Assembly (NCBI GenBank): GCA_009697105.1
Contig: SIAQ01000021.1
Location: forward strand, 1-52,898
Direction: 5' to 3'
Length of the DNA stretch: 52,898 bases
Source: Gemmataceae bacterium
GTDB taxonomy: Bacteria > Planctomycetota > Planctomycetia > Gemmatales > Gemmataceae
Of the stretch, positions 1 through 52,898 are shown piece by piece (the first letter of the stretch is position 1; each line of letters begins with the position of its first letter). The translations under genes were made by a program, and so were the position numbers. The notes under the pieces were generated by a model. The model did no database searches, was not told the origin of the DNA, and saw only the letters and a program-made list of their open reading frames with translations.

Positions 1-1094
1 ATCGCGATGCGCAGATCGGGCCGATAGTCGTGACCGCCGGCGCTGACGTATTCATCGATGAGATCGTCTCGGCCGTACAGGTCGTAAACCTTGTACAACT
101 TGTTGATGATCCGGCGATTGGCGTCCATCGGGAAGATCGGGTCCTTGTTGCTGTTGGCGAACAGCATCGGCCTCGGGGCGACGAGTGCGGCGATGGTCGT
201 CCAGTCCCACTGGTAGGTGTTGTGCAGGAACATGCAGTCGCAATGGCTGTTGACGCCTTTCTGCTTGACGTAGTATTCGAGGTCGGCCATGCCGCTGACG
301 GGGACGGCGACTTTGACGCGGTCGTCGGCGGCGGCGATCCAGAACGTCGCCGCTCCGCCGCCGGAGATGCCGGTGACGCCGATCTTGTCGGGATCGACAT
401 CGGAGCGCGTGCAGAGATAATCGATGGCGCGGATGCCGTTCCAGCACTCGACCGCCGCCGGGCTGTAGCCGATGCTATGCCACCAGAAGCGGTTGTGGTT
501 CTTCATCTTCTCGGCATCTTTTTCACCCCACGCCGAGAGATGCCCCCACGGCCTGCCATACGTGCCATGATGCACGCCTGGGATTTCGCCAAGCTGGAGC
601 GTGTCGAGAATGATGCAGACGTAGCCGTTGTTCGCGAACCAGAAGCCGTGATCCTGAAACGCGGTCTTGCAACCATCCCGGCCACGCCCGGAATGGCCAC
701 AGACGTAGACGATGGCGGGAAGTTTTTTCTTCTCCTTGTTTAGCGCCCGATATACGTTGGCGGTTACATAAAGCCCCGGCTTCGATTGAAAGTGCAGCTT
801 CTCGACGATGACGCCGTGCGCCTCGATCTCGCCGGTCGTCGTCGCCTTGAGCGGCGTCTTCTCGGGGATGGGCCAAAGGCCGAGCATGTCCATGTACTCT
901 TGGTACAGGCGCGGGCGTTTCGCTTTCCATTCAGCGATGCTCTTGGCCCCGTCGAGATATTTCGCAGCCAGCTTGTCGGTCTCGGCGGCGAGGTATTTCT
1001 CGATCATGACATCGCCGGGCTTCGGGACGGCTTTGTCCTGAGCGATGAGGGGCGTGACAATCGCGAGCAGTCCAACTGAAAATATCAAACGCAT
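1..1094 (-). CDS. Secreted alpha/beta hydrolase (acetyl-xylan-esterase / dienelactone-hydrolase-like), 3' end outside window
   Basis: The frame is open from the ATG at 1094 to the window edge (about 364 codons), so the C-terminus is missing. It begins with a signal peptide (MRLIFSVGLLAIVTPLIAQ). The nucleophile elbow G-I-S-G-G puts the catalytic Ser near residue 244. A GGHDYRP stretch near the edge could supply the catalytic His, and a preceding KDPIFPMD stretch the acid. The CGHSGRGRDG segment after the first core strand is typical of planctomycete esterase/peptidase-like hydrolases. Likely role: extracytoplasmic hydrolysis of an ester, perhaps on a polysaccharide. The fold and secretion are well supported; the substrate is not known. 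Confidence 0.8.
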   Translation of the reverse strand, partial: MRLIFSVGLLAIVTPLIAQDKAVPKPGDVMIEKYLAAETDKLAAKYLDGAKSIAEWKAKRPRLYQEYMDMLGLWPIPEKTPLKATTTGEIEAHGVIVEKLHFQSKPGLYVTANVYRALNKEKKKLPAIVYVCGHSGRGRDGCKTAFQDHGFWFANNGYVCIILDTLQLGEIPGVHHGTYGRPWGHLSAWGEKDAEKMKNHNRFWWHSIGYSPAAVECWNGIRAIDYLCTRSDVDPDKIGVTGISGGGAATFWIAAADDRVKVAVPVSGMADLEYYVKQKGVNSHCDCMFLHNTYQWDWTTIAALVAPRPMLFANSNKDPIFPMDANRRIINKLYKVYDLYGRDDLIDEYVSAGGHDYRPDLRIA

Positions 1095-1123
1095 TGCAAG
1101 CTCCTTGAAAAACCAATCTGCCG

Positions 1124-1172
1124 TTTGCGGCATTGCGCTCGCATGGGAGACTCCGAGCGCTAAGCCGCATGC
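1124..1172. repeat. Imperfect inverted repeat, GCGGC/GCGCTCGC family
   Basis: The left arm (1124-1143) and right arm (1153-1172, containing GAGCGCTAAGCCGC) are imperfect reverse complements. A relative lies at 21611-21663. It sits between the esterase and the small membrane protein. Confidence 0.55.
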
Positions 1173-1195
1173 GAAAAAAACAATCGAGACTACCG

Positions 1196-1435
1196 TCACC
1201 GCACCCGCATGTACTTCACGACCAACAACACCGTGAACCCGACGGCAAGCGTCATGATGACCACGAACGGCCAAATCGATTGCTTTTTCAATTCCACCTC
1301 GCCCTTGCGAGGCTTAAACGTCTTGTAGCCCGAATACGCAGCCAAGCCGTTCGAGAACAGCGTGGCGAATTCGAGGAAGCACATGCAGCCCTCGAACATC
1401 GGCAGCAAGGCTTCGAGGAACAAGAGGATTTCCAT
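1196..1435 (-). CDS. Small membrane protein, unknown function
   Basis: This 79-residue protein starts at the ATG at 1435 (MEILLFLEALL), with a purine-rich GAGGG about ten bases upstream. The frame stays open to 1534, but that extension only translates an intergenic repeat, so I exclude it. There are two hydrophobic segments, about residues 3-33 and 51-74, joined by a basic linker (KTFKPRKGE). The tail is short and basic (KYMRVR). I recognise no family. A small two-helix inner-membrane protein is the most that can be said. Confidence 0.55.
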   Translation of the reverse strand: MEILLFLEALLPMFEGCMCFLEFATLFSNGLAAYSGYKTFKPRKGEVELKKQSIWPFVVIMTLAVGFTVLLVVKYMRVR

Positions 1436-1463
1436 GGAATCGATTCCCTCAAATAAAAAGAGA

Positions 1464-1670
1464 ACTAACCACAGAGACACAGAGAAATTGCAATAGGAAT
1501 TCGTGATACTCGTGAATTTTGACGCCGCCGACAAAAATACGAGCCGGAAGCGTAAGTGACGGATTTCTCCAGTCCGTCGCTTACGCTTCCGGCTCGTAAA
1601 GCGACTTTTGTCGGTGGCGTCAATTTTACCTGTCTTGATTTCCTCTGTGTCTCTGTGCCTCTGTGGTTAA
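1464..1670. repeat. Three-level nested palindrome
   Basis: The outer arms are ACAGAG-type (TAACCACAGAGACACAGAG at 1464-1488, complement at 1637-1670). The middle arms are 1514-1540 and 1598-1627 (TTTTGACGCC, CCGACAAAA). The inner arms are 1541-1563 and 1573-1595 (GAGCCGGAAGCGTAAG), matching at 22 of 23 positions. Each pair lies inside the loop of the next. The outer right arm contains the stop codon of the EamA gene. Confidence 0.85.
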
Positions 1671-2581
1671 TTCTCGTTCCGTGGCCAATAGCGGTACGCC
1701 AACGCTCCGAGGATAACAGCGCCGCCGGCGAAAGTCCAGGGGCCAATCGTTTCGCCGGAGATTAGCCAGGCCCAGATCGGCGTGAGGATCGGTTCGAGCA
1801 GCGTGATCGCGCCGGCTTCGGTAGCGCTTACCGACCGCAAGCCGCGGGCCATCAGCCAATAGGGCAAGCCGAGCTGGATCGCGCCGAACAGGAACAGCAC
1901 GATGAACTGCTGCCAAGTCGGCGGATGCAGCATCAGCACGAACGGCAATAGAATCAAACTTCCGAGCAGATGGTTCCAGACCGTCAGCCAACTAGACGAC
2001 ATGTCACGCAGGATGCGCAATCCGAGGATAACGCCGGCGTAGGTAAAACCACTGAACAGGCCAATCCCTACGACGAGCAGCTCGCCATCGGTCCAGCCGC
2101 CGGCGATGATCAGGCCGATGCCGAGCATGCCGAGAAACAAACAGATCGTACTGCGGCGATCGGCTTTTTCGCCCAGCCAATAGATCGAGACGAGGTACAT
2201 CCACATCGGTGCCGAGTTTTGCAGCAAGATCGCGTTGGCCGACGTGCCAAGCGATTGTGCCGAAATAAAAGTGGCATTCATCAAGCCGAAGCAAAGCACC
2301 ATCACGAACATGAGTGGGCGAATTTGCAGGTCGCCTCGCCTAAGCGTGGGCACAAGCACGAGGCCGGCGAAGAACGCGCGGTAGAATGCGATCTGCATCG
2401 GCACGTCTTTGCCCGCGAGCACGAACGGCTCCAGCGTCGGTTCGTTGACGCCGAGAACCGTCGGCGTCGTCAGCGCTTTCGTGAACGCGCCCGACAGGCT
2501 CCACAGCACCGCCGCGATCAGAATGCACCAACGCCCATGCACGACGGATGACGGCGTGGGATTGTTGGGCTCGTTTGTCAT
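1667..2581 (-). CDS. EamA/DMT-family transporter
   Basis: A 304-residue inner-membrane protein of the drug/metabolite transporter superfamily, with about ten hydrophobic helices forming two EamA repeats. The first begins at WCILIAAVLWSLSGAFTKAL and the second near GFTYAGVILGLRI. The conserved EP-x(6)-W element near the end (LLEPILTPIWAWL) supports the assignment. The ATG at 2581 (MTNEPNNP) is preferred, because the in-frame extension to 2749 only translates the repeat at 2619-2725. Such proteins usually export amino acids, nucleosides or other small metabolites; the substrate cannot be read here. The stop codon (TAA, 1669-1667) is part of an intergenic repeat arm. Confidence 0.88.
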   Translation of the reverse strand: MTNEPNNPTPSSVVHGRWCILIAAVLWSLSGAFTKALTTPTVLGVNEPTLEPFVLAGKDVPMQIAFYRAFFAGLVLVPTLRRGDLQIRPLMFVMVLCFGLMNATFISAQSLGTSANAILLQNSAPMWMYLVSIYWLGEKADRRSTICLFLGMLGIGLIIAGGWTDGELLVVGIGLFSGFTYAGVILGLRILRDMSSSWLTVWNHLLGSLILLPFVLMLHPPTWQQFIVLFLFGAIQLGLPYWLMARGLRSVSATEAGAITLLEPILTPIWAWLISGETIGPWTFAGGAVILGALAYRYWPRNEN

Positions 2582-2618
2582 GTGTGACGTTATACGGCGC
2601 GCACACGAAACCGCGCAT

Positions 2619-2725
2619 TTGTTTAGCCGCTCGCCTGTGGCGAGTGCGAGCCTGGTGTTTTGCCTACATCTCAAGGACTGGCAAATTCTAGCGCCCGCGC
2701 TCGCCGAAGGCGAGCGGCTAAACAA
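2619..2725. repeat. Inverted repeat pair, TTTAGCCGCTCGCC family
   Basis: The left arm at 2619-2650 and right arm at 2697-2725 are reverse complements. Each arm also folds on itself (CTCGCC/GGCGAG). It lies between the divergent EamA and AsmA-like genes. Relatives: 29641-29670, 34587-34671, 37211-37278, 40289-40320 and a lone arm at 8832-8860. Confidence 0.8.
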
Positions 2726-2849
2726 TGGCAACTCGTGAACAAAAATCACCGTTGACGTATTCGCACGGATAGCCTATCGTCCTGGCCGCGCGGAAAGTGC
2801 GCTTGAGGCGAACGGGAACTCGTTTTCGCCGGAAATCTGGGAAACGAAC

Positions 2850-5800
2850 ATGGACTGGCGAAAATGGGTAGTCCGCGGGATCGTATACGGCATCGTCGGT
2901 GCTGCCGTCACCGGTGCGCTGATCTATCAACGCCTGACGAATCCCGGCGCCGTTCGCGAGCAAGTCATTGCCGAGATCGCCAAAGCGTTTCCTGGTGCCA
3001 ACATCAGTGTCGATTCCGCGCGTTTGCGCATTCTAGGCGGCATTCAACTCAACGGCGTGCGTCTCACCCGTGCCGACGACCCGGAGAAGAGCGAGTTTCT
3101 CCATATCCCCTCAGCTATCTTTTATCACGACAAAGAGAAAATCCTTGAAGGCCAACTTACGCTCCGCAAGATCGAACTCGTCCGCCCGCGTATGCGCGTT
3201 CGCCGAGAGCGCGACGGCACGTTCAACCTGCAAGGCCTGACGCGACCCCCGACCGACGCGCCGAAGACGATCATGCCGACGATCGTGATTCACAATGGCA
3301 CGCTGATCCTGGAGGACCGCGCCGACCAGGGCAAGGCGACGTCGCTCGAAATCAACGACATCGGCATGACGATCGTCAACGATCCATTGCCGCGCGTCAC
3401 GATTCGCGGCGCCGCCGAGTCGGGCCTGCTGGGCAAGCTGAATTGGCAGGGTACGCTTGATCGAATGACGAACGAAGCGATCCTCGCGTTCAAGGCGAAG
3501 TCGATCGTTTTGTCGCAAGCGCTGCTCGCCCGGCTGCCTCTCCCGATCCCGCCGGAGGTGCAGGTCGGTTTGCAACTCAGCGCGACCGCGCATGTCGAAG
3601 GCCGAGTGTCGTATCATCCCAAGCAAGCCCAACCGCTCTTTTATGATGTCAACTGCGAGATCGAGCATGGCAAGGTGCAGCACCCGAAGCTGCCGTTGCC
3701 TCTCGAAAAAATCGGCGTCAAACTACATTGCTCGAACGGTGCGTTGCAGGTGCATCAGCTCAGCGCCGTCTCGGGTTCGATGGAAATATCGGCTCACGGC
3801 GCCGGCCAGCTTCCCGCACTCGACCAAGAATTCGAGATGCACGTGGACATGAAACACGTTCCGCTCGGCGAAGAGCTAGCGATTCGCCTGCCTGAAAAGA
3901 TTCGCGAACTGCACCGCCGATTTCAACCTGAAGGCCCGACGACGATCCGCATCGCCTGCGCCCGCCACGACGGGCAATGGGTCACCCTGAGTTCGGGCAA
4001 ACCATCGACCGTATCGCTTGAACCCGAGAAAGTCGCGATCGTCTTCAAGAATTTCGCCTATCCACTTCGCGATGCAACTGGGAAGGTTGATTACAACCTG
4101 CTCAACAAACATATCGATGTCCGCCTCACGGCTTTCGCAGGCAAACGGCCCGTATTCCTCAGCGGCCATTGGACCGGCGATGTCGGCAATCAGGCTGATG
4201 TCGAATTCAACTTTCACGGCCATGGCCTCGACATCGACGACACGCTCATTCGTGCTCTCCCGCTCGGTCTGCAGAAATTCGCGGAATCGTTCCACGCGAC
4301 CGGAAAACTCGACGTGCGCGCCCATATCCGCCACGAGGTCGGCAAGGAATATCGCAACGAGTACCACATCCATTTCCACGACGCCGCCATCTGCTGGGCC
4401 GAGTTCCCGTACGCATTGACCAAGGTCAGTGGCAATCTCGACATCTATCCTGAACACTGGGAGTTCCACGAATTCCAGGGCATTCACAAAGAAGGCCATG
4501 TCATGTTGCATGGCAAGTCGATCCCGAAGATCGAAAAGAATGGCGAAAAAACCTTCGGCATCTCCATGGAAATCACCGGACGCGATATCCCCCTCGACAA
4601 TGCTTTGCAGGCCGCCCTCAGCAAGATGCCCGGAATGCAAAAAGCCTGGGAGACTTTCGGCCCCACTGGACGCCTCTATTTCACCGCCAACGTCAATCGG
4701 CCCACGCCCGACATCAAGGACCTCGAAGTCCACGTCGATGCGCACGGCTGCAATATCAAGCCGGCGTTCTTTCCATTCGACATTCAAGACCTGCGTGGCA
4801 AATTCCACTTTCACGACAATCGCCTCGACCTCGCCATGCTCCGCGCGAAACATCACCACGCGATCATCAAGCTCGACAAGGGCTACGTCGATCTCAACCA
4901 ACGCGGCGGCTACTACGCCGATTTGGCCAACTTCGAGGTGCAGGGCCTAAAGCTCGATAACGACTTCGTCAACGCCACGCCCCGAATGATTCAGGACGTG
5001 CTCAAGAACCTGAACTGGCAAGGCCCGATCCGCGCTAAATCGCGCATCGTCGTCTCTCAGCCGGCTGAGATCGGCAAACCGCCCGATGTGTACTGGGACG
5101 GCGTCGTGCAGATGTTTGACGCGAAATTCACGACCGGCCTCGAGTTCGCCAACGTCACGGGCGAACTCGCCTGCACCGGACGCTATAACGGCCGGCAGAT
5201 CGTCGGCCTGACCGGTAACGTCAAGCTCGACAACGCCCTCGTCTTCGATCAGCCGCTCAAGAACATGCACGCCCAATTCCAGATGCGCGAGACCAGCCCT
5301 GACGTGCTCCTCGTCAGTCTGCGGGCGCCGATCTTCAGCGGCGACCTCACCGGGCAACTGCGCGTCGATTTCGGCTCGTCCATGCGCTACGAACTCAACC
5401 TCACCGCCTCGCAAATCAACGTCGCCGAGTTCGGTCGCCTGAACTTCGGCCCAAGATCGCAAATCTCCGGCATCGCCGGCGGACGCCTCTTCCTCACCGG
5501 CCTCGGCACGGGCATGGATTCGCTCGAAGGCAACGGCTCGCTCGACATCGCCCGCGCTCATCTCTACAACCTGCCCGTCCTGCTCGATTTGCTCAAGTAC
5601 CTCGGCAACAAAAACGACGACCGCACCGCTTTCGAGGAGTTCCACGCCGACTTCGCCATCCAGGGGCCGCGCGTCTCGACGCAACGCTTCGACCTGTTCG
5701 GCAGCACGATCAGCCTCGCCGGCAAAGGCGACTATCATCTCGATACGAAGAAAGTCGAAATGGACGTCTACCCGATGTGGGGCCGCGTCGAGCAGTTACT

Positions 5801-6050
5801 CCCGCCCGTCATCCGTCCGCTGCCAACGACGGTGAGCAAAAACCTGTTCACGGTAGAAATCCGCGGCAAAATGACATCGAACCCGAAGGACTTGCGATTC
5901 CAGATGAAGCCTGTGCCGTTAATCGTGGACCCGCTGCTCCTGGTGCGCGACCGTATTTTTGGCCAACCGAACGCCACGCCCACGAGTTTGCCGGTACAGA
6001 CGCCGCCAAGAGTTCCGGAACGCATCCGGTGGTTTCGGATGTTTGAGTAG
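2850..6050 (+). CDS. AsmA/YhdP-like large envelope protein
   Basis: A 1066-residue protein with one N-terminal membrane anchor (IVYGIVGAAVTGALIYQRL, about residues 11-29) followed by a long beta-rich periplasmic region. The N-terminal part (PGANISVDSARLRILGGIQL, then LRKIELVRPRMRVRRE) is typical of AsmA-like and TamB-like proteins. The C-terminal part (GNGSLDIARAHLYNLPVLLDL; FDLFGSTISLAGKGDY) matches the AsmA C-terminal pattern. Members of this superfamily form long hydrophobic grooves and are linked to lipid transport between membranes or outer-membrane assembly. This member's cargo is unknown. It is divergently oriented from the EamA gene and stands alone on its strand. Confidence 0.82.
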   Translation: MDWRKWVVRGIVYGIVGAAVTGALIYQRLTNPGAVREQVIAEIAKAFPGANISVDSARLRILGGIQLNGVRLTRADDPEKSEFLHIPSAIFYHDKEKILEGQLTLRKIELVRPRMRVRRERDGTFNLQGLTRPPTDAPKTIMPTIVIHNGTLILEDRADQGKATSLEINDIGMTIVNDPLPRVTIRGAAESGLLGKLNWQGTLDRMTNEAILAFKAKSIVLSQALLARLPLPIPPEVQVGLQLSATAHVEGRVSYHPKQAQPLFYDVNCEIEHGKVQHPKLPLPLEKIGVKLHCSNGALQVHQLSAVSGSMEISAHGAGQLPALDQEFEMHVDMKHVPLGEELAIRLPEKIRELHRRFQPEGPTTIRIACARHDGQWVTLSSGKPSTVSLEPEKVAIVFKNFAYPLRDATGKVDYNLLNKHIDVRLTAFAGKRPVFLSGHWTGDVGNQADVEFNFHGHGLDIDDTLIRALPLGLQKFAESFHATGKLDVRAHIRHEVGKEYRNEYHIHFHDAAICWAEFPYALTKVSGNLDIYPEHWEFHEFQGIHKEGHVMLHGKSIPKIEKNGEKTFGISMEITGRDIPLDNALQAALSKMPGMQKAWETFGPTGRLYFTANVNRPTPDIKDLEVHVDAHGCNIKPAFFPFDIQDLRGKFHFHDNRLDLAMLRAKHHHAIIKLDKGYVDLNQRGGYYADLANFEVQGLKLDNDFVNATPRMIQDVLKNLNWQGPIRAKSRIVVSQPAEIGKPPDVYWDGVVQMFDAKFTTGLEFANVTGELACTGRYNGRQIVGLTGNVKLDNALVFDQPLKNMHAQFQMRETSPDVLLVSLRAPIFSGDLTGQLRVDFGSSMRYELNLTASQINVAEFGRLNFGPRSQISGIAGGRLFLTGLGTGMDSLEGNGSLDIARAHLYNLPVLLDLLKYLGNKNDDRTAFEEFHADFAIQGPRVSTQRFDLFGSTISLAGKGDYHLDTKKVEMDVYPMWGRVEQLLPPVIRPLPTTVSKNLFTVEIRGKMTSNPKDLRFQMKPVPLIVDPLLLVRDRIFGQPNATPTSLPVQTPPRVPERIRWFRMFE

Positions 6051-6096
6051 CGGTGAGCGAAATATTGTGGCGTTCCACCAATGCCGCGGGAAAAAT

Positions 6097-6187
6097 CACC
6101 TCACGCAGAGGCGCAAAGAAAACCAGAAGAATCGGGGCGGGGAATTATTGATTAATCTTCCTCTACGGCTCTGCGCCTTTGCGTGAG
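6097..6187. repeat. Inverted repeat (CTCACGCAGAGGCGCAAAG type)
   Basis: The left arm at 6097-6120 pairs with the right arm at 6158-6187 (CTCTGCGCCTTTGCGTGAG). It lies between the AsmA-like gene and the MNT/HEPN pair and resembles the ACAGAG-type repeats elsewhere in the window. Confidence 0.75.
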
Positions 6188-6243
6188 CCCTTCCCACAAC
6201 AACGGGGAAGAACCTGATTCGTCCTATTCTTGGCCACGTGGAG

Positions 6244-6249
6244 TATAAT
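6244..6249 (+). promoter_or_regulatory. Possible -10 element for the MNT/HEPN pair
   Basis: A perfect TATAAT lies 48 bases before the first ATG of the nucleotidyltransferase gene. I find no good -35 at normal spacing, so this is tentative. Confidence 0.3.
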
Positions 6250-6296
6250 AAAGCCATGCCATCCACCGACACACGCATCACAATAAGAACCGGCTC

Positions 6297-6662
6297 ATGG
6301 TCATGAAGACTAAAACAAGCAAAACCAAAGGCACGCCTGATCCCGCCGTCCTCGCGGACGTAATCCGGCGGATCGTGGAGACTGCCAAGCCGCAGAAAAT
6401 CGTCCTGTTCGGCTCGGGAGCGCGCGGCACGATGGGGCCTGATAGCGACCTTGACCTTTTGGTCATCAAGGGCGGGAAGTTTAGCCGCCATCGGACAACT
6501 GTAGCGATCACCCGCGCACTGCGCGGTAAGGGAGCGCCAGTCGATATTGTGGTCGTCACGCCGGCAGAGGTAGAGCGCTATCGCGATGCGCATTGCCTGG
6601 TGATTTGCCCAGCCCTACGTGAAGGAAAGGTCGTCTATGATTCGCAAGCGTTTTCCGCCTGA
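6297..6662 (+). CDS. MNT-type nucleotidyltransferase, likely antitoxin of the HEPN partner
   Basis: A 121-residue minimal nucleotidyltransferase. The signature runs G-S-G-A-R-G (about 39-44) followed by D-S-D-L-D (49-53), the G-S ... D-x-D metal-binding pattern of the pol-beta-like MNT fold. There is a second ATG two codons downstream (6303). The stop overlaps the next gene by 26 bases, indicating translational coupling. In characterised MNT/HEPN pairs, the MNT protein neutralises the HEPN RNase, in some cases by AMPylating it. That role is inferred here from gene order and family. Confidence 0.85.
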   Translation: MVMKTKTSKTKGTPDPAVLADVIRRIVETAKPQKIVLFGSGARGTMGPDSDLDLLVIKGGKFSRHRTTVAITRALRGKGAPVDIVVVTPAEVERYRDAHCLVICPALREGKVVYDSQAFSA

Positions 6663-7035
6663 TGATCCGAGAGAGTGGCTGAATCGGGCCAAGAGCAACC
6701 TGGCGCTGGCCGGCAATACCATTCCCAGCGTGGATTTTGAGGACCTTTGCTTTGACGCCCAACAGTGCGCCGAGAAGGCCATCAAAGCTATCTTCATCGG
6801 ACGCGGCGAAACCTTTCCATTCATCCACGACCTGGAGAAATTGCTCGGCATACTTGAGGAGAATGGTCTGAAGATTCCCAAGTACATTTGGGAGGCGGAG
6901 GAGCTTTCGCAATACGCCGCGAAGACTCGCTATCCCGGCATGGCCGACCCCGTCACGCCGCGCGAATATCGCCGTGCCGTCCGCATTGCGACAGCCGTGC
7001 TGCGTTGGGCCGAGCGGCAGGTCGAACGTACGTGA
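6637..7035 (+). CDS. HEPN-domain protein, likely toxin partner of the MNT gene
   Basis: A 132-residue all-alpha protein. The ATG at 6637 is chosen over an upstream GTG (6619) because GGAAAGG sits six bases before it. The LCFDAQQCAEKAIKA helix and the HDLEKLL motif (H64) are typical of the PF05168-type HEPN domain. The nearest Arg-to-His pair is R56-x7-H64, which does not fit the canonical RNase motif R-x(4-6)-H. It may therefore be a divergent HEPN member rather than a proven RNase. It forms an operon with the upstream nucleotidyltransferase. Confidence 0.83.
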   Translation: MIRKRFPPDDPREWLNRAKSNLALAGNTIPSVDFEDLCFDAQQCAEKAIKAIFIGRGETFPFIHDLEKLLGILEENGLKIPKYIWEAEELSQYAAKTRYPGMADPVTPREYRRAVRIATAVLRWAERQVERT

Positions 7036-7276
7036 ATCTCTGCGGCCATCAACGAATCCCGCAGCGGGCGGGTCAATGTAAAACTGGGGAATATGCGCTT
7101 GCACTTCATCCGCGCGTAAGGTACAATATTTCTTTCCAGCCAAACAGAAACTCAACGATTATCGCGACTTCTTTTCCGTAGCGACGCTTCAATATTACCA
7201 CCGCCCCATCACCGGTGGTAACGCACATATTTGCTGAATTGAGGACCGATTGAAATCCAATTGTACCTAAATAGCC

Positions 7277-8284
7277 GTGGTTACGGTTATGCTCACCATC
7301 TCAACCAACATGGCCGTAGGACAGCAAATTCTCTACGCATCTGGACCGGGTAGTGGTCAGCTTCTCACCATCAATCCGATTACCGGGGTTGGCACAGCAG
7401 TTGGTCCCTTCGCGCCAGGTATGGGGCCAACCGCTATTGATTTTCGATTCGGCAAGCTCTATTGCTGCGATCTTTTTGGCCAAAGAATTGCCGAGTTGGA
7501 TCCGGCCACGGGAAGCACGATCACAACTCATAACATCGGCGCCTTCCCCGGCGGCGAAGGGGATATGGCAATTCGCAGCGATGGCATCGGCTATGTCGGC
7601 AGCAGCGGTGGAGCGTTGATTGAGTTCGACATCTCGGTCCCGAGTTCAAAACTTGTCGGTAATGTCGGTCCCTTGCGCATTGATGGATTGGCCTTCAACA
7701 GCGCGGACGTGCTCTACATGCTGACTGAAACTGGCAGCGACCTTTACACGATCGACCAGACCACCTGGACAGCCACGCTGGTGGGCAAAACAGGAATCGC
7801 CGGAGCAGGCGCTGGTACTGGCGGCTTGGCCTTCGACGCGGCTGGAAACCTTTACGCCACGGTAGACCTTGGCGGTCCGTCGTCATTCTACAAAATCGAT
7901 CCAGTCACTGCGGTAGGGACACTCATCGGTCCAATCGGGTTTAATCTTGTAACTGGCCTCCGATTTACGCCGGGCGCCCCGCCACCGCCCCCACCTATCC
8001 CAATCCCAGGCGGCGGCATTGGCGAGGGCAACTACCCCGGCAGCAAAGGCCTGGCCAACGGCGGCGAAGGCACCTTCGGCTTCGGCAGGCATCTTCGCCA
8101 GCCGTTCCTCAAAAGCCCGCATCGCGATTCGCACGGCAACTTCCGCGTGTTCAACGTCACGCATCAGCAACGCATGCAAGCAGCCGAGGCCGATAGCGGG
8201 CTTGGCGTCGTCGGTCGGGCGCTGCTGTCGCTAGCCGTGCTCATGCCGGCGGCAGTCGTATTCGGGCGTAGGCGACCCGCGTGA
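7277..8284 (+). CDS. Secreted beta-propeller-like protein with C-terminal anchor
   Basis: A 335-residue protein starting at GTG 7277; a stop lies three codons upstream. The N-terminal hydrophobic stretch is short and a weak signal peptide, so the start could be wrong or the front eroded. The body repeats a short unit ending in motifs such as LLTINPITGVGTAVG, LYTIDQTTWTATLVG and FYKIDPVTAVGTLIG, as in DUF4394-like propeller proteins. A proline stretch (PPPPPPIPIP, about residues 236-245) leads to a Gly-rich linker. The end has a hydrophobic helix and a basic tail (VFGRRRPA), resembling PEP-CTERM-type sorting signals, though no PEP motif is visible. Likely exported; function unknown. Confidence 0.65.
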   Translation: MVTVMLTISTNMAVGQQILYASGPGSGQLLTINPITGVGTAVGPFAPGMGPTAIDFRFGKLYCCDLFGQRIAELDPATGSTITTHNIGAFPGGEGDMAIRSDGIGYVGSSGGALIEFDISVPSSKLVGNVGPLRIDGLAFNSADVLYMLTETGSDLYTIDQTTWTATLVGKTGIAGAGAGTGGLAFDAAGNLYATVDLGGPSSFYKIDPVTAVGTLIGPIGFNLVTGLRFTPGAPPPPPPIPIPGGGIGEGNYPGSKGLANGGEGTFGFGRHLRQPFLKSPHRDSHGNFRVFNVTHQQRMQAAEADSGLGVVGRALLSLAVLMPAAVVFGRRRPA

Positions 8285-8314
8285 TATCTCTTCATTGGAT
8301 GGATGGAATTCACA

Positions 8315-8780
8315 CTTTTCCGAGCCGCGACCGTCAGGGAGCGGCCGACAAAATGCGCACGACACCTAGTGCTTTATCAACGCTTAATTTTCGGATAGTC
8401 AATTTCCGAGCCTTAGCGCCAGCGAAGGGCCAATCCGGTGCCCCTGGCTGGCGCTTTTTGAAGTTGCGCATTTTGCTTTTGCACCGAAGGTACTGCAACA
8501 AATCAGCCCAGGGCAACGCCCTGGGGTTGAATCCGCACCAAGAAAATTAGCCCTGAAAGGGCACCACACCGACGCCAGCGCTCGTTTGTTACGCCCTTAT
8601 CAGGGCTAAATCTCGTGGCGGTCTGTTTTCCCAGGGCGTTGCCCTGGGCTGATTTGTTGCAGTACCTTCGGTGCAAAAAATGCGCGACTTCAAAACTGGC
8701 ACTCAGGCTCGGACAACCCGAAGATTATGCGTTGACAGAGCACTAGTCGGCCGCTCCCTAACGGTCGCGGCTCAGAAAAG
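8315..8780. repeat. Four-level nested palindrome filling a 748-base gene-free stretch
   Basis: Gene-free stretch 8285-9032. From outside in, the arm pairs are: 8315-8349 with 8746-8780 (GAGCCGCGACCGT, 33 of 35 positions); 8366-8394 with 8718-8746 (CTAGTGCT...CAACGC); 8461-8525 with 8630-8692 (CAGCCCAGGGCAACGCCCTG, the longest, about 63 bases); and 8549-8563 with 8593-8608 (TAGCCCTGAAAGGGC). A smaller hairpin (8417-8455, GCGCCAGCGA/TGGCTGGCGC) sits in one flank. No reading frame of note is present. Confidence 0.9.
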
Positions 8781-8831
8781 GTTCGATTCGTCCGAAAAAA
8801 ATGACGTCTTTCAGCCGTGCGGAGTATAGTC

Positions 8832-8860
8832 CTCGCTCCGCTGCGCGTCGCGGCTAAACA
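8832..8860 (-). repeat. Lone arm of the TTTAGCCGCG inverted repeat
   Basis: This segment (CTCGCTCCGCTGCGCGTCGC followed by GGCTAAAC) matches the right arm of the pair at 37250-37278. No left arm is present nearby. Confidence 0.6.
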
Positions 8861-8925
8861 TCGATCCCAGGCTTTGGCGAACTACGTAAACTGGGAAAGC
8901 CGCTACGTCCCCCGCAAAACCCCCG

Positions 8926-8954
8926 TTGAGAAAAGTTCAAGAATCACGTATAGG
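8926..8954 (+). promoter_or_regulatory. Possible sigma-70-type promoter for lptF/G
   Basis: TTGAGA (8926-8931) and TATAGG (8949-8954) are separated by 17 bases, about 80 bases before the GTG of the permease gene. This rests on pattern only. Confidence 0.35.
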
Positions 8955-9032
8955 GAGCCGATAGCAACCTGTTGGTAGTAGCGGGCATGAACTGAACTGC
9001 GCTGATTCCGTTGTTGACCGAAGGAGTCGTGT

Positions 9033-10229
9033 GTGATTTGGGGTACGATCCATCGGATGATTTTGATCGACCTCGTGAAGGTCTTCGTCTTATCGCTGTT
9101 TGCGCTGACGGGGATGATCATGATGGCGGGCGTCATTGCGGAAGCGATGAAGAGCGGGCTGGGGCCGATGCAGATCGCGGGCATCGTGCCGTTGATGCTG
9201 CCGAGCCTGCTGCCGTACACCATTCCGCCGACCACGCTGTTCGCGGTCTGCATTGTTTACGGGCGGTTGGCGGCGGATAACGAGATTTTGGCGTTGAAGT
9301 CAGCCGGCGTGCACATCGGGCTGATCGTTTGGCCGGCGCTCGTGCTTGGCATTCTCACCAGCGCACTGACGATGTGGCTTTACATCGACATCATTCCCAG
9401 CACGCATTTCACCATGAAAAACAAAGTCATTGCCGATGTCGAGGAGTTGCTTTATACGATGCTGCGTAAAGATGGACGCATTACGCATCAGAAGCTGAAC
9501 GTCGAGATTCACGTCAATCGCGTCACGGGCCGCAAACTGCATAATGTAATCTTCAAGCGTCGCTCGACGGACGGCAAAGGGTTCGATACGATTGTGCACG
9601 CCAAGGAAGCCGAACTACGTGCGGATCTGGCCCATAAACAGATATTGGTGCAGATGCGCAATGCGACGATCCTGAGCGGGCAGGCGGGCGGGATCAGTGA
9701 GGCGCAGATTTGGCCTGTCGAGCTGCCGCCGGACTTTGTGGCTCAACCCACGAAGAACCGGGCTAACGACATGACCTGGAGCGAATTGTTCCAATACAGG
9801 CGAAAGTTTCTCGACGAAAAAGAGAAGCTCAGCCGCGAGATCGACATGCACCAGACGTTGATCAATCTGGGCCAAGGGCAGCCGAGTTTTCAGGAGCATA
9901 TCAAGAATCTCGTCAACCAGCGCAAGGAGCGCGACACATTGCTGTTAATGGTGGAGAGTGAATTCTACATTCGGCCTGCGTTCGCCCTGGGCTGTTTATG
10001 TTTCGCGATGGTTGCCTGCCCGGTCGGGATTTGGTTCAGCAAGAATGATTATCTTAGCGCGTTCATAACATGCTTTCTGCCAATCGTCATGTTCTACTAT
10101 CCGGTGATGCTGTGCGCGATCAACATCTGCCGATCGGGCAAAGTCCCGCCATGGATGGGCATCCCGCTCGCGGATGTGGTTATGGTCTTCGCCGCCCTCC
10201 TGCTTTTCCGAAAACTCGCGCGGAACTGA
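9033..10229 (+). CDS. LptF/LptG-family lipopolysaccharide export permease
   Basis: A 398-residue inner-membrane protein of the YjgP/YjgQ family. The GTG at 9033 is supported by AAGGAG six bases upstream. Three N-terminal helices include the family's PYTIPPTTLFAVCIVYGRL and the NEILALKSAGVHIG coupling region. A beta-jellyroll periplasmic segment follows, and three C-terminal helices end the protein. LptF and LptG pair with the LptB ATPase to move lipopolysaccharide-type lipids to the periplasmic bridge. An inserted polar, coiled-coil-like segment (about 250-310, rich in K/E/R/Q) before the last helices looks lineage-specific. Whether this is F or G cannot be told; no second copy is in the window. 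recD follows 57 bases downstream. Confidence 0.9.
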   Translation: MIWGTIHRMILIDLVKVFVLSLFALTGMIMMAGVIAEAMKSGLGPMQIAGIVPLMLPSLLPYTIPPTTLFAVCIVYGRLAADNEILALKSAGVHIGLIVWPALVLGILTSALTMWLYIDIIPSTHFTMKNKVIADVEELLYTMLRKDGRITHQKLNVEIHVNRVTGRKLHNVIFKRRSTDGKGFDTIVHAKEAELRADLAHKQILVQMRNATILSGQAGGISEAQIWPVELPPDFVAQPTKNRANDMTWSELFQYRRKFLDEKEKLSREIDMHQTLINLGQGQPSFQEHIKNLVNQRKERDTLLLMVESEFYIRPAFALGCLCFAMVACPVGIWFSKNDYLSAFITCFLPIVMFYYPVMLCAINICRSGKVPPWMGIPLADVVMVFAALLLFRKLARN

Positions 10230-10286
10230 GCGTCGGCGGCATACAATTCCACTGTGTCATAGTGCACACATGGGAAATATGCTTCG

Positions 10287-12284
10287 ATGACTGCTACAGC
10301 GACGCCACATTTTCTGCGTGAACTCTTTCCCAAAGCCGGGCCAGCGCTGGTACGCTTATTACAGGGCGTTGCCGAGAACACGGGAATACTGCGAAACGAT
10401 TACTTCGCCGTGCGAGATTGGCTAGAGATTGCCGATTATCGTGATCACGACTCGGCCTGCGTACTCGCCCTTTTGCTGCTGGCGGCTCTCGAGGAGGGCA
10501 GCCTGTGTGTCGAGATTTCCGAGGATTCGCTTGGCCGTCGCCTGAATGACTTCGTGTCAGCCGACGAAGCGAGACAATGGATCGCCGCCGTCGTACGCGA
10601 TTTGGATGAAAGCACCCTGCCCGCCCTGATCGGTACGCTGCCCGGCGAACATCGACCGATGATTCTGCACACCGTCGGCGATCGGCGATTCGTCTATTTT
10701 CAGCGTTTCCTGCGAGCCGAGTCGGCGTTTTTTCTATCGCTGCAAACTCGCGTCGAGAACGTCGAAGCGCCGAGCGGGACCGACTGGCCGGCGATCGTGC
10801 GCGAAGTCTTCGCCAGCCAGGCGGTGCAACTCGATCCCGATCAACGCATCGCATTGGCGTCGGCGCTTGCACAGCGGCTAACGATCATCTCCGGCGGTCC
10901 GGGAACGGGCAAGACATCGATCGTGTTGACGCTGTTGCGATGCCTGAGTCGCGGCGGCATCGGCGCCGATCGCATCACCCTCGCCGCCCCGACAGGCCGC
11001 GCTGCCCAACGCCTGACCGACTCACTTCGCGCGGGCCTGGTACGTCTCCCGACACCGACCGATGCCGATACAAGGCTGAACGACCTCAGCGCGACGACGC
11101 TGCATCAGATGCTGGCATATCGGCCGAATCGCAATATCTTCACACGCCACCGCGAGAACCCGATACCCGCTGACGTGGTCATCGTGGACGAAGTCTCGAT
11201 GGTCGGCCTGGTGCTGATGGCGCAACTCTTCGACGCCGTCTCGCCGAACGCAAAGTTAATCCTGCTCGGCGACAAGAACCAGCTACCGTCGGTCGAAGCC
11301 GGCGCCGTTCTCGCGAATCTCGTGGCGGACGACCACGCCGCTCGATTCACGCCAGCAACGGCCGCGCACATCGAACAGATTCTGGGGGCAGCGACGGTCG
11401 AACGCCAGGATTCGGTGGATCGCATCACCGAGCGCATCGTGCTGTTGCGAACCAACCATCGCTCGCAAGCCGAGATTCGCGCCGTCGCCGAAGCGATCAA
11501 TCGCCAGGAGGCCACGATCGTGGACACGCTTCCGCGTCTGAACCTAGCCGACGACGATGCGTTATCTCGCACCGGGTGCTGGCTATTGGAACAGACGCAC
11601 GCCACGCCTATGGAGCTTCGCGCTCAGGTGCGAAGCTGGATCGATCTCGCCTACTTCAGTACGGACGAAGCCGGCACAACGCTGGCGGCGGTGATCTCGG
11701 ACGTCGCCAAGACAGACGCTCCCGAACAGCACGCCGACACGCCAAAGCTGTTCGCCCTGATGGATCGCTGGCGCCTCTTGACGCTGCTGCGCGACGGCGC
11801 CTGGGGATGCGACGAGATCAACGCCGACGCCGACGTGATCCTCCGCCATCGACTCGACCCTGGTGCCCGCGGCGCCCTGTTCGCCGGCGCTCCCGTGCTC
11901 ATTACGCGCAACGATCCCAGCCTTGGGTTGTTTAATGGCGACGTGGGCATGGCTGTGCGCGACGCGCGCGGCCGATTGAGCGTGCTGTTTCCCCGCCGTG
12001 AGGGGTGCATCGCCTTCGCCGCCGAGACGCTGCCTACACACGAACTTGGCTTCGCCCTGACCGTGCACAAAAGCCAGGGATCGGAATATGCAAACGTGAT
12101 GGTCGTCATGCCGCCCACCGGTGGCCGTCGGCTTTTGACGAAGGAATTGGTCTACACTGCGATAACTCGCGCCAAGTCGCTGGCTGTGATCTGTTCGACA
12201 ACGGAAGCATTACGATTCGCGATCAGCCGCCGCATCAAGCGCGAGTCAGGAATTTGCGCTGCGGGCGCGCAAGCCCCAGGATGA
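10287..12284 (+). CDS. recD: Exodeoxyribonuclease V subunit alpha (RecD)
   Basis: A 665-residue superfamily-1B helicase. Walker A is GGPGTGKT (203-210), Walker B is VIVDEVSMV, and the C-terminal helicase motif LTVHKSQGSEY is followed by LVYTAITRAK. The N-terminal helical region before the ATPase matches the RecBC-interacting domain of RecD rather than RecD2/TraA. RecD is the 5'-3' helicase of RecBCD, which processes double-strand ends for recombination or degrades linear DNA. Its partners recC and recB lie 2.4 kb further on, on the opposite strand, so the complex is encoded by two separate transcription units. Confidence 0.93.
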   Translation: MTATATPHFLRELFPKAGPALVRLLQGVAENTGILRNDYFAVRDWLEIADYRDHDSACVLALLLLAALEEGSLCVEISEDSLGRRLNDFVSADEARQWIAAVVRDLDESTLPALIGTLPGEHRPMILHTVGDRRFVYFQRFLRAESAFFLSLQTRVENVEAPSGTDWPAIVREVFASQAVQLDPDQRIALASALAQRLTIISGGPGTGKTSIVLTLLRCLSRGGIGADRITLAAPTGRAAQRLTDSLRAGLVRLPTPTDADTRLNDLSATTLHQMLAYRPNRNIFTRHRENPIPADVVIVDEVSMVGLVLMAQLFDAVSPNAKLILLGDKNQLPSVEAGAVLANLVADDHAARFTPATAAHIEQILGAATVERQDSVDRITERIVLLRTNHRSQAEIRAVAEAINRQEATIVDTLPRLNLADDDALSRTGCWLLEQTHATPMELRAQVRSWIDLAYFSTDEAGTTLAAVISDVAKTDAPEQHADTPKLFALMDRWRLLTLLRDGAWGCDEINADADVILRHRLDPGARGALFAGAPVLITRNDPSLGLFNGDVGMAVRDARGRLSVLFPRREGCIAFAAETLPTHELGFALTVHKSQGSEYANVMVVMPPTGGRRLLTKELVYTAITRAKSLAVICSTTEALRFAISRRIKRESGICAAGAQAPG

Positions 12285-12315
12285 TCGCAGCGATTCCCGG
12301 GGCTTCTACCGGGCA

Positions 12316-13182
12316 TTACCCCTTCTCCGGCCCGAAGCTCGACCAGTGGAGTGTTAGATCAAACGTTCTCACCTCACCTCGCACCATACGAAGGAACGGG
12401 CGCTGCACCGTAAAGCCCTTGGCTTGCAACGACGCAATCGCCAAGCTGTTATCGTCCGGCACATCCAGGTACACCCGCTCACCAGCGAAACGCTGGACCG
12501 CATCGGCCAACAACATTGCACATGCTTGCGGCGAGCCCTGCATCGACCCGATCTGCCAGGCGTTCGCACCCGGCCGGCACATGCAGTATCCCGCAATGGC
12601 GCCATTCGTGACGACCTTCCGCATTCGACCTGGGTCCGCGGCGAAGAGTCGATGCAACAACGATGCCCGGCGAAATCCTGTCGCACGTTCGTCGATCGCG
12701 CACACATCGGGAATGTCGTTCGCAAGCAATGGCTCGACGCCAACGGCAGAACCGCCTCCGTCAGGCACCACGCCCTGCCACCGAGCCATACCGAACACGC
12801 CGACGAAACCGAGCTTGGCGTACACCGGTTGACCCATCGGCGTCGCATCGAGCCAGATCGAGCGGACGCCGCGTGTATCCAGCCAAGCGATGACGTGTCG
12901 CAGTAGCATCGACCCTATGCCCCGACTACGCTGGGCGCTTTCGACAAGCACGAGGTTGATCCAGGCATCGCGTTCAAAGATGCACGCACACGCCGTTCCG
13001 ACGGGTTCGCCGAGCGATTCCGCGACGAAGCAACCGTCCGGCTGCAGCGCGAGTTGACGTTGCCAATCAGATACGAGTTGGTTCCAGTGGTTCTGAGCGC
13101 AGAGGCGAAGGCCGAACGGAATATCGGCGGCGTCAAACAAGCGAATCCGCACATCGGTTTTCACGTTGGCATGTCCCAACAT
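12316..13182 (-). CDS. GNAT acetyltransferase, tandem-domain
   Basis: About 288 residues from the ATG at 13182 (MLGHANVKTDV); a GTG seven codons in is an alternative start. The first GNAT domain carries the acetyl-CoA pyrophosphate-binding motif RSRGIGSMLL and the late strand VYAKLGFVG. A second, more divergent GNAT-like half ends with LDVPDDNSLAIASLQAKGF. Two-domain proteins of this type acetylate small molecules or protein N-termini; the substrate is unknown. Read literally, its start overlaps the end of the zinc-ribbon gene upstream. The overlap disappears if that gene's frameshift is corrected. Confidence 0.85.
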   Translation of the reverse strand: MLGHANVKTDVRIRLFDAADIPFGLRLCAQNHWNQLVSDWQRQLALQPDGCFVAESLGEPVGTACACIFERDAWINLVLVESAQRSRGIGSMLLRHVIAWLDTRGVRSIWLDATPMGQPVYAKLGFVGVFGMARWQGVVPDGGGSAVGVEPLLANDIPDVCAIDERATGFRRASLLHRLFAADPGRMRKVVTNGAIAGYCMCRPGANAWQIGSMQGSPQACAMLLADAVQRFAGERVYLDVPDDNSLAIASLQAKGFTVQRPFLRMVRGEVRTFDLTLHWSSFGPEKG

Positions 13183-13778
13183 TTCACGGAAGCTGCTGCC
13201 GCTGATTTCACCGTGCCGCGCCCGCGCCGGCAATTGTGATCACGAAAATAAAGCCATAGAAGCCGCAGCAAGCGAGGATACCAAAACAGATGCAAACCGA
13301 CACTGACCATGCCCATGATGCGGCCGGCCTGCGTCATGCCCTCGCCGTTCGGGTCCATGCGGCCTTCGCGCATTTCACGCAAATCGGAACCACCCATGAT
13401 CCATGCCATCAGCCCGAAGATGACGGAGAAAGCCGGCAGAATCAACGACATCAGCCCGAAGATCAAGATCATCTCGCCCTTGTGCGGCATGAAATTCCGC
13501 TTGATCGGGTGCCTGCCGCGCTCACGATCACGATCATCGTCCTCCTTATCGTCGTCATCGCGCCGACGCTTCTTTGGGGGCGGCTTGCTATCGTCGCTCT
13601 GCCAAGGTGCGGGCGGCGGCGAGGGCGAAGTAGTCGTGCCTGTTGACGGAATGACATCCTCCGGCAAGCGAGCCGTGAAGGTCTGCCTACACTCGGGACA
13701 CTGGACCAGCTTGCCCAACAATTCATCGGGAACCTGCAGTTGTTTCTTGCAATCAGGGCATGGGATCAATTGCGCCAT
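13161..13778 (-). CDS. Zinc-ribbon membrane protein (DUF4190-like), apparent frameshift near its end
   Basis: A 205-residue reading frame. It has an N-terminal double zinc knuckle (C7-x2-C10, C27-x2-C30), a proline/lysine/aspartate-rich linker (RRRDDDDKEDDD), a transmembrane helix (MILIFGLMSLILPAFSVIFG) and the conserved GRMDPNGEGMTQAGRIMG loop of DUF4190-like proteins. The second helix is lost because the frame shifts at a four-T run (13283-13286). Removing one base gives FGILACCGFYGFIFVITIAG and a stop at 13208. I read this as a single-base insertion or a sequencing error, less likely programmed slippage. Function unknown; common in planctomycetes. Confidence 0.8.
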   Translation of the reverse strand: MAQLIPCPDCKKQLQVPDELLGKLVQCPECRQTFTARLPEDVIPSTGTTTSPSPPPAPWQSDDSKPPPKKRRRDDDDKEDDDRDRERGRHPIKRNFMPHKGEMILIFGLMSLILPAFSVIFGLMAWIMGGSDLREMREGRMDPNGEGMTQAGRIMGMVSVGLHLFWYPRLLRLLWLYFRDHNCRRGRGTVKSAAAASVKCWDMPT

Positions 13779-13800
13779 CGATTCGCCTGATAACGAAAAT

Positions 13801-13885
13801 GCAAGCCCAAGGGTGAGGTACTCCGAACCCTTGGGATCGCCTCGGTATATTCCAGAGGTTCGGATTACCTCACCTCTGAGCTTGC
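13801..13885. repeat. Two head-to-head copies of a hairpin with conserved TGAGGTA(C/A)TCC loop
   Basis: Copy one (13801-13840, plus) has stem CCCAAGGG/CCCTTGGG. Copy two (13852-13885, minus) has stem TCAGAGG/CCTCTGG. Both have the 14-base loop starting TGAGGTA. They lie between the zinc-ribbon gene and def, upstream of both starts. Other copies: 23598-23637 and 35967-36002. Confidence 0.85.
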
Positions 13886-14042
13886 GTCAAAATCCACAAC
13901 TCTCGCCAGAGCCGATATTGTATGTCAATTCACGAACATCCGCACCGGACGATCAGCCCGGCATAGCCCGTTCTCGCCCGAAGTTTTTCCATAGCATGAA
14001 ACAATCGAGCCGAGACCGAAACCATTCCGAAACGGACCCAAG

Positions 14043-14591
14043 ATGACACTCCCAATAGCGCAACTAGGCCAGCCGGTGCTGCGTGCGATTGCCAGCGAGG
14101 TGAGTGATGCACGCATCGCCAGCCGTGAGTTTCAGGCGTTACTAAGCGCGATGCACGAAACGCTCAAGGAGACCGAAGGCGCGGGCCTGGCGGCGCCGCA
14201 AGTGTTTCACAGCGAGCGGATGTTTCTCGCCGCCGCGCTGCCGCCGACACACAAGCACGGCGATCCGGAGTTGGAGACGTTCATTAATCCGCAGGTGACG
14301 CCGTTGACGCACGAGACCGACGAAGCGTGGGAGGGGTGCCTGAGCTTCGCGGAGTTGCTCGTGCTCGTCGCCCGCCCGGTGGCAGTGCGCGTGGAATACA
14401 CCAACGCCGCCGGCCAACGCCGCACGCTCGAACTCGAAGATTTCGCCGCCCGCGTTGTGCAACACGAGTACGATCATCTCAACGGCATCTTGACCATCGA
14501 CCGCGCCCGCTCCTCGCACGACATCGTCAAGACATCGGAAATCGAAACGGTGATGGACGATCGCCGTGAAGACGAGGAAGGCGACGAATAA
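14043..14591 (+). CDS. def: Peptide deformylase
   Basis: A 182-residue metalloenzyme that removes the formyl group from the N-terminal methionine of new proteins. All three family motifs are present in order: G-A-G-L-A-A-P-Q (46-53), E-G-C-L-S (97-101, Cys99 metal ligand) and H-E-Y-D-H (141-145, two His ligands and the catalytic Glu). The C-terminal tail (DEEGDE) is short and acidic. The gene stands alone, convergent with recB. No formyltransferase (fmt) neighbour is seen, unlike many bacteria. Confidence 0.95.
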   Translation: MTLPIAQLGQPVLRAIASEVSDARIASREFQALLSAMHETLKETEGAGLAAPQVFHSERMFLAAALPPTHKHGDPELETFINPQVTPLTHETDEAWEGCLSFAELLVLVARPVAVRVEYTNAAGQRRTLELEDFAARVVQHEYDHLNGILTIDRARSSHDIVKTSEIETVMDDRREDEEGDE

Positions 14592-14596
14592 AAAGA

Positions 14597-14717
14597 GCTA
14601 ACCACAGAGGACACAGAGAAATTCAACAAGAATATAGAATGTTGCGCCCGGTTGGGTTGCAAAATTGAACATGGTTATTTTACCTATTTCGTATTCTCTG
14701 TGTCCTCTGTGGTTAGT
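14597..14717. repeat. ACAGAG-type inverted repeat between def and recB
   Basis: The left arm (14597-14623, CTAACCACAGAGGACACAG) and right arm (14692-14717) are reverse complements. The right arm holds the TAA stop codon of recB, and the left arm begins five bases after the def stop. Confidence 0.85.
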
Positions 14718-17700
14718 TTTTCATGCGCATTGCAGCGTCGAGATCAAGATCGCTTTCGGTCGGGCGGTGAAAGAACACACCGGCGGAGTCGTCGCTGCCG
14801 TTCAAGCCTCGCACATAGAGGTAGTAGACGCCGCCCAACGCCTCGAGCGGTTCAAAGCGTGGGCCGTGCAATCGGCGAAGCCAGCGGGCGAGAGCGTGGA
14901 GATAGAGCCGATATTGGCGATGGTAATCGGATTCCGCCATGCTGAGCGCGAGTTGATCGGGCGAATAGCCGGGCAACAGGTTCGTTTTCCAGTCTAAGAG
15001 AAAACACCTATCTCCGCGGCGAAACACCAAGTCCATGAAACCAGTTACGAAGCCGTCCTCCCAGCGTTTGTCAGCAGATACGGCTGCGCCTAAGCGTTCG
15101 GGGAACAGGAAATCAACTTCATGCCGACGATCTGCCACGCCAATTTCACATAACGCGCAGCCGACGGCGTCCAAAGGCGTTTTGAGCGCACGCCAAACCA
15201 GCTCGGCGATCTGTAGCCGGCAGGCCTCTTCCAACACGTTCGCCGGCACGCGAGTACGCAGCAGCGATACATTGGCCCGCGTCACCTGATCCAGAATTCG
15301 GCGAGCACGGGCGCCGGGCTTGCACAATGCGCCTGGCTCCGAAGCCCGCGCAACCTCGGCAAAGTCGATCGTCTCCAGCACAGTGTGCACCATGTCGCCA
15401 AACACCGGACCGCGCAACGCATCATCGCTTTCCACGGCGGCAACAATCTCGTCGTCGGCGTGATGCTTGTGGACGCCAAACGTCGCGCCGTCGCCAAGCT
15501 GCTCCAGATGTTGCTTCGCCATGCTGGAAAACGACCGCACGACAATCCGTCGTTTCGCCAATCCCGCGTCAGGCGGCGCAAACAGCGGGCCTTCGATGTG
15601 AATCGCTTGCTCCGTCGGCCTCGGCGCCACCTCGACATCCTCGGCGACGAGGATCGGGCCGATCGCTAGCTTGACGATATCGGCGACCAGCGGGCCAAAC
15701 TTGTCAGGACACCCGGTTTCAATCGCGGGCAACACGATCGTGCCGAGCGGCCCAAGGTAACCGCCCGGCCCCGTTGGAATCTTGATTTTCGCGACATACA
15801 ACTTAAGCACGGCCCTCGTTAGCGCGACGTAGTACAACCGCCGTTGTTCCGCCAGCGCCTCAGCAGCGACCTTTTCCTTCGCGTCGCCTTCCGGCAGCAG
15901 ATCGAAGACGATGCGCAGCTCGTCATCGCGATAAATCACCAGATCGTTGGCGGACGCTGATCCCTTCGTGAATCCGCCCGCGAGGAACACAATCGGAAAC
16001 TCCAGCCCTTTGCTTGCGTGAATCGTCATGATCTTGACGCGAGCCCGCCCGGTGTCGGCGGTCGGAGCCTCGGTCTCGCTGGTGTCGCGCTGTGTCTTGC
16101 GTTCGCGTATCCATTCCAACACGGCGAAGAGATCGAGATTGCCGGCATGGACCAACTGCTCGACAGCCGTTAGTAACATCTGAAAATTCGCCAGACGAGC
16201 TTCGGCTGCGGGATCACCCAGGCGATCCAGGAGTAAGCCGGTGTCTTCGATGAGCGATCGGCACAACGCGGACCACTGGCGGCGCTCGACGCACGTCAGC
16301 CACGTTCGCCAAAGCTGGCTGGCGGGATGCTCCGCGGGGAGATCGGCATTGCGCGCAAGGTCCTCGGGCCGAACACGGAAGAAGCATGTCAGCAGCGCCC
16401 GGCGAAACGACACGCGATCGTCCGGCTTGGCGAGGGCGAGCAGGACCGCTTCCAGTTGCGTAGCCTCATCGGATTGCCAAAGCCCGGTGCGTTTGTAAAA
16501 GTTGTACGGGATGCCCGCCTGTTCAAGCAAGGGCACTACCAGTTTCGCATCGGAACGTTTGTCGACGAGGATGCAGATGTCGCCCGCATCGATCGGCCTG
16601 GCGGGCTTGCCTTTCTTGATGAACGTGATGACCGGATTGCCAGCATCGCCGTGCAGGAGACGTTGAATCTCGCCAACAACAAATCGGGTAAAATGCCTCT
16701 GCGCGTCCTTCACTTTCGCGACATGCGACATGTCAACCAGTGATAGCGCAGCACGCTTCGAGCGATCGTCGCCGATGCGTGTCAAGCGTTCATCGTCGTC
16801 GGGCCAATGCACGGGCAGACAGCGAATCTTGCTGGCACGCGGAAACCATTCGCCGTCAATGAACAGGCAATTCAGACCTTCGAGCAGGTCAGGCTCGGAT
16901 CGCCAGTTGACGCGCAAATCGTTGCGAGAGGCATCGAATTCGCCGACCATCTGCTCGGCAGCCGCGTGATAGGTCGGCAGATCGGCGCCACGGAAAGCGA
17001 AGATCGCCTGCTTGGGATCGCCGACGACCAACAGCCGCGATGTGCCGCCTTCGAGGAAGATGGCCCGAAAGATGCGCCATTGCAACCGATCGGTGTCCTG
17101 AAACTCATCAACGATGCCATAGCGAAAGCGCTCGCGCAGCGTGTTCCGAAACAGCTCGGCGGCGGGACTGCGCTGCGGGTCGAGCAGGCCATCAACCGTG
17201 GCGATCATGTCATCGAAGCTTTGCAACCCGCGCTGCCGTTTGTGCTCGTGCAAGAGCTGATGCAGTCGCAGTACGGTATGGATTTCGAGCTGGGCCGCCG
17301 GGTGCGAGTCCGCCGCACCGAGTCGTTTCCACCATTCCGGATTGTAGGCCGGGCGAAGCTGATGGCCCGCGCCCGGCTTATATCGCGTGGCCAGTTCGAG
17401 CACTTTCTTGTTCCAACCGGCCGCGCTCAATCGTTGGTAGTTGGCACGCTCCAGCACATCGCGCAGCTTGTTGCCAAACGTCGCAGGCCAATCACGGCGT
17501 TGGACATTGGCGAGCAGGTCGCGCAGCAGATCGGGATCGTTGACCAGTTCCACGTTCATGTCGAGTCCCTGCTCGAGCGCGTAATCCTTCAGCACGCGCT
17601 GGCAGAAGGCGTGAATTGTAAAGATCGGCGCCTGATCGAAGCGATCGAGCGCGGGGTTGAGAAGACTCGCATCGCAGTCCGGCTCGCGCAACGCACGCTG

Positions 17701-17910
17701 CAGCATCTCACGCAAGCGATTGCGCAGTTCGCCAGTCGCCTTTTCCGTAAAAGTGACGATGAGGATTTTCTCGAGTGGCACCGCCTGTTCGGTGATGAGT
17801 CGAAAGACGAGTCGTTCGATGGTGTAGGTTTTTCCCGTACCCGCCGACGCTTCGATGACGGCATGGCGTGAGAGGTCAAAGTCCGCAACGGATAACCGTG
17901 TTTCGTTCAT
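14713..17910 (-). CDS. recB: Exodeoxyribonuclease V subunit beta (RecB)
   Basis: A 1065-residue UvrD-like helicase with a C-terminal nuclease. Walker A is ASAGTGKT (21-28), VDEFQDTDRLQW is motif II, and MTIHASKGLEFPIV and YVALTRAV are late helicase motifs. The nuclease domain carries GFMDLVF, LLDWKTN and QYRLYLHAL, the RecB-family D-x(n)-D-x-K pattern. RecB provides 3'-5' unwinding and the single nuclease centre of RecBCD. Its ATG overlaps the recC stop (ATGA, 17907-17910), so the two are translationally coupled. It is somewhat shorter than the E. coli protein. The stop lies in an intergenic repeat arm. Confidence 0.93.
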   Translation of the reverse strand: MNETRLSVADFDLSRHAVIEASAGTGKTYTIERLVFRLITEQAVPLEKILIVTFTEKATGELRNRLREMLQRALREPDCDASLLNPALDRFDQAPIFTIHAFCQRVLKDYALEQGLDMNVELVNDPDLLRDLLANVQRRDWPATFGNKLRDVLERANYQRLSAAGWNKKVLELATRYKPGAGHQLRPAYNPEWWKRLGAADSHPAAQLEIHTVLRLHQLLHEHKRQRGLQSFDDMIATVDGLLDPQRSPAAELFRNTLRERFRYGIVDEFQDTDRLQWRIFRAIFLEGGTSRLLVVGDPKQAIFAFRGADLPTYHAAAEQMVGEFDASRNDLRVNWRSEPDLLEGLNCLFIDGEWFPRASKIRCLPVHWPDDDERLTRIGDDRSKRAALSLVDMSHVAKVKDAQRHFTRFVVGEIQRLLHGDAGNPVITFIKKGKPARPIDAGDICILVDKRSDAKLVVPLLEQAGIPYNFYKRTGLWQSDEATQLEAVLLALAKPDDRVSFRRALLTCFFRVRPEDLARNADLPAEHPASQLWRTWLTCVERRQWSALCRSLIEDTGLLLDRLGDPAAEARLANFQMLLTAVEQLVHAGNLDLFAVLEWIRERKTQRDTSETEAPTADTGRARVKIMTIHASKGLEFPIVFLAGGFTKGSASANDLVIYRDDELRIVFDLLPEGDAKEKVAAEALAEQRRLYYVALTRAVLKLYVAKIKIPTGPGGYLGPLGTIVLPAIETGCPDKFGPLVADIVKLAIGPILVAEDVEVAPRPTEQAIHIEGPLFAPPDAGLAKRRIVVRSFSSMAKQHLEQLGDGATFGVHKHHADDEIVAAVESDDALRGPVFGDMVHTVLETIDFAEVARASEPGALCKPGARARRILDQVTRANVSLLRTRVPANVLEEACRLQIAELVWRALKTPLDAVGCALCEIGVADRRHEVDFLFPERLGAAVSADKRWEDGFVTGFMDLVFRRGDRCFLLDWKTNLLPGYSPDQLALSMAESDYHRQYRLYLHALARWLRRLHGPRFEPLEALGGVYYLYVRGLNGSDDSAGVFFHRPTESDLDLDAAMRMKN

Positions 17911-20900
17911 GGATTGACCGTCCGTTTCCCGGGCGTCGCCGGCTTGGGATTACGTCGTACGCCCGCCGGGCCGCGATCCAGCATGCGCAATCGGCGTTGT
18001 ACTTTGGCCAGCGCATCGACGGGGACAGCCGCACCGATCATCTCGACGATTGCCGGGATCGGCTCGCGGCCAAAGGTGTTTTCGCGGGCGTATTCGACTT
18101 TGTCGATCAGCAGTTGCCGATATTCGTGCGCATCGATTTTCAGATCACTGCCGGCGTCGAACGCGCGTTCAAGTTCGGGGCTGCCGAGAAGTAGCGACAA
18201 CGGCAGCAGGTCGAATTGAGAAGGATCGAGCAAGTCGCGCGTCAACTCGGTGAGATATTGCGTCGCCTCGGCGGGCGTGATGCTGCCGGCGGCGTGCTGC
18301 CAGGTTTGCACGCCATCGCCATGCGCGACGTGCACGAAGAAATCACGGCGATGCATCCAGGCGTTTGTCGGCTTGCCCTCGCTCATCAACTCCGTGTTCG
18401 CGAGCAACGCCAAGTACAGCAACGTTGGTTCGATCATCGTTTCGGTGATCTTGCGGCCATCGATCTTTTTTGATGTCGTAAGCACGAGCACCTCAAATCG
18501 CGACGGCGTCTGCCAGGCCAGCGCGCTGGTGCCGACGAGGCGTGCGAGCCGATTGTCGTCAGAAAAACGTAACGAGAGCGCGGGAAAGCGCAAGCGTGCC
18601 CCGACCGGCGTGAGGCTTTCGCCGAGCAACACGGGGCCGCAGAACGAACCTGGCATGCGTTCGCGGAGAAACTTTTCGAGTTGCCCCTGGCCATGAATGC
18701 GCTCGCGCAGCTCACTCATCAGGGCGGTGCGGTCAATGTCGCCAAACGCTTGCTCCGGTGCCTGACAGCGCAGGTGAGCCTCGGCGTGGGATTGGTTCAG
18801 ACGAGCGGGCCAGGCCTTCAATGCATCCTCGATCGGTCCAGTCGCGGCGGATTCGACGACGAATTGAAGCGTAGACCGAATCATCATTCGCGCGGTCCGA
18901 TCGCCCGATACGAGCGGTTCGGATTCGTCTATTTCGCGATCGGTTTCATCGCCGATACGCAGATGACGGCGAAGCGATTCTTGCGCAGGCAACTTCAAGA
19001 ATCGCTTCAGCTCGGTCAGCGATACGCCAATCGGCCCAATCGTTGATGCAACTTGCTCCACCGGCGGAACAACGAACGTGCGCTCGAATGTACGCCGTTT
19101 GTCCGCGAGTTCCCGGGCCTGAACCTCGTTCAGCGCCAAACGTTGCTCGGCCTCGGCCATCGCGAGGACGGCACAGCGCTCGGCGTCGCCCGTCAAACCC
19201 AGTACATCCTGATTCGCCGGATGCGATGGTCGATCGAGTTGACGCACATCGTCAATCGCGCTGGGGACGCTCACAACCTGAAACGCTTCGTCAATGATGT
19301 TCTCAGCGATGTATTGTTGCAACTGGATCAACGGCACCGCCGGCTGCAGCGGTTGATCCCGTTGGCCATCGTAGCGGTTGTATGACAGGTACAGCTTCGT
19401 TCGCGCCGATAGAATCGCGGTGAGAAAATCTTGCAAGCGCTGCTCGGCCGGCCGCACGTCGCCGGGCAGGCGCTCGGCACCGCGGAGATCGAAGACAGAG
19501 AGGTTGTTGGTTCCGGGGAAGATTTCCTCGTTTAACCCCAGCACATAGACGATGGCCGCGGGGATGGGCCGCATCGGCTGCAATGAGGCGATGGTCACAC
19601 CGCCGGTCAGGAATTCGCCGCGGCTACCCTCGATGGAGGCGAGTTGCGCTTGCACGAATTCGCGGACAAGCGCGAGCGGAATATCGGTCCGCGCTGCGGA
19701 TTCGCCGTTCAGCGCATCCCATTGTTCGAGAGAGGCGATCGCGGGCAGCAGGTTCGAGCGCACCTGCGATTCCTCAGAGCGATCGACAGGCACGTCGAGA
19801 AAATCGCGGATCAAACTCGTAAGCGCGATCGCCCATTGTGTGCCGCCCGCTTTGAGCGTCCGCAATCGCGCCAGCGTTGGCAGTAGACCTTCCACGGCTC
19901 GGCAGAATAGGTCGAGCATCTCGCGCTCGGTGCTGTAAATATCCGCGTAGGGCACAATATGCCCAAATCGCGGTGCGGGGTCGGCGCTTTCCTCCGGCGC
20001 GACATCCATGTAACGCCCAAGCCGCAATCGTTGCAGGCCCAGCTTCCAGGCATAGAACGGCGACGCGGGATAGCCCAGGCGGCGCTTCTCCTCTTCATCC
20101 CAACCCTGATAGATGCCAAGTTGCTCCGCCCATTCCAGCCAGACATTCGCCTGCGCGCGATCGACGCCGAGCCGAGCGAGGAAGCAGGGATTGAGCAACA
20201 CTTCAAACACTCGAGAACGCGTGAATGATTCCAGCGCGAGCTCGAGCATGCCGAGCACCGCCTGGCCGAATGTGCTGACCTCGGCGGCATTGAAGTCGCA
20301 AAGGTTGTACTGGATCAATCGCGGCGGACGCTCGAAGACCGCGCTCAACGCCGGGCGATAGCGCGACATGTCGGTCACCAGCACCGCGATGTCAGTTTGC
20401 CGAAGCGAAGTATCGGCACGGAGATTGGCGACGATGCTCTCGTAGACCGTCTCGACTTCACGCATCACGCCGGGACAGCCGAGGATTTGCAGCGATGTAT
20501 CCTGCGTCAACGTGCCGCGCGCCGGCATGCCGATGAGGAGTTGATCGCGCAAGCGTCGCAGCACGCAGTCGGCACTTTTGCTTCGTTTGCCCGTCGCTGG
20601 CTCACGCAGATGTTCAACCTGAAAACCCGCACGGGTGAACTGCGGTGCGAGCAGTATCAGCGATTCGGCCTCGGCCCGGCTCCACTGGCTGAGCAGCGAG
20701 CGAGCGGGATCGGTCCGCGTCGATTGCTGGATGCGTTCGCGCAGCTCGGCGACAGCGTCAGCTAATGGGAGTGCCTTGTCGATGCGCGACGCCAACGCGC
20801 CAATCGTGTGATAGCGAATGTCGAAACTCCGCCCGAGCCAGGCAATGGTGCGCAGGTGCAGGTCGCCGATCTGAGTCAGGCCGAAGAAATGGACGACGCC

Positions 20901-21578
20901 GCGGTCGGTCGAGGGTGTTGGCGGCGCGGTCATGCGTTCCATGGCGTACTGCGGAAACGTCTTGGCGTTACGTTCGCCGAAGCGGTTGAGCAGAGCGCGG
21001 CGACCATCGGGTTCGCGGGTGATGTGGTGAAAAAGCGTGCGCTGGGCCGCCTCCATCGCCTGAGCGAAATCCTTGGTGCCGGATAGCGCAGCACGCTGAG
21101 CGAGCCACGGCTGAATGAGCGTGTCTTGCCGATCGTACTCGTAATCGCGAATCAGCACGCCGAGCTTGTCGGCAAGAAACCAGGCCCGTCGGCATGCGAG
21201 CCGGGAAAGCGATGCATCGTCGAGATGCCCGTAGCTGCGTAACGGCGCGAGATGCGGGTCGTCGGTTTCGAGCAGGATCGCGAGCACCATCAAGCGATAG
21301 GTATTGTCGTCGATCGGTTCCGGCGGCGACTTGTCAGCAATCGGATCGGTCTCGCGCAGTAGCAACCACAGGGCGTCTTCGAGCAGGTGAAACTCAATGT
21401 TGATCGCGACATCGAGCCGACGCGCCAGTTGCAATCGCAGCCATTTCTTGAGATGTCGATTCGGCACGATAATCCGCCTCGGCGCAAAGAAATCACCCAC
21501 CTTGGCCAAGGCGTCGAGATCATCCGCAAGCCGATCGACCAGCGTGACCGGATCGGAAGCGAGATAGAGTGTGCTCAT
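17907..21578 (-). CDS. recC: Exodeoxyribonuclease V subunit gamma (RecC)
   Basis: About 1223 residues from the ATG at 21578 (MSTLYLAS); an in-frame ATG at 21593 is less likely. Family features include the N-terminal RRIIVPNRHLKKWLRLQLAR, the VVHFFGLTQIGDLHL region, TDIAVLVTDMSRYRPAL, and the late IVYVLGLNEEIFPGT and KLYLSYNRYDGQRDQPLQP motifs. RecC is an inactive helicase-nuclease fold that recognises Chi and splits the strands. It is the first gene of the recC-recB unit. Whether the Chi-reading channel is kept cannot be judged without a structure-based alignment. Confidence 0.92.
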   Translation of the reverse strand: MSTLYLASDPVTLVDRLADDLDALAKVGDFFAPRRIIVPNRHLKKWLRLQLARRLDVAINIEFHLLEDALWLLLRETDPIADKSPPEPIDDNTYRLMVLAILLETDDPHLAPLRSYGHLDDASLSRLACRRAWFLADKLGVLIRDYEYDRQDTLIQPWLAQRAALSGTKDFAQAMEAAQRTLFHHITREPDGRRALLNRFGERNAKTFPQYAMERMTAPPTPSTDRGVVHFFGLTQIGDLHLRTIAWLGRSFDIRYHTIGALASRIDKALPLADAVAELRERIQQSTRTDPARSLLSQWSRAEAESLILLAPQFTRAGFQVEHLREPATGKRSKSADCVLRRLRDQLLIGMPARGTLTQDTSLQILGCPGVMREVETVYESIVANLRADTSLRQTDIAVLVTDMSRYRPALSAVFERPPRLIQYNLCDFNAAEVSTFGQAVLGMLELALESFTRSRVFEVLLNPCFLARLGVDRAQANVWLEWAEQLGIYQGWDEEEKRRLGYPASPFYAWKLGLQRLRLGRYMDVAPEESADPAPRFGHIVPYADIYSTEREMLDLFCRAVEGLLPTLARLRTLKAGGTQWAIALTSLIRDFLDVPVDRSEESQVRSNLLPAIASLEQWDALNGESAARTDIPLALVREFVQAQLASIEGSRGEFLTGGVTIASLQPMRPIPAAIVYVLGLNEEIFPGTNNLSVFDLRGAERLPGDVRPAEQRLQDFLTAILSARTKLYLSYNRYDGQRDQPLQPAVPLIQLQQYIAENIIDEAFQVVSVPSAIDDVRQLDRPSHPANQDVLGLTGDAERCAVLAMAEAEQRLALNEVQARELADKRRTFERTFVVPPVEQVASTIGPIGVSLTELKRFLKLPAQESLRRHLRIGDETDREIDESEPLVSGDRTARMMIRSTLQFVVESAATGPIEDALKAWPARLNQSHAEAHLRCQAPEQAFGDIDRTALMSELRERIHGQGQLEKFLRERMPGSFCGPVLLGESLTPVGARLRFPALSLRFSDDNRLARLVGTSALAWQTPSRFEVLVLTTSKKIDGRKITETMIEPTLLYLALLANTELMSEGKPTNAWMHRRDFFVHVAHGDGVQTWQHAAGSITPAEATQYLTELTRDLLDPSQFDLLPLSLLLGSPELERAFDAGSDLKIDAHEYRQLLIDKVEYARENTFGREPIPAIVEMIGAAVPVDALAKVQRRLRMLDRGPAGVRRNPKPATPGKRTVNP

Positions 21579-21610
21579 GAATGAATTTCCCACGAACAGA
21601 ATCGGGAAAC

Positions 21611-21663
21611 CGTCTGCGGCTTATCGCTCGGAGAACGCCTTGCGAGCGCTAAGCCGCAAGCGG
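21611..21663. repeat. Inverted repeat, GCGGCTTA/GAGCGCTAAGCCGC family
   Basis: The left arm (21611-21630) and right arm (21642-21663) are imperfect complements, related to 1124-1172. It lies between recC and the sulfatase stop. Confidence 0.6.
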
Positions 21664-21674
21664 AGGAAACGGAT

Positions 21675-23552
21675 TCACGTCGCCAGCTTCGCCTTGATGC
21701 TCGTCAGCAGCCTGCCGACACCCATGGCGCCGCGATGGGTTGCGTCGTTGGCCTCGGTGGGCAAGGCTCGAATCTCCACGGCGAACGGGCGGAGCTTGGC
21801 GCTAAGCAGATCGAGCACGTTGAGCGCTGCCATGCTGACGTAGAGCGAGTTCTTCTTCGCATCGGCGTGCGCCAGCAGCACCTTGAGCGATGCGGCAGCA
21901 TCCTCCTTGTCGCCGTAGGTTGCCAGGACTTCGGCGGCGACGACACGGACCGACGCGGATTCATCCTGCATCGCCGTCTGGAGTTGTTTCTTGGCGACTT
22001 CCAGGGAAGACTCACCGCGGTTCAGAAGGCCCATCGCTGCCCAGTACCGGACGGCTGGGTCGTTATCCTTGAGATAGTCGCGCAGCACGACGCGGTCCTG
22101 TGCCAGCGGAAACGTCGCGGTATGGACAGCGTGAAGGATACGTTCGAGCGGATACTTCTTCTCGTCATGCCCATGTTGATATGGTGTCGAATCGACCGAC
22201 CGGCGATGAATCTCGTCCTCTGGCAGGAAGCCGACATCGCGGATCGCCAACGTGTGGTCGTGCAGTGCTGTGCGATAGGTCTGGAGCTTCCCCTTGTAGA
22301 ACGGGTCCAGGACCAAACTCTGCACCTCGTCGGGATCGTTCTGCAGATCATACAACTCCTCGGCTGCGCGCGGCGACTTCCAGAATTGGCTCTGGGCCTC
22401 GTTCAGTTTGCCCGCGTCAAACAGCTTCTTCCACACCTGCGTCGTCTTCGTCTGAAACTGGTACTCCAAATGCTGCCCCGCCGGGAGCGTGGGCATATAG
22501 TTGCGCAGGTAGACGTAGCGCCCATCGGTCAGGCTGCGCTGAAGATCGTAGCGTTCATCCATTCGGCCACGAAAGCCGTGCAGATATTCGTTCGCCTTGC
22601 CGATGTGTTTGCCCGCGAAAGCTCGGCCCTGCATCCAGTCGGGAGGTTGCATGCCGGCGAGCGACAGCATCGTCGGCGCCAGATCGACGAAGCTCACCAA
22701 ACGATCCGACTGCCCGCCCGCTTGATAGTCCGGCGGCGCGAGGTGCTTCCAGGCATCAGGAAAATGCACGATCATCGGCACATGCAACCCAGAGTTCAAC
22801 GGCATGCGTTTGTTGCGCGGCATGCCCGACCCATGGTCCGCGAAAAAGATGATGATCGTGTCTTCCAACAGGCCCAGCGCCTCCAACTCGCGCAGCACCT
22901 CGCCGGCGTCGGCATCGGCGAGCGTGATCGTGTCGTAGTAGCGCGTCCAGTCTTCGCGCACCTCCGGCGTATCGGGATGGTAAGCCGGGATGCGCACCTT
23001 CGTGGGGTCGCCGACGAGTTTCACTTTCAGGTTGCGGATTTGGCTCTCGTGACTTCGCGTCGAATTGAAGACAGCGAAGAACGGCTGCCCCGTGGCGCGG
23101 TTCTTATAATGCGCCTTCATCGACGACATGTCCCAGACCTTGCCGGTCTTTTCGAGGTTGTAGTCTTCCTTCACTTTGTTCGTGCAGTAGTAGCCAAGCA
23201 GTCGAAGGTAATGCGGAAACATGTGCATATTCGCGGGCAGCCGGGTCATGCTGCGCATATGCTCCGACCCGGTCGATGGCGGATACAGGCCGGAGATGAT
23301 CGTCGTACGGGCCGGGGCGCAGACCGGAGCGTTCGACCAGGCTCGGCGATAGAGCATGCTCCTCTTCGCGAGCTTGTCGAGGTTCGGCGTGCGAGCAAAC
23401 TTATCGCCGTAACAGCCCAGGTGCGGGCCGTGGTCCTCGCTGGTAATCCAAAGGATGTTCGGCAACTTCTGCCGGGGTTTTTTCTCCTGGGCGAGGAGTG
23501 AAGTCGGCAAGACGCTCGTGAAGATGATGGTGAAGAAAAACAGACATCGCAT
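21675..23552 (-). CDS. Secreted sulfatase with C-terminal HEAT-like repeats
   Basis: About 625 residues from the ATG at 23552. A signal peptide (MRCLFFFTIIFTSVLPTSLLAQ) is followed by the alkaline-phosphatase-type metal site NILWITSEDHG (D40). The sulfatase signature C-A-P-A-R (78-82) supplies the cysteine that is converted to formylglycine. FADHGSGMPRNKR and YQAGGQSDRLVSFVDLAP match family motifs. The last 130 or so residues form alpha-helical repeats (DYLKDNDPAVRYWAAMGLL and others), a HEAT-like extension. It likely removes sulfate from a sulfated polysaccharide outside the cytoplasm. No sulfatase-maturating radical SAM enzyme or polysaccharide lyase adjoins it. The open frame upstream to 24251 is antisense to the radical SAM gene and is not coding. 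Confidence 0.92.
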   Translation of the reverse strand: MRCLFFFTIIFTSVLPTSLLAQEKKPRQKLPNILWITSEDHGPHLGCYGDKFARTPNLDKLAKRSMLYRRAWSNAPVCAPARTTIISGLYPPSTGSEHMRSMTRLPANMHMFPHYLRLLGYYCTNKVKEDYNLEKTGKVWDMSSMKAHYKNRATGQPFFAVFNSTRSHESQIRNLKVKLVGDPTKVRIPAYHPDTPEVREDWTRYYDTITLADADAGEVLRELEALGLLEDTIIIFFADHGSGMPRNKRMPLNSGLHVPMIVHFPDAWKHLAPPDYQAGGQSDRLVSFVDLAPTMLSLAGMQPPDWMQGRAFAGKHIGKANEYLHGFRGRMDERYDLQRSLTDGRYVYLRNYMPTLPAGQHLEYQFQTKTTQVWKKLFDAGKLNEAQSQFWKSPRAAEELYDLQNDPDEVQSLVLDPFYKGKLQTYRTALHDHTLAIRDVGFLPEDEIHRRSVDSTPYQHGHDEKKYPLERILHAVHTATFPLAQDRVVLRDYLKDNDPAVRYWAAMGLLNRGESSLEVAKKQLQTAMQDESASVRVVAAEVLATYGDKEDAAASLKVLLAHADAKKNSLYVSMAALNVLDLLSAKLRPFAVEIRALPTEANDATHRGAMGVGRLLTSIKAKLAT

Positions 23553-23597
23553 GGACCGATCCTCGGCGGGATATTTTCGTATCAGGGAATTATACGC

Positions 23598-23637
23598 GCA
23601 AGCCCAGAGGTGAGGTACTCCCAACCTCTGGGATCGC
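23598..23637 (+). repeat. Hairpin with conserved TGAGGTACTCC loop
   Basis: Stem CCCAGAGG/CCTCTGGG around the loop TGAGGTACTCCCAA, preceded by GCAAG and followed by GATCGC, as at 13801-13840. Confidence 0.85.
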
Positions 23638-23643
23638 GAAATC

Positions 23644-23715
23644 CCAAGCCCGCAGGCGACGAAGGAGCCTGCGGGGTTTGACCCACGCAGGCTCCTTCGT
23701 CGCCTGCGGGCTTGG
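23644..23715. repeat. Long inverted repeat, AAGCCCGCAGGCGACGAAGG family
   Basis: The arms at 23644-23674 and 23686-23715 are nearly perfect reverse complements of about 28 bases. Each arm also folds on itself. It follows the hairpin at 23598 in the divergent spacer between sulfatase and radical SAM genes. Confidence 0.9.
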
Positions 23716-23807
23716 CAATCATGCGATTCGCCTTGTCCAGCGCCAAAACGACGATACGATGAAGGTGACGGCCCCGCATACGCTGCTGCGCTTCTTTGGT
23801 ACGGAAA

Positions 23808-25121
23808 ATGACGGATCAAGAGAAAACCGGACTGGGCAACTACTTCGTTGCCAACTACCCGCCGTTCTCGGCGTGGAACGCAACAAACCTGCCTACCGCT
23901 TTCGCTGCGCTCGATTCGGCTCCGAATCCGAACACGCCGCTCGGCCTTTATCTGCATGTGCCGTTCTGTCGCAAACGCTGTAAGTTTTGCTATTTCCGCG
24001 TCTATGTCGATAAGAATGCCCGCGATGTCGAAATCTATCTCGACGCCCTGACGCGCGAGTTGGAACTGTATGCGGCGCAAAAGTATGTCAAGGATCGCCC
24101 GCTGCATTTCGTCTACTTCGGCGGCGGGACACCTTCGTATCTGAGCGCTCAACAATTGCGCGGCTTGTTCCAGCGTGTGCAAGCGATCCTGCCATTGCGC
24201 ACCGCCGCCGAAGTGACGTTCGAGTGCGAACCTGGCACCCTTCAGCAACACAAGCTGGAAACGCTAAAGGAACTCGGCATCACCCGTTTGAGCCTGGGGA
24301 TCGAAAACTTTAGCGATGCGATCCTCGAATCGAACGGACGGGCGCATCTGTCGGCGGAGGTCTTCCGCGCCTATCAATGGGCACGCGACCTGAAGTTCAA
24401 TCAGATCAACATCGATCTGATCGCCGGCATGCTCGGCGAAACGTGGGACAACTGGCGCGATTGCGTGCGGAAGACGATCGACCTGGCGGCGGACAGCGTG
24501 ACGATCTATCAGATGGAGCTGCCGTACAACACCGTGTTTTCGCAGGAACTCCAGAAGCCGGACCAGCACGTCGTCGATCCCGCGCATGTCGCTGATTGGC
24601 CGACGAAACGCGCGTGGGTCGATTATGCGTTCGCGGAGTTGGCGAAGGTCGGCTACAGCGTCTCCAGCGCGTACACGATGGTGCGCGATCCGTCGGTCAA
24701 GTTCGTCTACCGCGATAGCCTTTGGCACGGTGCCGACATGCTCGGCACGGGTGTGGCGTCGTTCGGTCACGTCGGCGGGGTGCATGTGCAAAACGTCGAT
24801 AAATGGGAGCAATATGTCGAAATGCTGCAGAAGGGCGAGCTGCCATTGGGCCGAGCGCTGAAACCGATGCCGGATCAGCTGCTGCGCCGGGAAATGATGC
24901 TGCAGCTCAAGACGGGAGCCCTGCATCCCGAATATTTCCGCGCGAAATTTGGGCGCGACATCATGAGCACGTTTGCCGACGGATTTGGGCATCTGCAAAA
25001 CGACGGATTTTTGACGGTCAGCGACGTCGGCGTGGAGTTGACGCGCAAAGGTCTGTTGCAGGTCGATCGCATCCTGCCGGCGTTTTTTGAACCCGAGCAT
25101 CGCGGGACACGCTATACATGA
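23808..25121 (+). CDS. Radical SAM protein, coproporphyrinogen III oxidase-like (HemW/HemN family)
   Basis: A 437-residue radical SAM enzyme. The Fe-S motif is C54-x3-C58-x2-C61 in YLHVPFCRKRCKFCYF, and FGGGTPS (104-110) is the SAM-binding glycine motif. A HemN C-terminal domain (RREMMLQLKTG, VELTRKGLLQVDRILPAF) ends the protein. The ATG at 23808 is preferred to a TTG four codons upstream. Family members include HemN (anaerobic coproporphyrinogen oxidase), HemW (heme chaperone) and ChuW/HutW (heme ring-opening methyltransferases). The cysteine loop matches none of these cleanly. The next two genes encode a lipoyl carrier and a ferredoxin, so it may belong to a dedicated module rather than ordinary heme synthesis. 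Confidence 0.85.
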   Translation: MTDQEKTGLGNYFVANYPPFSAWNATNLPTAFAALDSAPNPNTPLGLYLHVPFCRKRCKFCYFRVYVDKNARDVEIYLDALTRELELYAAQKYVKDRPLHFVYFGGGTPSYLSAQQLRGLFQRVQAILPLRTAAEVTFECEPGTLQQHKLETLKELGITRLSLGIENFSDAILESNGRAHLSAEVFRAYQWARDLKFNQINIDLIAGMLGETWDNWRDCVRKTIDLAADSVTIYQMELPYNTVFSQELQKPDQHVVDPAHVADWPTKRAWVDYAFAELAKVGYSVSSAYTMVRDPSVKFVYRDSLWHGADMLGTGVASFGHVGGVHVQNVDKWEQYVEMLQKGELPLGRALKPMPDQLLRREMMLQLKTGALHPEYFRAKFGRDIMSTFADGFGHLQNDGFLTVSDVGVELTRKGLLQVDRILPAFFEPEHRGTRYT

Positions 25122-25122
25122 T

Positions 25123-25182
25123 TATATAGCCCGCCATTTATGGCGGGTCTTGGCGAACCCGCCATAAATGGCGGGCTATATA
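25123..25182. repeat. Perfect 26-base inverted repeat (TATAGCCCGCC family)
   Basis: The arms at 25123-25148 and 25157-25182 are exact reverse complements. Each arm is itself a hairpin (CCCGCCAT/ATGGCGGG). It starts one base after the radical SAM stop and ends eight bases before the gcvH-like start. Confidence 0.92.
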
Positions 25183-25190
25183 GAGTACCC

Positions 25191-25640
25191 ATGACCGAAC
25201 CGCTGACATTCATGATGGGCAAGTTCCCCGCTCCGTTGCAAGCGAATCGTCGCTATTGCAAGAACCACATGTGGTGCCAGACGACCGACGGCGTGCTACG
25301 CTTCGGTTTCACGACCTACGCGGTTCGCCTCATGCAGGACGTTTACTTCCTCGATTGGGAGATCAACGAAGGCGACACGATCGCGCTCAAGCAAAAGATC
25401 GGGCACATCGAAACCTCGAAAGCGATGTCCGACCTCTTCGCTCCCACCACCGGCACACTGGTCCGCTTCAACCCCGAACTGTTGAATGATCCCTCCGCCA
25501 TCAACGTCGACATGTATGGCAACGGCTGGTTGTTCGAAATCGCCGGCAGCGACGCCGAGACGATTTCAATGAACGATTACCACGCCTTCCTTGAAGCTGG
25601 ATGGGAAAAAACGCAGAATATGCTCAAAGGGCACATGTAG
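25191..25640 (+). CDS. GcvH-like lipoyl-carrier protein
   Basis: A 149-residue biotin/lipoyl-attachment fold protein. The GcvH-type site is IGHIETSKAM with the lipoyl Lys at about residue 77, followed by the P-x(3)-G turn (APTTGTLVRFN). The N-terminal part (RYCKNHMWCQTTDGVLRFGFT) corresponds to the GcvH strand normally read as H-x-W. No glycine-cleavage genes (gcvT, gcvP) are near. Its neighbours are a radical SAM protein and a ferredoxin. GcvH homologues outside the glycine cleavage system act as sulfur or acyl carriers, for example with sHdr-type complexes. This one may carry an intermediate for the neighbouring enzymes, which is inference. Confidence 0.85.
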   Translation: MTEPLTFMMGKFPAPLQANRRYCKNHMWCQTTDGVLRFGFTTYAVRLMQDVYFLDWEINEGDTIALKQKIGHIETSKAMSDLFAPTTGTLVRFNPELLNDPSAINVDMYGNGWLFEIAGSDAETISMNDYHAFLEAGWEKTQNMLKGHM

Positions 25641-25682
25641 GAGAGCTATCAGCTATACCTTTGACAGGTGATTTTGACGCTA

Positions 25683-25752
25683 TTCCGAGCCGCGGCTGAC
25701 AGGATATCGTGCGGATTATGTCGGCCGCTCCCTTACGGTCGCGGCTCGGAAA
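25683..25752. repeat. GAGCCGCGACCG-family inverted repeat with eroded left arm
   Basis: The right arm (25720-25752) matches the outer arm at 8746-8780. The left arm (25683-25695) keeps only its first 13 or so bases. It lies in the spacer before the ferredoxin gene. Confidence 0.75.
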
Positions 25753-25899
25753 TGTTATGCTCGGTTCGGAAAAGCGACAATTTCTGCCTTGCGAAGTATA
25801 CCAGCCAGAACGAATTGAATGGCTGACAGCTCGATTGCAATTGTTCGTCTTTGCCTCGAATTTCGTATTTTGTTTTTCGGATTTTTGAATGAGGTTGAT

Positions 25900-26940
25900 A
25901 TGGCCAGAAATAGGATAACGGTGGTGCTCTCTCAAGCACAAGGCAAGCATCCTGCCAAGCGGGCGCTGGAGGAGTCGGTCGTCGCGGCTCTGTTGATGGA
26001 GCCGGGCGTCGAGGTCTCCGTTGTGCCGTATCTCTACGACTTGGGGCCGGACCACACGGGGCGGATGTTCCTCGAATCGGTTCGCGGCGACATGGTTTTG
26101 CTGAGCTGGCTGTTTCCGCGGGCGGCTTTTTGGATTCTCGATCGCGATGGCATCAAGGGCCATTGGGGCGAGTCGCAGCTCAAGTCGCCTCACGCCGACG
26201 CGGAGGACGACGAGGCCAAGGTTCCGGAACCACCCAAGGGCATCGGCGCGTTGGATGTGCCAAACCGCCATATCTATGCCCTGGATATGCGTGATTTCAA
26301 TAATCACGAGGTTTACGTCGAAGAAGTCCGACGGATCGCGGCGGAATGCCGGGAACGCAACGAGAAGAAGCAGAAGGCCACCACCCCTGCGGTGCCTGCT
26401 TCATTGGTACAGTTGGGTTTGGTCACGCACGACGAACCGCCGGCGCCGACGCGCTTGTTTGAGCCGGAGCAGATGTTGCAAGCACCGGCGGGTCGTCGCT
26501 GGTATCCCGTCATTGATTACAGCCGATGCACCAATTGCATGGAGTGCATCGATTTCTGTCTCTTCGGCGTGTACGGCGTCAACGGCGAGGAACGCATTCT
26601 GGTCGAGAACCAGGACAACTGCAAGAAGGGCTGCCCGGCTTGCAGTCGCGTCTGCCCTGAGCAGGCAATCATTTTCCCCGATTACAAGACTGCTGCTATC
26701 GCCGGGGCGCCGATCGGGGCCATCGCGAATCTCAAAATCGATCTATCGAAGCTCTTCGGCGGCAGCGAGAAAGACGCGGTATCGCAAGCCGTCTTGGAAC
26801 GCGATCGTGAACTCGTCGCCGTCGGCCGAGACGCCGTCGGCACGGCAGTCGGGCTGGCGAAACGGCAATCGCACCATGGCGCGAAACCCAAGGACGATCT
26901 CGACAGCCTGATCGACGCGCTCGATTCGCTGGATATCTGA
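25900..26940 (+). CDS. Two-cluster 4Fe-4S ferredoxin with unrecognised N-terminal domain
   Basis: A 346-residue protein starting at the ATG at 25900, with GAGG five bases upstream. The N-terminal 150 residues (RITVVLSQAQGKHPAKRALEE, VVPYLYDLGPDHTG) form an alpha/beta domain I cannot assign. A linker of about 50 residues leads to two clusters: C210-x2-C213-x2-C216-x3-C220 and C241-x3-C245-x2-C248-x3-C252. The tail is alpha-helical and ends DDLDSLIDALDSLDI. It probably passes electrons to the radical SAM enzyme upstream, or to a reaction on the lipoyl arm. Only the Fe-S part is certain. Confidence 0.82.
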   Translation: MARNRITVVLSQAQGKHPAKRALEESVVAALLMEPGVEVSVVPYLYDLGPDHTGRMFLESVRGDMVLLSWLFPRAAFWILDRDGIKGHWGESQLKSPHADAEDDEAKVPEPPKGIGALDVPNRHIYALDMRDFNNHEVYVEEVRRIAAECRERNEKKQKATTPAVPASLVQLGLVTHDEPPAPTRLFEPEQMLQAPAGRRWYPVIDYSRCTNCMECIDFCLFGVYGVNGEERILVENQDNCKKGCPACSRVCPEQAIIFPDYKTAAIAGAPIGAIANLKIDLSKLFGGSEKDAVSQAVLERDRELVAVGRDAVGTAVGLAKRQSHHGAKPKDDLDSLIDALDSLDI

Positions 26941-26942
26941 GG

Positions 26943-26983
26943 GTTACTGTAGCCATCACGCGGAGCGTGATGGCTACGGTAAC
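26943..26983. repeat. Near-perfect hairpin between convergent genes (GTAGCCATCACGC)
   Basis: Stem GTAGCCATCACGC (26949-26961) pairs with GCGTGATGGCTAC (26965-26977) around a GGA loop, extended by GTTAC/GTAAC. It starts two bases after the ferredoxin stop and contains the stop codon of the C45 gene. There is no T tract, so it is not a standard terminator. Confidence 0.9.
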
Positions 26984-27957
26984 ATTCGTAGTCGCGGCAC
27001 CCACAAGCCCGCCTCCTGCGTTCGTGGCCGAAAGATTACGTGTTGTGCGGTGATGTCCTGAATCACCTGGGCATCACTCAAGATGTAGAGCAATTTCGCA
27101 TCATCAGCGACTTGGTCCGGCGTCCATCGTTGAAAGAATCGGCACAAAGCGTCGTAACGATAGCATGTCGTATCGTAGAACCTCGTGCCGGGCACTTTCG
27201 GTGTACGGTTATTTTCCTGAAACATGACACGATATTCGTTGGTCGTAAGCAGCGGCTCGCCGTCCGCCGCATAACGAAGCGCGTGCCGCGTCGGCGAACG
27301 TTCGATCACGACACGCTGATGATTCTCGGTCCCGACCAGCGTGAACAGCGCGGGCGACGTTATGCGCTGATCGCGCAACATCGCCAGTGCTTGGTCGAAA
27401 TTGTGGGCATCCGCCACGACACGCCGAAGATGTAACAGGACGGGATAGCCAGTCTTGGCGGTCTTCTCCGGCCCAGTGACGGCGTTGAGCGCGAACGCAA
27501 ACCCACGCCGCGACATGCCCGTCACCACGCCAACACTGCCCGGCCAACCGGCGCTGACGAAGCGCGGTTCGCCGTTGTGATGATACCGAAGCAGGTACGA
27601 GGCCTGAGCAAGGAGATCGGCGGGCGACCAGTCCATGTTTCGCGCCAGGACCGGACCATCCTTCGTCGGCAAGGCAATCGTCGAACAGCCGAGCGATGCG
27701 ATAACGAGATCGTAGGAGAGATTGGCAAGCATCACGTCACGCCAGCCAGCGCCGGCCAATTTCGCGACGCCGACCATCTCGCGGTGAAAGCGATTCCAGG
27801 TGCGCAAGCGAGCGAGGTCGGCAAGAATGCGAAGTGCCGGCGGAAGCATCGCCTTGATCGAAGCGAGCAGCCGCTGCGACGAGCCAACTGCGTTAGCCGG
27901 GAATGGTTGATTGGCTTGGCCATGGGCATCGCGAGATCGAGATCGAGCGTTGGGCAA
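26974..27957 (-). CDS. C45-family / acid-ceramidase-like Ntn hydrolase
   Basis: The frame is 327 residues from a TTG at 27957; the next in-frame ATG is at 27849 (MLPPALRIL), so the start is unsure. The core G-C-S-T-I (Cys at about 91 from the TTG) followed by KDGPVLARNMDW is typical of choloylglycine/acyltransferase-type Ntn hydrolases, in which an autoprocessed cysteine is the nucleophile. Later motifs (GMSRRGFAFALNAVTG, LLTTNEYRV) also fit C45 and N-acylethanolamine-amidase-like proteins. It likely cleaves a linear amide bond. The stop codon is contributed by the hairpin at 26943-26983. Confidence 0.78.
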   Translation of the reverse strand: MPNARSRSRDAHGQANQPFPANAVGSSQRLLASIKAMLPPALRILADLARLRTWNRFHREMVGVAKLAGAGWRDVMLANLSYDLVIASLGCSTIALPTKDGPVLARNMDWSPADLLAQASYLLRYHHNGEPRFVSAGWPGSVGVVTGMSRRGFAFALNAVTGPEKTAKTGYPVLLHLRRVVADAHNFDQALAMLRDQRITSPALFTLVGTENHQRVVIERSPTRHALRYAADGEPLLTTNEYRVMFQENNRTPKVPGTRFYDTTCYRYDALCRFFQRWTPDQVADDAKLLYILSDAQVIQDITAQHVIFRPRTQEAGLWVPRLRMLP

Positions 27958-28025
27958 GTGAGCCAGGGGAGCATGGGCACCGCCTCCGCGATACGCTGTT
28001 GGAAACTGTTAATACAATGCGTGCA

Positions 28026-28435
28026 CTATGGAATAAACAACCGCCCCGAACCCCGAAGATTGTCGGCATACAACAAATGATCGAACAACTTCTGGACGAC
28101 CCGTTCCAGGAACGCCGAACTATGAAAAACCCGGTCAGGAATTGGTAACGTGAAGACCGGAAGCGACTCAGCTGTGCCCTCGCGAAGAATGGTGGCTTCC
28201 AGCGATTCATCCGATTCCTTGTCAACAGATAAAATCCACTTGCCTGGCAATATCGCCATACGACCACGTCTGTTGAGGCAGGATCGAGACCAACATCGCG
28301 AAACCGCGCAAATGAAATTTGAAACTCAGCAGCAAAATCTCGCCCCGCAGGGCTTTGAATCCGCTTCCAAATTTGATCGGCATGCCCTTCGATGTTGGCG
28401 TCAAACAGGATGGTGGGCACCGTTCGCCTCCGCAC
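28026..28435 (-). pseudogene. PIN-like (DUF5615-type) toxin, disrupted by one frameshift
   Basis: The N-terminal part reads VPTILFDANIEGHADQIW and ends in a GFYLLTRNR motif in one frame. The C-terminal part (SDESLEATILREGT, LPVFTLPIPDR, NLRGSGRLFIP) continues in another. The shift falls near 28210-28220, where NR should be followed by an acidic stretch and SLEAT. Together they make a roughly 130-residue PIN-like nuclease with the Asp of LFDANI and the later acidic residues. It overlaps the end of the DUF433 gene, the usual antitoxin-toxin order. A GTG at 28420 is the likely start. Either the toxin is dead or the sequence has a one-base error. Confidence 0.78.
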
Positions 28436-28778
28436 GCCATCGCTGGATTTTCTCCTTCAGGAGCCAGACCCTTTCCTCGATCGTGAGACCTTCAGGGCTG
28501 GCCGCGAAAATCCCGCCTCGCGCGTGCTGAGCCTCGATGCCGCAGCGGTGCTGCTCTTCAACCCGCGCGTCCGATTCGATCAACTCCTCCTGATGTTCCT
28601 TCACATACTCGACAACGGCATCGAATTGTTCGCGTGTGAGACTTGGCATCGCTCGCTGGATGAAGTCAAAATCGTAGCCGCGATGCAAATAGTAAAACAC
28701 GTCCAAGACCGTCAAGCGATGCCCTTCGCTCTGAGGCCCGCGTCCGAGATCGACGATATTTTCGGTGGCAATTTTCAT
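28401..28778 (-). CDS. DUF433-like antitoxin
   Basis: 125 residues from the ATG at 28778, with AAAGGAG five bases upstream; the open frame reaches 28796. The RLTVLDVFYYLHRGYDFDFI and LTREQFDAVVEYVKEH segments match DUF433-type antitoxins (helix-turn-helix fold, usually paired with PIN-like DUF5615 toxins). The C-terminal half (EQHRCGIEAQHARGG, EERVWLLKEKI) is longer than in minimal members. It overlaps the frameshifted toxin gene by 35 bases. Such pairs normally repress their own promoter. Confidence 0.8.
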   Translation of the reverse strand: MKIATENIVDLGRGPQSEGHRLTVLDVFYYLHRGYDFDFIQRAMPSLTREQFDAVVEYVKEHQEELIESDARVEEQHRCGIEAQHARGGIFAASPEGLTIEERVWLLKEKIQRWRAEANGAHHPV

Positions 28779-28827
28779 GGTTGCTCCTTTCCTCACATTC
28801 TAGCACACCCACAACGAACCACGAGGG

Positions 28828-29622
28828 TCACAGCCCCAGCACGTCGTTCATCGTATAGCTGCCTGGCCCCTTGGTGGCGAGGAACTTCGCCGCCGCCAGG
28901 GCACCATGCACGTAGGCGTCGCGGGTGTGGCCTTTGTGGACAAGCTCCATCGTCTCGCCGAGCGTGCTGAAGATGATCGTGTGCTCACCGACGTTATCGC
29001 CCGACCTTATCGCGTGCATGCCGATCTCGCGGGCAGGCCGTTCGCCGACTAACCCCTCACGGCCATGGCGCACCGGCATTTCGCCCATAGCTTCCTGAAT
29101 GACCTTTGCGAAGTGCAGAGCCGTCCCGCTCGGCGAATCTTTCTTGAAGCGATGATGGCGTTCGACAATCTCCACGTCAAAGCCTTTGTCATTCAGCACA
29201 ACGGCGGCGTCGCGCACAAGTTTGAAGAGCACGTTGACGACGAGGCTCATGTTCGGCGCGAACAGTATGGCTGTGTGATGGGCCGCCGACTCGATCTCGC
29301 GTTTCTGGGCCTCCGTATGCCCTGTAGTCGCAACGACGAGCGGGATACGGCGATCGACACAGGTTTTCAGCACGTGCATCGTTCCTTCGGGCATCGAGAA
29401 ATCGATGATCGCTTCGACGCGCGCGTCGATAGGCAACACGCCGACAACGGGCACGCCGAGCCTACCGATGCCGGCTTCTTCGCCGGCGTCGTGGCCGATT
29501 CGTGGGTGCGACGGCGTATCGAGCGCCGCCGTGATGTGCAGCGATTTATCCTCATGAGCGAGCTGCAGGATACGTTTGCCCATGCGCCCGAGAGCACCGT
29601 TGACGCCAATCTTGGTTTTCAT
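28828..29622 (-). CDS. dapB: 4-hydroxy-tetrahydrodipicolinate reductase
   Basis: A 264-residue enzyme of lysine and diaminopimelate biosynthesis. The N-terminal dinucleotide-binding loop is G-V-N-G-A-L-G-R-M-G, followed by the DFSMPEGT and ATTGHT substrate-domain motifs. The signature ERHHRFKKDSPSGTA contains the catalytic His/Lys pair. The length is close to that of E. coli DapB. It lies alone on its strand, with an intergenic hairpin just upstream of the start. No other dap gene is in the window. Confidence 0.95.
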   Translation of the reverse strand: MKTKIGVNGALGRMGKRILQLAHEDKSLHITAALDTPSHPRIGHDAGEEAGIGRLGVPVVGVLPIDARVEAIIDFSMPEGTMHVLKTCVDRRIPLVVATTGHTEAQKREIESAAHHTAILFAPNMSLVVNVLFKLVRDAAVVLNDKGFDVEIVERHHRFKKDSPSGTALHFAKVIQEAMGEMPVRHGREGLVGERPAREIGMHAIRSGDNVGEHTIIFSTLGETMELVHKGHTRDAYVHGALAAAKFLATKGPGSYTMNDVLGL

Positions 29623-29640
29623 GTGTGCACCGTGTGTTCT

Positions 29641-29670
29641 TGTTTAGCCGCTCGCTTTGGGCGAGCGCGG
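29641..29670. repeat. Single TTTAGCCGCTCGC hairpin
   Basis: Stem GCTCGC/GCGAGC around TTTGG, with a TTTAGCC foot on one side only. It lies between dapB and the Uma2 gene. Confidence 0.7.
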
Positions 29671-29675
29671 GTGTG

Positions 29676-30311
29676 TTACGCGTCCTCATCCTTCCAACGA
29701 TTCGCCACCTCGAACAATCGCGCGAGCGGCAACTCGAAACCGGGCAACAATGGCGTGCGATAGGTTTGGTTAGCCCGAATCACCTTTTTCCTGAACTGGC
29801 CGTCCACTCGCAAATGCACCGTCATCGTTTTCTCGAACCGGTCAATAATCCAGTATTCTTGCACGTCGATTTCTTGATATTCGTCACGCTTGATCTCGTA
29901 GTCTCGTTCGCGATCGCGCTTGCTCTTCGAGACGAATTCGACGATGATCGATGGCGTCTCACTGGGTTTCGGCATTCGTCCAAACCCTGCCCAGATCACG
30001 CGATCGGCCCGGCGCCGGCTGCCCTCCAGGTGCACAAACCGCTCGAAAAGCGTGATATCCAGAGCCTTTCCCTCAGGGTGGGAATCCCGATAGGTTCGCA
30101 GCAAGTGCCCCAACTCTTCATTCGGGTCGGCTTCAGCTTCGGACGGAATTGGTGACACGATCAACACTCCGTGAATGAGTTCATAGCAATACCCTTCGTT
30201 GAAATCGGCGCGATCGAATTCCTCCGGCGTCATCACGATGCCGTTGGAATCTGGGCCAACGTTAATCGGAGCCTTCCGCTTCCGTTTAGGTTTCGCAAGT
30301 ACGGCACCCAT
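29676..30311 (-). CDS. Uma2-family (DUF820) putative endonuclease
   Basis: About 211 residues from the ATG at 30311, chosen because GGAAG lies eight bases upstream; ATGs at 30326 and 30347 are alternatives. Family motifs include GYCYELIHGVLIVSP, RADRVIWAGFGR, SIIVEFVSKSKRDRERDYEIKRDEY and EYWIIDRFEK. Together these give the D-x(n)-E-x-K core of a PD-(D/E)XK nuclease fold. Uma2 genes are numerous in planctomycetes and cyanobacteria, and their biological role is still unclear. This copy has no obvious partner. Confidence 0.9.
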   Translation of the reverse strand: MGAVLAKPKRKRKAPINVGPDSNGIVMTPEEFDRADFNEGYCYELIHGVLIVSPIPSEAEADPNEELGHLLRTYRDSHPEGKALDITLFERFVHLEGSRRRADRVIWAGFGRMPKPSETPSIIVEFVSKSKRDRERDYEIKRDEYQEIDVQEYWIIDRFEKTMTVHLRVDGQFRKKVIRANQTYRTPLLPGFELPLARLFEVANRWKDEDA

Positions 30312-30433
30312 TTTCAAATCTTCCATAAGTGGGATTGAGCGAAGCAAACTCCGGGGCTACGACTCTGACCATCCCGAGGGTCGCTGCTGCTCACCCCTGG
30401 GTTTAATCATTGTACACCAGATCCAATGCGATT

Positions 30434-31564
30434 TCACGGCCCCGCCACCGGCACCGGCAGATGGTAGAACGCTAGCCCGAGCATCGCGTACACGGCCAGG
30501 AGCATTGCGCCTTCCATCCAGTTCGTTTCGCCGTCCTGGCTGATCATGGCGGTCACGGCGACGGCGACAATCACGGCGATGACCTCCATTGCCGAGAAAT
30601 GCAGATCCATCCGCACGCCCATCGCCATGCCGACGAATACAAGCACGGGCGCGACGAACAGTGCGATCTGAATGCTGCTGCCAATCGCGATTGTGACGGC
30701 GAGGTCCATTTGGTCCTTCATCGCCACGAGCACCGCCGTCGAATGTTCTGCCGCGTTGCCGATGATCGCCACCACGATGACGCCGACAAAAACATGATTC
30801 ATCCCCAGTGCTGTGCCTGCTGCCTCCACCGAGCCGACGAGCATTTCGCTCATCAGCGCCACACCTGCCGTGGCCACCAGTAGCACGGTTAGGGCGACGG
30901 CCTTCGACCATTCCGGCGGCTCAGCATGGATGTCCTTCTCGGTTTCCTTGCCCGCGAAGAGATGCTTGTGCGTAAGCAGCGTGAACAGCAGGCTCAGCAC
31001 ATACATCAGCGCGAGAACGATGGCGATTTCCTCGCTCAGGTAGTTAGGCTCGACAACGGTCCCTTGCCTGACGGCATCCTTCGTCAACTCAAAATGAATG
31101 GTCGGAATGATCAACCCAATCGCCGCCAACGCCAGCAGTGTGGCACCAAGGCTGGCCGATGTGCGATTGAAGGTTTGCTTGCGATAGAAGCAGCCGCCGG
31201 CGACAATCGACACGCCCAACACGAGCAGGATGTTGCCCAGGATCGACCCGGTGATGCTCGCCTTGACGAGTTCGATTTTCCCTTCACGCAGGGCGAAGAT
31301 CGCGATGATGAGTTCCGCCGCGTTGCCAAACGTCGCATTGAGCAATCCGCCGACGTTCGGTCCCAACGACTCCGCAAGGTTTTCCGTCGCACGTCCCATG
31401 AACCCCGCGAGCGGAATGATGGCGACGCACGCGGTGATAAACACCCAGAGTTTATCTTGATGCGTCCACTCCAGCCCGAGCGCGATCGGCAGAGCCAAGA
31501 GCAAGTAATGCATCGGCTCGATACGGAAGACCGGTTTCGGTTGTGAGGGTTCAGCATGTGCCAT
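30434..31564 (-). CDS. Ca2+/H+ exchanger (CaCA superfamily)
   Basis: 376 residues from the ATG at 31564 (MAHAEPSQ); an ATG five codons upstream is also possible. It has about eleven hydrophobic helices. The two alpha repeats are recognisable: [21 protein letters not shown] in the first, and the [21 protein letters not shown] region in the second. The N-A-A-E signatures place it with CAX-type antiporters. It would exchange Ca2+ (or another divalent metal) for protons across the inner membrane. It stands alone next to a long spacer. Confidence 0.92.
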
Positions 31565-31613
31565 GATTTTCGGTCCCATTCGATCTATGCAAGATGAAAG
31601 TCGTCAAAAAAAG

Positions 31614-32050
31614 GCTTAGCCACAGAGATCACAGAGCACACAGAGAGAAAGGGATTGTATCAGGCCCCCCTACTCTTTCAGCATTTCCAACTCGGTGTTC
31701 TCTGTGTTACCTACCTCCAAAATCTTTGCGAGCCGCGCAGACTTCATACTGCGCAAATTCAGAATGCGAATCACGAAAGAACGAAAGTACGAAAACACGA
31801 AATAGAAACCCAACCCAAGCGATTTGCCCAACAGTACACCGCACTACCGGAAAAATTCAGGGACCATACGGAAGACAGGAAAGCAAGAATTAAATCAGCC
31901 CTTTTTTTCCTACGTTCCTGCTTTCCTTATCGAGAACTGCTTTGGCTTGTGACTCGTCGTGAATGATTATGCCTTCCTTTCGTTCTTTCGTATTTTCGTG
32001 ATTCTGTATTTGTTGCGGCTTGGCCGCGCTGGGTCCTCTGTGGCTAATCT
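31614..32050. repeat. Nested inverted repeats filling a 496-base gene-free stretch
   Basis: Gene-free stretch 31565-32060. The outer arms are TTAGCCACAGAG (from 31614) and CTCTGTGGCTAA (32033-32050). The inner arms (31769-31803 and 31976-32006) share CACGAAAGAACGAAAGTACG. At the centre, AGGAAAGC (near 31877) pairs with GCTTTCCT (near 31921). A further ACAGAG half-arm lies at 31693-31711. No coding frame of note. Confidence 0.85.
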
Positions 32051-32060
32051 TGAAGAATAA

Positions 32061-33353
32061 TTATTGCGTTGTCCCTTCGCGTTCGACAGCCTCATCAGGT
32101 GAATTGTATTTCGAAAATCCATAGTATGCGACCGTGCCAAGGATACCGAATCCGCACGCTGTCGGAAAGAGCACCTCCGGCCCGCCGCGTTGCCATAGCC
32201 ACGCGCCAACCAGCGCGGAGCAGCACACGGCAAAAGCTCGCAGGCCCCAGTATAAGCCGACGCCGCGAGCGCGGATCGATTCGGGCATGCTGGTCGTAAT
32301 CAGAGCCTTGCGTGCCGGTTCGCCGATCTCGCGCATGCCGTACACGATAAACGCCAGCCATTCCCAACCATTGGGCACAAGAATCAGCGATAGCGGAAAG
32401 AGCGCGAAGAACACAAAGGTCAACCCGACGAATGGTTGCAAGCCGACCACCGCCGTCATGCGTCCGACCGGCAGGTACGTGAGCAGCGCGACAGTGTGCT
32501 GCAGCGCGATCAGCCCGCCGATATGCGCATCGCTAAGCCCGCGCTCGACGGCGAGATAGACGACGACCAACCCGCGCACGAGCCAATCGCACCAGCGCGT
32601 CAGAATCTCCGCGAATAACAGCCGACGAACATTCTGTGGAAACCGCTTGAGCACTTCCCACGTGGTGCCTTCGGGCTTCGGCGGTTCGCTATGCGGCATG
32701 AAGCGATACTGCACGAACAGCGACGCCACGCCCAATGCCATCGCGCAACCGACGAGAACCTGCACCCCGCGAGCACGGCCAATATCCTCGCCGTACTCAT
32801 GAATGAACCACGCCAGCACCAAGCCAGCGATGGCCGGCCCGATGATTTTTGGCAAGCGTTTCTGAATCGACTGGATGGCGAAGGCCATGCCGCGACGTTC
32901 CTTCGACAACGTCGCGCCGACAGTCGTGAAGGTTGCGGGCATTGACAGCGAGTCCCAGCTCAGAATCATCAAGCACGCAATCACCGTGGCCCCGGCGAAC
33001 GGCACGAGCAGAAACATCGCATAGCCCGCGATCGTCAGCGAGCCGAAGAAAAGCAGCGAGCCACGATCGCCCAGCCTGGCCGTGATCTGCCCGCCGCCGA
33101 TGTAGCAGAACCCCTCGAACAGGTTGAGCAAACAGGCGTAGATGCCGATCGTCCACAAGGCCCGCGACGTGAGTTCGTTGCTCTCGGCAATCTCGCGTGT
33201 GATATCGCGCGTTTCCGATTTGAGGTACAAGGGCAAGAACGGATGCCAAAGCTGCTCGCCGAATCCGAACAGTAACACGGTGAGAAGGACGATGCCGACG
33301 GTGCGGTTGATCGCGAGGAAAGTCGCCAGCCTGTTTTGCGGAGTTTCGTCCAT
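32061..33353 (-). CDS. Major facilitator superfamily transporter
   Basis: 430 residues from the ATG at 33353 (MDETPQNRL), with about 12 membrane helices. The frame runs on to 33455, but that extension only translates an intergenic repeat. The loop GGGQITARLGDRGS after the second helix resembles the MFS signature G-x3-D-R-x-G-R/K. The second half starts near LRRLLFAEILTRWCDWLVR. The substrate is unknown. It is divergent from the oxidoreductase at 33543, and the spacer holds a repeat. Confidence 0.87.
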   Translation of the reverse strand: MDETPQNRLATFLAINRTVGIVLLTVLLFGFGEQLWHPFLPLYLKSETRDITREIAESNELTSRALWTIGIYACLLNLFEGFCYIGGGQITARLGDRGSLLFFGSLTIAGYAMFLLVPFAGATVIACLMILSWDSLSMPATFTTVGATLSKERRGMAFAIQSIQKRLPKIIGPAIAGLVLAWFIHEYGEDIGRARGVQVLVGCAMALGVASLFVQYRFMPHSEPPKPEGTTWEVLKRFPQNVRRLLFAEILTRWCDWLVRGLVVVYLAVERGLSDAHIGGLIALQHTVALLTYLPVGRMTAVVGLQPFVGLTFVFFALFPLSLILVPNGWEWLAFIVYGMREIGEPARKALITTSMPESIRARGVGLYWGLRAFAVCCSALVGAWLWQRGGPEVLFPTACGFGILGTVAYYGFSKYNSPDEAVEREGTTQ

Positions 33354-33436
33354 GCCGGTGTCCGATGGTGTCGCGGATAGATACGATTTGATTATTGAAC
33401 GAAACGGTTTCTGGAGCGCCCTTCCTTGATTTTGTC

Positions 33437-33523
33437 TTCCGCTTTTCAGAGCCACGCACGAAGTAAGTGATTTGTATTTACACGTAGACCACTTACCTCG
33501 TGCGTGTCTCTGAAAAGCGGAAA
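33437..33523. repeat. Inverted repeat, GAGCCACGCACGAAG family
   Basis: The arms at 33437-33475 and 33488-33523 share CCGCTTTTCAGAG, CACGCACGA and GTAAGTG and are reverse complements. It ends 20 bases before the oxidoreductase start. A relative lies at 48318-48398. Confidence 0.88.
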
Positions 33524-33542
33524 ACCCCTACGAGAGTATTTC

Positions 33543-34571
33543 ATGAAAGCACGACAAGCCATCATTACCAAAGCCTTTGAAGTCGGTGTCCGTGAGGTCG
33601 AACTTCCCGATCCGGCGGAGAATCAGATTCTCATCGCCGCCGAGGTCAGCGCAATCAGCCCCGGCACAGAGTTAGCCGTCTACACCGGCACGCACCAGTG
33701 GCTGCAAGACCCGAATCTGCCGGACTGGAAGTTTCCGTTCAAGTCCGGCTACAGCGCCGCGGGCACGGTCGTCGCGGTGGGTAAAAGCGTCACCGGTTGG
33801 AAAGCGGGCGATCGCGTCAGTTTTCCGGGCAATCACGCTTCCGCCGAGCTTCTCACGATCGGCCACGAACGAGGCCGACTGTGGAAGCTACCGGACGGTC
33901 TCGATTTCGAGAAAGCCGCCCTGGCGTGCATTCTACGTTACGGCATGGGTGCGTCGATCCGCGCGGGCCTGACGCTGGGCCGCTCGTTTGCCGTGCTCGG
34001 CCTGGGCATGATCGGCCAAGCGGTGTTGCGTTGCGCGATGGCGGCGGGTGCGAATCCGGTCATCGGCATCGACAGCGTCAAGATGCGTCGTGAAGCCGCG
34101 CTGGCCGCCGGTGCCGATCTCGTACTTGATCCGAATGACGCGAATTACAAGCAAGAGATGAACGACTTCCTCGGCATGAAAGGCGCCGAGATCGTCGCCG
34201 ACGCCACCGGCGTGCCCGACGCCATCCCAACGGCGATGTCGTTGGCGTGCGACGCGGGTCAAGTCGTCGTCGTCGGCAGCCCTCGCGGCAAAGCAAAGGA
34301 TGTAAATTTTTACGATGACCTACATCGCCGCTATATCGAAGTCTCCGGCGCGCATGGCAACCAACTCTTTGAAGCTGCCCACACTCGCTTGGCAGGCGCG
34401 TGGGACATCAACAAAGCACAGAAATGGCTGCTGGCGGGACTCGCGAAAGGCCGCATCAGTCTCAACGATTTGATCACGCATCGTATCAAACCCGAGGAAC
34501 TCGGCATGGCGTATGAAGGGTTGCTCAAGAACAAGGAGCAATTCCTGTGCGCGGTGATGCGCTGGAAGTGA
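33543..34571 (+). CDS. MDR-family (alcohol-dehydrogenase-like) oxidoreductase lacking zinc ligands
   Basis: 342 residues from the ATG at 33543; the open frame extends to 33504 into a repeat. The catalytic-domain turn reads SPGTELAVYTG, where zinc enzymes have a metal-binding Cys, and no structural zinc Cys cluster is visible. The nucleotide-binding part has VLGLGMIGQAVLRCAMAAGA with acidic ID following (GIDSVKMRR), suggesting NAD(H) preference. This resembles the BchC-like or polyol-type subgroup of the medium-chain family. Substrate unknown. The sugar-isomerase-like gene further on is co-oriented but 213 bases away. Confidence 0.83.
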   Translation: MKARQAIITKAFEVGVREVELPDPAENQILIAAEVSAISPGTELAVYTGTHQWLQDPNLPDWKFPFKSGYSAAGTVVAVGKSVTGWKAGDRVSFPGNHASAELLTIGHERGRLWKLPDGLDFEKAALACILRYGMGASIRAGLTLGRSFAVLGLGMIGQAVLRCAMAAGANPVIGIDSVKMRREAALAAGADLVLDPNDANYKQEMNDFLGMKGAEIVADATGVPDAIPTAMSLACDAGQVVVVGSPRGKAKDVNFYDDLHRRYIEVSGAHGNQLFEAAHTRLAGAWDINKAQKWLLAGLAKGRISLNDLITHRIKPEELGMAYEGLLKNKEQFLCAVMRWK

Positions 34572-34586
34572 GGACGCCGTTGGTAT

Positions 34587-34671
34587 TCGTTTAGCCGCTC
34601 GCCTTTGGCGAGCTTGAACGGCTGCCGCACACAACGCGGGTCACGCTCGCCAAAGGCGAGCGGCTAAACGA
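34587..34671. repeat. Inverted repeat pair, TTTAGCCGCTCGCC family
   Basis: The arms at 34587-34613 and 34644-34671 are reverse complements (CGTTTAGCCGCTCGCCTTTG and its complement). The pair begins 15 bases after the oxidoreductase stop. Confidence 0.9.
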
Positions 34672-34784
34672 AAAATCCTCTTCGCGCTTGAAGTCGAGCC
34701 ACGCTGCCTGTAGGCTTTCCTTTACAACCGGCATTACACACAACCCGCCTGGGCTTTATTCTTTCGCTTCGGAAGGGCGTCATC

Positions 34785-35954
34785 ATGGGTTTCAAGCAAA
34801 CCGATAAGCATCGTTACGGCAAAGGTTCGTACCACCAGATCGGTCTGGTGCGCGGGCAGTTCGGCAATATGCCGATGGACGGCTGGATCAAATTCGTCGG
34901 CGAGGCGGGCTTCGACGGCTGGGAGGAGGCCAGTTGGGAACTCGATCTCGGCAGATGCGACACCGACGCCGGGGCGGAGGCCTATGCCAAGGAACGCCAT
35001 GCCATCGCCCAGAAGCACGGGCTGGAAATCTTCACGATCGCCACGCATCTCCAGGGCCAATCGCTGGGCGATGAGCCAAGCGCGAAGACGTTGCAATTCA
35101 CGGGCGGCGAAGCGGTCGAGATGTACAAAGCTTGGCGGGCCAAGGGCAACAACCCGCCGCGGACGAATCCGTATTTCGTGCCTGACGATGTCTCCAAGCA
35201 GATTCAGAAGCAATCCGAGAAGGCCCTGGTCGGTTGCGTTCGGCTCGCGCATTTCCTCGGCAAGCTGCAGAACCGCAAGGTCGCCCTGCCTGGTTTCGTC
35301 GGTTCGCCGGCGGGTTGCTGGTCGCACTTCTTCCTGTTCCCGCCTTTGCCTTCCAGCATTGGTGGCCATGCGATTGCCGACGCTCGCCAGGTCAGCCTGG
35401 AGTTGCTTGTCGAACGTTTCGCTCCGGTGTGGGATGCCTGCAAGAAGTACGGCGTGACGTTTGATCTCGAATGCCATCCCAGCGAACGGGCGATGGGCGA
35501 TCTCGAATCGGCCAGCGATTACATCAATCACATGTGCAAGGCCGGCTACGAAGGCGTCGTCGGCTTCAACTTCGACGGCAGCCACATGGAATGGCAAGGC
35601 GTCTCGGCGGTGCAGTTCATCCGCGAGTTCGGCAAGTTCATCCACTGCGTTCACATCAAGGGCGTGCAGGTCATCCGCGAACATACCCGCGCGGGCCTTC
35701 TCGGCGGACATCGGCCGATGGGCCATCCGCTCAACGGTTGGAACTTCGTGACGGCGGGCACGGCTCGTGACGCCAATAGCTGCGAGGAGATTTTCATCGA
35801 GCTGAACCGCGTCGGCTTCGATGGCGCGGTGAGCATCGAATGGGAAGACAACGACGCCGAGCAACACGCCGGCGCGAAGGCCGCCCTCGCCAACTGCCGC
35901 GCCGCCGACCTTCCGCCAAGCGGCATGCGACACGACGAGATGCTGAAAGCGTGA
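34785..35954 (+). CDS. Sugar phosphate isomerase/epimerase-like TIM-barrel protein
   Basis: 389 residues from the ATG at 34785, with GGAAGGG seven bases upstream. It matches the xylose-isomerase-like/AP-endonuclease-2 fold: FVGEAGFDGWEEASWELD and IATHLQGQSLG in the N-terminal half. TFDLECHPSER, GFNFDGSHMEWQG and IHCVHIKGVQVI carry metal-site acidic and His residues, and the closing strand is AVSIEWEDND. These enzymes isomerise or epimerise sugars or inositols using a divalent metal. It is longer than the typical 280 residues because of an inserted loop around 110-180 (RTNPYFVPDDVSK and after). The substrate is unknown; no complete catabolic operon surrounds it. Confidence 0.88.
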   Translation: MGFKQTDKHRYGKGSYHQIGLVRGQFGNMPMDGWIKFVGEAGFDGWEEASWELDLGRCDTDAGAEAYAKERHAIAQKHGLEIFTIATHLQGQSLGDEPSAKTLQFTGGEAVEMYKAWRAKGNNPPRTNPYFVPDDVSKQIQKQSEKALVGCVRLAHFLGKLQNRKVALPGFVGSPAGCWSHFFLFPPLPSSIGGHAIADARQVSLELLVERFAPVWDACKKYGVTFDLECHPSERAMGDLESASDYINHMCKAGYEGVVGFNFDGSHMEWQGVSAVQFIREFGKFIHCVHIKGVQVIREHTRAGLLGGHRPMGHPLNGWNFVTAGTARDANSCEEIFIELNRVGFDGAVSIEWEDNDAEQHAGAKAALANCRAADLPPSGMRHDEMLKA

Positions 35955-35966
35955 TCTGTTTGAATC

Positions 35967-36002
35967 GCAAGCCCAAGGGGTGAGGTACTCCGAACCCCTT
36001 GG
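35967..36002 (+). repeat. Hairpin with conserved TGAGGTACTCC loop, possible terminator
   Basis: Stem CCAAGGGG/CCCCTTGG around TGAGGTACTCCGAA, then CTTTTC. It lies 12 bases after the isomerase stop and just before the stop of the convergent gene at 36007, so it could also act as a weak terminator. Confidence 0.85.
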
Positions 36003-36006
36003 CTTT

Positions 36007-37194
36007 TCATTTCTTTGTCCCGAACCATTCACGCATCGCCGCGACATCGCCGCGCAGTTGCAGCGTGACCCAGTGTTGTGGTTGCTCGGGCGGGGTGACT
36101 TCGATCTTTCGCGAGATACCCTCGGGCAGCTTTGCTTTCTCCAGCATTGTCACCAATTTGCCGGCGGCCTTCGTGTCGCCCACCTGCAGGTCCCCAAGGA
36201 TCGTCAAGCCATCAATGGGCGTGACACCGAGCGCCAATCGCTTTGTTTCCGCAAGCGCAGCGACATGTTGCTCGCCAACAACGGCCAAGAACGGCCCAAG
36301 GATGCCAACGCCAGCCGTGTCTCCTGCCAACCATGCGAAGTGGTGTTTCGCTAGTCGCTGCTGAATCATTTCGCGCAAGCCCGTTGGGATCACCTCCTCG
36401 ATGGGGCGGGCCTTGACGTTCATCTGCTTCAAATATTCCTCGCTGGTGATGTCGGGGCCAATCGGAAATCGCACGAGGTAAACGAGCGTCTGGTCATCTG
36501 CCTGCCACACGATCGCTTCGGCGCCGGCCTGAAGCGTGAACTCATACGTTGCCCGATCTCGGTGGAGATACGACTTCTTGGGCCGAGCGTCGCCGACTTT
36601 TTCAAGCGATATCTTTCGCCTCGCCTTTACAACCAAGGAAAATTCGGAAAGCGTCCGCCCGCCGACGACAACATGATCGATATCCTCGGCCTTCATGCCC
36701 GTCGTACGATGGATTTGCCTGAGTGCCCAGTCCAACCCCACCGGTCGCGGCTCAGCTAGCAGCGGCCTGCCAACCTTCGCGTCCTCGACCATTTCGCCGA
36801 TATGCAGGCCGGCCACGAACGCGCAGTTCGTCGGTAAGTAGCCGAGGCCGGGCAATTCGAGCGGCTGGCGGAATGCTATTGGTTCGAGCTTCGTGTGAAG
36901 CCAAGGATGCCGCGATTGCCGCAACTGAGTCGTCCACAGCGCGAAGCTCAGACCGATTATCGCCATCGTGAACATAATGCCGAGCACGATGAACAGCGTC
37001 TTGCGGATGCCGGGTGGTCGCGCTGGTAGGGGCTGCGGTGATTTCGCGTTGCTCAGGCTCGCACCGACTCGCCAGCGCGACGCCGCCACCGGCTCGTTGC
37101 AGCGCGGGCACGGCAACATCATATCCGGCGGCTGCGGCGTGAGCACTTGCAAAACAGCGTTGCAATACGGACAGGTGTTATTCGCGTCGTTCAT
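36007..37194 (-). CDS. Zinc-ribbon membrane protein, unknown function
   Basis: 395 residues. An N-terminal double zinc knuckle (C8-x2-C11, C29-x2-C32) is followed by a Pro-rich linker and one transmembrane helix (TLFIVLGIMFTMAIIGLSFAL). A large periplasmic region comes next (RTTGMKAEDIDHVVVGGRTLS; ISRKIEVTPPEQPQHWVTLQ). The outer region may be a duplicated alpha/beta unit. I recognise no enzyme motif. Zinc-ribbon plus helix plus extracytoplasmic domain is a common planctomycete design. Confidence 0.72.
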   Translation of the reverse strand: MNDANNTCPYCNAVLQVLTPQPPDMMLPCPRCNEPVAASRWRVGASLSNAKSPQPLPARPPGIRKTLFIVLGIMFTMAIIGLSFALWTTQLRQSRHPWLHTKLEPIAFRQPLELPGLGYLPTNCAFVAGLHIGEMVEDAKVGRPLLAEPRPVGLDWALRQIHRTTGMKAEDIDHVVVGGRTLSEFSLVVKARRKISLEKVGDARPKKSYLHRDRATYEFTLQAGAEAIVWQADDQTLVYLVRFPIGPDITSEEYLKQMNVKARPIEEVIPTGLREMIQQRLAKHHFAWLAGDTAGVGILGPFLAVVGEQHVAALAETKRLALGVTPIDGLTILGDLQVGDTKAAGKLVTMLEKAKLPEGISRKIEVTPPEQPQHWVTLQLRGDVAAMREWFGTKK

Positions 37195-37210
37195 GAATAT
37201 CCATTTTATC

Positions 37211-37278
37211 GTTTAGCCGCGACTCGCCAGCGGAGCGCGATCGACATCCCGCGCTCCGCTGGCGCGTCGCGGCTAAAC
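37211..37278. repeat. Inverted repeat, TTTAGCCGCGACTCGCC variant
   Basis: The arms at 37211-37239 and 37250-37278 (CGCTCCGCTGG / CCAGCGGAGCG) match over about 29 bases. It begins 16 bases before the start of the zinc-ribbon protein and ends one base before the PSD1 gene stop. Confidence 0.9.
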
Positions 37279-37279
37279 A

Positions 37280-40270
37280 TCAATCCACATACACAAATTC
37301 GTTGCTATTGAACACCGCCCGGCAGAACACCGCCAGGCCATGCCGTTCGACTACGGGCCGCACACTCGCCACTTCGTTCGGCAACGGCGTTCGTCCATAC
37401 GCCAGCGTATAGACCCGAGCGACTTGCGCGCCGATGTCGTCGCCCGCATCCTTCTTGACACGCTCGGCGAAGCGGTCGGCCATGCGCAGCACGAACGCGT
37501 TGTTCATCAGTGATAGCGCCTGCAACGGCGTCGTCGTCAGCGCTCGGCGTGGCGAGGTCGTCGAGGGATCGGGGCAGTCGTGGGCGTCGAGCAAGCCGTT
37601 GCGCCCGCTTCGTGCTGTGGTGCGATAAACGCTGCGGCGATAGAGGGCGGGATTGTCGTCTTCGATCGGCGTGTAGTAGTGCGTCGCGCCGCGGACCGTA
37701 ATTTTGAAGTCCTGATAGCCCGGCCCGCCCGCCTTGAGATTCAACTGTCCCGCAACGGCGAGAATGCTGTCACGCAGCGCTTCCGCTTCGAGTCGAGCCG
37801 GCGATTTGCGCCACAGCCAGCGGTTGCCGGCGTCGCGCTTGGCGGCGTCGGCACGGTTGGCCGATGTCTGGCGGTACGTCGCTGAGTTGAGAATGAGCCG
37901 ATGGACATGCTTGACGCTGTAGCCGTTCGCAATGAACTCCGCCGCTAGCCAATCGAGTAGTTCAGGATGCGAGGGCCGAGCGCCGTTGAAGCCGAAATCG
38001 CTCGACGTCTCGACGATGCCGACGCCGAAATGATACTGCCAAAGGCGATTGACCATGACGCGCGCCAATAGGGGGTTATTCTTGTCGGCGATCCACTCAG
38101 CCAGTTTGCGTCGGCGCTCGGCGTCGGGCGATTTCTCGTCCAGGCCAAAGTCGGCGGGCAGCTTCAAGGCCGCCACCGCGCCCGGCGTGACGACGGGGCC
38201 TCGCTGCGACAGCATGCCGCGTTGCAACAGATACGTCGGCTCGATGGCCCGCGGCGCCACGGCATAGACGCGCGTCGCCGGCGCGGGAACCGTCGCCTTC
38301 GCCACGGCGTCGGTCAGTTGGTTGAGCAGCGCAGCTCGGGTTGCACGACTCGCGGGATCGAGCCGTTTGTCGATCTCGTCATCGCCGACAAAATCGGATG
38401 CGATGCCCGCACTTGCCGCGATCTCATCAGGCAGCAGTACACGATCGTACAACTCGGCACGAACGATGGTCCCGGCCAAATGCTTGTTCGCGCCCGCCGG
38501 CGTGTGACGCAGGCCGAAAAGCAGCATCGCCTTGTTGGCGTCAAAGGATTGCTGCGACTTGACTTTGTAGCGCGAGCCATACTGCACGCCGTTGCGATAG
38601 CCGATGATCGAGCCATCGGCCTGATAGGTGATTGCAATATGCACCGGTTTCGTGTCGGTCTCGTCCGGGGCTTGGAAATTTTGCGTACGCTTGAAGGAAT
38701 CGCTACCCGCCATCCATTTGCCCGGCTCGCGCTCACCGAATACGATGGCGTCGAACGCATTGCCATCAAGCGATTGGAGGCTGATCGCCGCCCCGCCGCG
38801 TTGCGCGAAGTTCGCGAGCCGAACCGTAGCGATCAATGTCTTCTGCGAAATCGATTTGCCAATGAGTGCCGTCGACGCATAGCCCGTGCCCGACAAACGC
38901 AACCCCTCTGGCGTCAATGTCGCATCGCCGTGCAGTTTGGCTTCGAGGCCGGCGACTTCGTCCTTCGCGCTCTTCGTGAAGTTCCAGCGTGCGACGGGGT
39001 TGCTGGGCAACGCGCTCGGCTCCTTGGCGGACTTCTTGCGCTCGGCGAGAATCTGCGTGCGAACCGCTGCTTCGAGCTTCGCTAACTCCGCGCGCAGTTG
39101 GCCGAGGCGTAGTTGTTGTTCAGCCTGCGCTTTCTCGAATGCCAAACGCGGAGCCGTCGGCGTGATGTCACGCTCACCATGTCGCACACCGGCGACGGCG
39201 GCGCTGAGGCGGTAATACTCTTCGATTCGCACCGGATCGAATTTGTGATCATGGCAACGCGCACACTGCACCGTCAGGCCGAGAAACGTCTGCCCGATCG
39301 TGCCGACGATGTCTTCCAACTCATCCTGCCGAACCACAGCTTTCATCGCCGCGCTCTGCTGCCCCTGTCCGACCGAATCAAACCCACCAGCGACGAGAAA
39401 GCCAGTCGCCGTGATCGCCGACCCATCGCCTGGCTTGAGCAGATCGCCGGCGATTTGCAGCCGTGCGAATTCGTCGAACGGCATATCCTTGTTGAAGGCA
39501 TCGATCACCCAATCGCGATATGGCCAGGCGTTTTTGCGCAATTCGTCATGCTCAAACCCGTGACTCTCGCCAAACCTCACGACATCCAGCCAGTGCCGAG
39601 CCCAGCGCTCCCCGTAATGCGGAGAGTCCAACAGCCGATCAACCAGCACCTTACCGGCAGCGTGATCGGATTTCAAATCTGCAATCTGCAATCTGAAATC
39701 TGCAATCTCCGAAGGCGTTGGCGGCAGGCCAATCACATCGACATGAAGCCGTCGAACGAGCGTGCGGTCATCAGCGGCAGGCGACGGCGTCAGCCCTTCC
39801 GCTTCGAGTTTCGCGAGGATGAAGTGGTCGATCGCGTTCGTCGGCCAATCTTTCGCCTTCACCGCAGGCAGGGCCAAGCGCTTGATCGGCTGCAGCGCCC
39901 ACCAATCGTAACCCGCTCGGCTCGACGTCGTCACGCGGAATGGATCAACCGGGTCGCTGCCCCACTCCGCGCCACTCTCAATCCACGCCTTCAGAATCGC
40001 CTTCTCTTTCTCTGCCAATGGCTTCTTCGGCGGCATCTCGCCCGAAACGACGCGCTGCCAAAGCACGCTATCGTCCAGCTTCTTTGGCGTCACCACTTTG
40101 GCCGATGATGCCTTGCGCGTGAGGTCGAGCTTGCCTTTGGGTTTCGCGCCGGAATGGCAATCGATGCACCGCTCGATGAGCAGCGGCGCCACCGTCTGAT
40201 CGAATGCACGATCCTGTGCGGATGCAGTTGCGGTGATGATAAACCCTACAAAACCGATGATATATCGCAT
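37280..40270 (-). CDS. PSCyt1/LamG/PSD1-domain protein (DUF1549-DUF1553)
   Basis: A 996-residue exported protein. A signal peptide (MRYIIGFVGFIITATASAQ) is followed by a planctomycete cytochrome-c-like domain with heme motif C35-I-D-C38-H39. The DUF1549-type region includes DRLLDSPHYGERWARHWLD and a second CxxCH (CARCHDHK). A concanavalin/LamG-like beta domain occupies about residues 430-600. The DUF1553-type region ends the protein (NPLLARVMVNRLWQYHFG, and SLMNNAFV near the end). These multi-domain proteins are a planctomycete hallmark, exported and often sitting beside a DUF1501 gene. No DUF1501 neighbour is seen here. Probable role in extracytoplasmic redox or polymer degradation; not proven. 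Confidence 0.92.
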   Translation of the reverse strand: MRYIIGFVGFIITATASAQDRAFDQTVAPLLIERCIDCHSGAKPKGKLDLTRKASSAKVVTPKKLDDSVLWQRVVSGEMPPKKPLAEKEKAILKAWIESGAEWGSDPVDPFRVTTSSRAGYDWWALQPIKRLALPAVKAKDWPTNAIDHFILAKLEAEGLTPSPAADDRTLVRRLHVDVIGLPPTPSEIADFRLQIADLKSDHAAGKVLVDRLLDSPHYGERWARHWLDVVRFGESHGFEHDELRKNAWPYRDWVIDAFNKDMPFDEFARLQIAGDLLKPGDGSAITATGFLVAGGFDSVGQGQQSAAMKAVVRQDELEDIVGTIGQTFLGLTVQCARCHDHKFDPVRIEEYYRLSAAVAGVRHGERDITPTAPRLAFEKAQAEQQLRLGQLRAELAKLEAAVRTQILAERKKSAKEPSALPSNPVARWNFTKSAKDEVAGLEAKLHGDATLTPEGLRLSGTGYASTALIGKSISQKTLIATVRLANFAQRGGAAISLQSLDGNAFDAIVFGEREPGKWMAGSDSFKRTQNFQAPDETDTKPVHIAITYQADGSIIGYRNGVQYGSRYKVKSQQSFDANKAMLLFGLRHTPAGANKHLAGTIVRAELYDRVLLPDEIAASAGIASDFVGDDEIDKRLDPASRATRAALLNQLTDAVAKATVPAPATRVYAVAPRAIEPTYLLQRGMLSQRGPVVTPGAVAALKLPADFGLDEKSPDAERRRKLAEWIADKNNPLLARVMVNRLWQYHFGVGIVETSSDFGFNGARPSHPELLDWLAAEFIANGYSVKHVHRLILNSATYRQTSANRADAAKRDAGNRWLWRKSPARLEAEALRDSILAVAGQLNLKAGGPGYQDFKITVRGATHYYTPIEDDNPALYRRSVYRTTARSGRNGLLDAHDCPDPSTTSPRRALTTTPLQALSLMNNAFVLRMADRFAERVKKDAGDDIGAQVARVYTLAYGRTPLPNEVASVRPVVERHGLAVFCRAVFNSNEFVYVD

Positions 40271-40288
40271 GAAACGCTCGGGGGTATT

Positions 40289-40320
40289 GTTTAGCCGCTC
40301 GCCTTTGGCGAGCGGCTAAA
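40289..40320. repeat. Perfect TTTAGCCGCTCGCC hairpin
   Basis: The two arms are directly joined (TTTAGCCGCTCGCC and its complement around TT). It sits between the PSD1 start and the alpha/beta hydrolase stop, which it provides (TAG, 40318-40316). Confidence 0.95.
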
Positions 40321-41155
40321 CGCCGCAAAACTTCGTAATCGCTTCCACGAACTCGGCTTCCTTCTCGAACATCGGCAGATGGCCGCAGTTGGGGATCAAC
40401 TTCAATTCGGAGCCGGGTATCAGCTTATGATACGCTTCGCCGTACGCGGGAGGCACGAGCCGATCGTTATCGCCCCACAGCAGCAGCGTTGGGCAGGCGA
40501 TGCGCCGCAATCGGCCCGCGAGCTTTGGATCGTAAGGCCGCTGCCAAACCATGCGGGCGAGCACGGTCATCGCTTGGTAGGCGTTGAGCATCGTCGATTC
40601 GTCAACGTTGTCCTTGATGACGACGCTCGCCATTGCACTGTGCGGATCGTGAAACAGCATCTCGCGCAGCTTCTCGCGATTCTGTGCCACGCGGAACAAA
40701 TCGCCGAGCGACGAACCCTCAACCCACAACCCCGGCGCGTCGGCTATCCACAGTCGTTTGACACGTTCCGGCCAACGCACGGCAATCTCCGCCGCGATCC
40801 ACCCGCCGAGACTGACGCCGCCGAGACAGACCTGCTCCAGACCAAGCGCGTCGAGCATGTCGATGTAGTGAAACGCCATGTCCTCGATGTCCGCGATCAG
40901 ATCGAACCCGCCCGATCGCCCGAACCCCGGATGGATCGGCGAATAGACGCGGAACTTCTTCGCAAACGCCTGGTGGAACGGCAACCACATCAGCGATTCA
41001 CCGAGAGCGCTATGCAAATAAACAAACGGCTCCCCCTCGCCGCCATGCAGCAAGATCGACGCCTTGCCGGCGACATCAATAGTCTCCGGCTGCCCGCCCA
41101 ATTTGGAGAGCAATACGCGTGCGCCATAGTGGAGCTTTTTGAAGAGATTGAGCAT
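40316..41155 (-). CDS. Alpha/beta-fold hydrolase
   Basis: 279 residues with an intact catalytic set: nucleophile elbow G-V-S-L-G-G (Ser115), acid in LLWGDNDRLVPP, and His in NCGHLPMFEK. The oxyanion strand is PFVYLHSALGES. The lid is short, as in lipase/esterase and C-C-bond hydrolase members. There is no signal peptide, so it is likely cytoplasmic. Substrate unknown. The last codons (KFCGV, stop) run into an intergenic hairpin. Confidence 0.88.
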   Translation of the reverse strand: MLNLFKKLHYGARVLLSKLGGQPETIDVAGKASILLHGGEGEPFVYLHSALGESLMWLPFHQAFAKKFRVYSPIHPGFGRSGGFDLIADIEDMAFHYIDMLDALGLEQVCLGGVSLGGWIAAEIAVRWPERVKRLWIADAPGLWVEGSSLGDLFRVAQNREKLREMLFHDPHSAMASVVIKDNVDESTMLNAYQAMTVLARMVWQRPYDPKLAGRLRRIACPTLLLWGDNDRLVPPAYGEAYHKLIPGSELKLIPNCGHLPMFEKEAEFVEAITKFCGV

Positions 41156-41270
41156 ATGGGTCTATTGTCGGACTCAAGGCGATGGGTTCAAGGGACACTA
41201 CGCTCATATCCCGGTTTTCGCTTGACCGCCAAGGTTGCCGCTGGATAATGAGCGCATGCGGCGAATGACC

Positions 41271-41354
41271 GTAGGGTGCGTCAAGCGCCAGCGCCGACGC
41301 ACCGGGCCCTCGCGGGTTCACGGTGCGTCGGCACTGGCGCTTGGCGAATCCTAC
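41271..41354. repeat. Inverted repeat of about 33 bases (GTAGGGTGCGTCAAGCGCCA)
   Basis: The arms 41271-41303 and 41322-41354 are near reverse complements with a few mismatches. It ends 16 bases before the YjbR-like start. Confidence 0.88.
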
Positions 41355-41370
41355 AACTTCCGAGACCGCG

Positions 41371-41733
41371 ATGAAAAAGCCACGCTCCACAACGGACGCT
41401 ACCCAATCCTTGCGCGACGCCGCCCTACGGTACCCTGAAACATCCGAGGGAATCGCTTGCGAGGGGACGGCACTCGAGCGGCGGACCATCAAGGTGCGCA
41501 ACAAGGCGTTCCTGTTTCTCGGCGCGAACGATGCCATGCTCAAGCTCAGCGAATCGGTGGCGGAGGCGACGGACCTCGCGACGAAGGAGCCGGGCCGATG
41601 CAAAGTCGGAGCGCATGGGTGGGTCACCGTGACATTTCAAGCAGACAATGCAGAGATGGAGCGGTTGTTGCGATGGATAGATGAGAGCTATCGGCTGTTT
41701 GCTCCGAAGTCGAAAAAACGTTGCAAAAAATGA
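41371..41733 (+). CDS. MmcQ/YjbR-family DNA-binding-like protein
   Basis: 120 residues from the ATG at 41371 (MKKPRSTTD). It has the YPETSEGIACEG start of the YjbR (DUF419) fold and the KVRNKAFLFLG and HGWVTVTF strands. YjbR-like proteins adopt a cytidine-deaminase/Lrp-like double-winged fold and have been proposed to bind nucleic acid. It is short, and the C-terminal tail is very basic (KSKKRCKK). Function unproven. Confidence 0.75.
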   Translation: MKKPRSTTDATQSLRDAALRYPETSEGIACEGTALERRTIKVRNKAFLFLGANDAMLKLSESVAEATDLATKEPGRCKVGAHGWVTVTFQADNAEMERLLRWIDESYRLFAPKSKKRCKK

Positions 41734-41920
41734 TCCGACCGGTGACGCGTAGCAAGGAACATGCGGAGCCGGTTTGATGGAACACGATCAACGATTCAAG
41801 ACGTTGCTGCGTCGATTCTTCGCCGATTTTCTGCGCTTGTTTTTCGCACGGTGAGCGACACGGTTTGATCTTACGCGAATCGAATGGCTTGATAAGGAAA
41901 TGATAGCCGGCGAATGCAAA

Positions 41921-41978
41921 CGAGCCGGAAGCGCTTGGGACGGAGTGAAAATATCCGTCGCTAACGCTTCCGGCTCGT
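41921..41978. repeat. Inverted repeat, GAGCCGGAAGCG family
   Basis: The arms at 41921-41943 and 41954-41978 match the inner pair at 1541-1595. It lies 24 bases past the stop-codon end of the secA gene. Confidence 0.9.
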
Positions 41979-42001
41979 TCATTTTTCGTTGGCAACCAAC
42001 G

Positions 42002-45000
42002 TCACCCCGGCGTGGACATGCAGCAGTTCTTGTACTTCTTGCCGCTGCCGCACAGGCACTTATCGTTGCGGCCCACCTTGTCTGTGCGGTTGCGGATCGG
42101 CTCTTGCTTTTTGTCGGTCTGCTGCGAATTGCTGATCGCGGCTTGCTGCTGGGCCTGGATGCTGCCTTCGGGGGCTTGCAGGCGTGGGGCCGATTCATGC
42201 ACGAGTTGGCCGATGGTCCAGACCGTCTCGGCGAAGGCTTCGTCTTCCTCCATGCGGAAGACGATTTCGGAGACCTTGTCGCTCAGGCCTTCCCAGAGCG
42301 TGTCGAATTCCTTCATGCCGACGCGTTTGAACTCGGTCTTCGGATCGACCTGAGCATAGCCGACCAAGCCGATGCCGCTGCGGAGGTGATCCATCACGAG
42401 GAGGTGATTTTTCCACTCGGTATCGAGTTGGTTGAGGAGCAGGCTGCGTTCCATGCGGCGCATTTCGGGGCGATACTTCAGGTCGAAGGCTGTCCACAAA
42501 ATATCGCGGGCCTGGTCGTAGCTCACGCCGACCAGACGTTCTTCTTCGACCTCAAGCCTGAGCTGCGTCTTGGCCCATTCCGCGACTTCGTGAGCATCGC
42601 CCGCTTCCGATACGCGAGCGCCGACGAACGCCTCGGCAAGCTTCGCATCGATCGCGTCATGGTCCTCCGTCGGATAGGTCTTATTGCTTAGCGCGACGAG
42701 CTTGGTGTACAGCTTCGCCCGCGATTCGGTGCGAAACTCTTCCTCGGTCATGCCGGCGTTTTTGCCGAACTTCATCGTATACCATTGGAACAAGCCTTCG
42801 CGGTTGTACTTTTGGCCGATCGCGCCGCCGTGACCTTTGTCGTCCATGAACCGGGCGAACCCGATCGACACCGGAAACTCGATTTCCTTCTCACGGTAGA
42901 GCTTCTTCACCTCGGCCAACAGTGCTTGGCGAATGCGTGCGCGGGGCACGTCGTAGTCATATTGCGACACGTCGATATCGACATGAAACTTGAGCTTGAA
43001 CCAGTTCGCCAGCGAGAGGAAAGCCCAGTCCGGACGCAGGTAGATTTGGCCTTTGGTCAAGTCGGCGACGTGCACGACTTTCTCCGCCTCGGCGAAGAGG
43101 TATTGCGAGATATTGTCGCGGCCAATCTTCTTGAGCTGGCGGTCGGTCGTCTTTAGGCCCCAGAGCTTGTTGACGCGGTCGGCCATTGCCTGCCAATTCC
43201 ACTCGGATTGCTCGGTTTCGTCGTCGAGGTTCTCGTCGAGCGCTTCCTGAATTTGCGTCTGAATGTTGTTGAGCGCCTTCTCTCGCGCGACCAGGTCGGC
43301 CTCCTCGAACGAGCAATTCTTGAAATCGGCGGCGGACACGTCAATGCTGAGTTGTTGCACGACCAGCTCAGCGAAACTGGCAGCGCCGTAGGTCGGATCG
43401 AGATAGCGGTCGAGCGCGAGGTCAACCTGCTGGGTCAGCATGGAGGCGATGCGCAACTTCGGGTTGGCATCGTTGAGCAACTCTTGGCGGTAGCCATAGA
43501 CGCGTTTGCGTTGATAATCCATGACCTCGTCGTATTCGAGGAGGTTCTTGCGGATGTCAAAGTTTTGCTCTTCGACTTTCTTCTGGGCGGCTTCGATGCG
43601 GCGAGAAACCATCGGGCTTTCGATCGCTTCGCCCGCGGCCATGCCGAGTTTCGAGAGCACGTTGGCGACCCATTCGCCGGCAAAGATGCGCATCAGCTCG
43701 TCCTGCAGCGAGACGAAGAATCGGCTCGACCCCGGATCGCCCTGACGACCGGCGCGACCGCGAAGCTGATTGTCGATGCGGCGTGATTCATGGCGCTCGG
43801 TGCCGATGATGTGCAACCCACCCATGGCGGCGACTTCGCGACCTTCCTCTGACATTCTTTCGGTAACGCGGATGCCATCGACGGTTGCCTTCCAAACGTC
43901 TTCGGGTACGTCGAGCCGCGTGGGGTAACGGTCCTTGAGGCGGGCCCAGGCGAGCGTCTCGGCGTTGCCGCCCAGGATGATGTCGGTACCGCGACCGGCC
44001 ATGTTGGTGGCGATGGTGACCGACCCGATTCGGCCTGCCTGAGCGACGATCTCGGCTTCGCGGGCGGCGTATTCGGGCTTGGCGTTGAGCAGCTCATGCT
44101 TGACACCGCGGCGTGACAGCATCTTGCTCAGGCGTTCCGATTGATTGACGTTCGTCGTGCCGACGAGCATCGGCCTACCGCTGTATTCGATATGGTCGAT
44201 CAGGTTGGCGCTGGTGGTTTGCGTTTCGCGCGTTTCCTTGAGCTGAATCACGAGTTGGGCTTCGTCCTCGGTCTTGATCGTGCCGACTTGGGTCGTGCCA
44301 TCCTTGAGGTGGATGGTGTCGAACTTATTGATGCGTTCGATATCGCCGACGACAGCGTCCCATTTCTCTTTTTCAGTGAGATACACGAGATCGGGGTAAT
44401 TGATACGGCGAAGAGCCATGTTGGTCGGGATGGCGACGACATCGAGCTTGTATATCTTCCAGAACTCATTCGCCTCGGTCATGGCGGTGCCGGTCATGCC
44501 GGCGAGCTTCTTGTAGAGGCGGAAGAAGTTTTGCAGAGTGACCGTAGCCAGCGTCTGCGTTTCTTCCTTGATCTTGACGCCGTCGCGCACATGCTTGGCT
44601 TCGACTGCTTGATGCAGACCGTCAGACCATTGGCGACCGACCATGAGTCGGCCCGTGAACTCGTCGACGATGATGACGCTCATCTCGCCGGTTTCGGGAT
44701 GACGCATGACGACGTATTGGCGGTCTTTCTGATAGAGATGATGCGCCTTGAGCGCATTATCGATCATGTGAGGCCATTCCATGTTGCCGGCGGTGTAGAA
44801 GCTTTCGACGCCGGCCATCTCCTCGGCTTTGCGAATGCCTTCGTCGGTCAGATGGCAGGACCGCTCTTTTTCCTTTACCTCGAAGAAGAAGCCGAGGCGT
44901 TTCTCTTTCTTATCAACATTGGCGCTGGCGACGTAGCTTTCGACTTTCTCGTCGTCGACATGCGCCGCCTCCTCTGCTTCCTCTTCGAGCTTGGCCTCAT

Positions 45001-46135
45001 GCTTTTTGAGGCCATGCAGGACGGCGCCGTCCTGCATGACGGTTTCCTCATCGGGTTTTTCATCCGACAGCGGATGATGCGGGATGTTGACGCCATGACC
45101 CAAAGCACGCAGCTTTTCTTGGGCCTTCTTCTCAAGCCGCGTCAGTTCGATGGCGATCTGGTTCGCCTTCTCGTAGTTCTTCGGCGTGCCAAACGAGGGC
45201 CCGGAGATAATGAGTGGCGTGCGGGCCTCATCAATCAGGATGTTGTCAACCTCATCAATAATCGCGAAGTTGAGGGCGCGTTGGCATTGTTGCGCATCAG
45301 GCGAATAGTTGTTATCGCCCCAGCGGGCGGGCTTCATGTTATCGCGGAGGTAATCGAAGCCGTACTCGCTGTTGGTTCCGTAGGTGATGTCGCAGTCGTA
45401 CGAGCTGCGTCGGGCGTCGCCGCCCATTTCGCTTTGGATATAGCCGCAGGAGATGCCGAGACCGTGATAGATCGGCAACATCCATTCGCAGTCACGGCGA
45501 GCAAGGTAATCGTTGACGGTGATGACATGTACGCCGGCTCCGGTGAGCGCATTCAGATACGCCGGCAGCGTGGCGACAAGTGTCTTGCCTTCACCGGTGA
45601 CCATCTCCGCGATCTTGCCCTGGTGCAGCATCGCTCCGCCGACGATTTGCGTGTCGAAGTGCCGCATGTTCTTCGTGCGAAACGCGATCTCTCGGCAAGC
45701 GGCGAACGCGAACGGCATGATGTCGTCGAGCGTCGGCGTCGCGCCGAGCATCTGGTCCATCGTCGCGATCAGCGTGTTGTACGCTTCCGTCGCTTCGCCT
45801 TCGGCTTCCGGTGCGGCATTCGCCAATTTCTTGCCCAACGGCACATGCTCGACGCCGATACGCGTGCGGAAATCCGCTGTCAGCTTCTCAAACTCGTCCT
45901 CGCGCAGTCCTTGCATCAACGGTTCGAGCGAATTCACGCGGTCCAGCAGCGAGCCGGGCGTGACCGTATGGGTCTCGCTGCCGCGGAGCCGAACGTAGCC
46001 CACGGAACGCACGATCTTATCGTTGTTCGATCCGAACAATCGCCCGAGAAAGCCGACGAACGATTCGGAGAACGCGCTGAGTCCATCGGTAAATCGTTCC
46101 CAGAGACTTACGTCTATTTTCGCTTCAGTGCTCAT
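42002..46135 (-). CDS. secA: Preprotein translocase ATPase SecA (long form)
   Basis: 1377 residues from the ATG at 46135 (MSTEAKIDV), with GGTGG upstream; the frame is open to 46189. It is the motor of Sec export. Walker A is GEGKT (181-185); IIDEVDNILIDEARTPLIISG is the DEAD-type region; RGRAGRQGDPG is motif VI. A C-terminal SEC-C zinc motif reads DKCLCGSGKKYKNCC. It exceeds the usual 900 or so residues. One insert (about 350-420, rich in E/K) falls in the preprotein cross-linking region. A second (IHLKDGTTQVGTI ... QTTSANLIDHI) precedes VGTTNVNQSE in the second nucleotide-binding domain. The C-terminal scaffold is also enlarged. Confidence 0.96.
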   Translation of the reverse strand: MSTEAKIDVSLWERFTDGLSAFSESFVGFLGRLFGSNNDKIVRSVGYVRLRGSETHTVTPGSLLDRVNSLEPLMQGLREDEFEKLTADFRTRIGVEHVPLGKKLANAAPEAEGEATEAYNTLIATMDQMLGATPTLDDIMPFAFAACREIAFRTKNMRHFDTQIVGGAMLHQGKIAEMVTGEGKTLVATLPAYLNALTGAGVHVITVNDYLARRDCEWMLPIYHGLGISCGYIQSEMGGDARRSSYDCDITYGTNSEYGFDYLRDNMKPARWGDNNYSPDAQQCQRALNFAIIDEVDNILIDEARTPLIISGPSFGTPKNYEKANQIAIELTRLEKKAQEKLRALGHGVNIPHHPLSDEKPDEETVMQDGAVLHGLKKHEAKLEEEAEEAAHVDDEKVESYVASANVDKKEKRLGFFFEVKEKERSCHLTDEGIRKAEEMAGVESFYTAGNMEWPHMIDNALKAHHLYQKDRQYVVMRHPETGEMSVIIVDEFTGRLMVGRQWSDGLHQAVEAKHVRDGVKIKEETQTLATVTLQNFFRLYKKLAGMTGTAMTEANEFWKIYKLDVVAIPTNMALRRINYPDLVYLTEKEKWDAVVGDIERINKFDTIHLKDGTTQVGTIKTEDEAQLVIQLKETRETQTTSANLIDHIEYSGRPMLVGTTNVNQSERLSKMLSRRGVKHELLNAKPEYAAREAEIVAQAGRIGSVTIATNMAGRGTDIILGGNAETLAWARLKDRYPTRLDVPEDVWKATVDGIRVTERMSEEGREVAAMGGLHIIGTERHESRRIDNQLRGRAGRQGDPGSSRFFVSLQDELMRIFAGEWVANVLSKLGMAAGEAIESPMVSRRIEAAQKKVEEQNFDIRKNLLEYDEVMDYQRKRVYGYRQELLNDANPKLRIASMLTQQVDLALDRYLDPTYGAASFAELVVQQLSIDVSAADFKNCSFEEADLVAREKALNNIQTQIQEALDENLDDETEQSEWNWQAMADRVNKLWGLKTTDRQLKKIGRDNISQYLFAEAEKVVHVADLTKGQIYLRPDWAFLSLANWFKLKFHVDIDVSQYDYDVPRARIRQALLAEVKKLYREKEIEFPVSIGFARFMDDKGHGGAIGQKYNREGLFQWYTMKFGKNAGMTEEEFRTESRAKLYTKLVALSNKTYPTEDHDAIDAKLAEAFVGARVSEAGDAHEVAEWAKTQLRLEVEEERLVGVSYDQARDILWTAFDLKYRPEMRRMERSLLLNQLDTEWKNHLLVMDHLRSGIGLVGYAQVDPKTEFKRVGMKEFDTLWEGLSDKVSEIVFRMEEDEAFAETVWTIGQLVHESAPRLQAPEGSIQAQQQAAISNSQQTDKKQEPIRNRTDKVGRNDKCLCGSGKKYKNCCMSTPG

Positions 46136-46338
46136 TTTCAAACCACCTGCATCCATTGTGAAAGCCTGAAGGGCGAGCACGACAACCACAACGGCATCGC
46201 AGGCCCATCAGGCTCCAGGGTTTCGCTGTCTTCGCGCTTCCGAAAACTCAGTCTAAGTTTCCTAGGCGTTTAGGTCAATATGATTACCAACGACGACGAT
46301 CCGTTGAGTGTACGACACCACTTGCAGAAAACCACTTC

Positions 46339-46423
46339 TAACCACGGATCATGCAGATTACGCGGATCGGAAAGAAGTCGCGGGCATTTTTGCCTATCCG
46401 TGTCATTGGTGTTATCCGTGGCT
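46339..46423. repeat. Inverted repeat (TAACCACGGAT type)
   Basis: The arms at 46339-46370 and 46395-46423 are imperfect reverse complements (ACCACGGAT / ATCCGTGG; ACGCGGAT / ATCCGTGT). It lies in the 656-base spacer 46136-46791; nothing else is seen in 46136-46338. Confidence 0.75.
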
Positions 46424-46524
46424 GGATTCTTTCCAAGTCCTGTCTTGCACCCTGATACTATATGGAGGAGCCGCACGCAAATCCTCGCAAATTCTGACAG
46501 CTCTCGCCCATCTCCACTCCACTT

Positions 46525-46700
46525 ATCACCACAGAGGCACAGAGAGAATGCAAAGACTTGGAAGTTGTGGCATTATCCACCTATCATTGGCTACAATCAT
46601 TCGTTCATAGAAAGAAGACAAGCATTTTCCTGATGTTTTTCTCTGTGCCTCTGTGTCTCTGTGGTTTATTCTTGGGTCTCTGTGGTTTATTCTTGGTGGG
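46525..46700. repeat. ACAGAG-type inverted repeat plus a tandem duplication
   Basis: The left arm (46525-46550, ACCACAGAGGCACAGAGAG) pairs with the right arm (46639-46668). The unit TCTCTGTGGTTTATTCTTGG then occurs twice in a row, at about 46656-46676 and 46677-46697. Confidence 0.8.
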
Positions 46701-46791
46701 GATCGGCGAGTAGTGTCCAAATTCTCGGCTTTTCGCGCCGTTACCAACTATGATGGATTCATGGCACTTTCCCGCATACGGAGAACGAACG

Positions 46792-47937
46792 ATGCGCCGA
46801 CGATTTCTGCTTCTGTCATTGCTCACGGTTGCGATGGCGAACCCATTTGCTCAGGCCGACACGATCCCGCTTGGCCGACATCCCGATGTCGCTCTCCTGC
46901 CACGCGATTGGGCACTGTTGTACGACGATACGACGCTCTTCCCTCGCTCAACCGCCTGGCGGGAAATCCCGTGGCTGATCAACCTCAACGACGCCGTCGC
47001 TGCCGGCAAAAAGGAGAACCGCCCAATCCAGATCTGGGTCCCCGGCAACGACCCGCTCGAACGTTGCTGAGGCTACGCCATTGGGCTCCGTGAGGGTCCC
47101 CTGAGTCATCCAGACGTCGTCAATCTGATTGCGCGTCACACTGTACCCGTCGCGCAAAACCTCTACATAATTCGCTCACAAAAGGATATGGCGGGCGAGT
47201 TCTTTCGCAATGTGCAGAAATAGAAACCGGCCCAATACCAAGGCCTGTACCTCGTATCACCTGATGGCAAGGTGCTCGCCAGCCATCAGCAGTACAAGAA
47301 TGGAAAAACGTGGGTGAACGAATTAATCGCCGACCTCGAACCTGGTCTGCGGGCGTTCGGCGACATCAAACCACGCGACGTGAGCCGAGCGGATCCCCTG
47401 CCCTTCCGTGGCGTGGGCAAACGTGAAGATGGCAGCATCACCCTGGCGATCTATCTGCGCAACGCCAGAAAGAAAATACCGTTACGAGAACTGCCGAATC
47501 CGACCATCGATAGCCTGACGCTGTCCACGAGCGAACTCGGCGAGTTCGCTCCGCCGCGCATCGAACATGGTGTTGCGTGGAAGCTGTCCGAGGAGTTGTC
47601 GCGCAAATTCAGCCGCCTGCTCGGACCCAGCGACGAGGCCTCGATGCCGCGACGGAAGGAAGTGACCGCGTTCAACCTGACTGCGAAACTCGATCGTGTC
47701 GAGAACGGCGTGGCCATTATCACCTATCAAGGCTCGCTCGCCGGCGGACACTTGAACGCCGCCAAAAAGCAGACGCAGGGCAAGGTGAACATCCTCGGAG
47801 TGGGCCGATATCACGTCAAAACCAAACAAATGCTGTCGCTCGTCTGGATCGCCGACGGCGTGTACAACGGGCCACCGCCCTACGATCACGCCGCCCCGTA
47901 CACCGCGGTGGTAGAATGGGTGCGCGAGCTAAAGTAG
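46792..47937 (+). pseudogene. Secreted thioredoxin-like protein with in-frame TGA and TAG
   Basis: One continuous frame of 381 codons is interrupted by TGA at 47068-47070 and TAG at 47221-47223. It starts at the ATG at 46792 with GGAG upstream and a signal peptide (MRRRFLLLSLLTVAMANPFAQ). The first third is thioredoxin-like (IPWLINLNDAVAAGKKENRP, PLSHPDVVNLIARHTVPVAQN). The TGA directly follows a Cys (ERC-stop-GYAIGL) at the point where related proteins place a redox or small residue. The C-terminal part (ADPLPFRGVGKR, ITYQGSLAGGHLNAA) reads smoothly. Most likely a decaying gene; a selenocysteine reading of the TGA is possible but does not explain the TAG. Confidence 0.7.
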
Positions 47938-47949
47938 CTCGTGCGTTGG

Positions 47950-48008
47950 GTTTACGTTTAGCGATCGCGCGATGTTTCGACGGCATCGCGCGAACGCTGA
48001 ACGTAAAC
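47950..48008. repeat. Inverted repeat, GTTTACGTTTAGCGATCGCGCG family
   Basis: The arms at 47950-47974 and 47984-48008 are near reverse complements. Single arms of the same family occur at 50050-50072 and, more diverged, at 52720-52740. Confidence 0.8.
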
Positions 48009-48063
48009 GGATTCATCTCGCTACTCGGCTATCTCACCGTTTCTACGCTTTGCGTGATTGGGA

Positions 48064-48345
48064 CAAAATCACGCCGATGCCGCGGTCAATCTGAAAATCG
48101 CCGCGACCAATGCTGGGCCGTTGGTGCCGATCACCGTCTCGACGCTGCTGCCCGAGGTTCGCACCTTTTTCGTGGATGTCGATCTCAATCACGATGGCCG
48201 CTTTGAGGGTGCGGGCGAACTGGCCTATTCCACCCGCAAATTCGACGACACTGGCACTGCGGATATCCGCTTGCGCGGTTTGATCGATGGCCGACGACGC
48301 CCCATGTGACGTTTGTTGTCAGAGCCACGCCCAAAGTAAGTGGTT
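48064..48345 (+). pseudogene. Relic of a surface/Calx-like protein
   Basis: A fragment reads LKIAATNAGPLVPITVSTL and VDVDLNHDGRFEGAGELAYS, as in large planctomycete extracellular proteins with beta domains. It then shifts frame near 48297 to give PHVTFVVRATP. It has no start of its own, and its 3' end merges with the repeat at 48318. Confidence 0.5.
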
Positions 48346-48398
48346 TGAATTTACGATCGCGGTACACTGCAACCACTTACTTCGTGCGTGGCTCTGGC
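48318..48398. repeat. Inverted repeat, GAGCCACGC family
   Basis: The arms at 48318-48346 and 48371-48398 match the pair at 33437-33523 (AGAGCCACGC, AAGTAAGTG). Confidence 0.88.
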
Positions 48399-48582
48399 AA
48401 GACTATTCGTCGATCCTACCCGATGCGAAATGGCTTTGCAAAGTCAGTTTCGCGCAGTTCTCAATTTGAATTCAAAAATCGTGCACTCTGTCGCCGCCCT
48501 CATCCTGGGCTTCGTGGCCAACACCGCAAAAAAATACAGGGAAAGTGCCACAGCACTTGTCCCGCGGCTGTTGGCCAAGTGG

Positions 48583-48912
48583 TCAAAAGATGTCGAGCCA
48601 AAAGTGGTTGCCACGGTGGTAGCGTTGCGGCGACCAAAGCTCGTAGCGCCAGGCGGGATCGCGGAACGGGGGGTAGGCCATGTAGGCGGGCGACGGCTGG
48701 TACGGGGCGCCGGGCGGTTCGGGCCATCGCGGGCCCATTGCAGGCCAATAGTTATGGGGGAAGTAGTAGTAGGGGTAGTAATAAAGCCGACCAAGTTGAT
48801 GGTTTTGGTTGTAGGGCTGGTAATACTGGGCCTTTGCCTCGCCCACATCGACCAGCCAACCCACCAAAAACAACACGACAGCTGCACACCCGCAAATCCT
48901 TTGGCGTTTCAT
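48583..48912 (-). CDS. Small secreted Tyr/Pro-rich protein
   Basis: 109 residues from the ATG at 48912, with a perfect AAGGAGG five bases upstream. The signal peptide (MKRQRICGCAAVVLFLVGWL, cleavage near AKA) leads to a mature part dominated by Y, P, N and W (LYYYPYYYFPHNYW, PPGAPYQPSP). Such compact aromatic proteins may be cell-envelope components. Function unknown. Confidence 0.7.
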   Translation of the reverse strand: MKRQRICGCAAVVLFLVGWLVDVGEAKAQYYQPYNQNHQLGRLYYYPYYYFPHNYWPAMGPRWPEPPGAPYQPSPAYMAYPPFRDPAWRYELWSPQRYHRGNHFWLDIF

Positions 48913-49321
48913 CGGTGCCTCCTTGATTCCTGAATCGCATTGTGCGATCCTGTCATCCTAACCCTTCGCTTATTTGTACCACGCAAATCACGCTTTCACC
49001 TGGCGACACTCTCGCTTTGATGGGATTTGCTTCGCAGGCACGGCAAGCTCTATTACGAACGGCGACTCGGAATAATGGACAAGATACACCGACTGTAACG
49101 ATTGTGCCTTTTTTGTTTCTTATACTGGCCGGTTCTATTTCAGTTTGTAAAATGCTCATAAGATACTATTTCTGGGACAAATGTTTATTTTGGGAAAATT
49201 AGGAGATTTGCCGTTGCGTAGAAACTGCAACGAGGAGGAATATAAGGGTTTCACTTTTGGAAGTCCGGGACTGGCCTGGACTGTTTTTTTTTGAGGTGTT
49301 TTGTTTTTAGGAGGATACTGG
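48913..49321. other. Spacer of about 409 bases, AT-rich in its second half
   Basis: From about 49100 the base composition drops well below the surroundings, with runs such as TTTTTTGTTTC near 49110 and eight or more T near 49285. I see no gene and no repeat arm; a promoter for the gene at 49322 is likely here but not clear. Confidence 0.5.
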
Positions 49322-49858
49322 ATGCACACCTCGGTCGGTTTTCTCGCCTTCGCCAGCTTTTTGTCAAGCGTTTCTTGGGACGCCGTCCTACCCGAAATCC
49401 CATGGCAAACGAGTTATCAAGAAGCACGGAGTCACGGGCAGAAGGTCAAAAAACCACTCGCCGTCATCGTTGGGGCTGGCAAAAGCGGCTACCAACAGCT
49501 CATCCAGGAAGGATCCCTTTCCAGCGACATCAGGAAGATACTTGCGAACGAATTTATCCCCGTATACCTGGACACCGAGAAGGCCGAAAATATACGCCTG
49601 ATCGCTGATCTTGGTATCACCCTCGGCAAAGGCATCGTGCTTAGCGACCGCGAAGGCAAGACCCAAGCGTTCTTCCACGAAGGCACGATTTCGGAAAAAG
49701 ATATTACCCGCCAGCTGGCCCGCTTCGCCGATCCCTCCCTTGTGGTGAATACCACGACGACACTCTCCAGTAGCCGCGTGAGCTACTATCCGTCGTCGGG
49801 CACCGAAATCCGATCCTCAACCCCTTACTCGCGAGTGACTTCTACCCGAAACTGCTGA
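49322..49858 (+). CDS. Secreted thioredoxin-fold-like protein without a CxxC
   Basis: 178 residues from the ATG at 49322, with AGGAGG seven bases upstream. A hydrophobic N-terminus (MHTSVGFLAFASFLSSVSW) suggests export. The segment PWQTSYQEARSHGQKVKKPL, then strand AVIVGAGKSG and FIPVYLDTEKAEN follow a thioredoxin-like layout, but the active site lacks the cysteine pair. The tail is Ser/Thr-rich. It resembles the front of the decayed gene at 46792. It is followed by a clear terminator. Confidence 0.7.
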   Translation: MHTSVGFLAFASFLSSVSWDAVLPEIPWQTSYQEARSHGQKVKKPLAVIVGAGKSGYQQLIQEGSLSSDIRKILANEFIPVYLDTEKAENIRLIADLGITLGKGIVLSDREGKTQAFFHEGTISEKDITRQLARFADPSLVVNTTTTLSSSRVSYYPSSGTEIRSSTPYSRVTSTRNC

Positions 49859-49899
49859 CCGTAGGCACGCAATGAGAGCCGGTTCGGCTCTTACCTGAT

Positions 49900-49946
49900 A
49901 GCCTGAGTTTGCGCAATATAGCGAAAACTCAGGCTTTTTCTTTTTT
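49900..49946 (+). terminator. Rho-independent terminator
   Basis: An 11-base stem AGCCTGAGTTT (49900-49910) pairs with AAACTCAGGCT (49925-49935) around a 14-base loop and is followed by a T-rich tract (49935-49946). A small hairpin (AGAGCC/GGCTCT, 49875-49891) lies just before it. Confidence 0.88.
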
Positions 49947-50049
49947 AACGGATTGGCGTTCTGCCTTTCTGTGTCCCATACTTCCAATGCTGGACAGTAC
50001 CCGATTGTTAACGTTCAGAATTCGCGGAATGCTATGCTTGTACCGGCAC

Positions 50050-50072
50050 CGCGCGAGCGCTAAACGTAAACC
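50050..50072 (-). repeat. Lone arm of the GTTTACGTTTAGCG family
   Basis: GCGCGAGCGCTAAACGTAAA matches the right arm at 47984-48008; no left arm is found. Confidence 0.55.
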
Positions 50073-50103
50073 CGTCGACTAGCACCGTGAGCAGGCCGAC
50101 CGA

Positions 50104-51543
50104 ATGTCACCACGCTTGACAAATCTGCTTGAATTCTTCGTCACAGGCGTCGGCCGCGCGACGATAATGTTGCTACCCGCAACACTACTCGGTATCGTGG
50201 CGGCGCGGACGTGGGATGCGAAACCGTGGATGCTCATGGGCGGCGTCGGATTCCAGTTGATGATCTGCGTGATGACGTTCTTTGCAGCCCGATCGTGGAG
50301 TCAACCGCTTGGACCAACAATTGTTACGCTCTACCTGACAGCAGTGGCCTGGCTGTGGTTCAGCGACGGAATCAACGACTGGTTCACGCATCTTTCCCAG
50401 GGTTTGCTGATCGGCATCCCAATCCTCGTTTTCAGCTATCAGACATTGATCGAATCGGGCGCGCCGGTGCTGCGTCGGGCGCATAATCTGGCACATCGTC
50501 TGGCGACTCGGCAGGACTGGCCGACGGATTTGCTGCAATGCCGAACGCTGCCGGAAGTCAAGGCGTTTCGGGCGACACTGGCGTTTGATGCCGCCCCGGC
50601 CCTGGCAATGCTCAATCATCCGCGTCTGGAAGTGCGTGTGGCGGCGCTGGCGGCGCTGGAATTTCGCAAGGACTGGCGAGCCGGTCAGGCGGAATTAGTC
50701 ATGACCTATGGGCAGCGTTCGGAAGAGCCAGCTCTTCGCGCTGCTTCCGTCCTGGCCTTGGGCAACCTCGACGATCGGATCATGATCGAGACGCTCGCGC
50801 AATTTCTCAACGACCCCGATCGCGAAGTTCGTCGGGCCGCCGTCGAGGCGTTGCTTTGGGATAGCGAACACCGCTGGAACTGGATTCGTTTTGCGATTCG
50901 GCGAACGATGTCCGATCCCGCGTTCAAAGACGACGGCCCGCTTCTCCCCGAGGGCCAATTATTGATCGCCGAGACAGTCAAGGATATGACCGCCTGGTGT
51001 GCGGAAAAAGGCTTGATCTCCGCCCGTGCCGCCGAGACACTCGCGGCCCATTACAATCGCCTGATGTGCGAACAGACCGATCCCGCCCTGGTGACGTCGC
51101 TGCGTTCCCAGCTGGCGGATCCGCATACCCCGGCAATCCTGCGACTTGAGCTTGGGCGAATACTGCAGGTTCACCAGATGCTCGACCGCGACTTGCTGGA
51201 ACGGATGCTCGATCTAGGCACGCCGGCCACGCTCCGCCTTATCGCTTGCGAGACAATCCTGACGCAAGAAAAGGACGCCCTGCTCCGTTTCAGCGCCACG
51301 AACGGACTAAAAGATCTCGCCCGACTGCCGAACAGGGAAATTGCGCTGGGAACGGCAAATGTCGTGCAACGGCGGCTAGGCATCGATCTCGGCATCGGGC
51401 TTGGCCAACCGCTGCCGCCCGCCCAAAGCCGGCATGCGAATGAAATCGTCCGCCGACTCGCTGCCTGGGCCATCCAAGACGACGAGGAACTCGAACAATC
51501 CGGAGCCCGCGGCAGCTCGGCTCGCTGGGAAGGAAGTAAGTAG
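50104..51543 (+). CDS. Membrane protein with cytoplasmic HEAT-like repeats
   Basis: 479 residues. Four hydrophobic helices occupy the first 110 or so residues (ATIMLLPATLLGIVAARTW, FQLMICVMTFFAARSW, TIVTLYLTAVAWLWFSD, LLIGIPILVFSYQTL). The rest is alpha-helical with HEAT-type units such as RLEVRVAALAALEFRKDW, PALRAASVLALGNLDDRIM and DREVRRAAVEALLWDSEH. A scaffold or docking role at the membrane is plausible. I recognise no enzymatic motif. Function unknown. Confidence 0.75.
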   Translation: MSPRLTNLLEFFVTGVGRATIMLLPATLLGIVAARTWDAKPWMLMGGVGFQLMICVMTFFAARSWSQPLGPTIVTLYLTAVAWLWFSDGINDWFTHLSQGLLIGIPILVFSYQTLIESGAPVLRRAHNLAHRLATRQDWPTDLLQCRTLPEVKAFRATLAFDAAPALAMLNHPRLEVRVAALAALEFRKDWRAGQAELVMTYGQRSEEPALRAASVLALGNLDDRIMIETLAQFLNDPDREVRRAAVEALLWDSEHRWNWIRFAIRRTMSDPAFKDDGPLLPEGQLLIAETVKDMTAWCAEKGLISARAAETLAAHYNRLMCEQTDPALVTSLRSQLADPHTPAILRLELGRILQVHQMLDRDLLERMLDLGTPATLRLIACETILTQEKDALLRFSATNGLKDLARLPNREIALGTANVVQRRLGIDLGIGLGQPLPPAQSRHANEIVRRLAAWAIQDDEELEQSGARGSSARWEGSK

Positions 51544-51555
51544 TTACCGTTGTCC

Positions 51556-51690
51556 CAGGGGGCTGCAGCGCGTCGCGCAAACCAAGGCAGGGCCGTTCGA
51601 TCCGCTGCGTAACTTCCCGGAGTTTCGCGATCTGGTAGTTCAGCCGGAAAAGCTGCCGGCGCCGTTACACTCGACGGACGTTCCTGGGCT
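51556..51690 (+). pseudogene. Relic of a Ser/Thr-kinase-type C-terminal TPR tail
   Basis: A short frame reads LQRVAQTKAGPFDPLRNFP and EFRDLVVQPEKLPAPL. This resembles the DPLR-x(n)-F tail that ends many planctomycete protein kinases and TPR proteins. No kinase domain precedes it. Confidence 0.4.
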
Positions 51691-51693
51691 GCG

Positions 51694-52662
51694 CTATCGG
51701 CAACTACTCATGGCAAACACTTTGAACGCGAAAAAGACCACCAAACCGGCGATCCAGAGATAGCCCCACCCACCGCCGCCGCCGGTAACGACTTTGGTCG
51801 GCGTCGCGTTCGGTCCTGGGTTCTCGAAAGTGATTACCAGCGCATTGGGCATGACCCATTCGTGGTCGCCATCGTCATAGTTGATGTGAACACGCTCGCC
51901 TGACACTTGCGTAATTACGCCTGGATAATACGTGCCGGCTTTCTTGTGATTAGCCAACACACGCATGCCAGACGCGGGATCGTACGGGAGTAACTGCTCC
52001 ACCAAGACCCAGCCCTCATCGCCATCGTCGAATAGAACCAACGCCCGGCCACGATTGAGTTCACGAATCCGGCCAACAAACATAGCGCCGTTCATCCAAT
52101 GCGCCCAAACGCGGTCGCCGTTTCGCAGCTGCTCGATATAGGCCTTGTTCGAGGCGACGGTGGTCGGCTCGGCACCATCGTACTCGCGGTCGGCGATAAT
52201 ACGCAGCGACGCGATCTTCGTCCATTCGGTCCGTGCACCGTCCTCGAACTCGACCAGCACTTCGTCGTCGGCGATCTTGGTGATCGTCGCGGGATAGAAC
52301 AGCGGCCCCATCTTGCGACGGCTGAGCACCTGCTGGCCGACCTTGACGCTTACCGCTTGAAGGTCGTCGAGTGCGACCCAGCCGGCATCGCCGTCGTCAA
52401 ACTGGATGAGTGCCCGGAATCCCTGCAATTCCTGAATCGTGCCGACGTAGAGAAACATCGGCTCCCACGGCGCGAGCACGCGATCACCGACTTTCCACGC
52501 GGGACCATTTTTACCCGCAGCTTGGTCCCACGCCAGCTTTCGCCGCACCGCCGCTTGGTCTGCGGAATCCGGCGGTGTCGTCGGAACAGGCGAGGCCGGC
52601 TCGCGGTCAGGAATCGACATATCGAGGATGAACGGTCGTTTCGGTTCTTTGGGATCGTCCAT
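51694..52662 (-). CDS. Tail-anchored protein with four Tudor-like repeats
   Basis: 322 residues from the ATG at 52662, with GGAG seven bases upstream; the frame runs to 52878 with no sign of coding. Four repeats lie at about 58-103, 108-155, 181-225 and 231-275. Units one and three share VGxIxELxGxRALxxFDDGDxGWV. Units two and four are the type YPxxITxxxxxxVxxxxxDGxxxWxxxxxL. A single helix near the C-terminus (YLWIAGLVVFFAFKVFAM) would anchor it. The fold resembles Tudor/agenet-type SH3-like barrels (DUF4537-like). Bacterial members are uncommon and functionally unassigned; binding to a methylated or basic protein partner is a guess. Confidence 0.75.
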   Translation of the reverse strand: MDDPKEPKRPFILDMSIPDREPASPVPTTPPDSADQAAVRRKLAWDQAAGKNGPAWKVGDRVLAPWEPMFLYVGTIQELQGFRALIQFDDGDAGWVALDDLQAVSVKVGQQVLSRRKMGPLFYPATITKIADDEVLVEFEDGARTEWTKIASLRIIADREYDGAEPTTVASNKAYIEQLRNGDRVWAHWMNGAMFVGRIRELNRGRALVLFDDGDEGWVLVEQLLPYDPASGMRVLANHKKAGTYYPGVITQVSGERVHINYDDGDHEWVMPNALVITFENPGPNATPTKVVTGGGGGWGYLWIAGLVVFFAFKVFAMSSCR

Positions 52663-52719
52663 GGGATGCTCCGTGTGTTGACGATTTGCGCTCGCTGGAT
52701 CCCGTACTATCGACGGATC

Positions 52720-52740
52720 CCGCGAACGATAAACGTGAAC
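52720..52740 (-). repeat. Diverged lone arm of the GTTTACGTTTAGCG family
   Basis: CGCGAACGATAAACGTGAAC resembles the right arms at 47984 and 50050. The rest of 52663-52898 holds no gene I can support. Confidence 0.4.
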
Positions 52741-52898
52741 AGGCGACGATTCCTGGTGTCCTACTGCTATTGCACGAATAGGAGGCCGTTTTGTAGAAGA
52801 TAGGTTGTCACGGTAGCTTTCACCAGTTCCTGCCACGGATGGCATGCCATGGACGACCTCTCGAAATTCTGCTGCCAAGAAACCGCGTGCCCCGACTT

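Follow-up and report, generated by a model that had tools for sequence, protein, structure and literature searches.

The closest described systems are the REP/REPIN–RAYT elements of the GTAG superfamily (PMC3733652, PMC6006769) and the classes of TnpA-Y1 transposases set out in PMC6006769. As far as the accessible parts of these two sources go, canonical feet read GT[AG]G, the feet of class 3 (found mainly in Planctomycetes) read CnGA, and subclass 1.2 has the REP entry 'no' (PMC6006769); GTAG REPs are reported from Planctomycetes, and R. baltica is named among the species in which genes for tyrosine transposases, with repeats beside them, form 'a plethora' (PMC3733652). REPs are thus already known in the phylum. 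According to published in-vitro work, the guide bases A3G4 choose a CT cut site.

Here we describe the intergenic palindromes of a 52,898-nt stretch of DNA from a Gemmataceae bacterium (GenBank assembly GCA_009697105.1, contig SIAQ01000021.1, positions 1 to 52,898), which as a whole is called the window below. They resemble the GTAG superfamily, as it is presented in the accessible parts of PMC3733652 and PMC6006769, in being hairpins with a 5' tetranucleotide, in forming inverted dimers, in being intergenic and multi-copy, in flanking their own tnpA genes and, as in R. baltica, in belonging to several families per genome. They differ from it, on the same basis, in that the guide is NNAG in most families, with the first two bases free, and in that about 18 families are found in one genome. 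Very probably these palindromes represent about 18 families of REP elements, mostly in the form of REPINs, with every family copied, now or formerly, by its own Y1/HUH single-strand transposase (TnpA/RAYT) and AG kept through the choice of CT.

Our first sample of 392 kb (69.5 kb intergenic and 322.7 kb coding) was made up of the window and 20 further stretches of its genome, and a second set of 20 unused stretches (327 kb) was held out; pooled, they make 719 kb, or 13% of a genome of 5.44 Mb. Genes were called with our own rough hexamer finder, so the intergenic counts are approximate. With a score of at least 11, 113 palindromes are intergenic versus 16 coding in the 392 kb, about 33-fold more per base in spacers. 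They were grouped into 29 clusters by average linkage (single-linkage clustering by 10-mers was rejected, as it chained 100 of the 113 palindromes into one group).

A sequence-only reading of the window had listed 11 palindrome arms and proposed that most of them share an AGCC or TAACC foot. All 11 arms were located in the window, nine of them on both strands; TTAGCCCTGAAAGG and CAAGCCCAGAGG have exact matches on one strand only. The sharing of AGCC goes beyond chance: in the 392 kb it occurs in 20 of the 29 clusters, against 9.65 ± 2.1 when the arms are shuffled with dinucleotides kept (the largest of 300 shuffles gave 16), and in 12 of the 17 recurrent clusters, against 6.3 ± 1.8 (largest 11). 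That this share is a compositional by-product of GC-rich palindromes is a reading that can point to the first sample, where GCGA equals AGCC (20/29, joint first) and AGCG and CGGA are level with it in the recurrent clusters, and to the hold-out coding hairpins, four of 11 of which contain AGCC. We consider it extremely improbable, given the shortfall of the shuffled arms, the hold-out, where AGCC alone is the commonest 4-mer (26 of 39 clusters, the next being in 22; 16 of the 17 recurrent clusters, those of two or more members, the next in 13), and the position of AG, which adjoins the stem in 28 of 52 TnpA-flanking hairpins (17 of 29 outside the genus; see below). What is conserved, however, is AG and not AGCC: when the search core leaves out the foot, AG still stands directly before the stem in most units of 16 of the 18 families, while the preceding two bases vary. 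AGCC is therefore made up of the two bases that close the guide and those that open the stem, usually CC.

The intergenic palindromes form about 18 families, most with AG at the base (F-numbers are our own family labels; in the notation N1N2AG|CC the bar marks the base of the hairpin stem). Counting in the 719 kb gave 478 units, 460 of which are intergenic, for the 20 families defined (F1 overlaps with F1b); for the 5.44 Mb of the genome, this extrapolates to roughly 3,600 units. As in a REP or REPIN, each unit is a short hairpin whose 5' foot is a guide tetranucleotide, and most units form inverted pairs with the feet outside (e.g. 38 of 47 units of F1, 20 of 22 of F3 and 34 of 42 of F10; none of the three of F14). 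AG precedes the stem with a foot that is mainly CGAG in F1 (44/47), F1b (23/25), F2 (25/27), F9 (10/10), F16 (23/25) and F3 (AG|GC; 16/22, among the weakest). The foot is mainly CAAG or TAAG in F4 (44/53) and F17 (10/11), AGAG in F8 (27/27), TTAG in F10 (42/45) and F11 (16/17), ATAG in F12 (18/34, among the weakest; its palindromic core was matched on both strands) and TAAG in F7 (70/81; the side of the foot is ambiguous here, as F7 can also be read reversed, as TTAG|CG with feet outside). A guide of GT[AG]G is not the general rule: it is found in F6 (7/7 units), F13 (10/10), F14 (2/3), F15 (8/8) and F5 (8/12), the other families having mainly CGAG, AGAG, TTAG, CAAG, ATAG or TAAG. The first three of these have GTAG, with AG before the stem in the same numbers of units; F6 reads AG|GG, and F15 (8/8) and F5 (8/12 units) end in GG, so that the wording AGCC does not hold for these families, nor for F3. 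CGTC, which marks one end in the CGTC superfamily of REPs, is absent from the top 5' feet when the 5' ends are tabulated.

In the window, F1 REPINs are found at 1538–1598 (foot CGAG|CCGGAAGCG) and 41919–41979, and F10 REPINs at 2622–2722 (foot TTTAG|CCGCTCGCC) and 34586–34672 (its cognate TnpAs, L065 and L066, are in relatives). F4-type copies are a REPIN at 13801–13885 (foot CAAG|CCCAAGGG; cognate TnpA L026), a single unit at 23597–23638 (CAAG|CCCAGAGG) and an element at 35962–36013 (AAG|CCCAAGGGG). Further REPINs belong to F17 (23644–23715, CAAG|CCCGCAGGC; cognate TnpA L005), F12 (25123–25182, ATAG|CCCGCCAT), F8 (33437–33522, AGAG|CCACGCACG, and 48316–48400), F11 (37211–37278; cognate TnpA L004) and F6 (41271–41354, GTAG|GGTGCGTC). 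There are also an F7 element (21610–21663, CTAAG|CCGCAAGCGG, with the foot inside on this parse), an F7b element (47950–48008, GTTTACGTTTAG|CG), an F7b single unit on the plus strand (50055–50071), an F16 element (25683–25751, CGAG|CCGCG) and two double-foot hairpins, of F14 (26943–26983, GTAG|CCATCACGC) and F10 (40289–40321). Between 8322 and 8773 palindromes are nested like Russian dolls, at least four different hairpin families one inside another: F16 arms (8322/8763) enclose F2, which encloses AG|CCCAGGGC hairpins (8504/8641) around AG|CCCTGAAAGGG (8547).

Most of the window could be aligned with a relative that is about 95% identical (G013), mostly at 92–97% identity, with some blocks lower. 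Among 16 window elements inspected in G013, 11 are of the same family, three are of a different family, one shows a central deletion and one has no counterpart (for the elements at 8415, 25683 and 41919 we used hairpin lists or block alignment rather than a base-by-base comparison); the unchanged family at 11 of 16 sites counts against our explanation. The G013 spacer has an F8 REPIN in place of F12 at 25123 and F6 in place of F14 at 26943, and at 37211 it has F10 in place of F11, with matching flanks; the F7 element at 21610 has no counterpart. The F10 double-foot hairpin at 40289 equals the whole F10 REPIN of G013 minus its centre, an origin that had been suggested for such hairpins in the accessible part of PMC6006769. 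Upstream of the dehydrogenase gene at 33543, the spacer is occupied differently from genome to genome: by F8 here (F8 was seen in this spacer in none of five relatives), by an F10-like unit in G041, by a CGAG|CCCGCAGC REPIN in G062, by a GTTTAG|CCG remnant in G063, by none in G061 and by a GxxExxY element in G054.

Hairpins are commoner in convergent (34/59) and tandem (101/240) spacers than in divergent ones (30/86), which speaks for intrinsic terminators or other RNA signals, with AGCC reflecting the stability of an RNA stem. We nevertheless hold this to be highly improbable: T-runs lie beside 18 of 186 palindromes, about the background (52/582), AG lies outside the stem of a single unit, the families flank TnpA genes, and the window has no Rfam match at gathering scores. 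No tRNA was found in the window either.

The TnpA genes also bear on how many activities are involved. The Pfam Y1_Tnp profile, searched with E up to 10, finds six places in the genome (L001–L005 and L026) and none in the window, in keeping with the sequence-only reading, which had seen no transposase there. L001–L005 pass the profile's cut-off and L026 is below it; L003 has internal stops. The genome thus holds six TnpA (Y1/HUH, IS200-like) genes, one of them broken and all outside the window. The proteins show what defines RAYT/TnpA-Y1, a Y1 fold with the HUH motif and the catalytic Tyr, in the divergent L026 according to a predicted structure: its AlphaFold2 model (mean pLDDT 77, pTM 0.71) has the ISDra2 transposase (2xm3) as first PDB match and RAYT 4er8 at rank 5, with modest scores (E 6e-4 for 2xm3 and about 6e-4 to 8e-4 among the best matches, TM 0.39 by query length). 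L005 and L026 have H-S-H, the hydrophobic middle residue being replaced; L026 is 51% and L004 22% identical to L005. The RAYT equivalog NF047646 (cut-off 80 bits), scanned against L001, L002, L004 and L005, is not reached by any of them (30.9 bits for L004, 22.2 for L001 and 18.5 for L005; no match for L002), and the IS200/IS605 family NF033573 (cut-off 55 bits) gives 69.0 bits for L002, 54.9 for L001 and 25.8 for L004, with no match for L005. Relatives of L004 in our scan of genome contigs are only two, in metagenome-assembled genomes of a Phycisphaerae bacterium and a Planctomyces sp.

Two F17 REPINs enclose L005, two F11 REPINs enclose L004 and F4 REPINs enclose L026; L001 and L003 are each enclosed by inverted AG|CCCAGGG hairpins. 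The suspected link to RAYT/IS200-type transposases, which pair a short foot with a hairpin, therefore holds, several families being cognate to such transposases. The single mobilising activity that had been proposed with it does not. One master transposase that recognises an AGCC foot and moves all families would suit the one foot shared by diverse stems and the many families without an own TnpA found in this genome, and orphan families may be cross-mobilised by a foreign TnpA; as a general account it is nonetheless very unlikely, because L005, L026 and L004 of the same genome each have a family of their own on either side (F17, F4 and F11, respectively), which argues for many activities rather than one, and relatives add further family-specific pairs. 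In this genome (91.9% complete, 187 contigs) the only hairpins with a TnpA beside them are those of F4, F11, F17 and the CCCAGGG type, which counts against our explanation. Here a profile built from 13 TnpAs that carry Y---Q or Y----Q (class-3-like ones included) matches only L004, L005 and L026, so F1, F2, F3 and F16 look orphaned in this genome, where a missed TnpA gene is possible given its completeness and the number of contigs. In six other genomes of the genus, TnpAs are flanked by the window families F10 (L065/L066), F7 (L128/L133) and F1b (L148), further pairs being L097/L121/L123 with F5 and L140 with F4; L111 is probably the F16 TnpA. For F6, F8 and F12–F15 no cognate TnpA was identified in this genome or its relatives.

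The AG foot is also found beside TnpA genes outside this genus. We took in 126 TnpA loci, a selection of the loci found (120 non-redundant at 80%); a repeat common to both flanks is present in 91 of the 120, with a clean hairpin in 52 of these, and the 68 loci without a clean hairpin include 29 without a repeat common to both flanks. Hairpins were taken with a strict picker, as automatic picking by minimum energy did not cope with imperfect REPs. In 28 of the 52 hairpins, versus 5.8 expected, the stem base has AG as its immediate 5' neighbour on one side or both (P 5e-14; the next dinucleotide is found in 10); counted by rows, this makes 17 of 29 outside the genus and 11 of 23 inside. AG is not shown by 24 of the 52, in some cases (e.g. 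L065/L066) because the stem had been placed one base off by the picker; exceptions to the AG foot are CACG (L031, L047) and GAA (L038, L051). The TnpAs beside AG feet span subclass 1.2 (YI--Q-EHH), class 2 (Y---NP), class-3-like proteins (RSNHVHVVV, Y----Q) and the H-S-H group (six of the 120, L003, L039, L074, L076, L095 and L149, were dropped from the motif comparison for length or stops). The shared foot is common to several TnpA classes.

Two of these classes can be compared with the descriptions given in the accessible part of PMC6006769. L148 and L132 (NHVH, Y----Q) resemble the motifs of class 3, and feet such as CAGAG and CCGAG contain its CnGA one base further out, the feet here being parsed as NNAG|CC; L109 and L125, however, have THVH, the published Y motif YV[VI][AENY]EQ is not exactly matched, and our comparison covered motifs other than the W motif. 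L001, L090, L091 and L103 carry DH[VI]H and YI--Q-EHH, as in subclass 1.2, but are flanked by inverted AG|CCCAGGG hairpins, in contrast to the REP entry 'no' of that subclass. L026, L005 and L140 form a TnpA group with H-S-H for HUH (THSHW) and Y---Q...AWIW, which is absent from the class table in PMC6006769 as accessible to us. Neither the relaxation to NNAG over many families nor hairpins of subclass 1.2 were found in the literature searched.

In the mechanism that we propose, the unit is a hairpin preceded by a guide tetranucleotide, of the type NNAG in most families; the first two guide bases and the stem vary by family, and AG would be kept because A3G4 selects CT, through cross-complementarity, as the dinucleotide to be cleaved. 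Where two units form an inverted dimer with the feet outside, the same strand starts with NNAG (5') and finishes with CTNN (3'); each REPIN would thus carry both a guide and a cut site, be cleaved at CT and be copied in trans; many TnpAs would since have been lost from this genome. Conservation of A3G4 only, over about 16 families, is what this model would predict if these TnpAs cut at CT.

The TAACC arms, which had been counted with the shared-foot set, have to be removed from it: like the TTAGCCACAGAG arms, they are not REP hairpins and belong to another system. TAACCACAGAG, TTAGCCACAGAG and ACCACAGAGGCACAGAG consist of short units in tandem that are arranged as inverted arrays, and no REP hairpin is part of them. 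In the window such iteron-type inverted repeats are found at 1466–1669 (TAACCACAGAG...CTCTGTGGTTA; GxxExxY-type ends, gene-less inside, enclosing the F1 REPIN at 1538), at 14599–14715 (TAACCACAGAG), at 31616–32047 (nested, TTAGCCACAGAG ends around CACGAAAG ends around GGAAAGCA ends) and at 46528–46666 (ACCACAGAGGCACAGAG; G013 has other sequence at this site). In relatives such arrays bound GxxExxY genes (PF13366/PDDEXK_3, TIGR04256), of which L213 and L221 match TIGR04256. A flanking inverted repeat with a score of at least 14 is found at 38 of 49 GxxExxY loci versus four of 130 control genes of this genome, and at least two CRCR-type units at 26 of 49 versus one of 130 (L229 and L233, second halves of broken genes, are omitted from these counts). 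The unit varies from gene to gene (CACAGAG, CGCAAAG, CACGGAA, CACGGGG, ACAGGATGA), and a search of this genome for PF13366 gave a fragment only. As a lead, the TAACC and TTAGCCACAGAG palindromes of the window can be taken for gene-less copies of a GxxExxY-linked mobile element.

The GxxExxY gene in G054 upstream of the dehydrogenase ortholog (L188) lies between GAAACGCAGAG arrays, and was not seen there in this genome, G041, G063, G062 or G061. Long inverted arrays of CACGAAAG-type units were also observed at L009 (11993–12082), L015 (4657–4761) and L021 (5719–5807); they and the CACAGAG arrays are probably elements of one kind. The flanking iteron arrays set these loci apart from the GxxExxY protein as described (TIGR04256/PF13366), and no published link between GxxExxY/PDDEXK_3/TIGR04256 and such arrays was found in the literature searched.

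Taken jointly, the two systems suggest a reading that we put forward tentatively, as possible rather than probable: that the guide keeps only A3G4 across TnpA classes (1.2, 2, 3-like and H-S-H), fixing one cut dinucleotide while hairpins and the first guide bases diverge and one family takes the place of another at a given site; and that the other palindromes of the window are copies, lacking the gene, of a mobile element not yet described. This element would consist of a GxxExxY PDDEXK nuclease gene flanked by inverted arrays of two or three iterons of about 8–11 nt, which differ in sequence from gene to gene, and its copies would nest in one another. The genus offers a natural experiment on the co-evolution of single-strand transposases and hairpins, with many cognate pairs and one conserved dinucleotide, and a relative at about 95% is near enough to reveal different families at one site. 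The rule that links A3G4 to CT becomes testable in nature, REP-like hairpins are tied to subclass 1.2 TnpAs, which are listed without them in the accessible part of PMC6006769, and a natural double-foot hairpin is seen to equal an entire REPIN without the central part. The iteron elements linked to GxxExxY may represent an additional type of mobile DNA.
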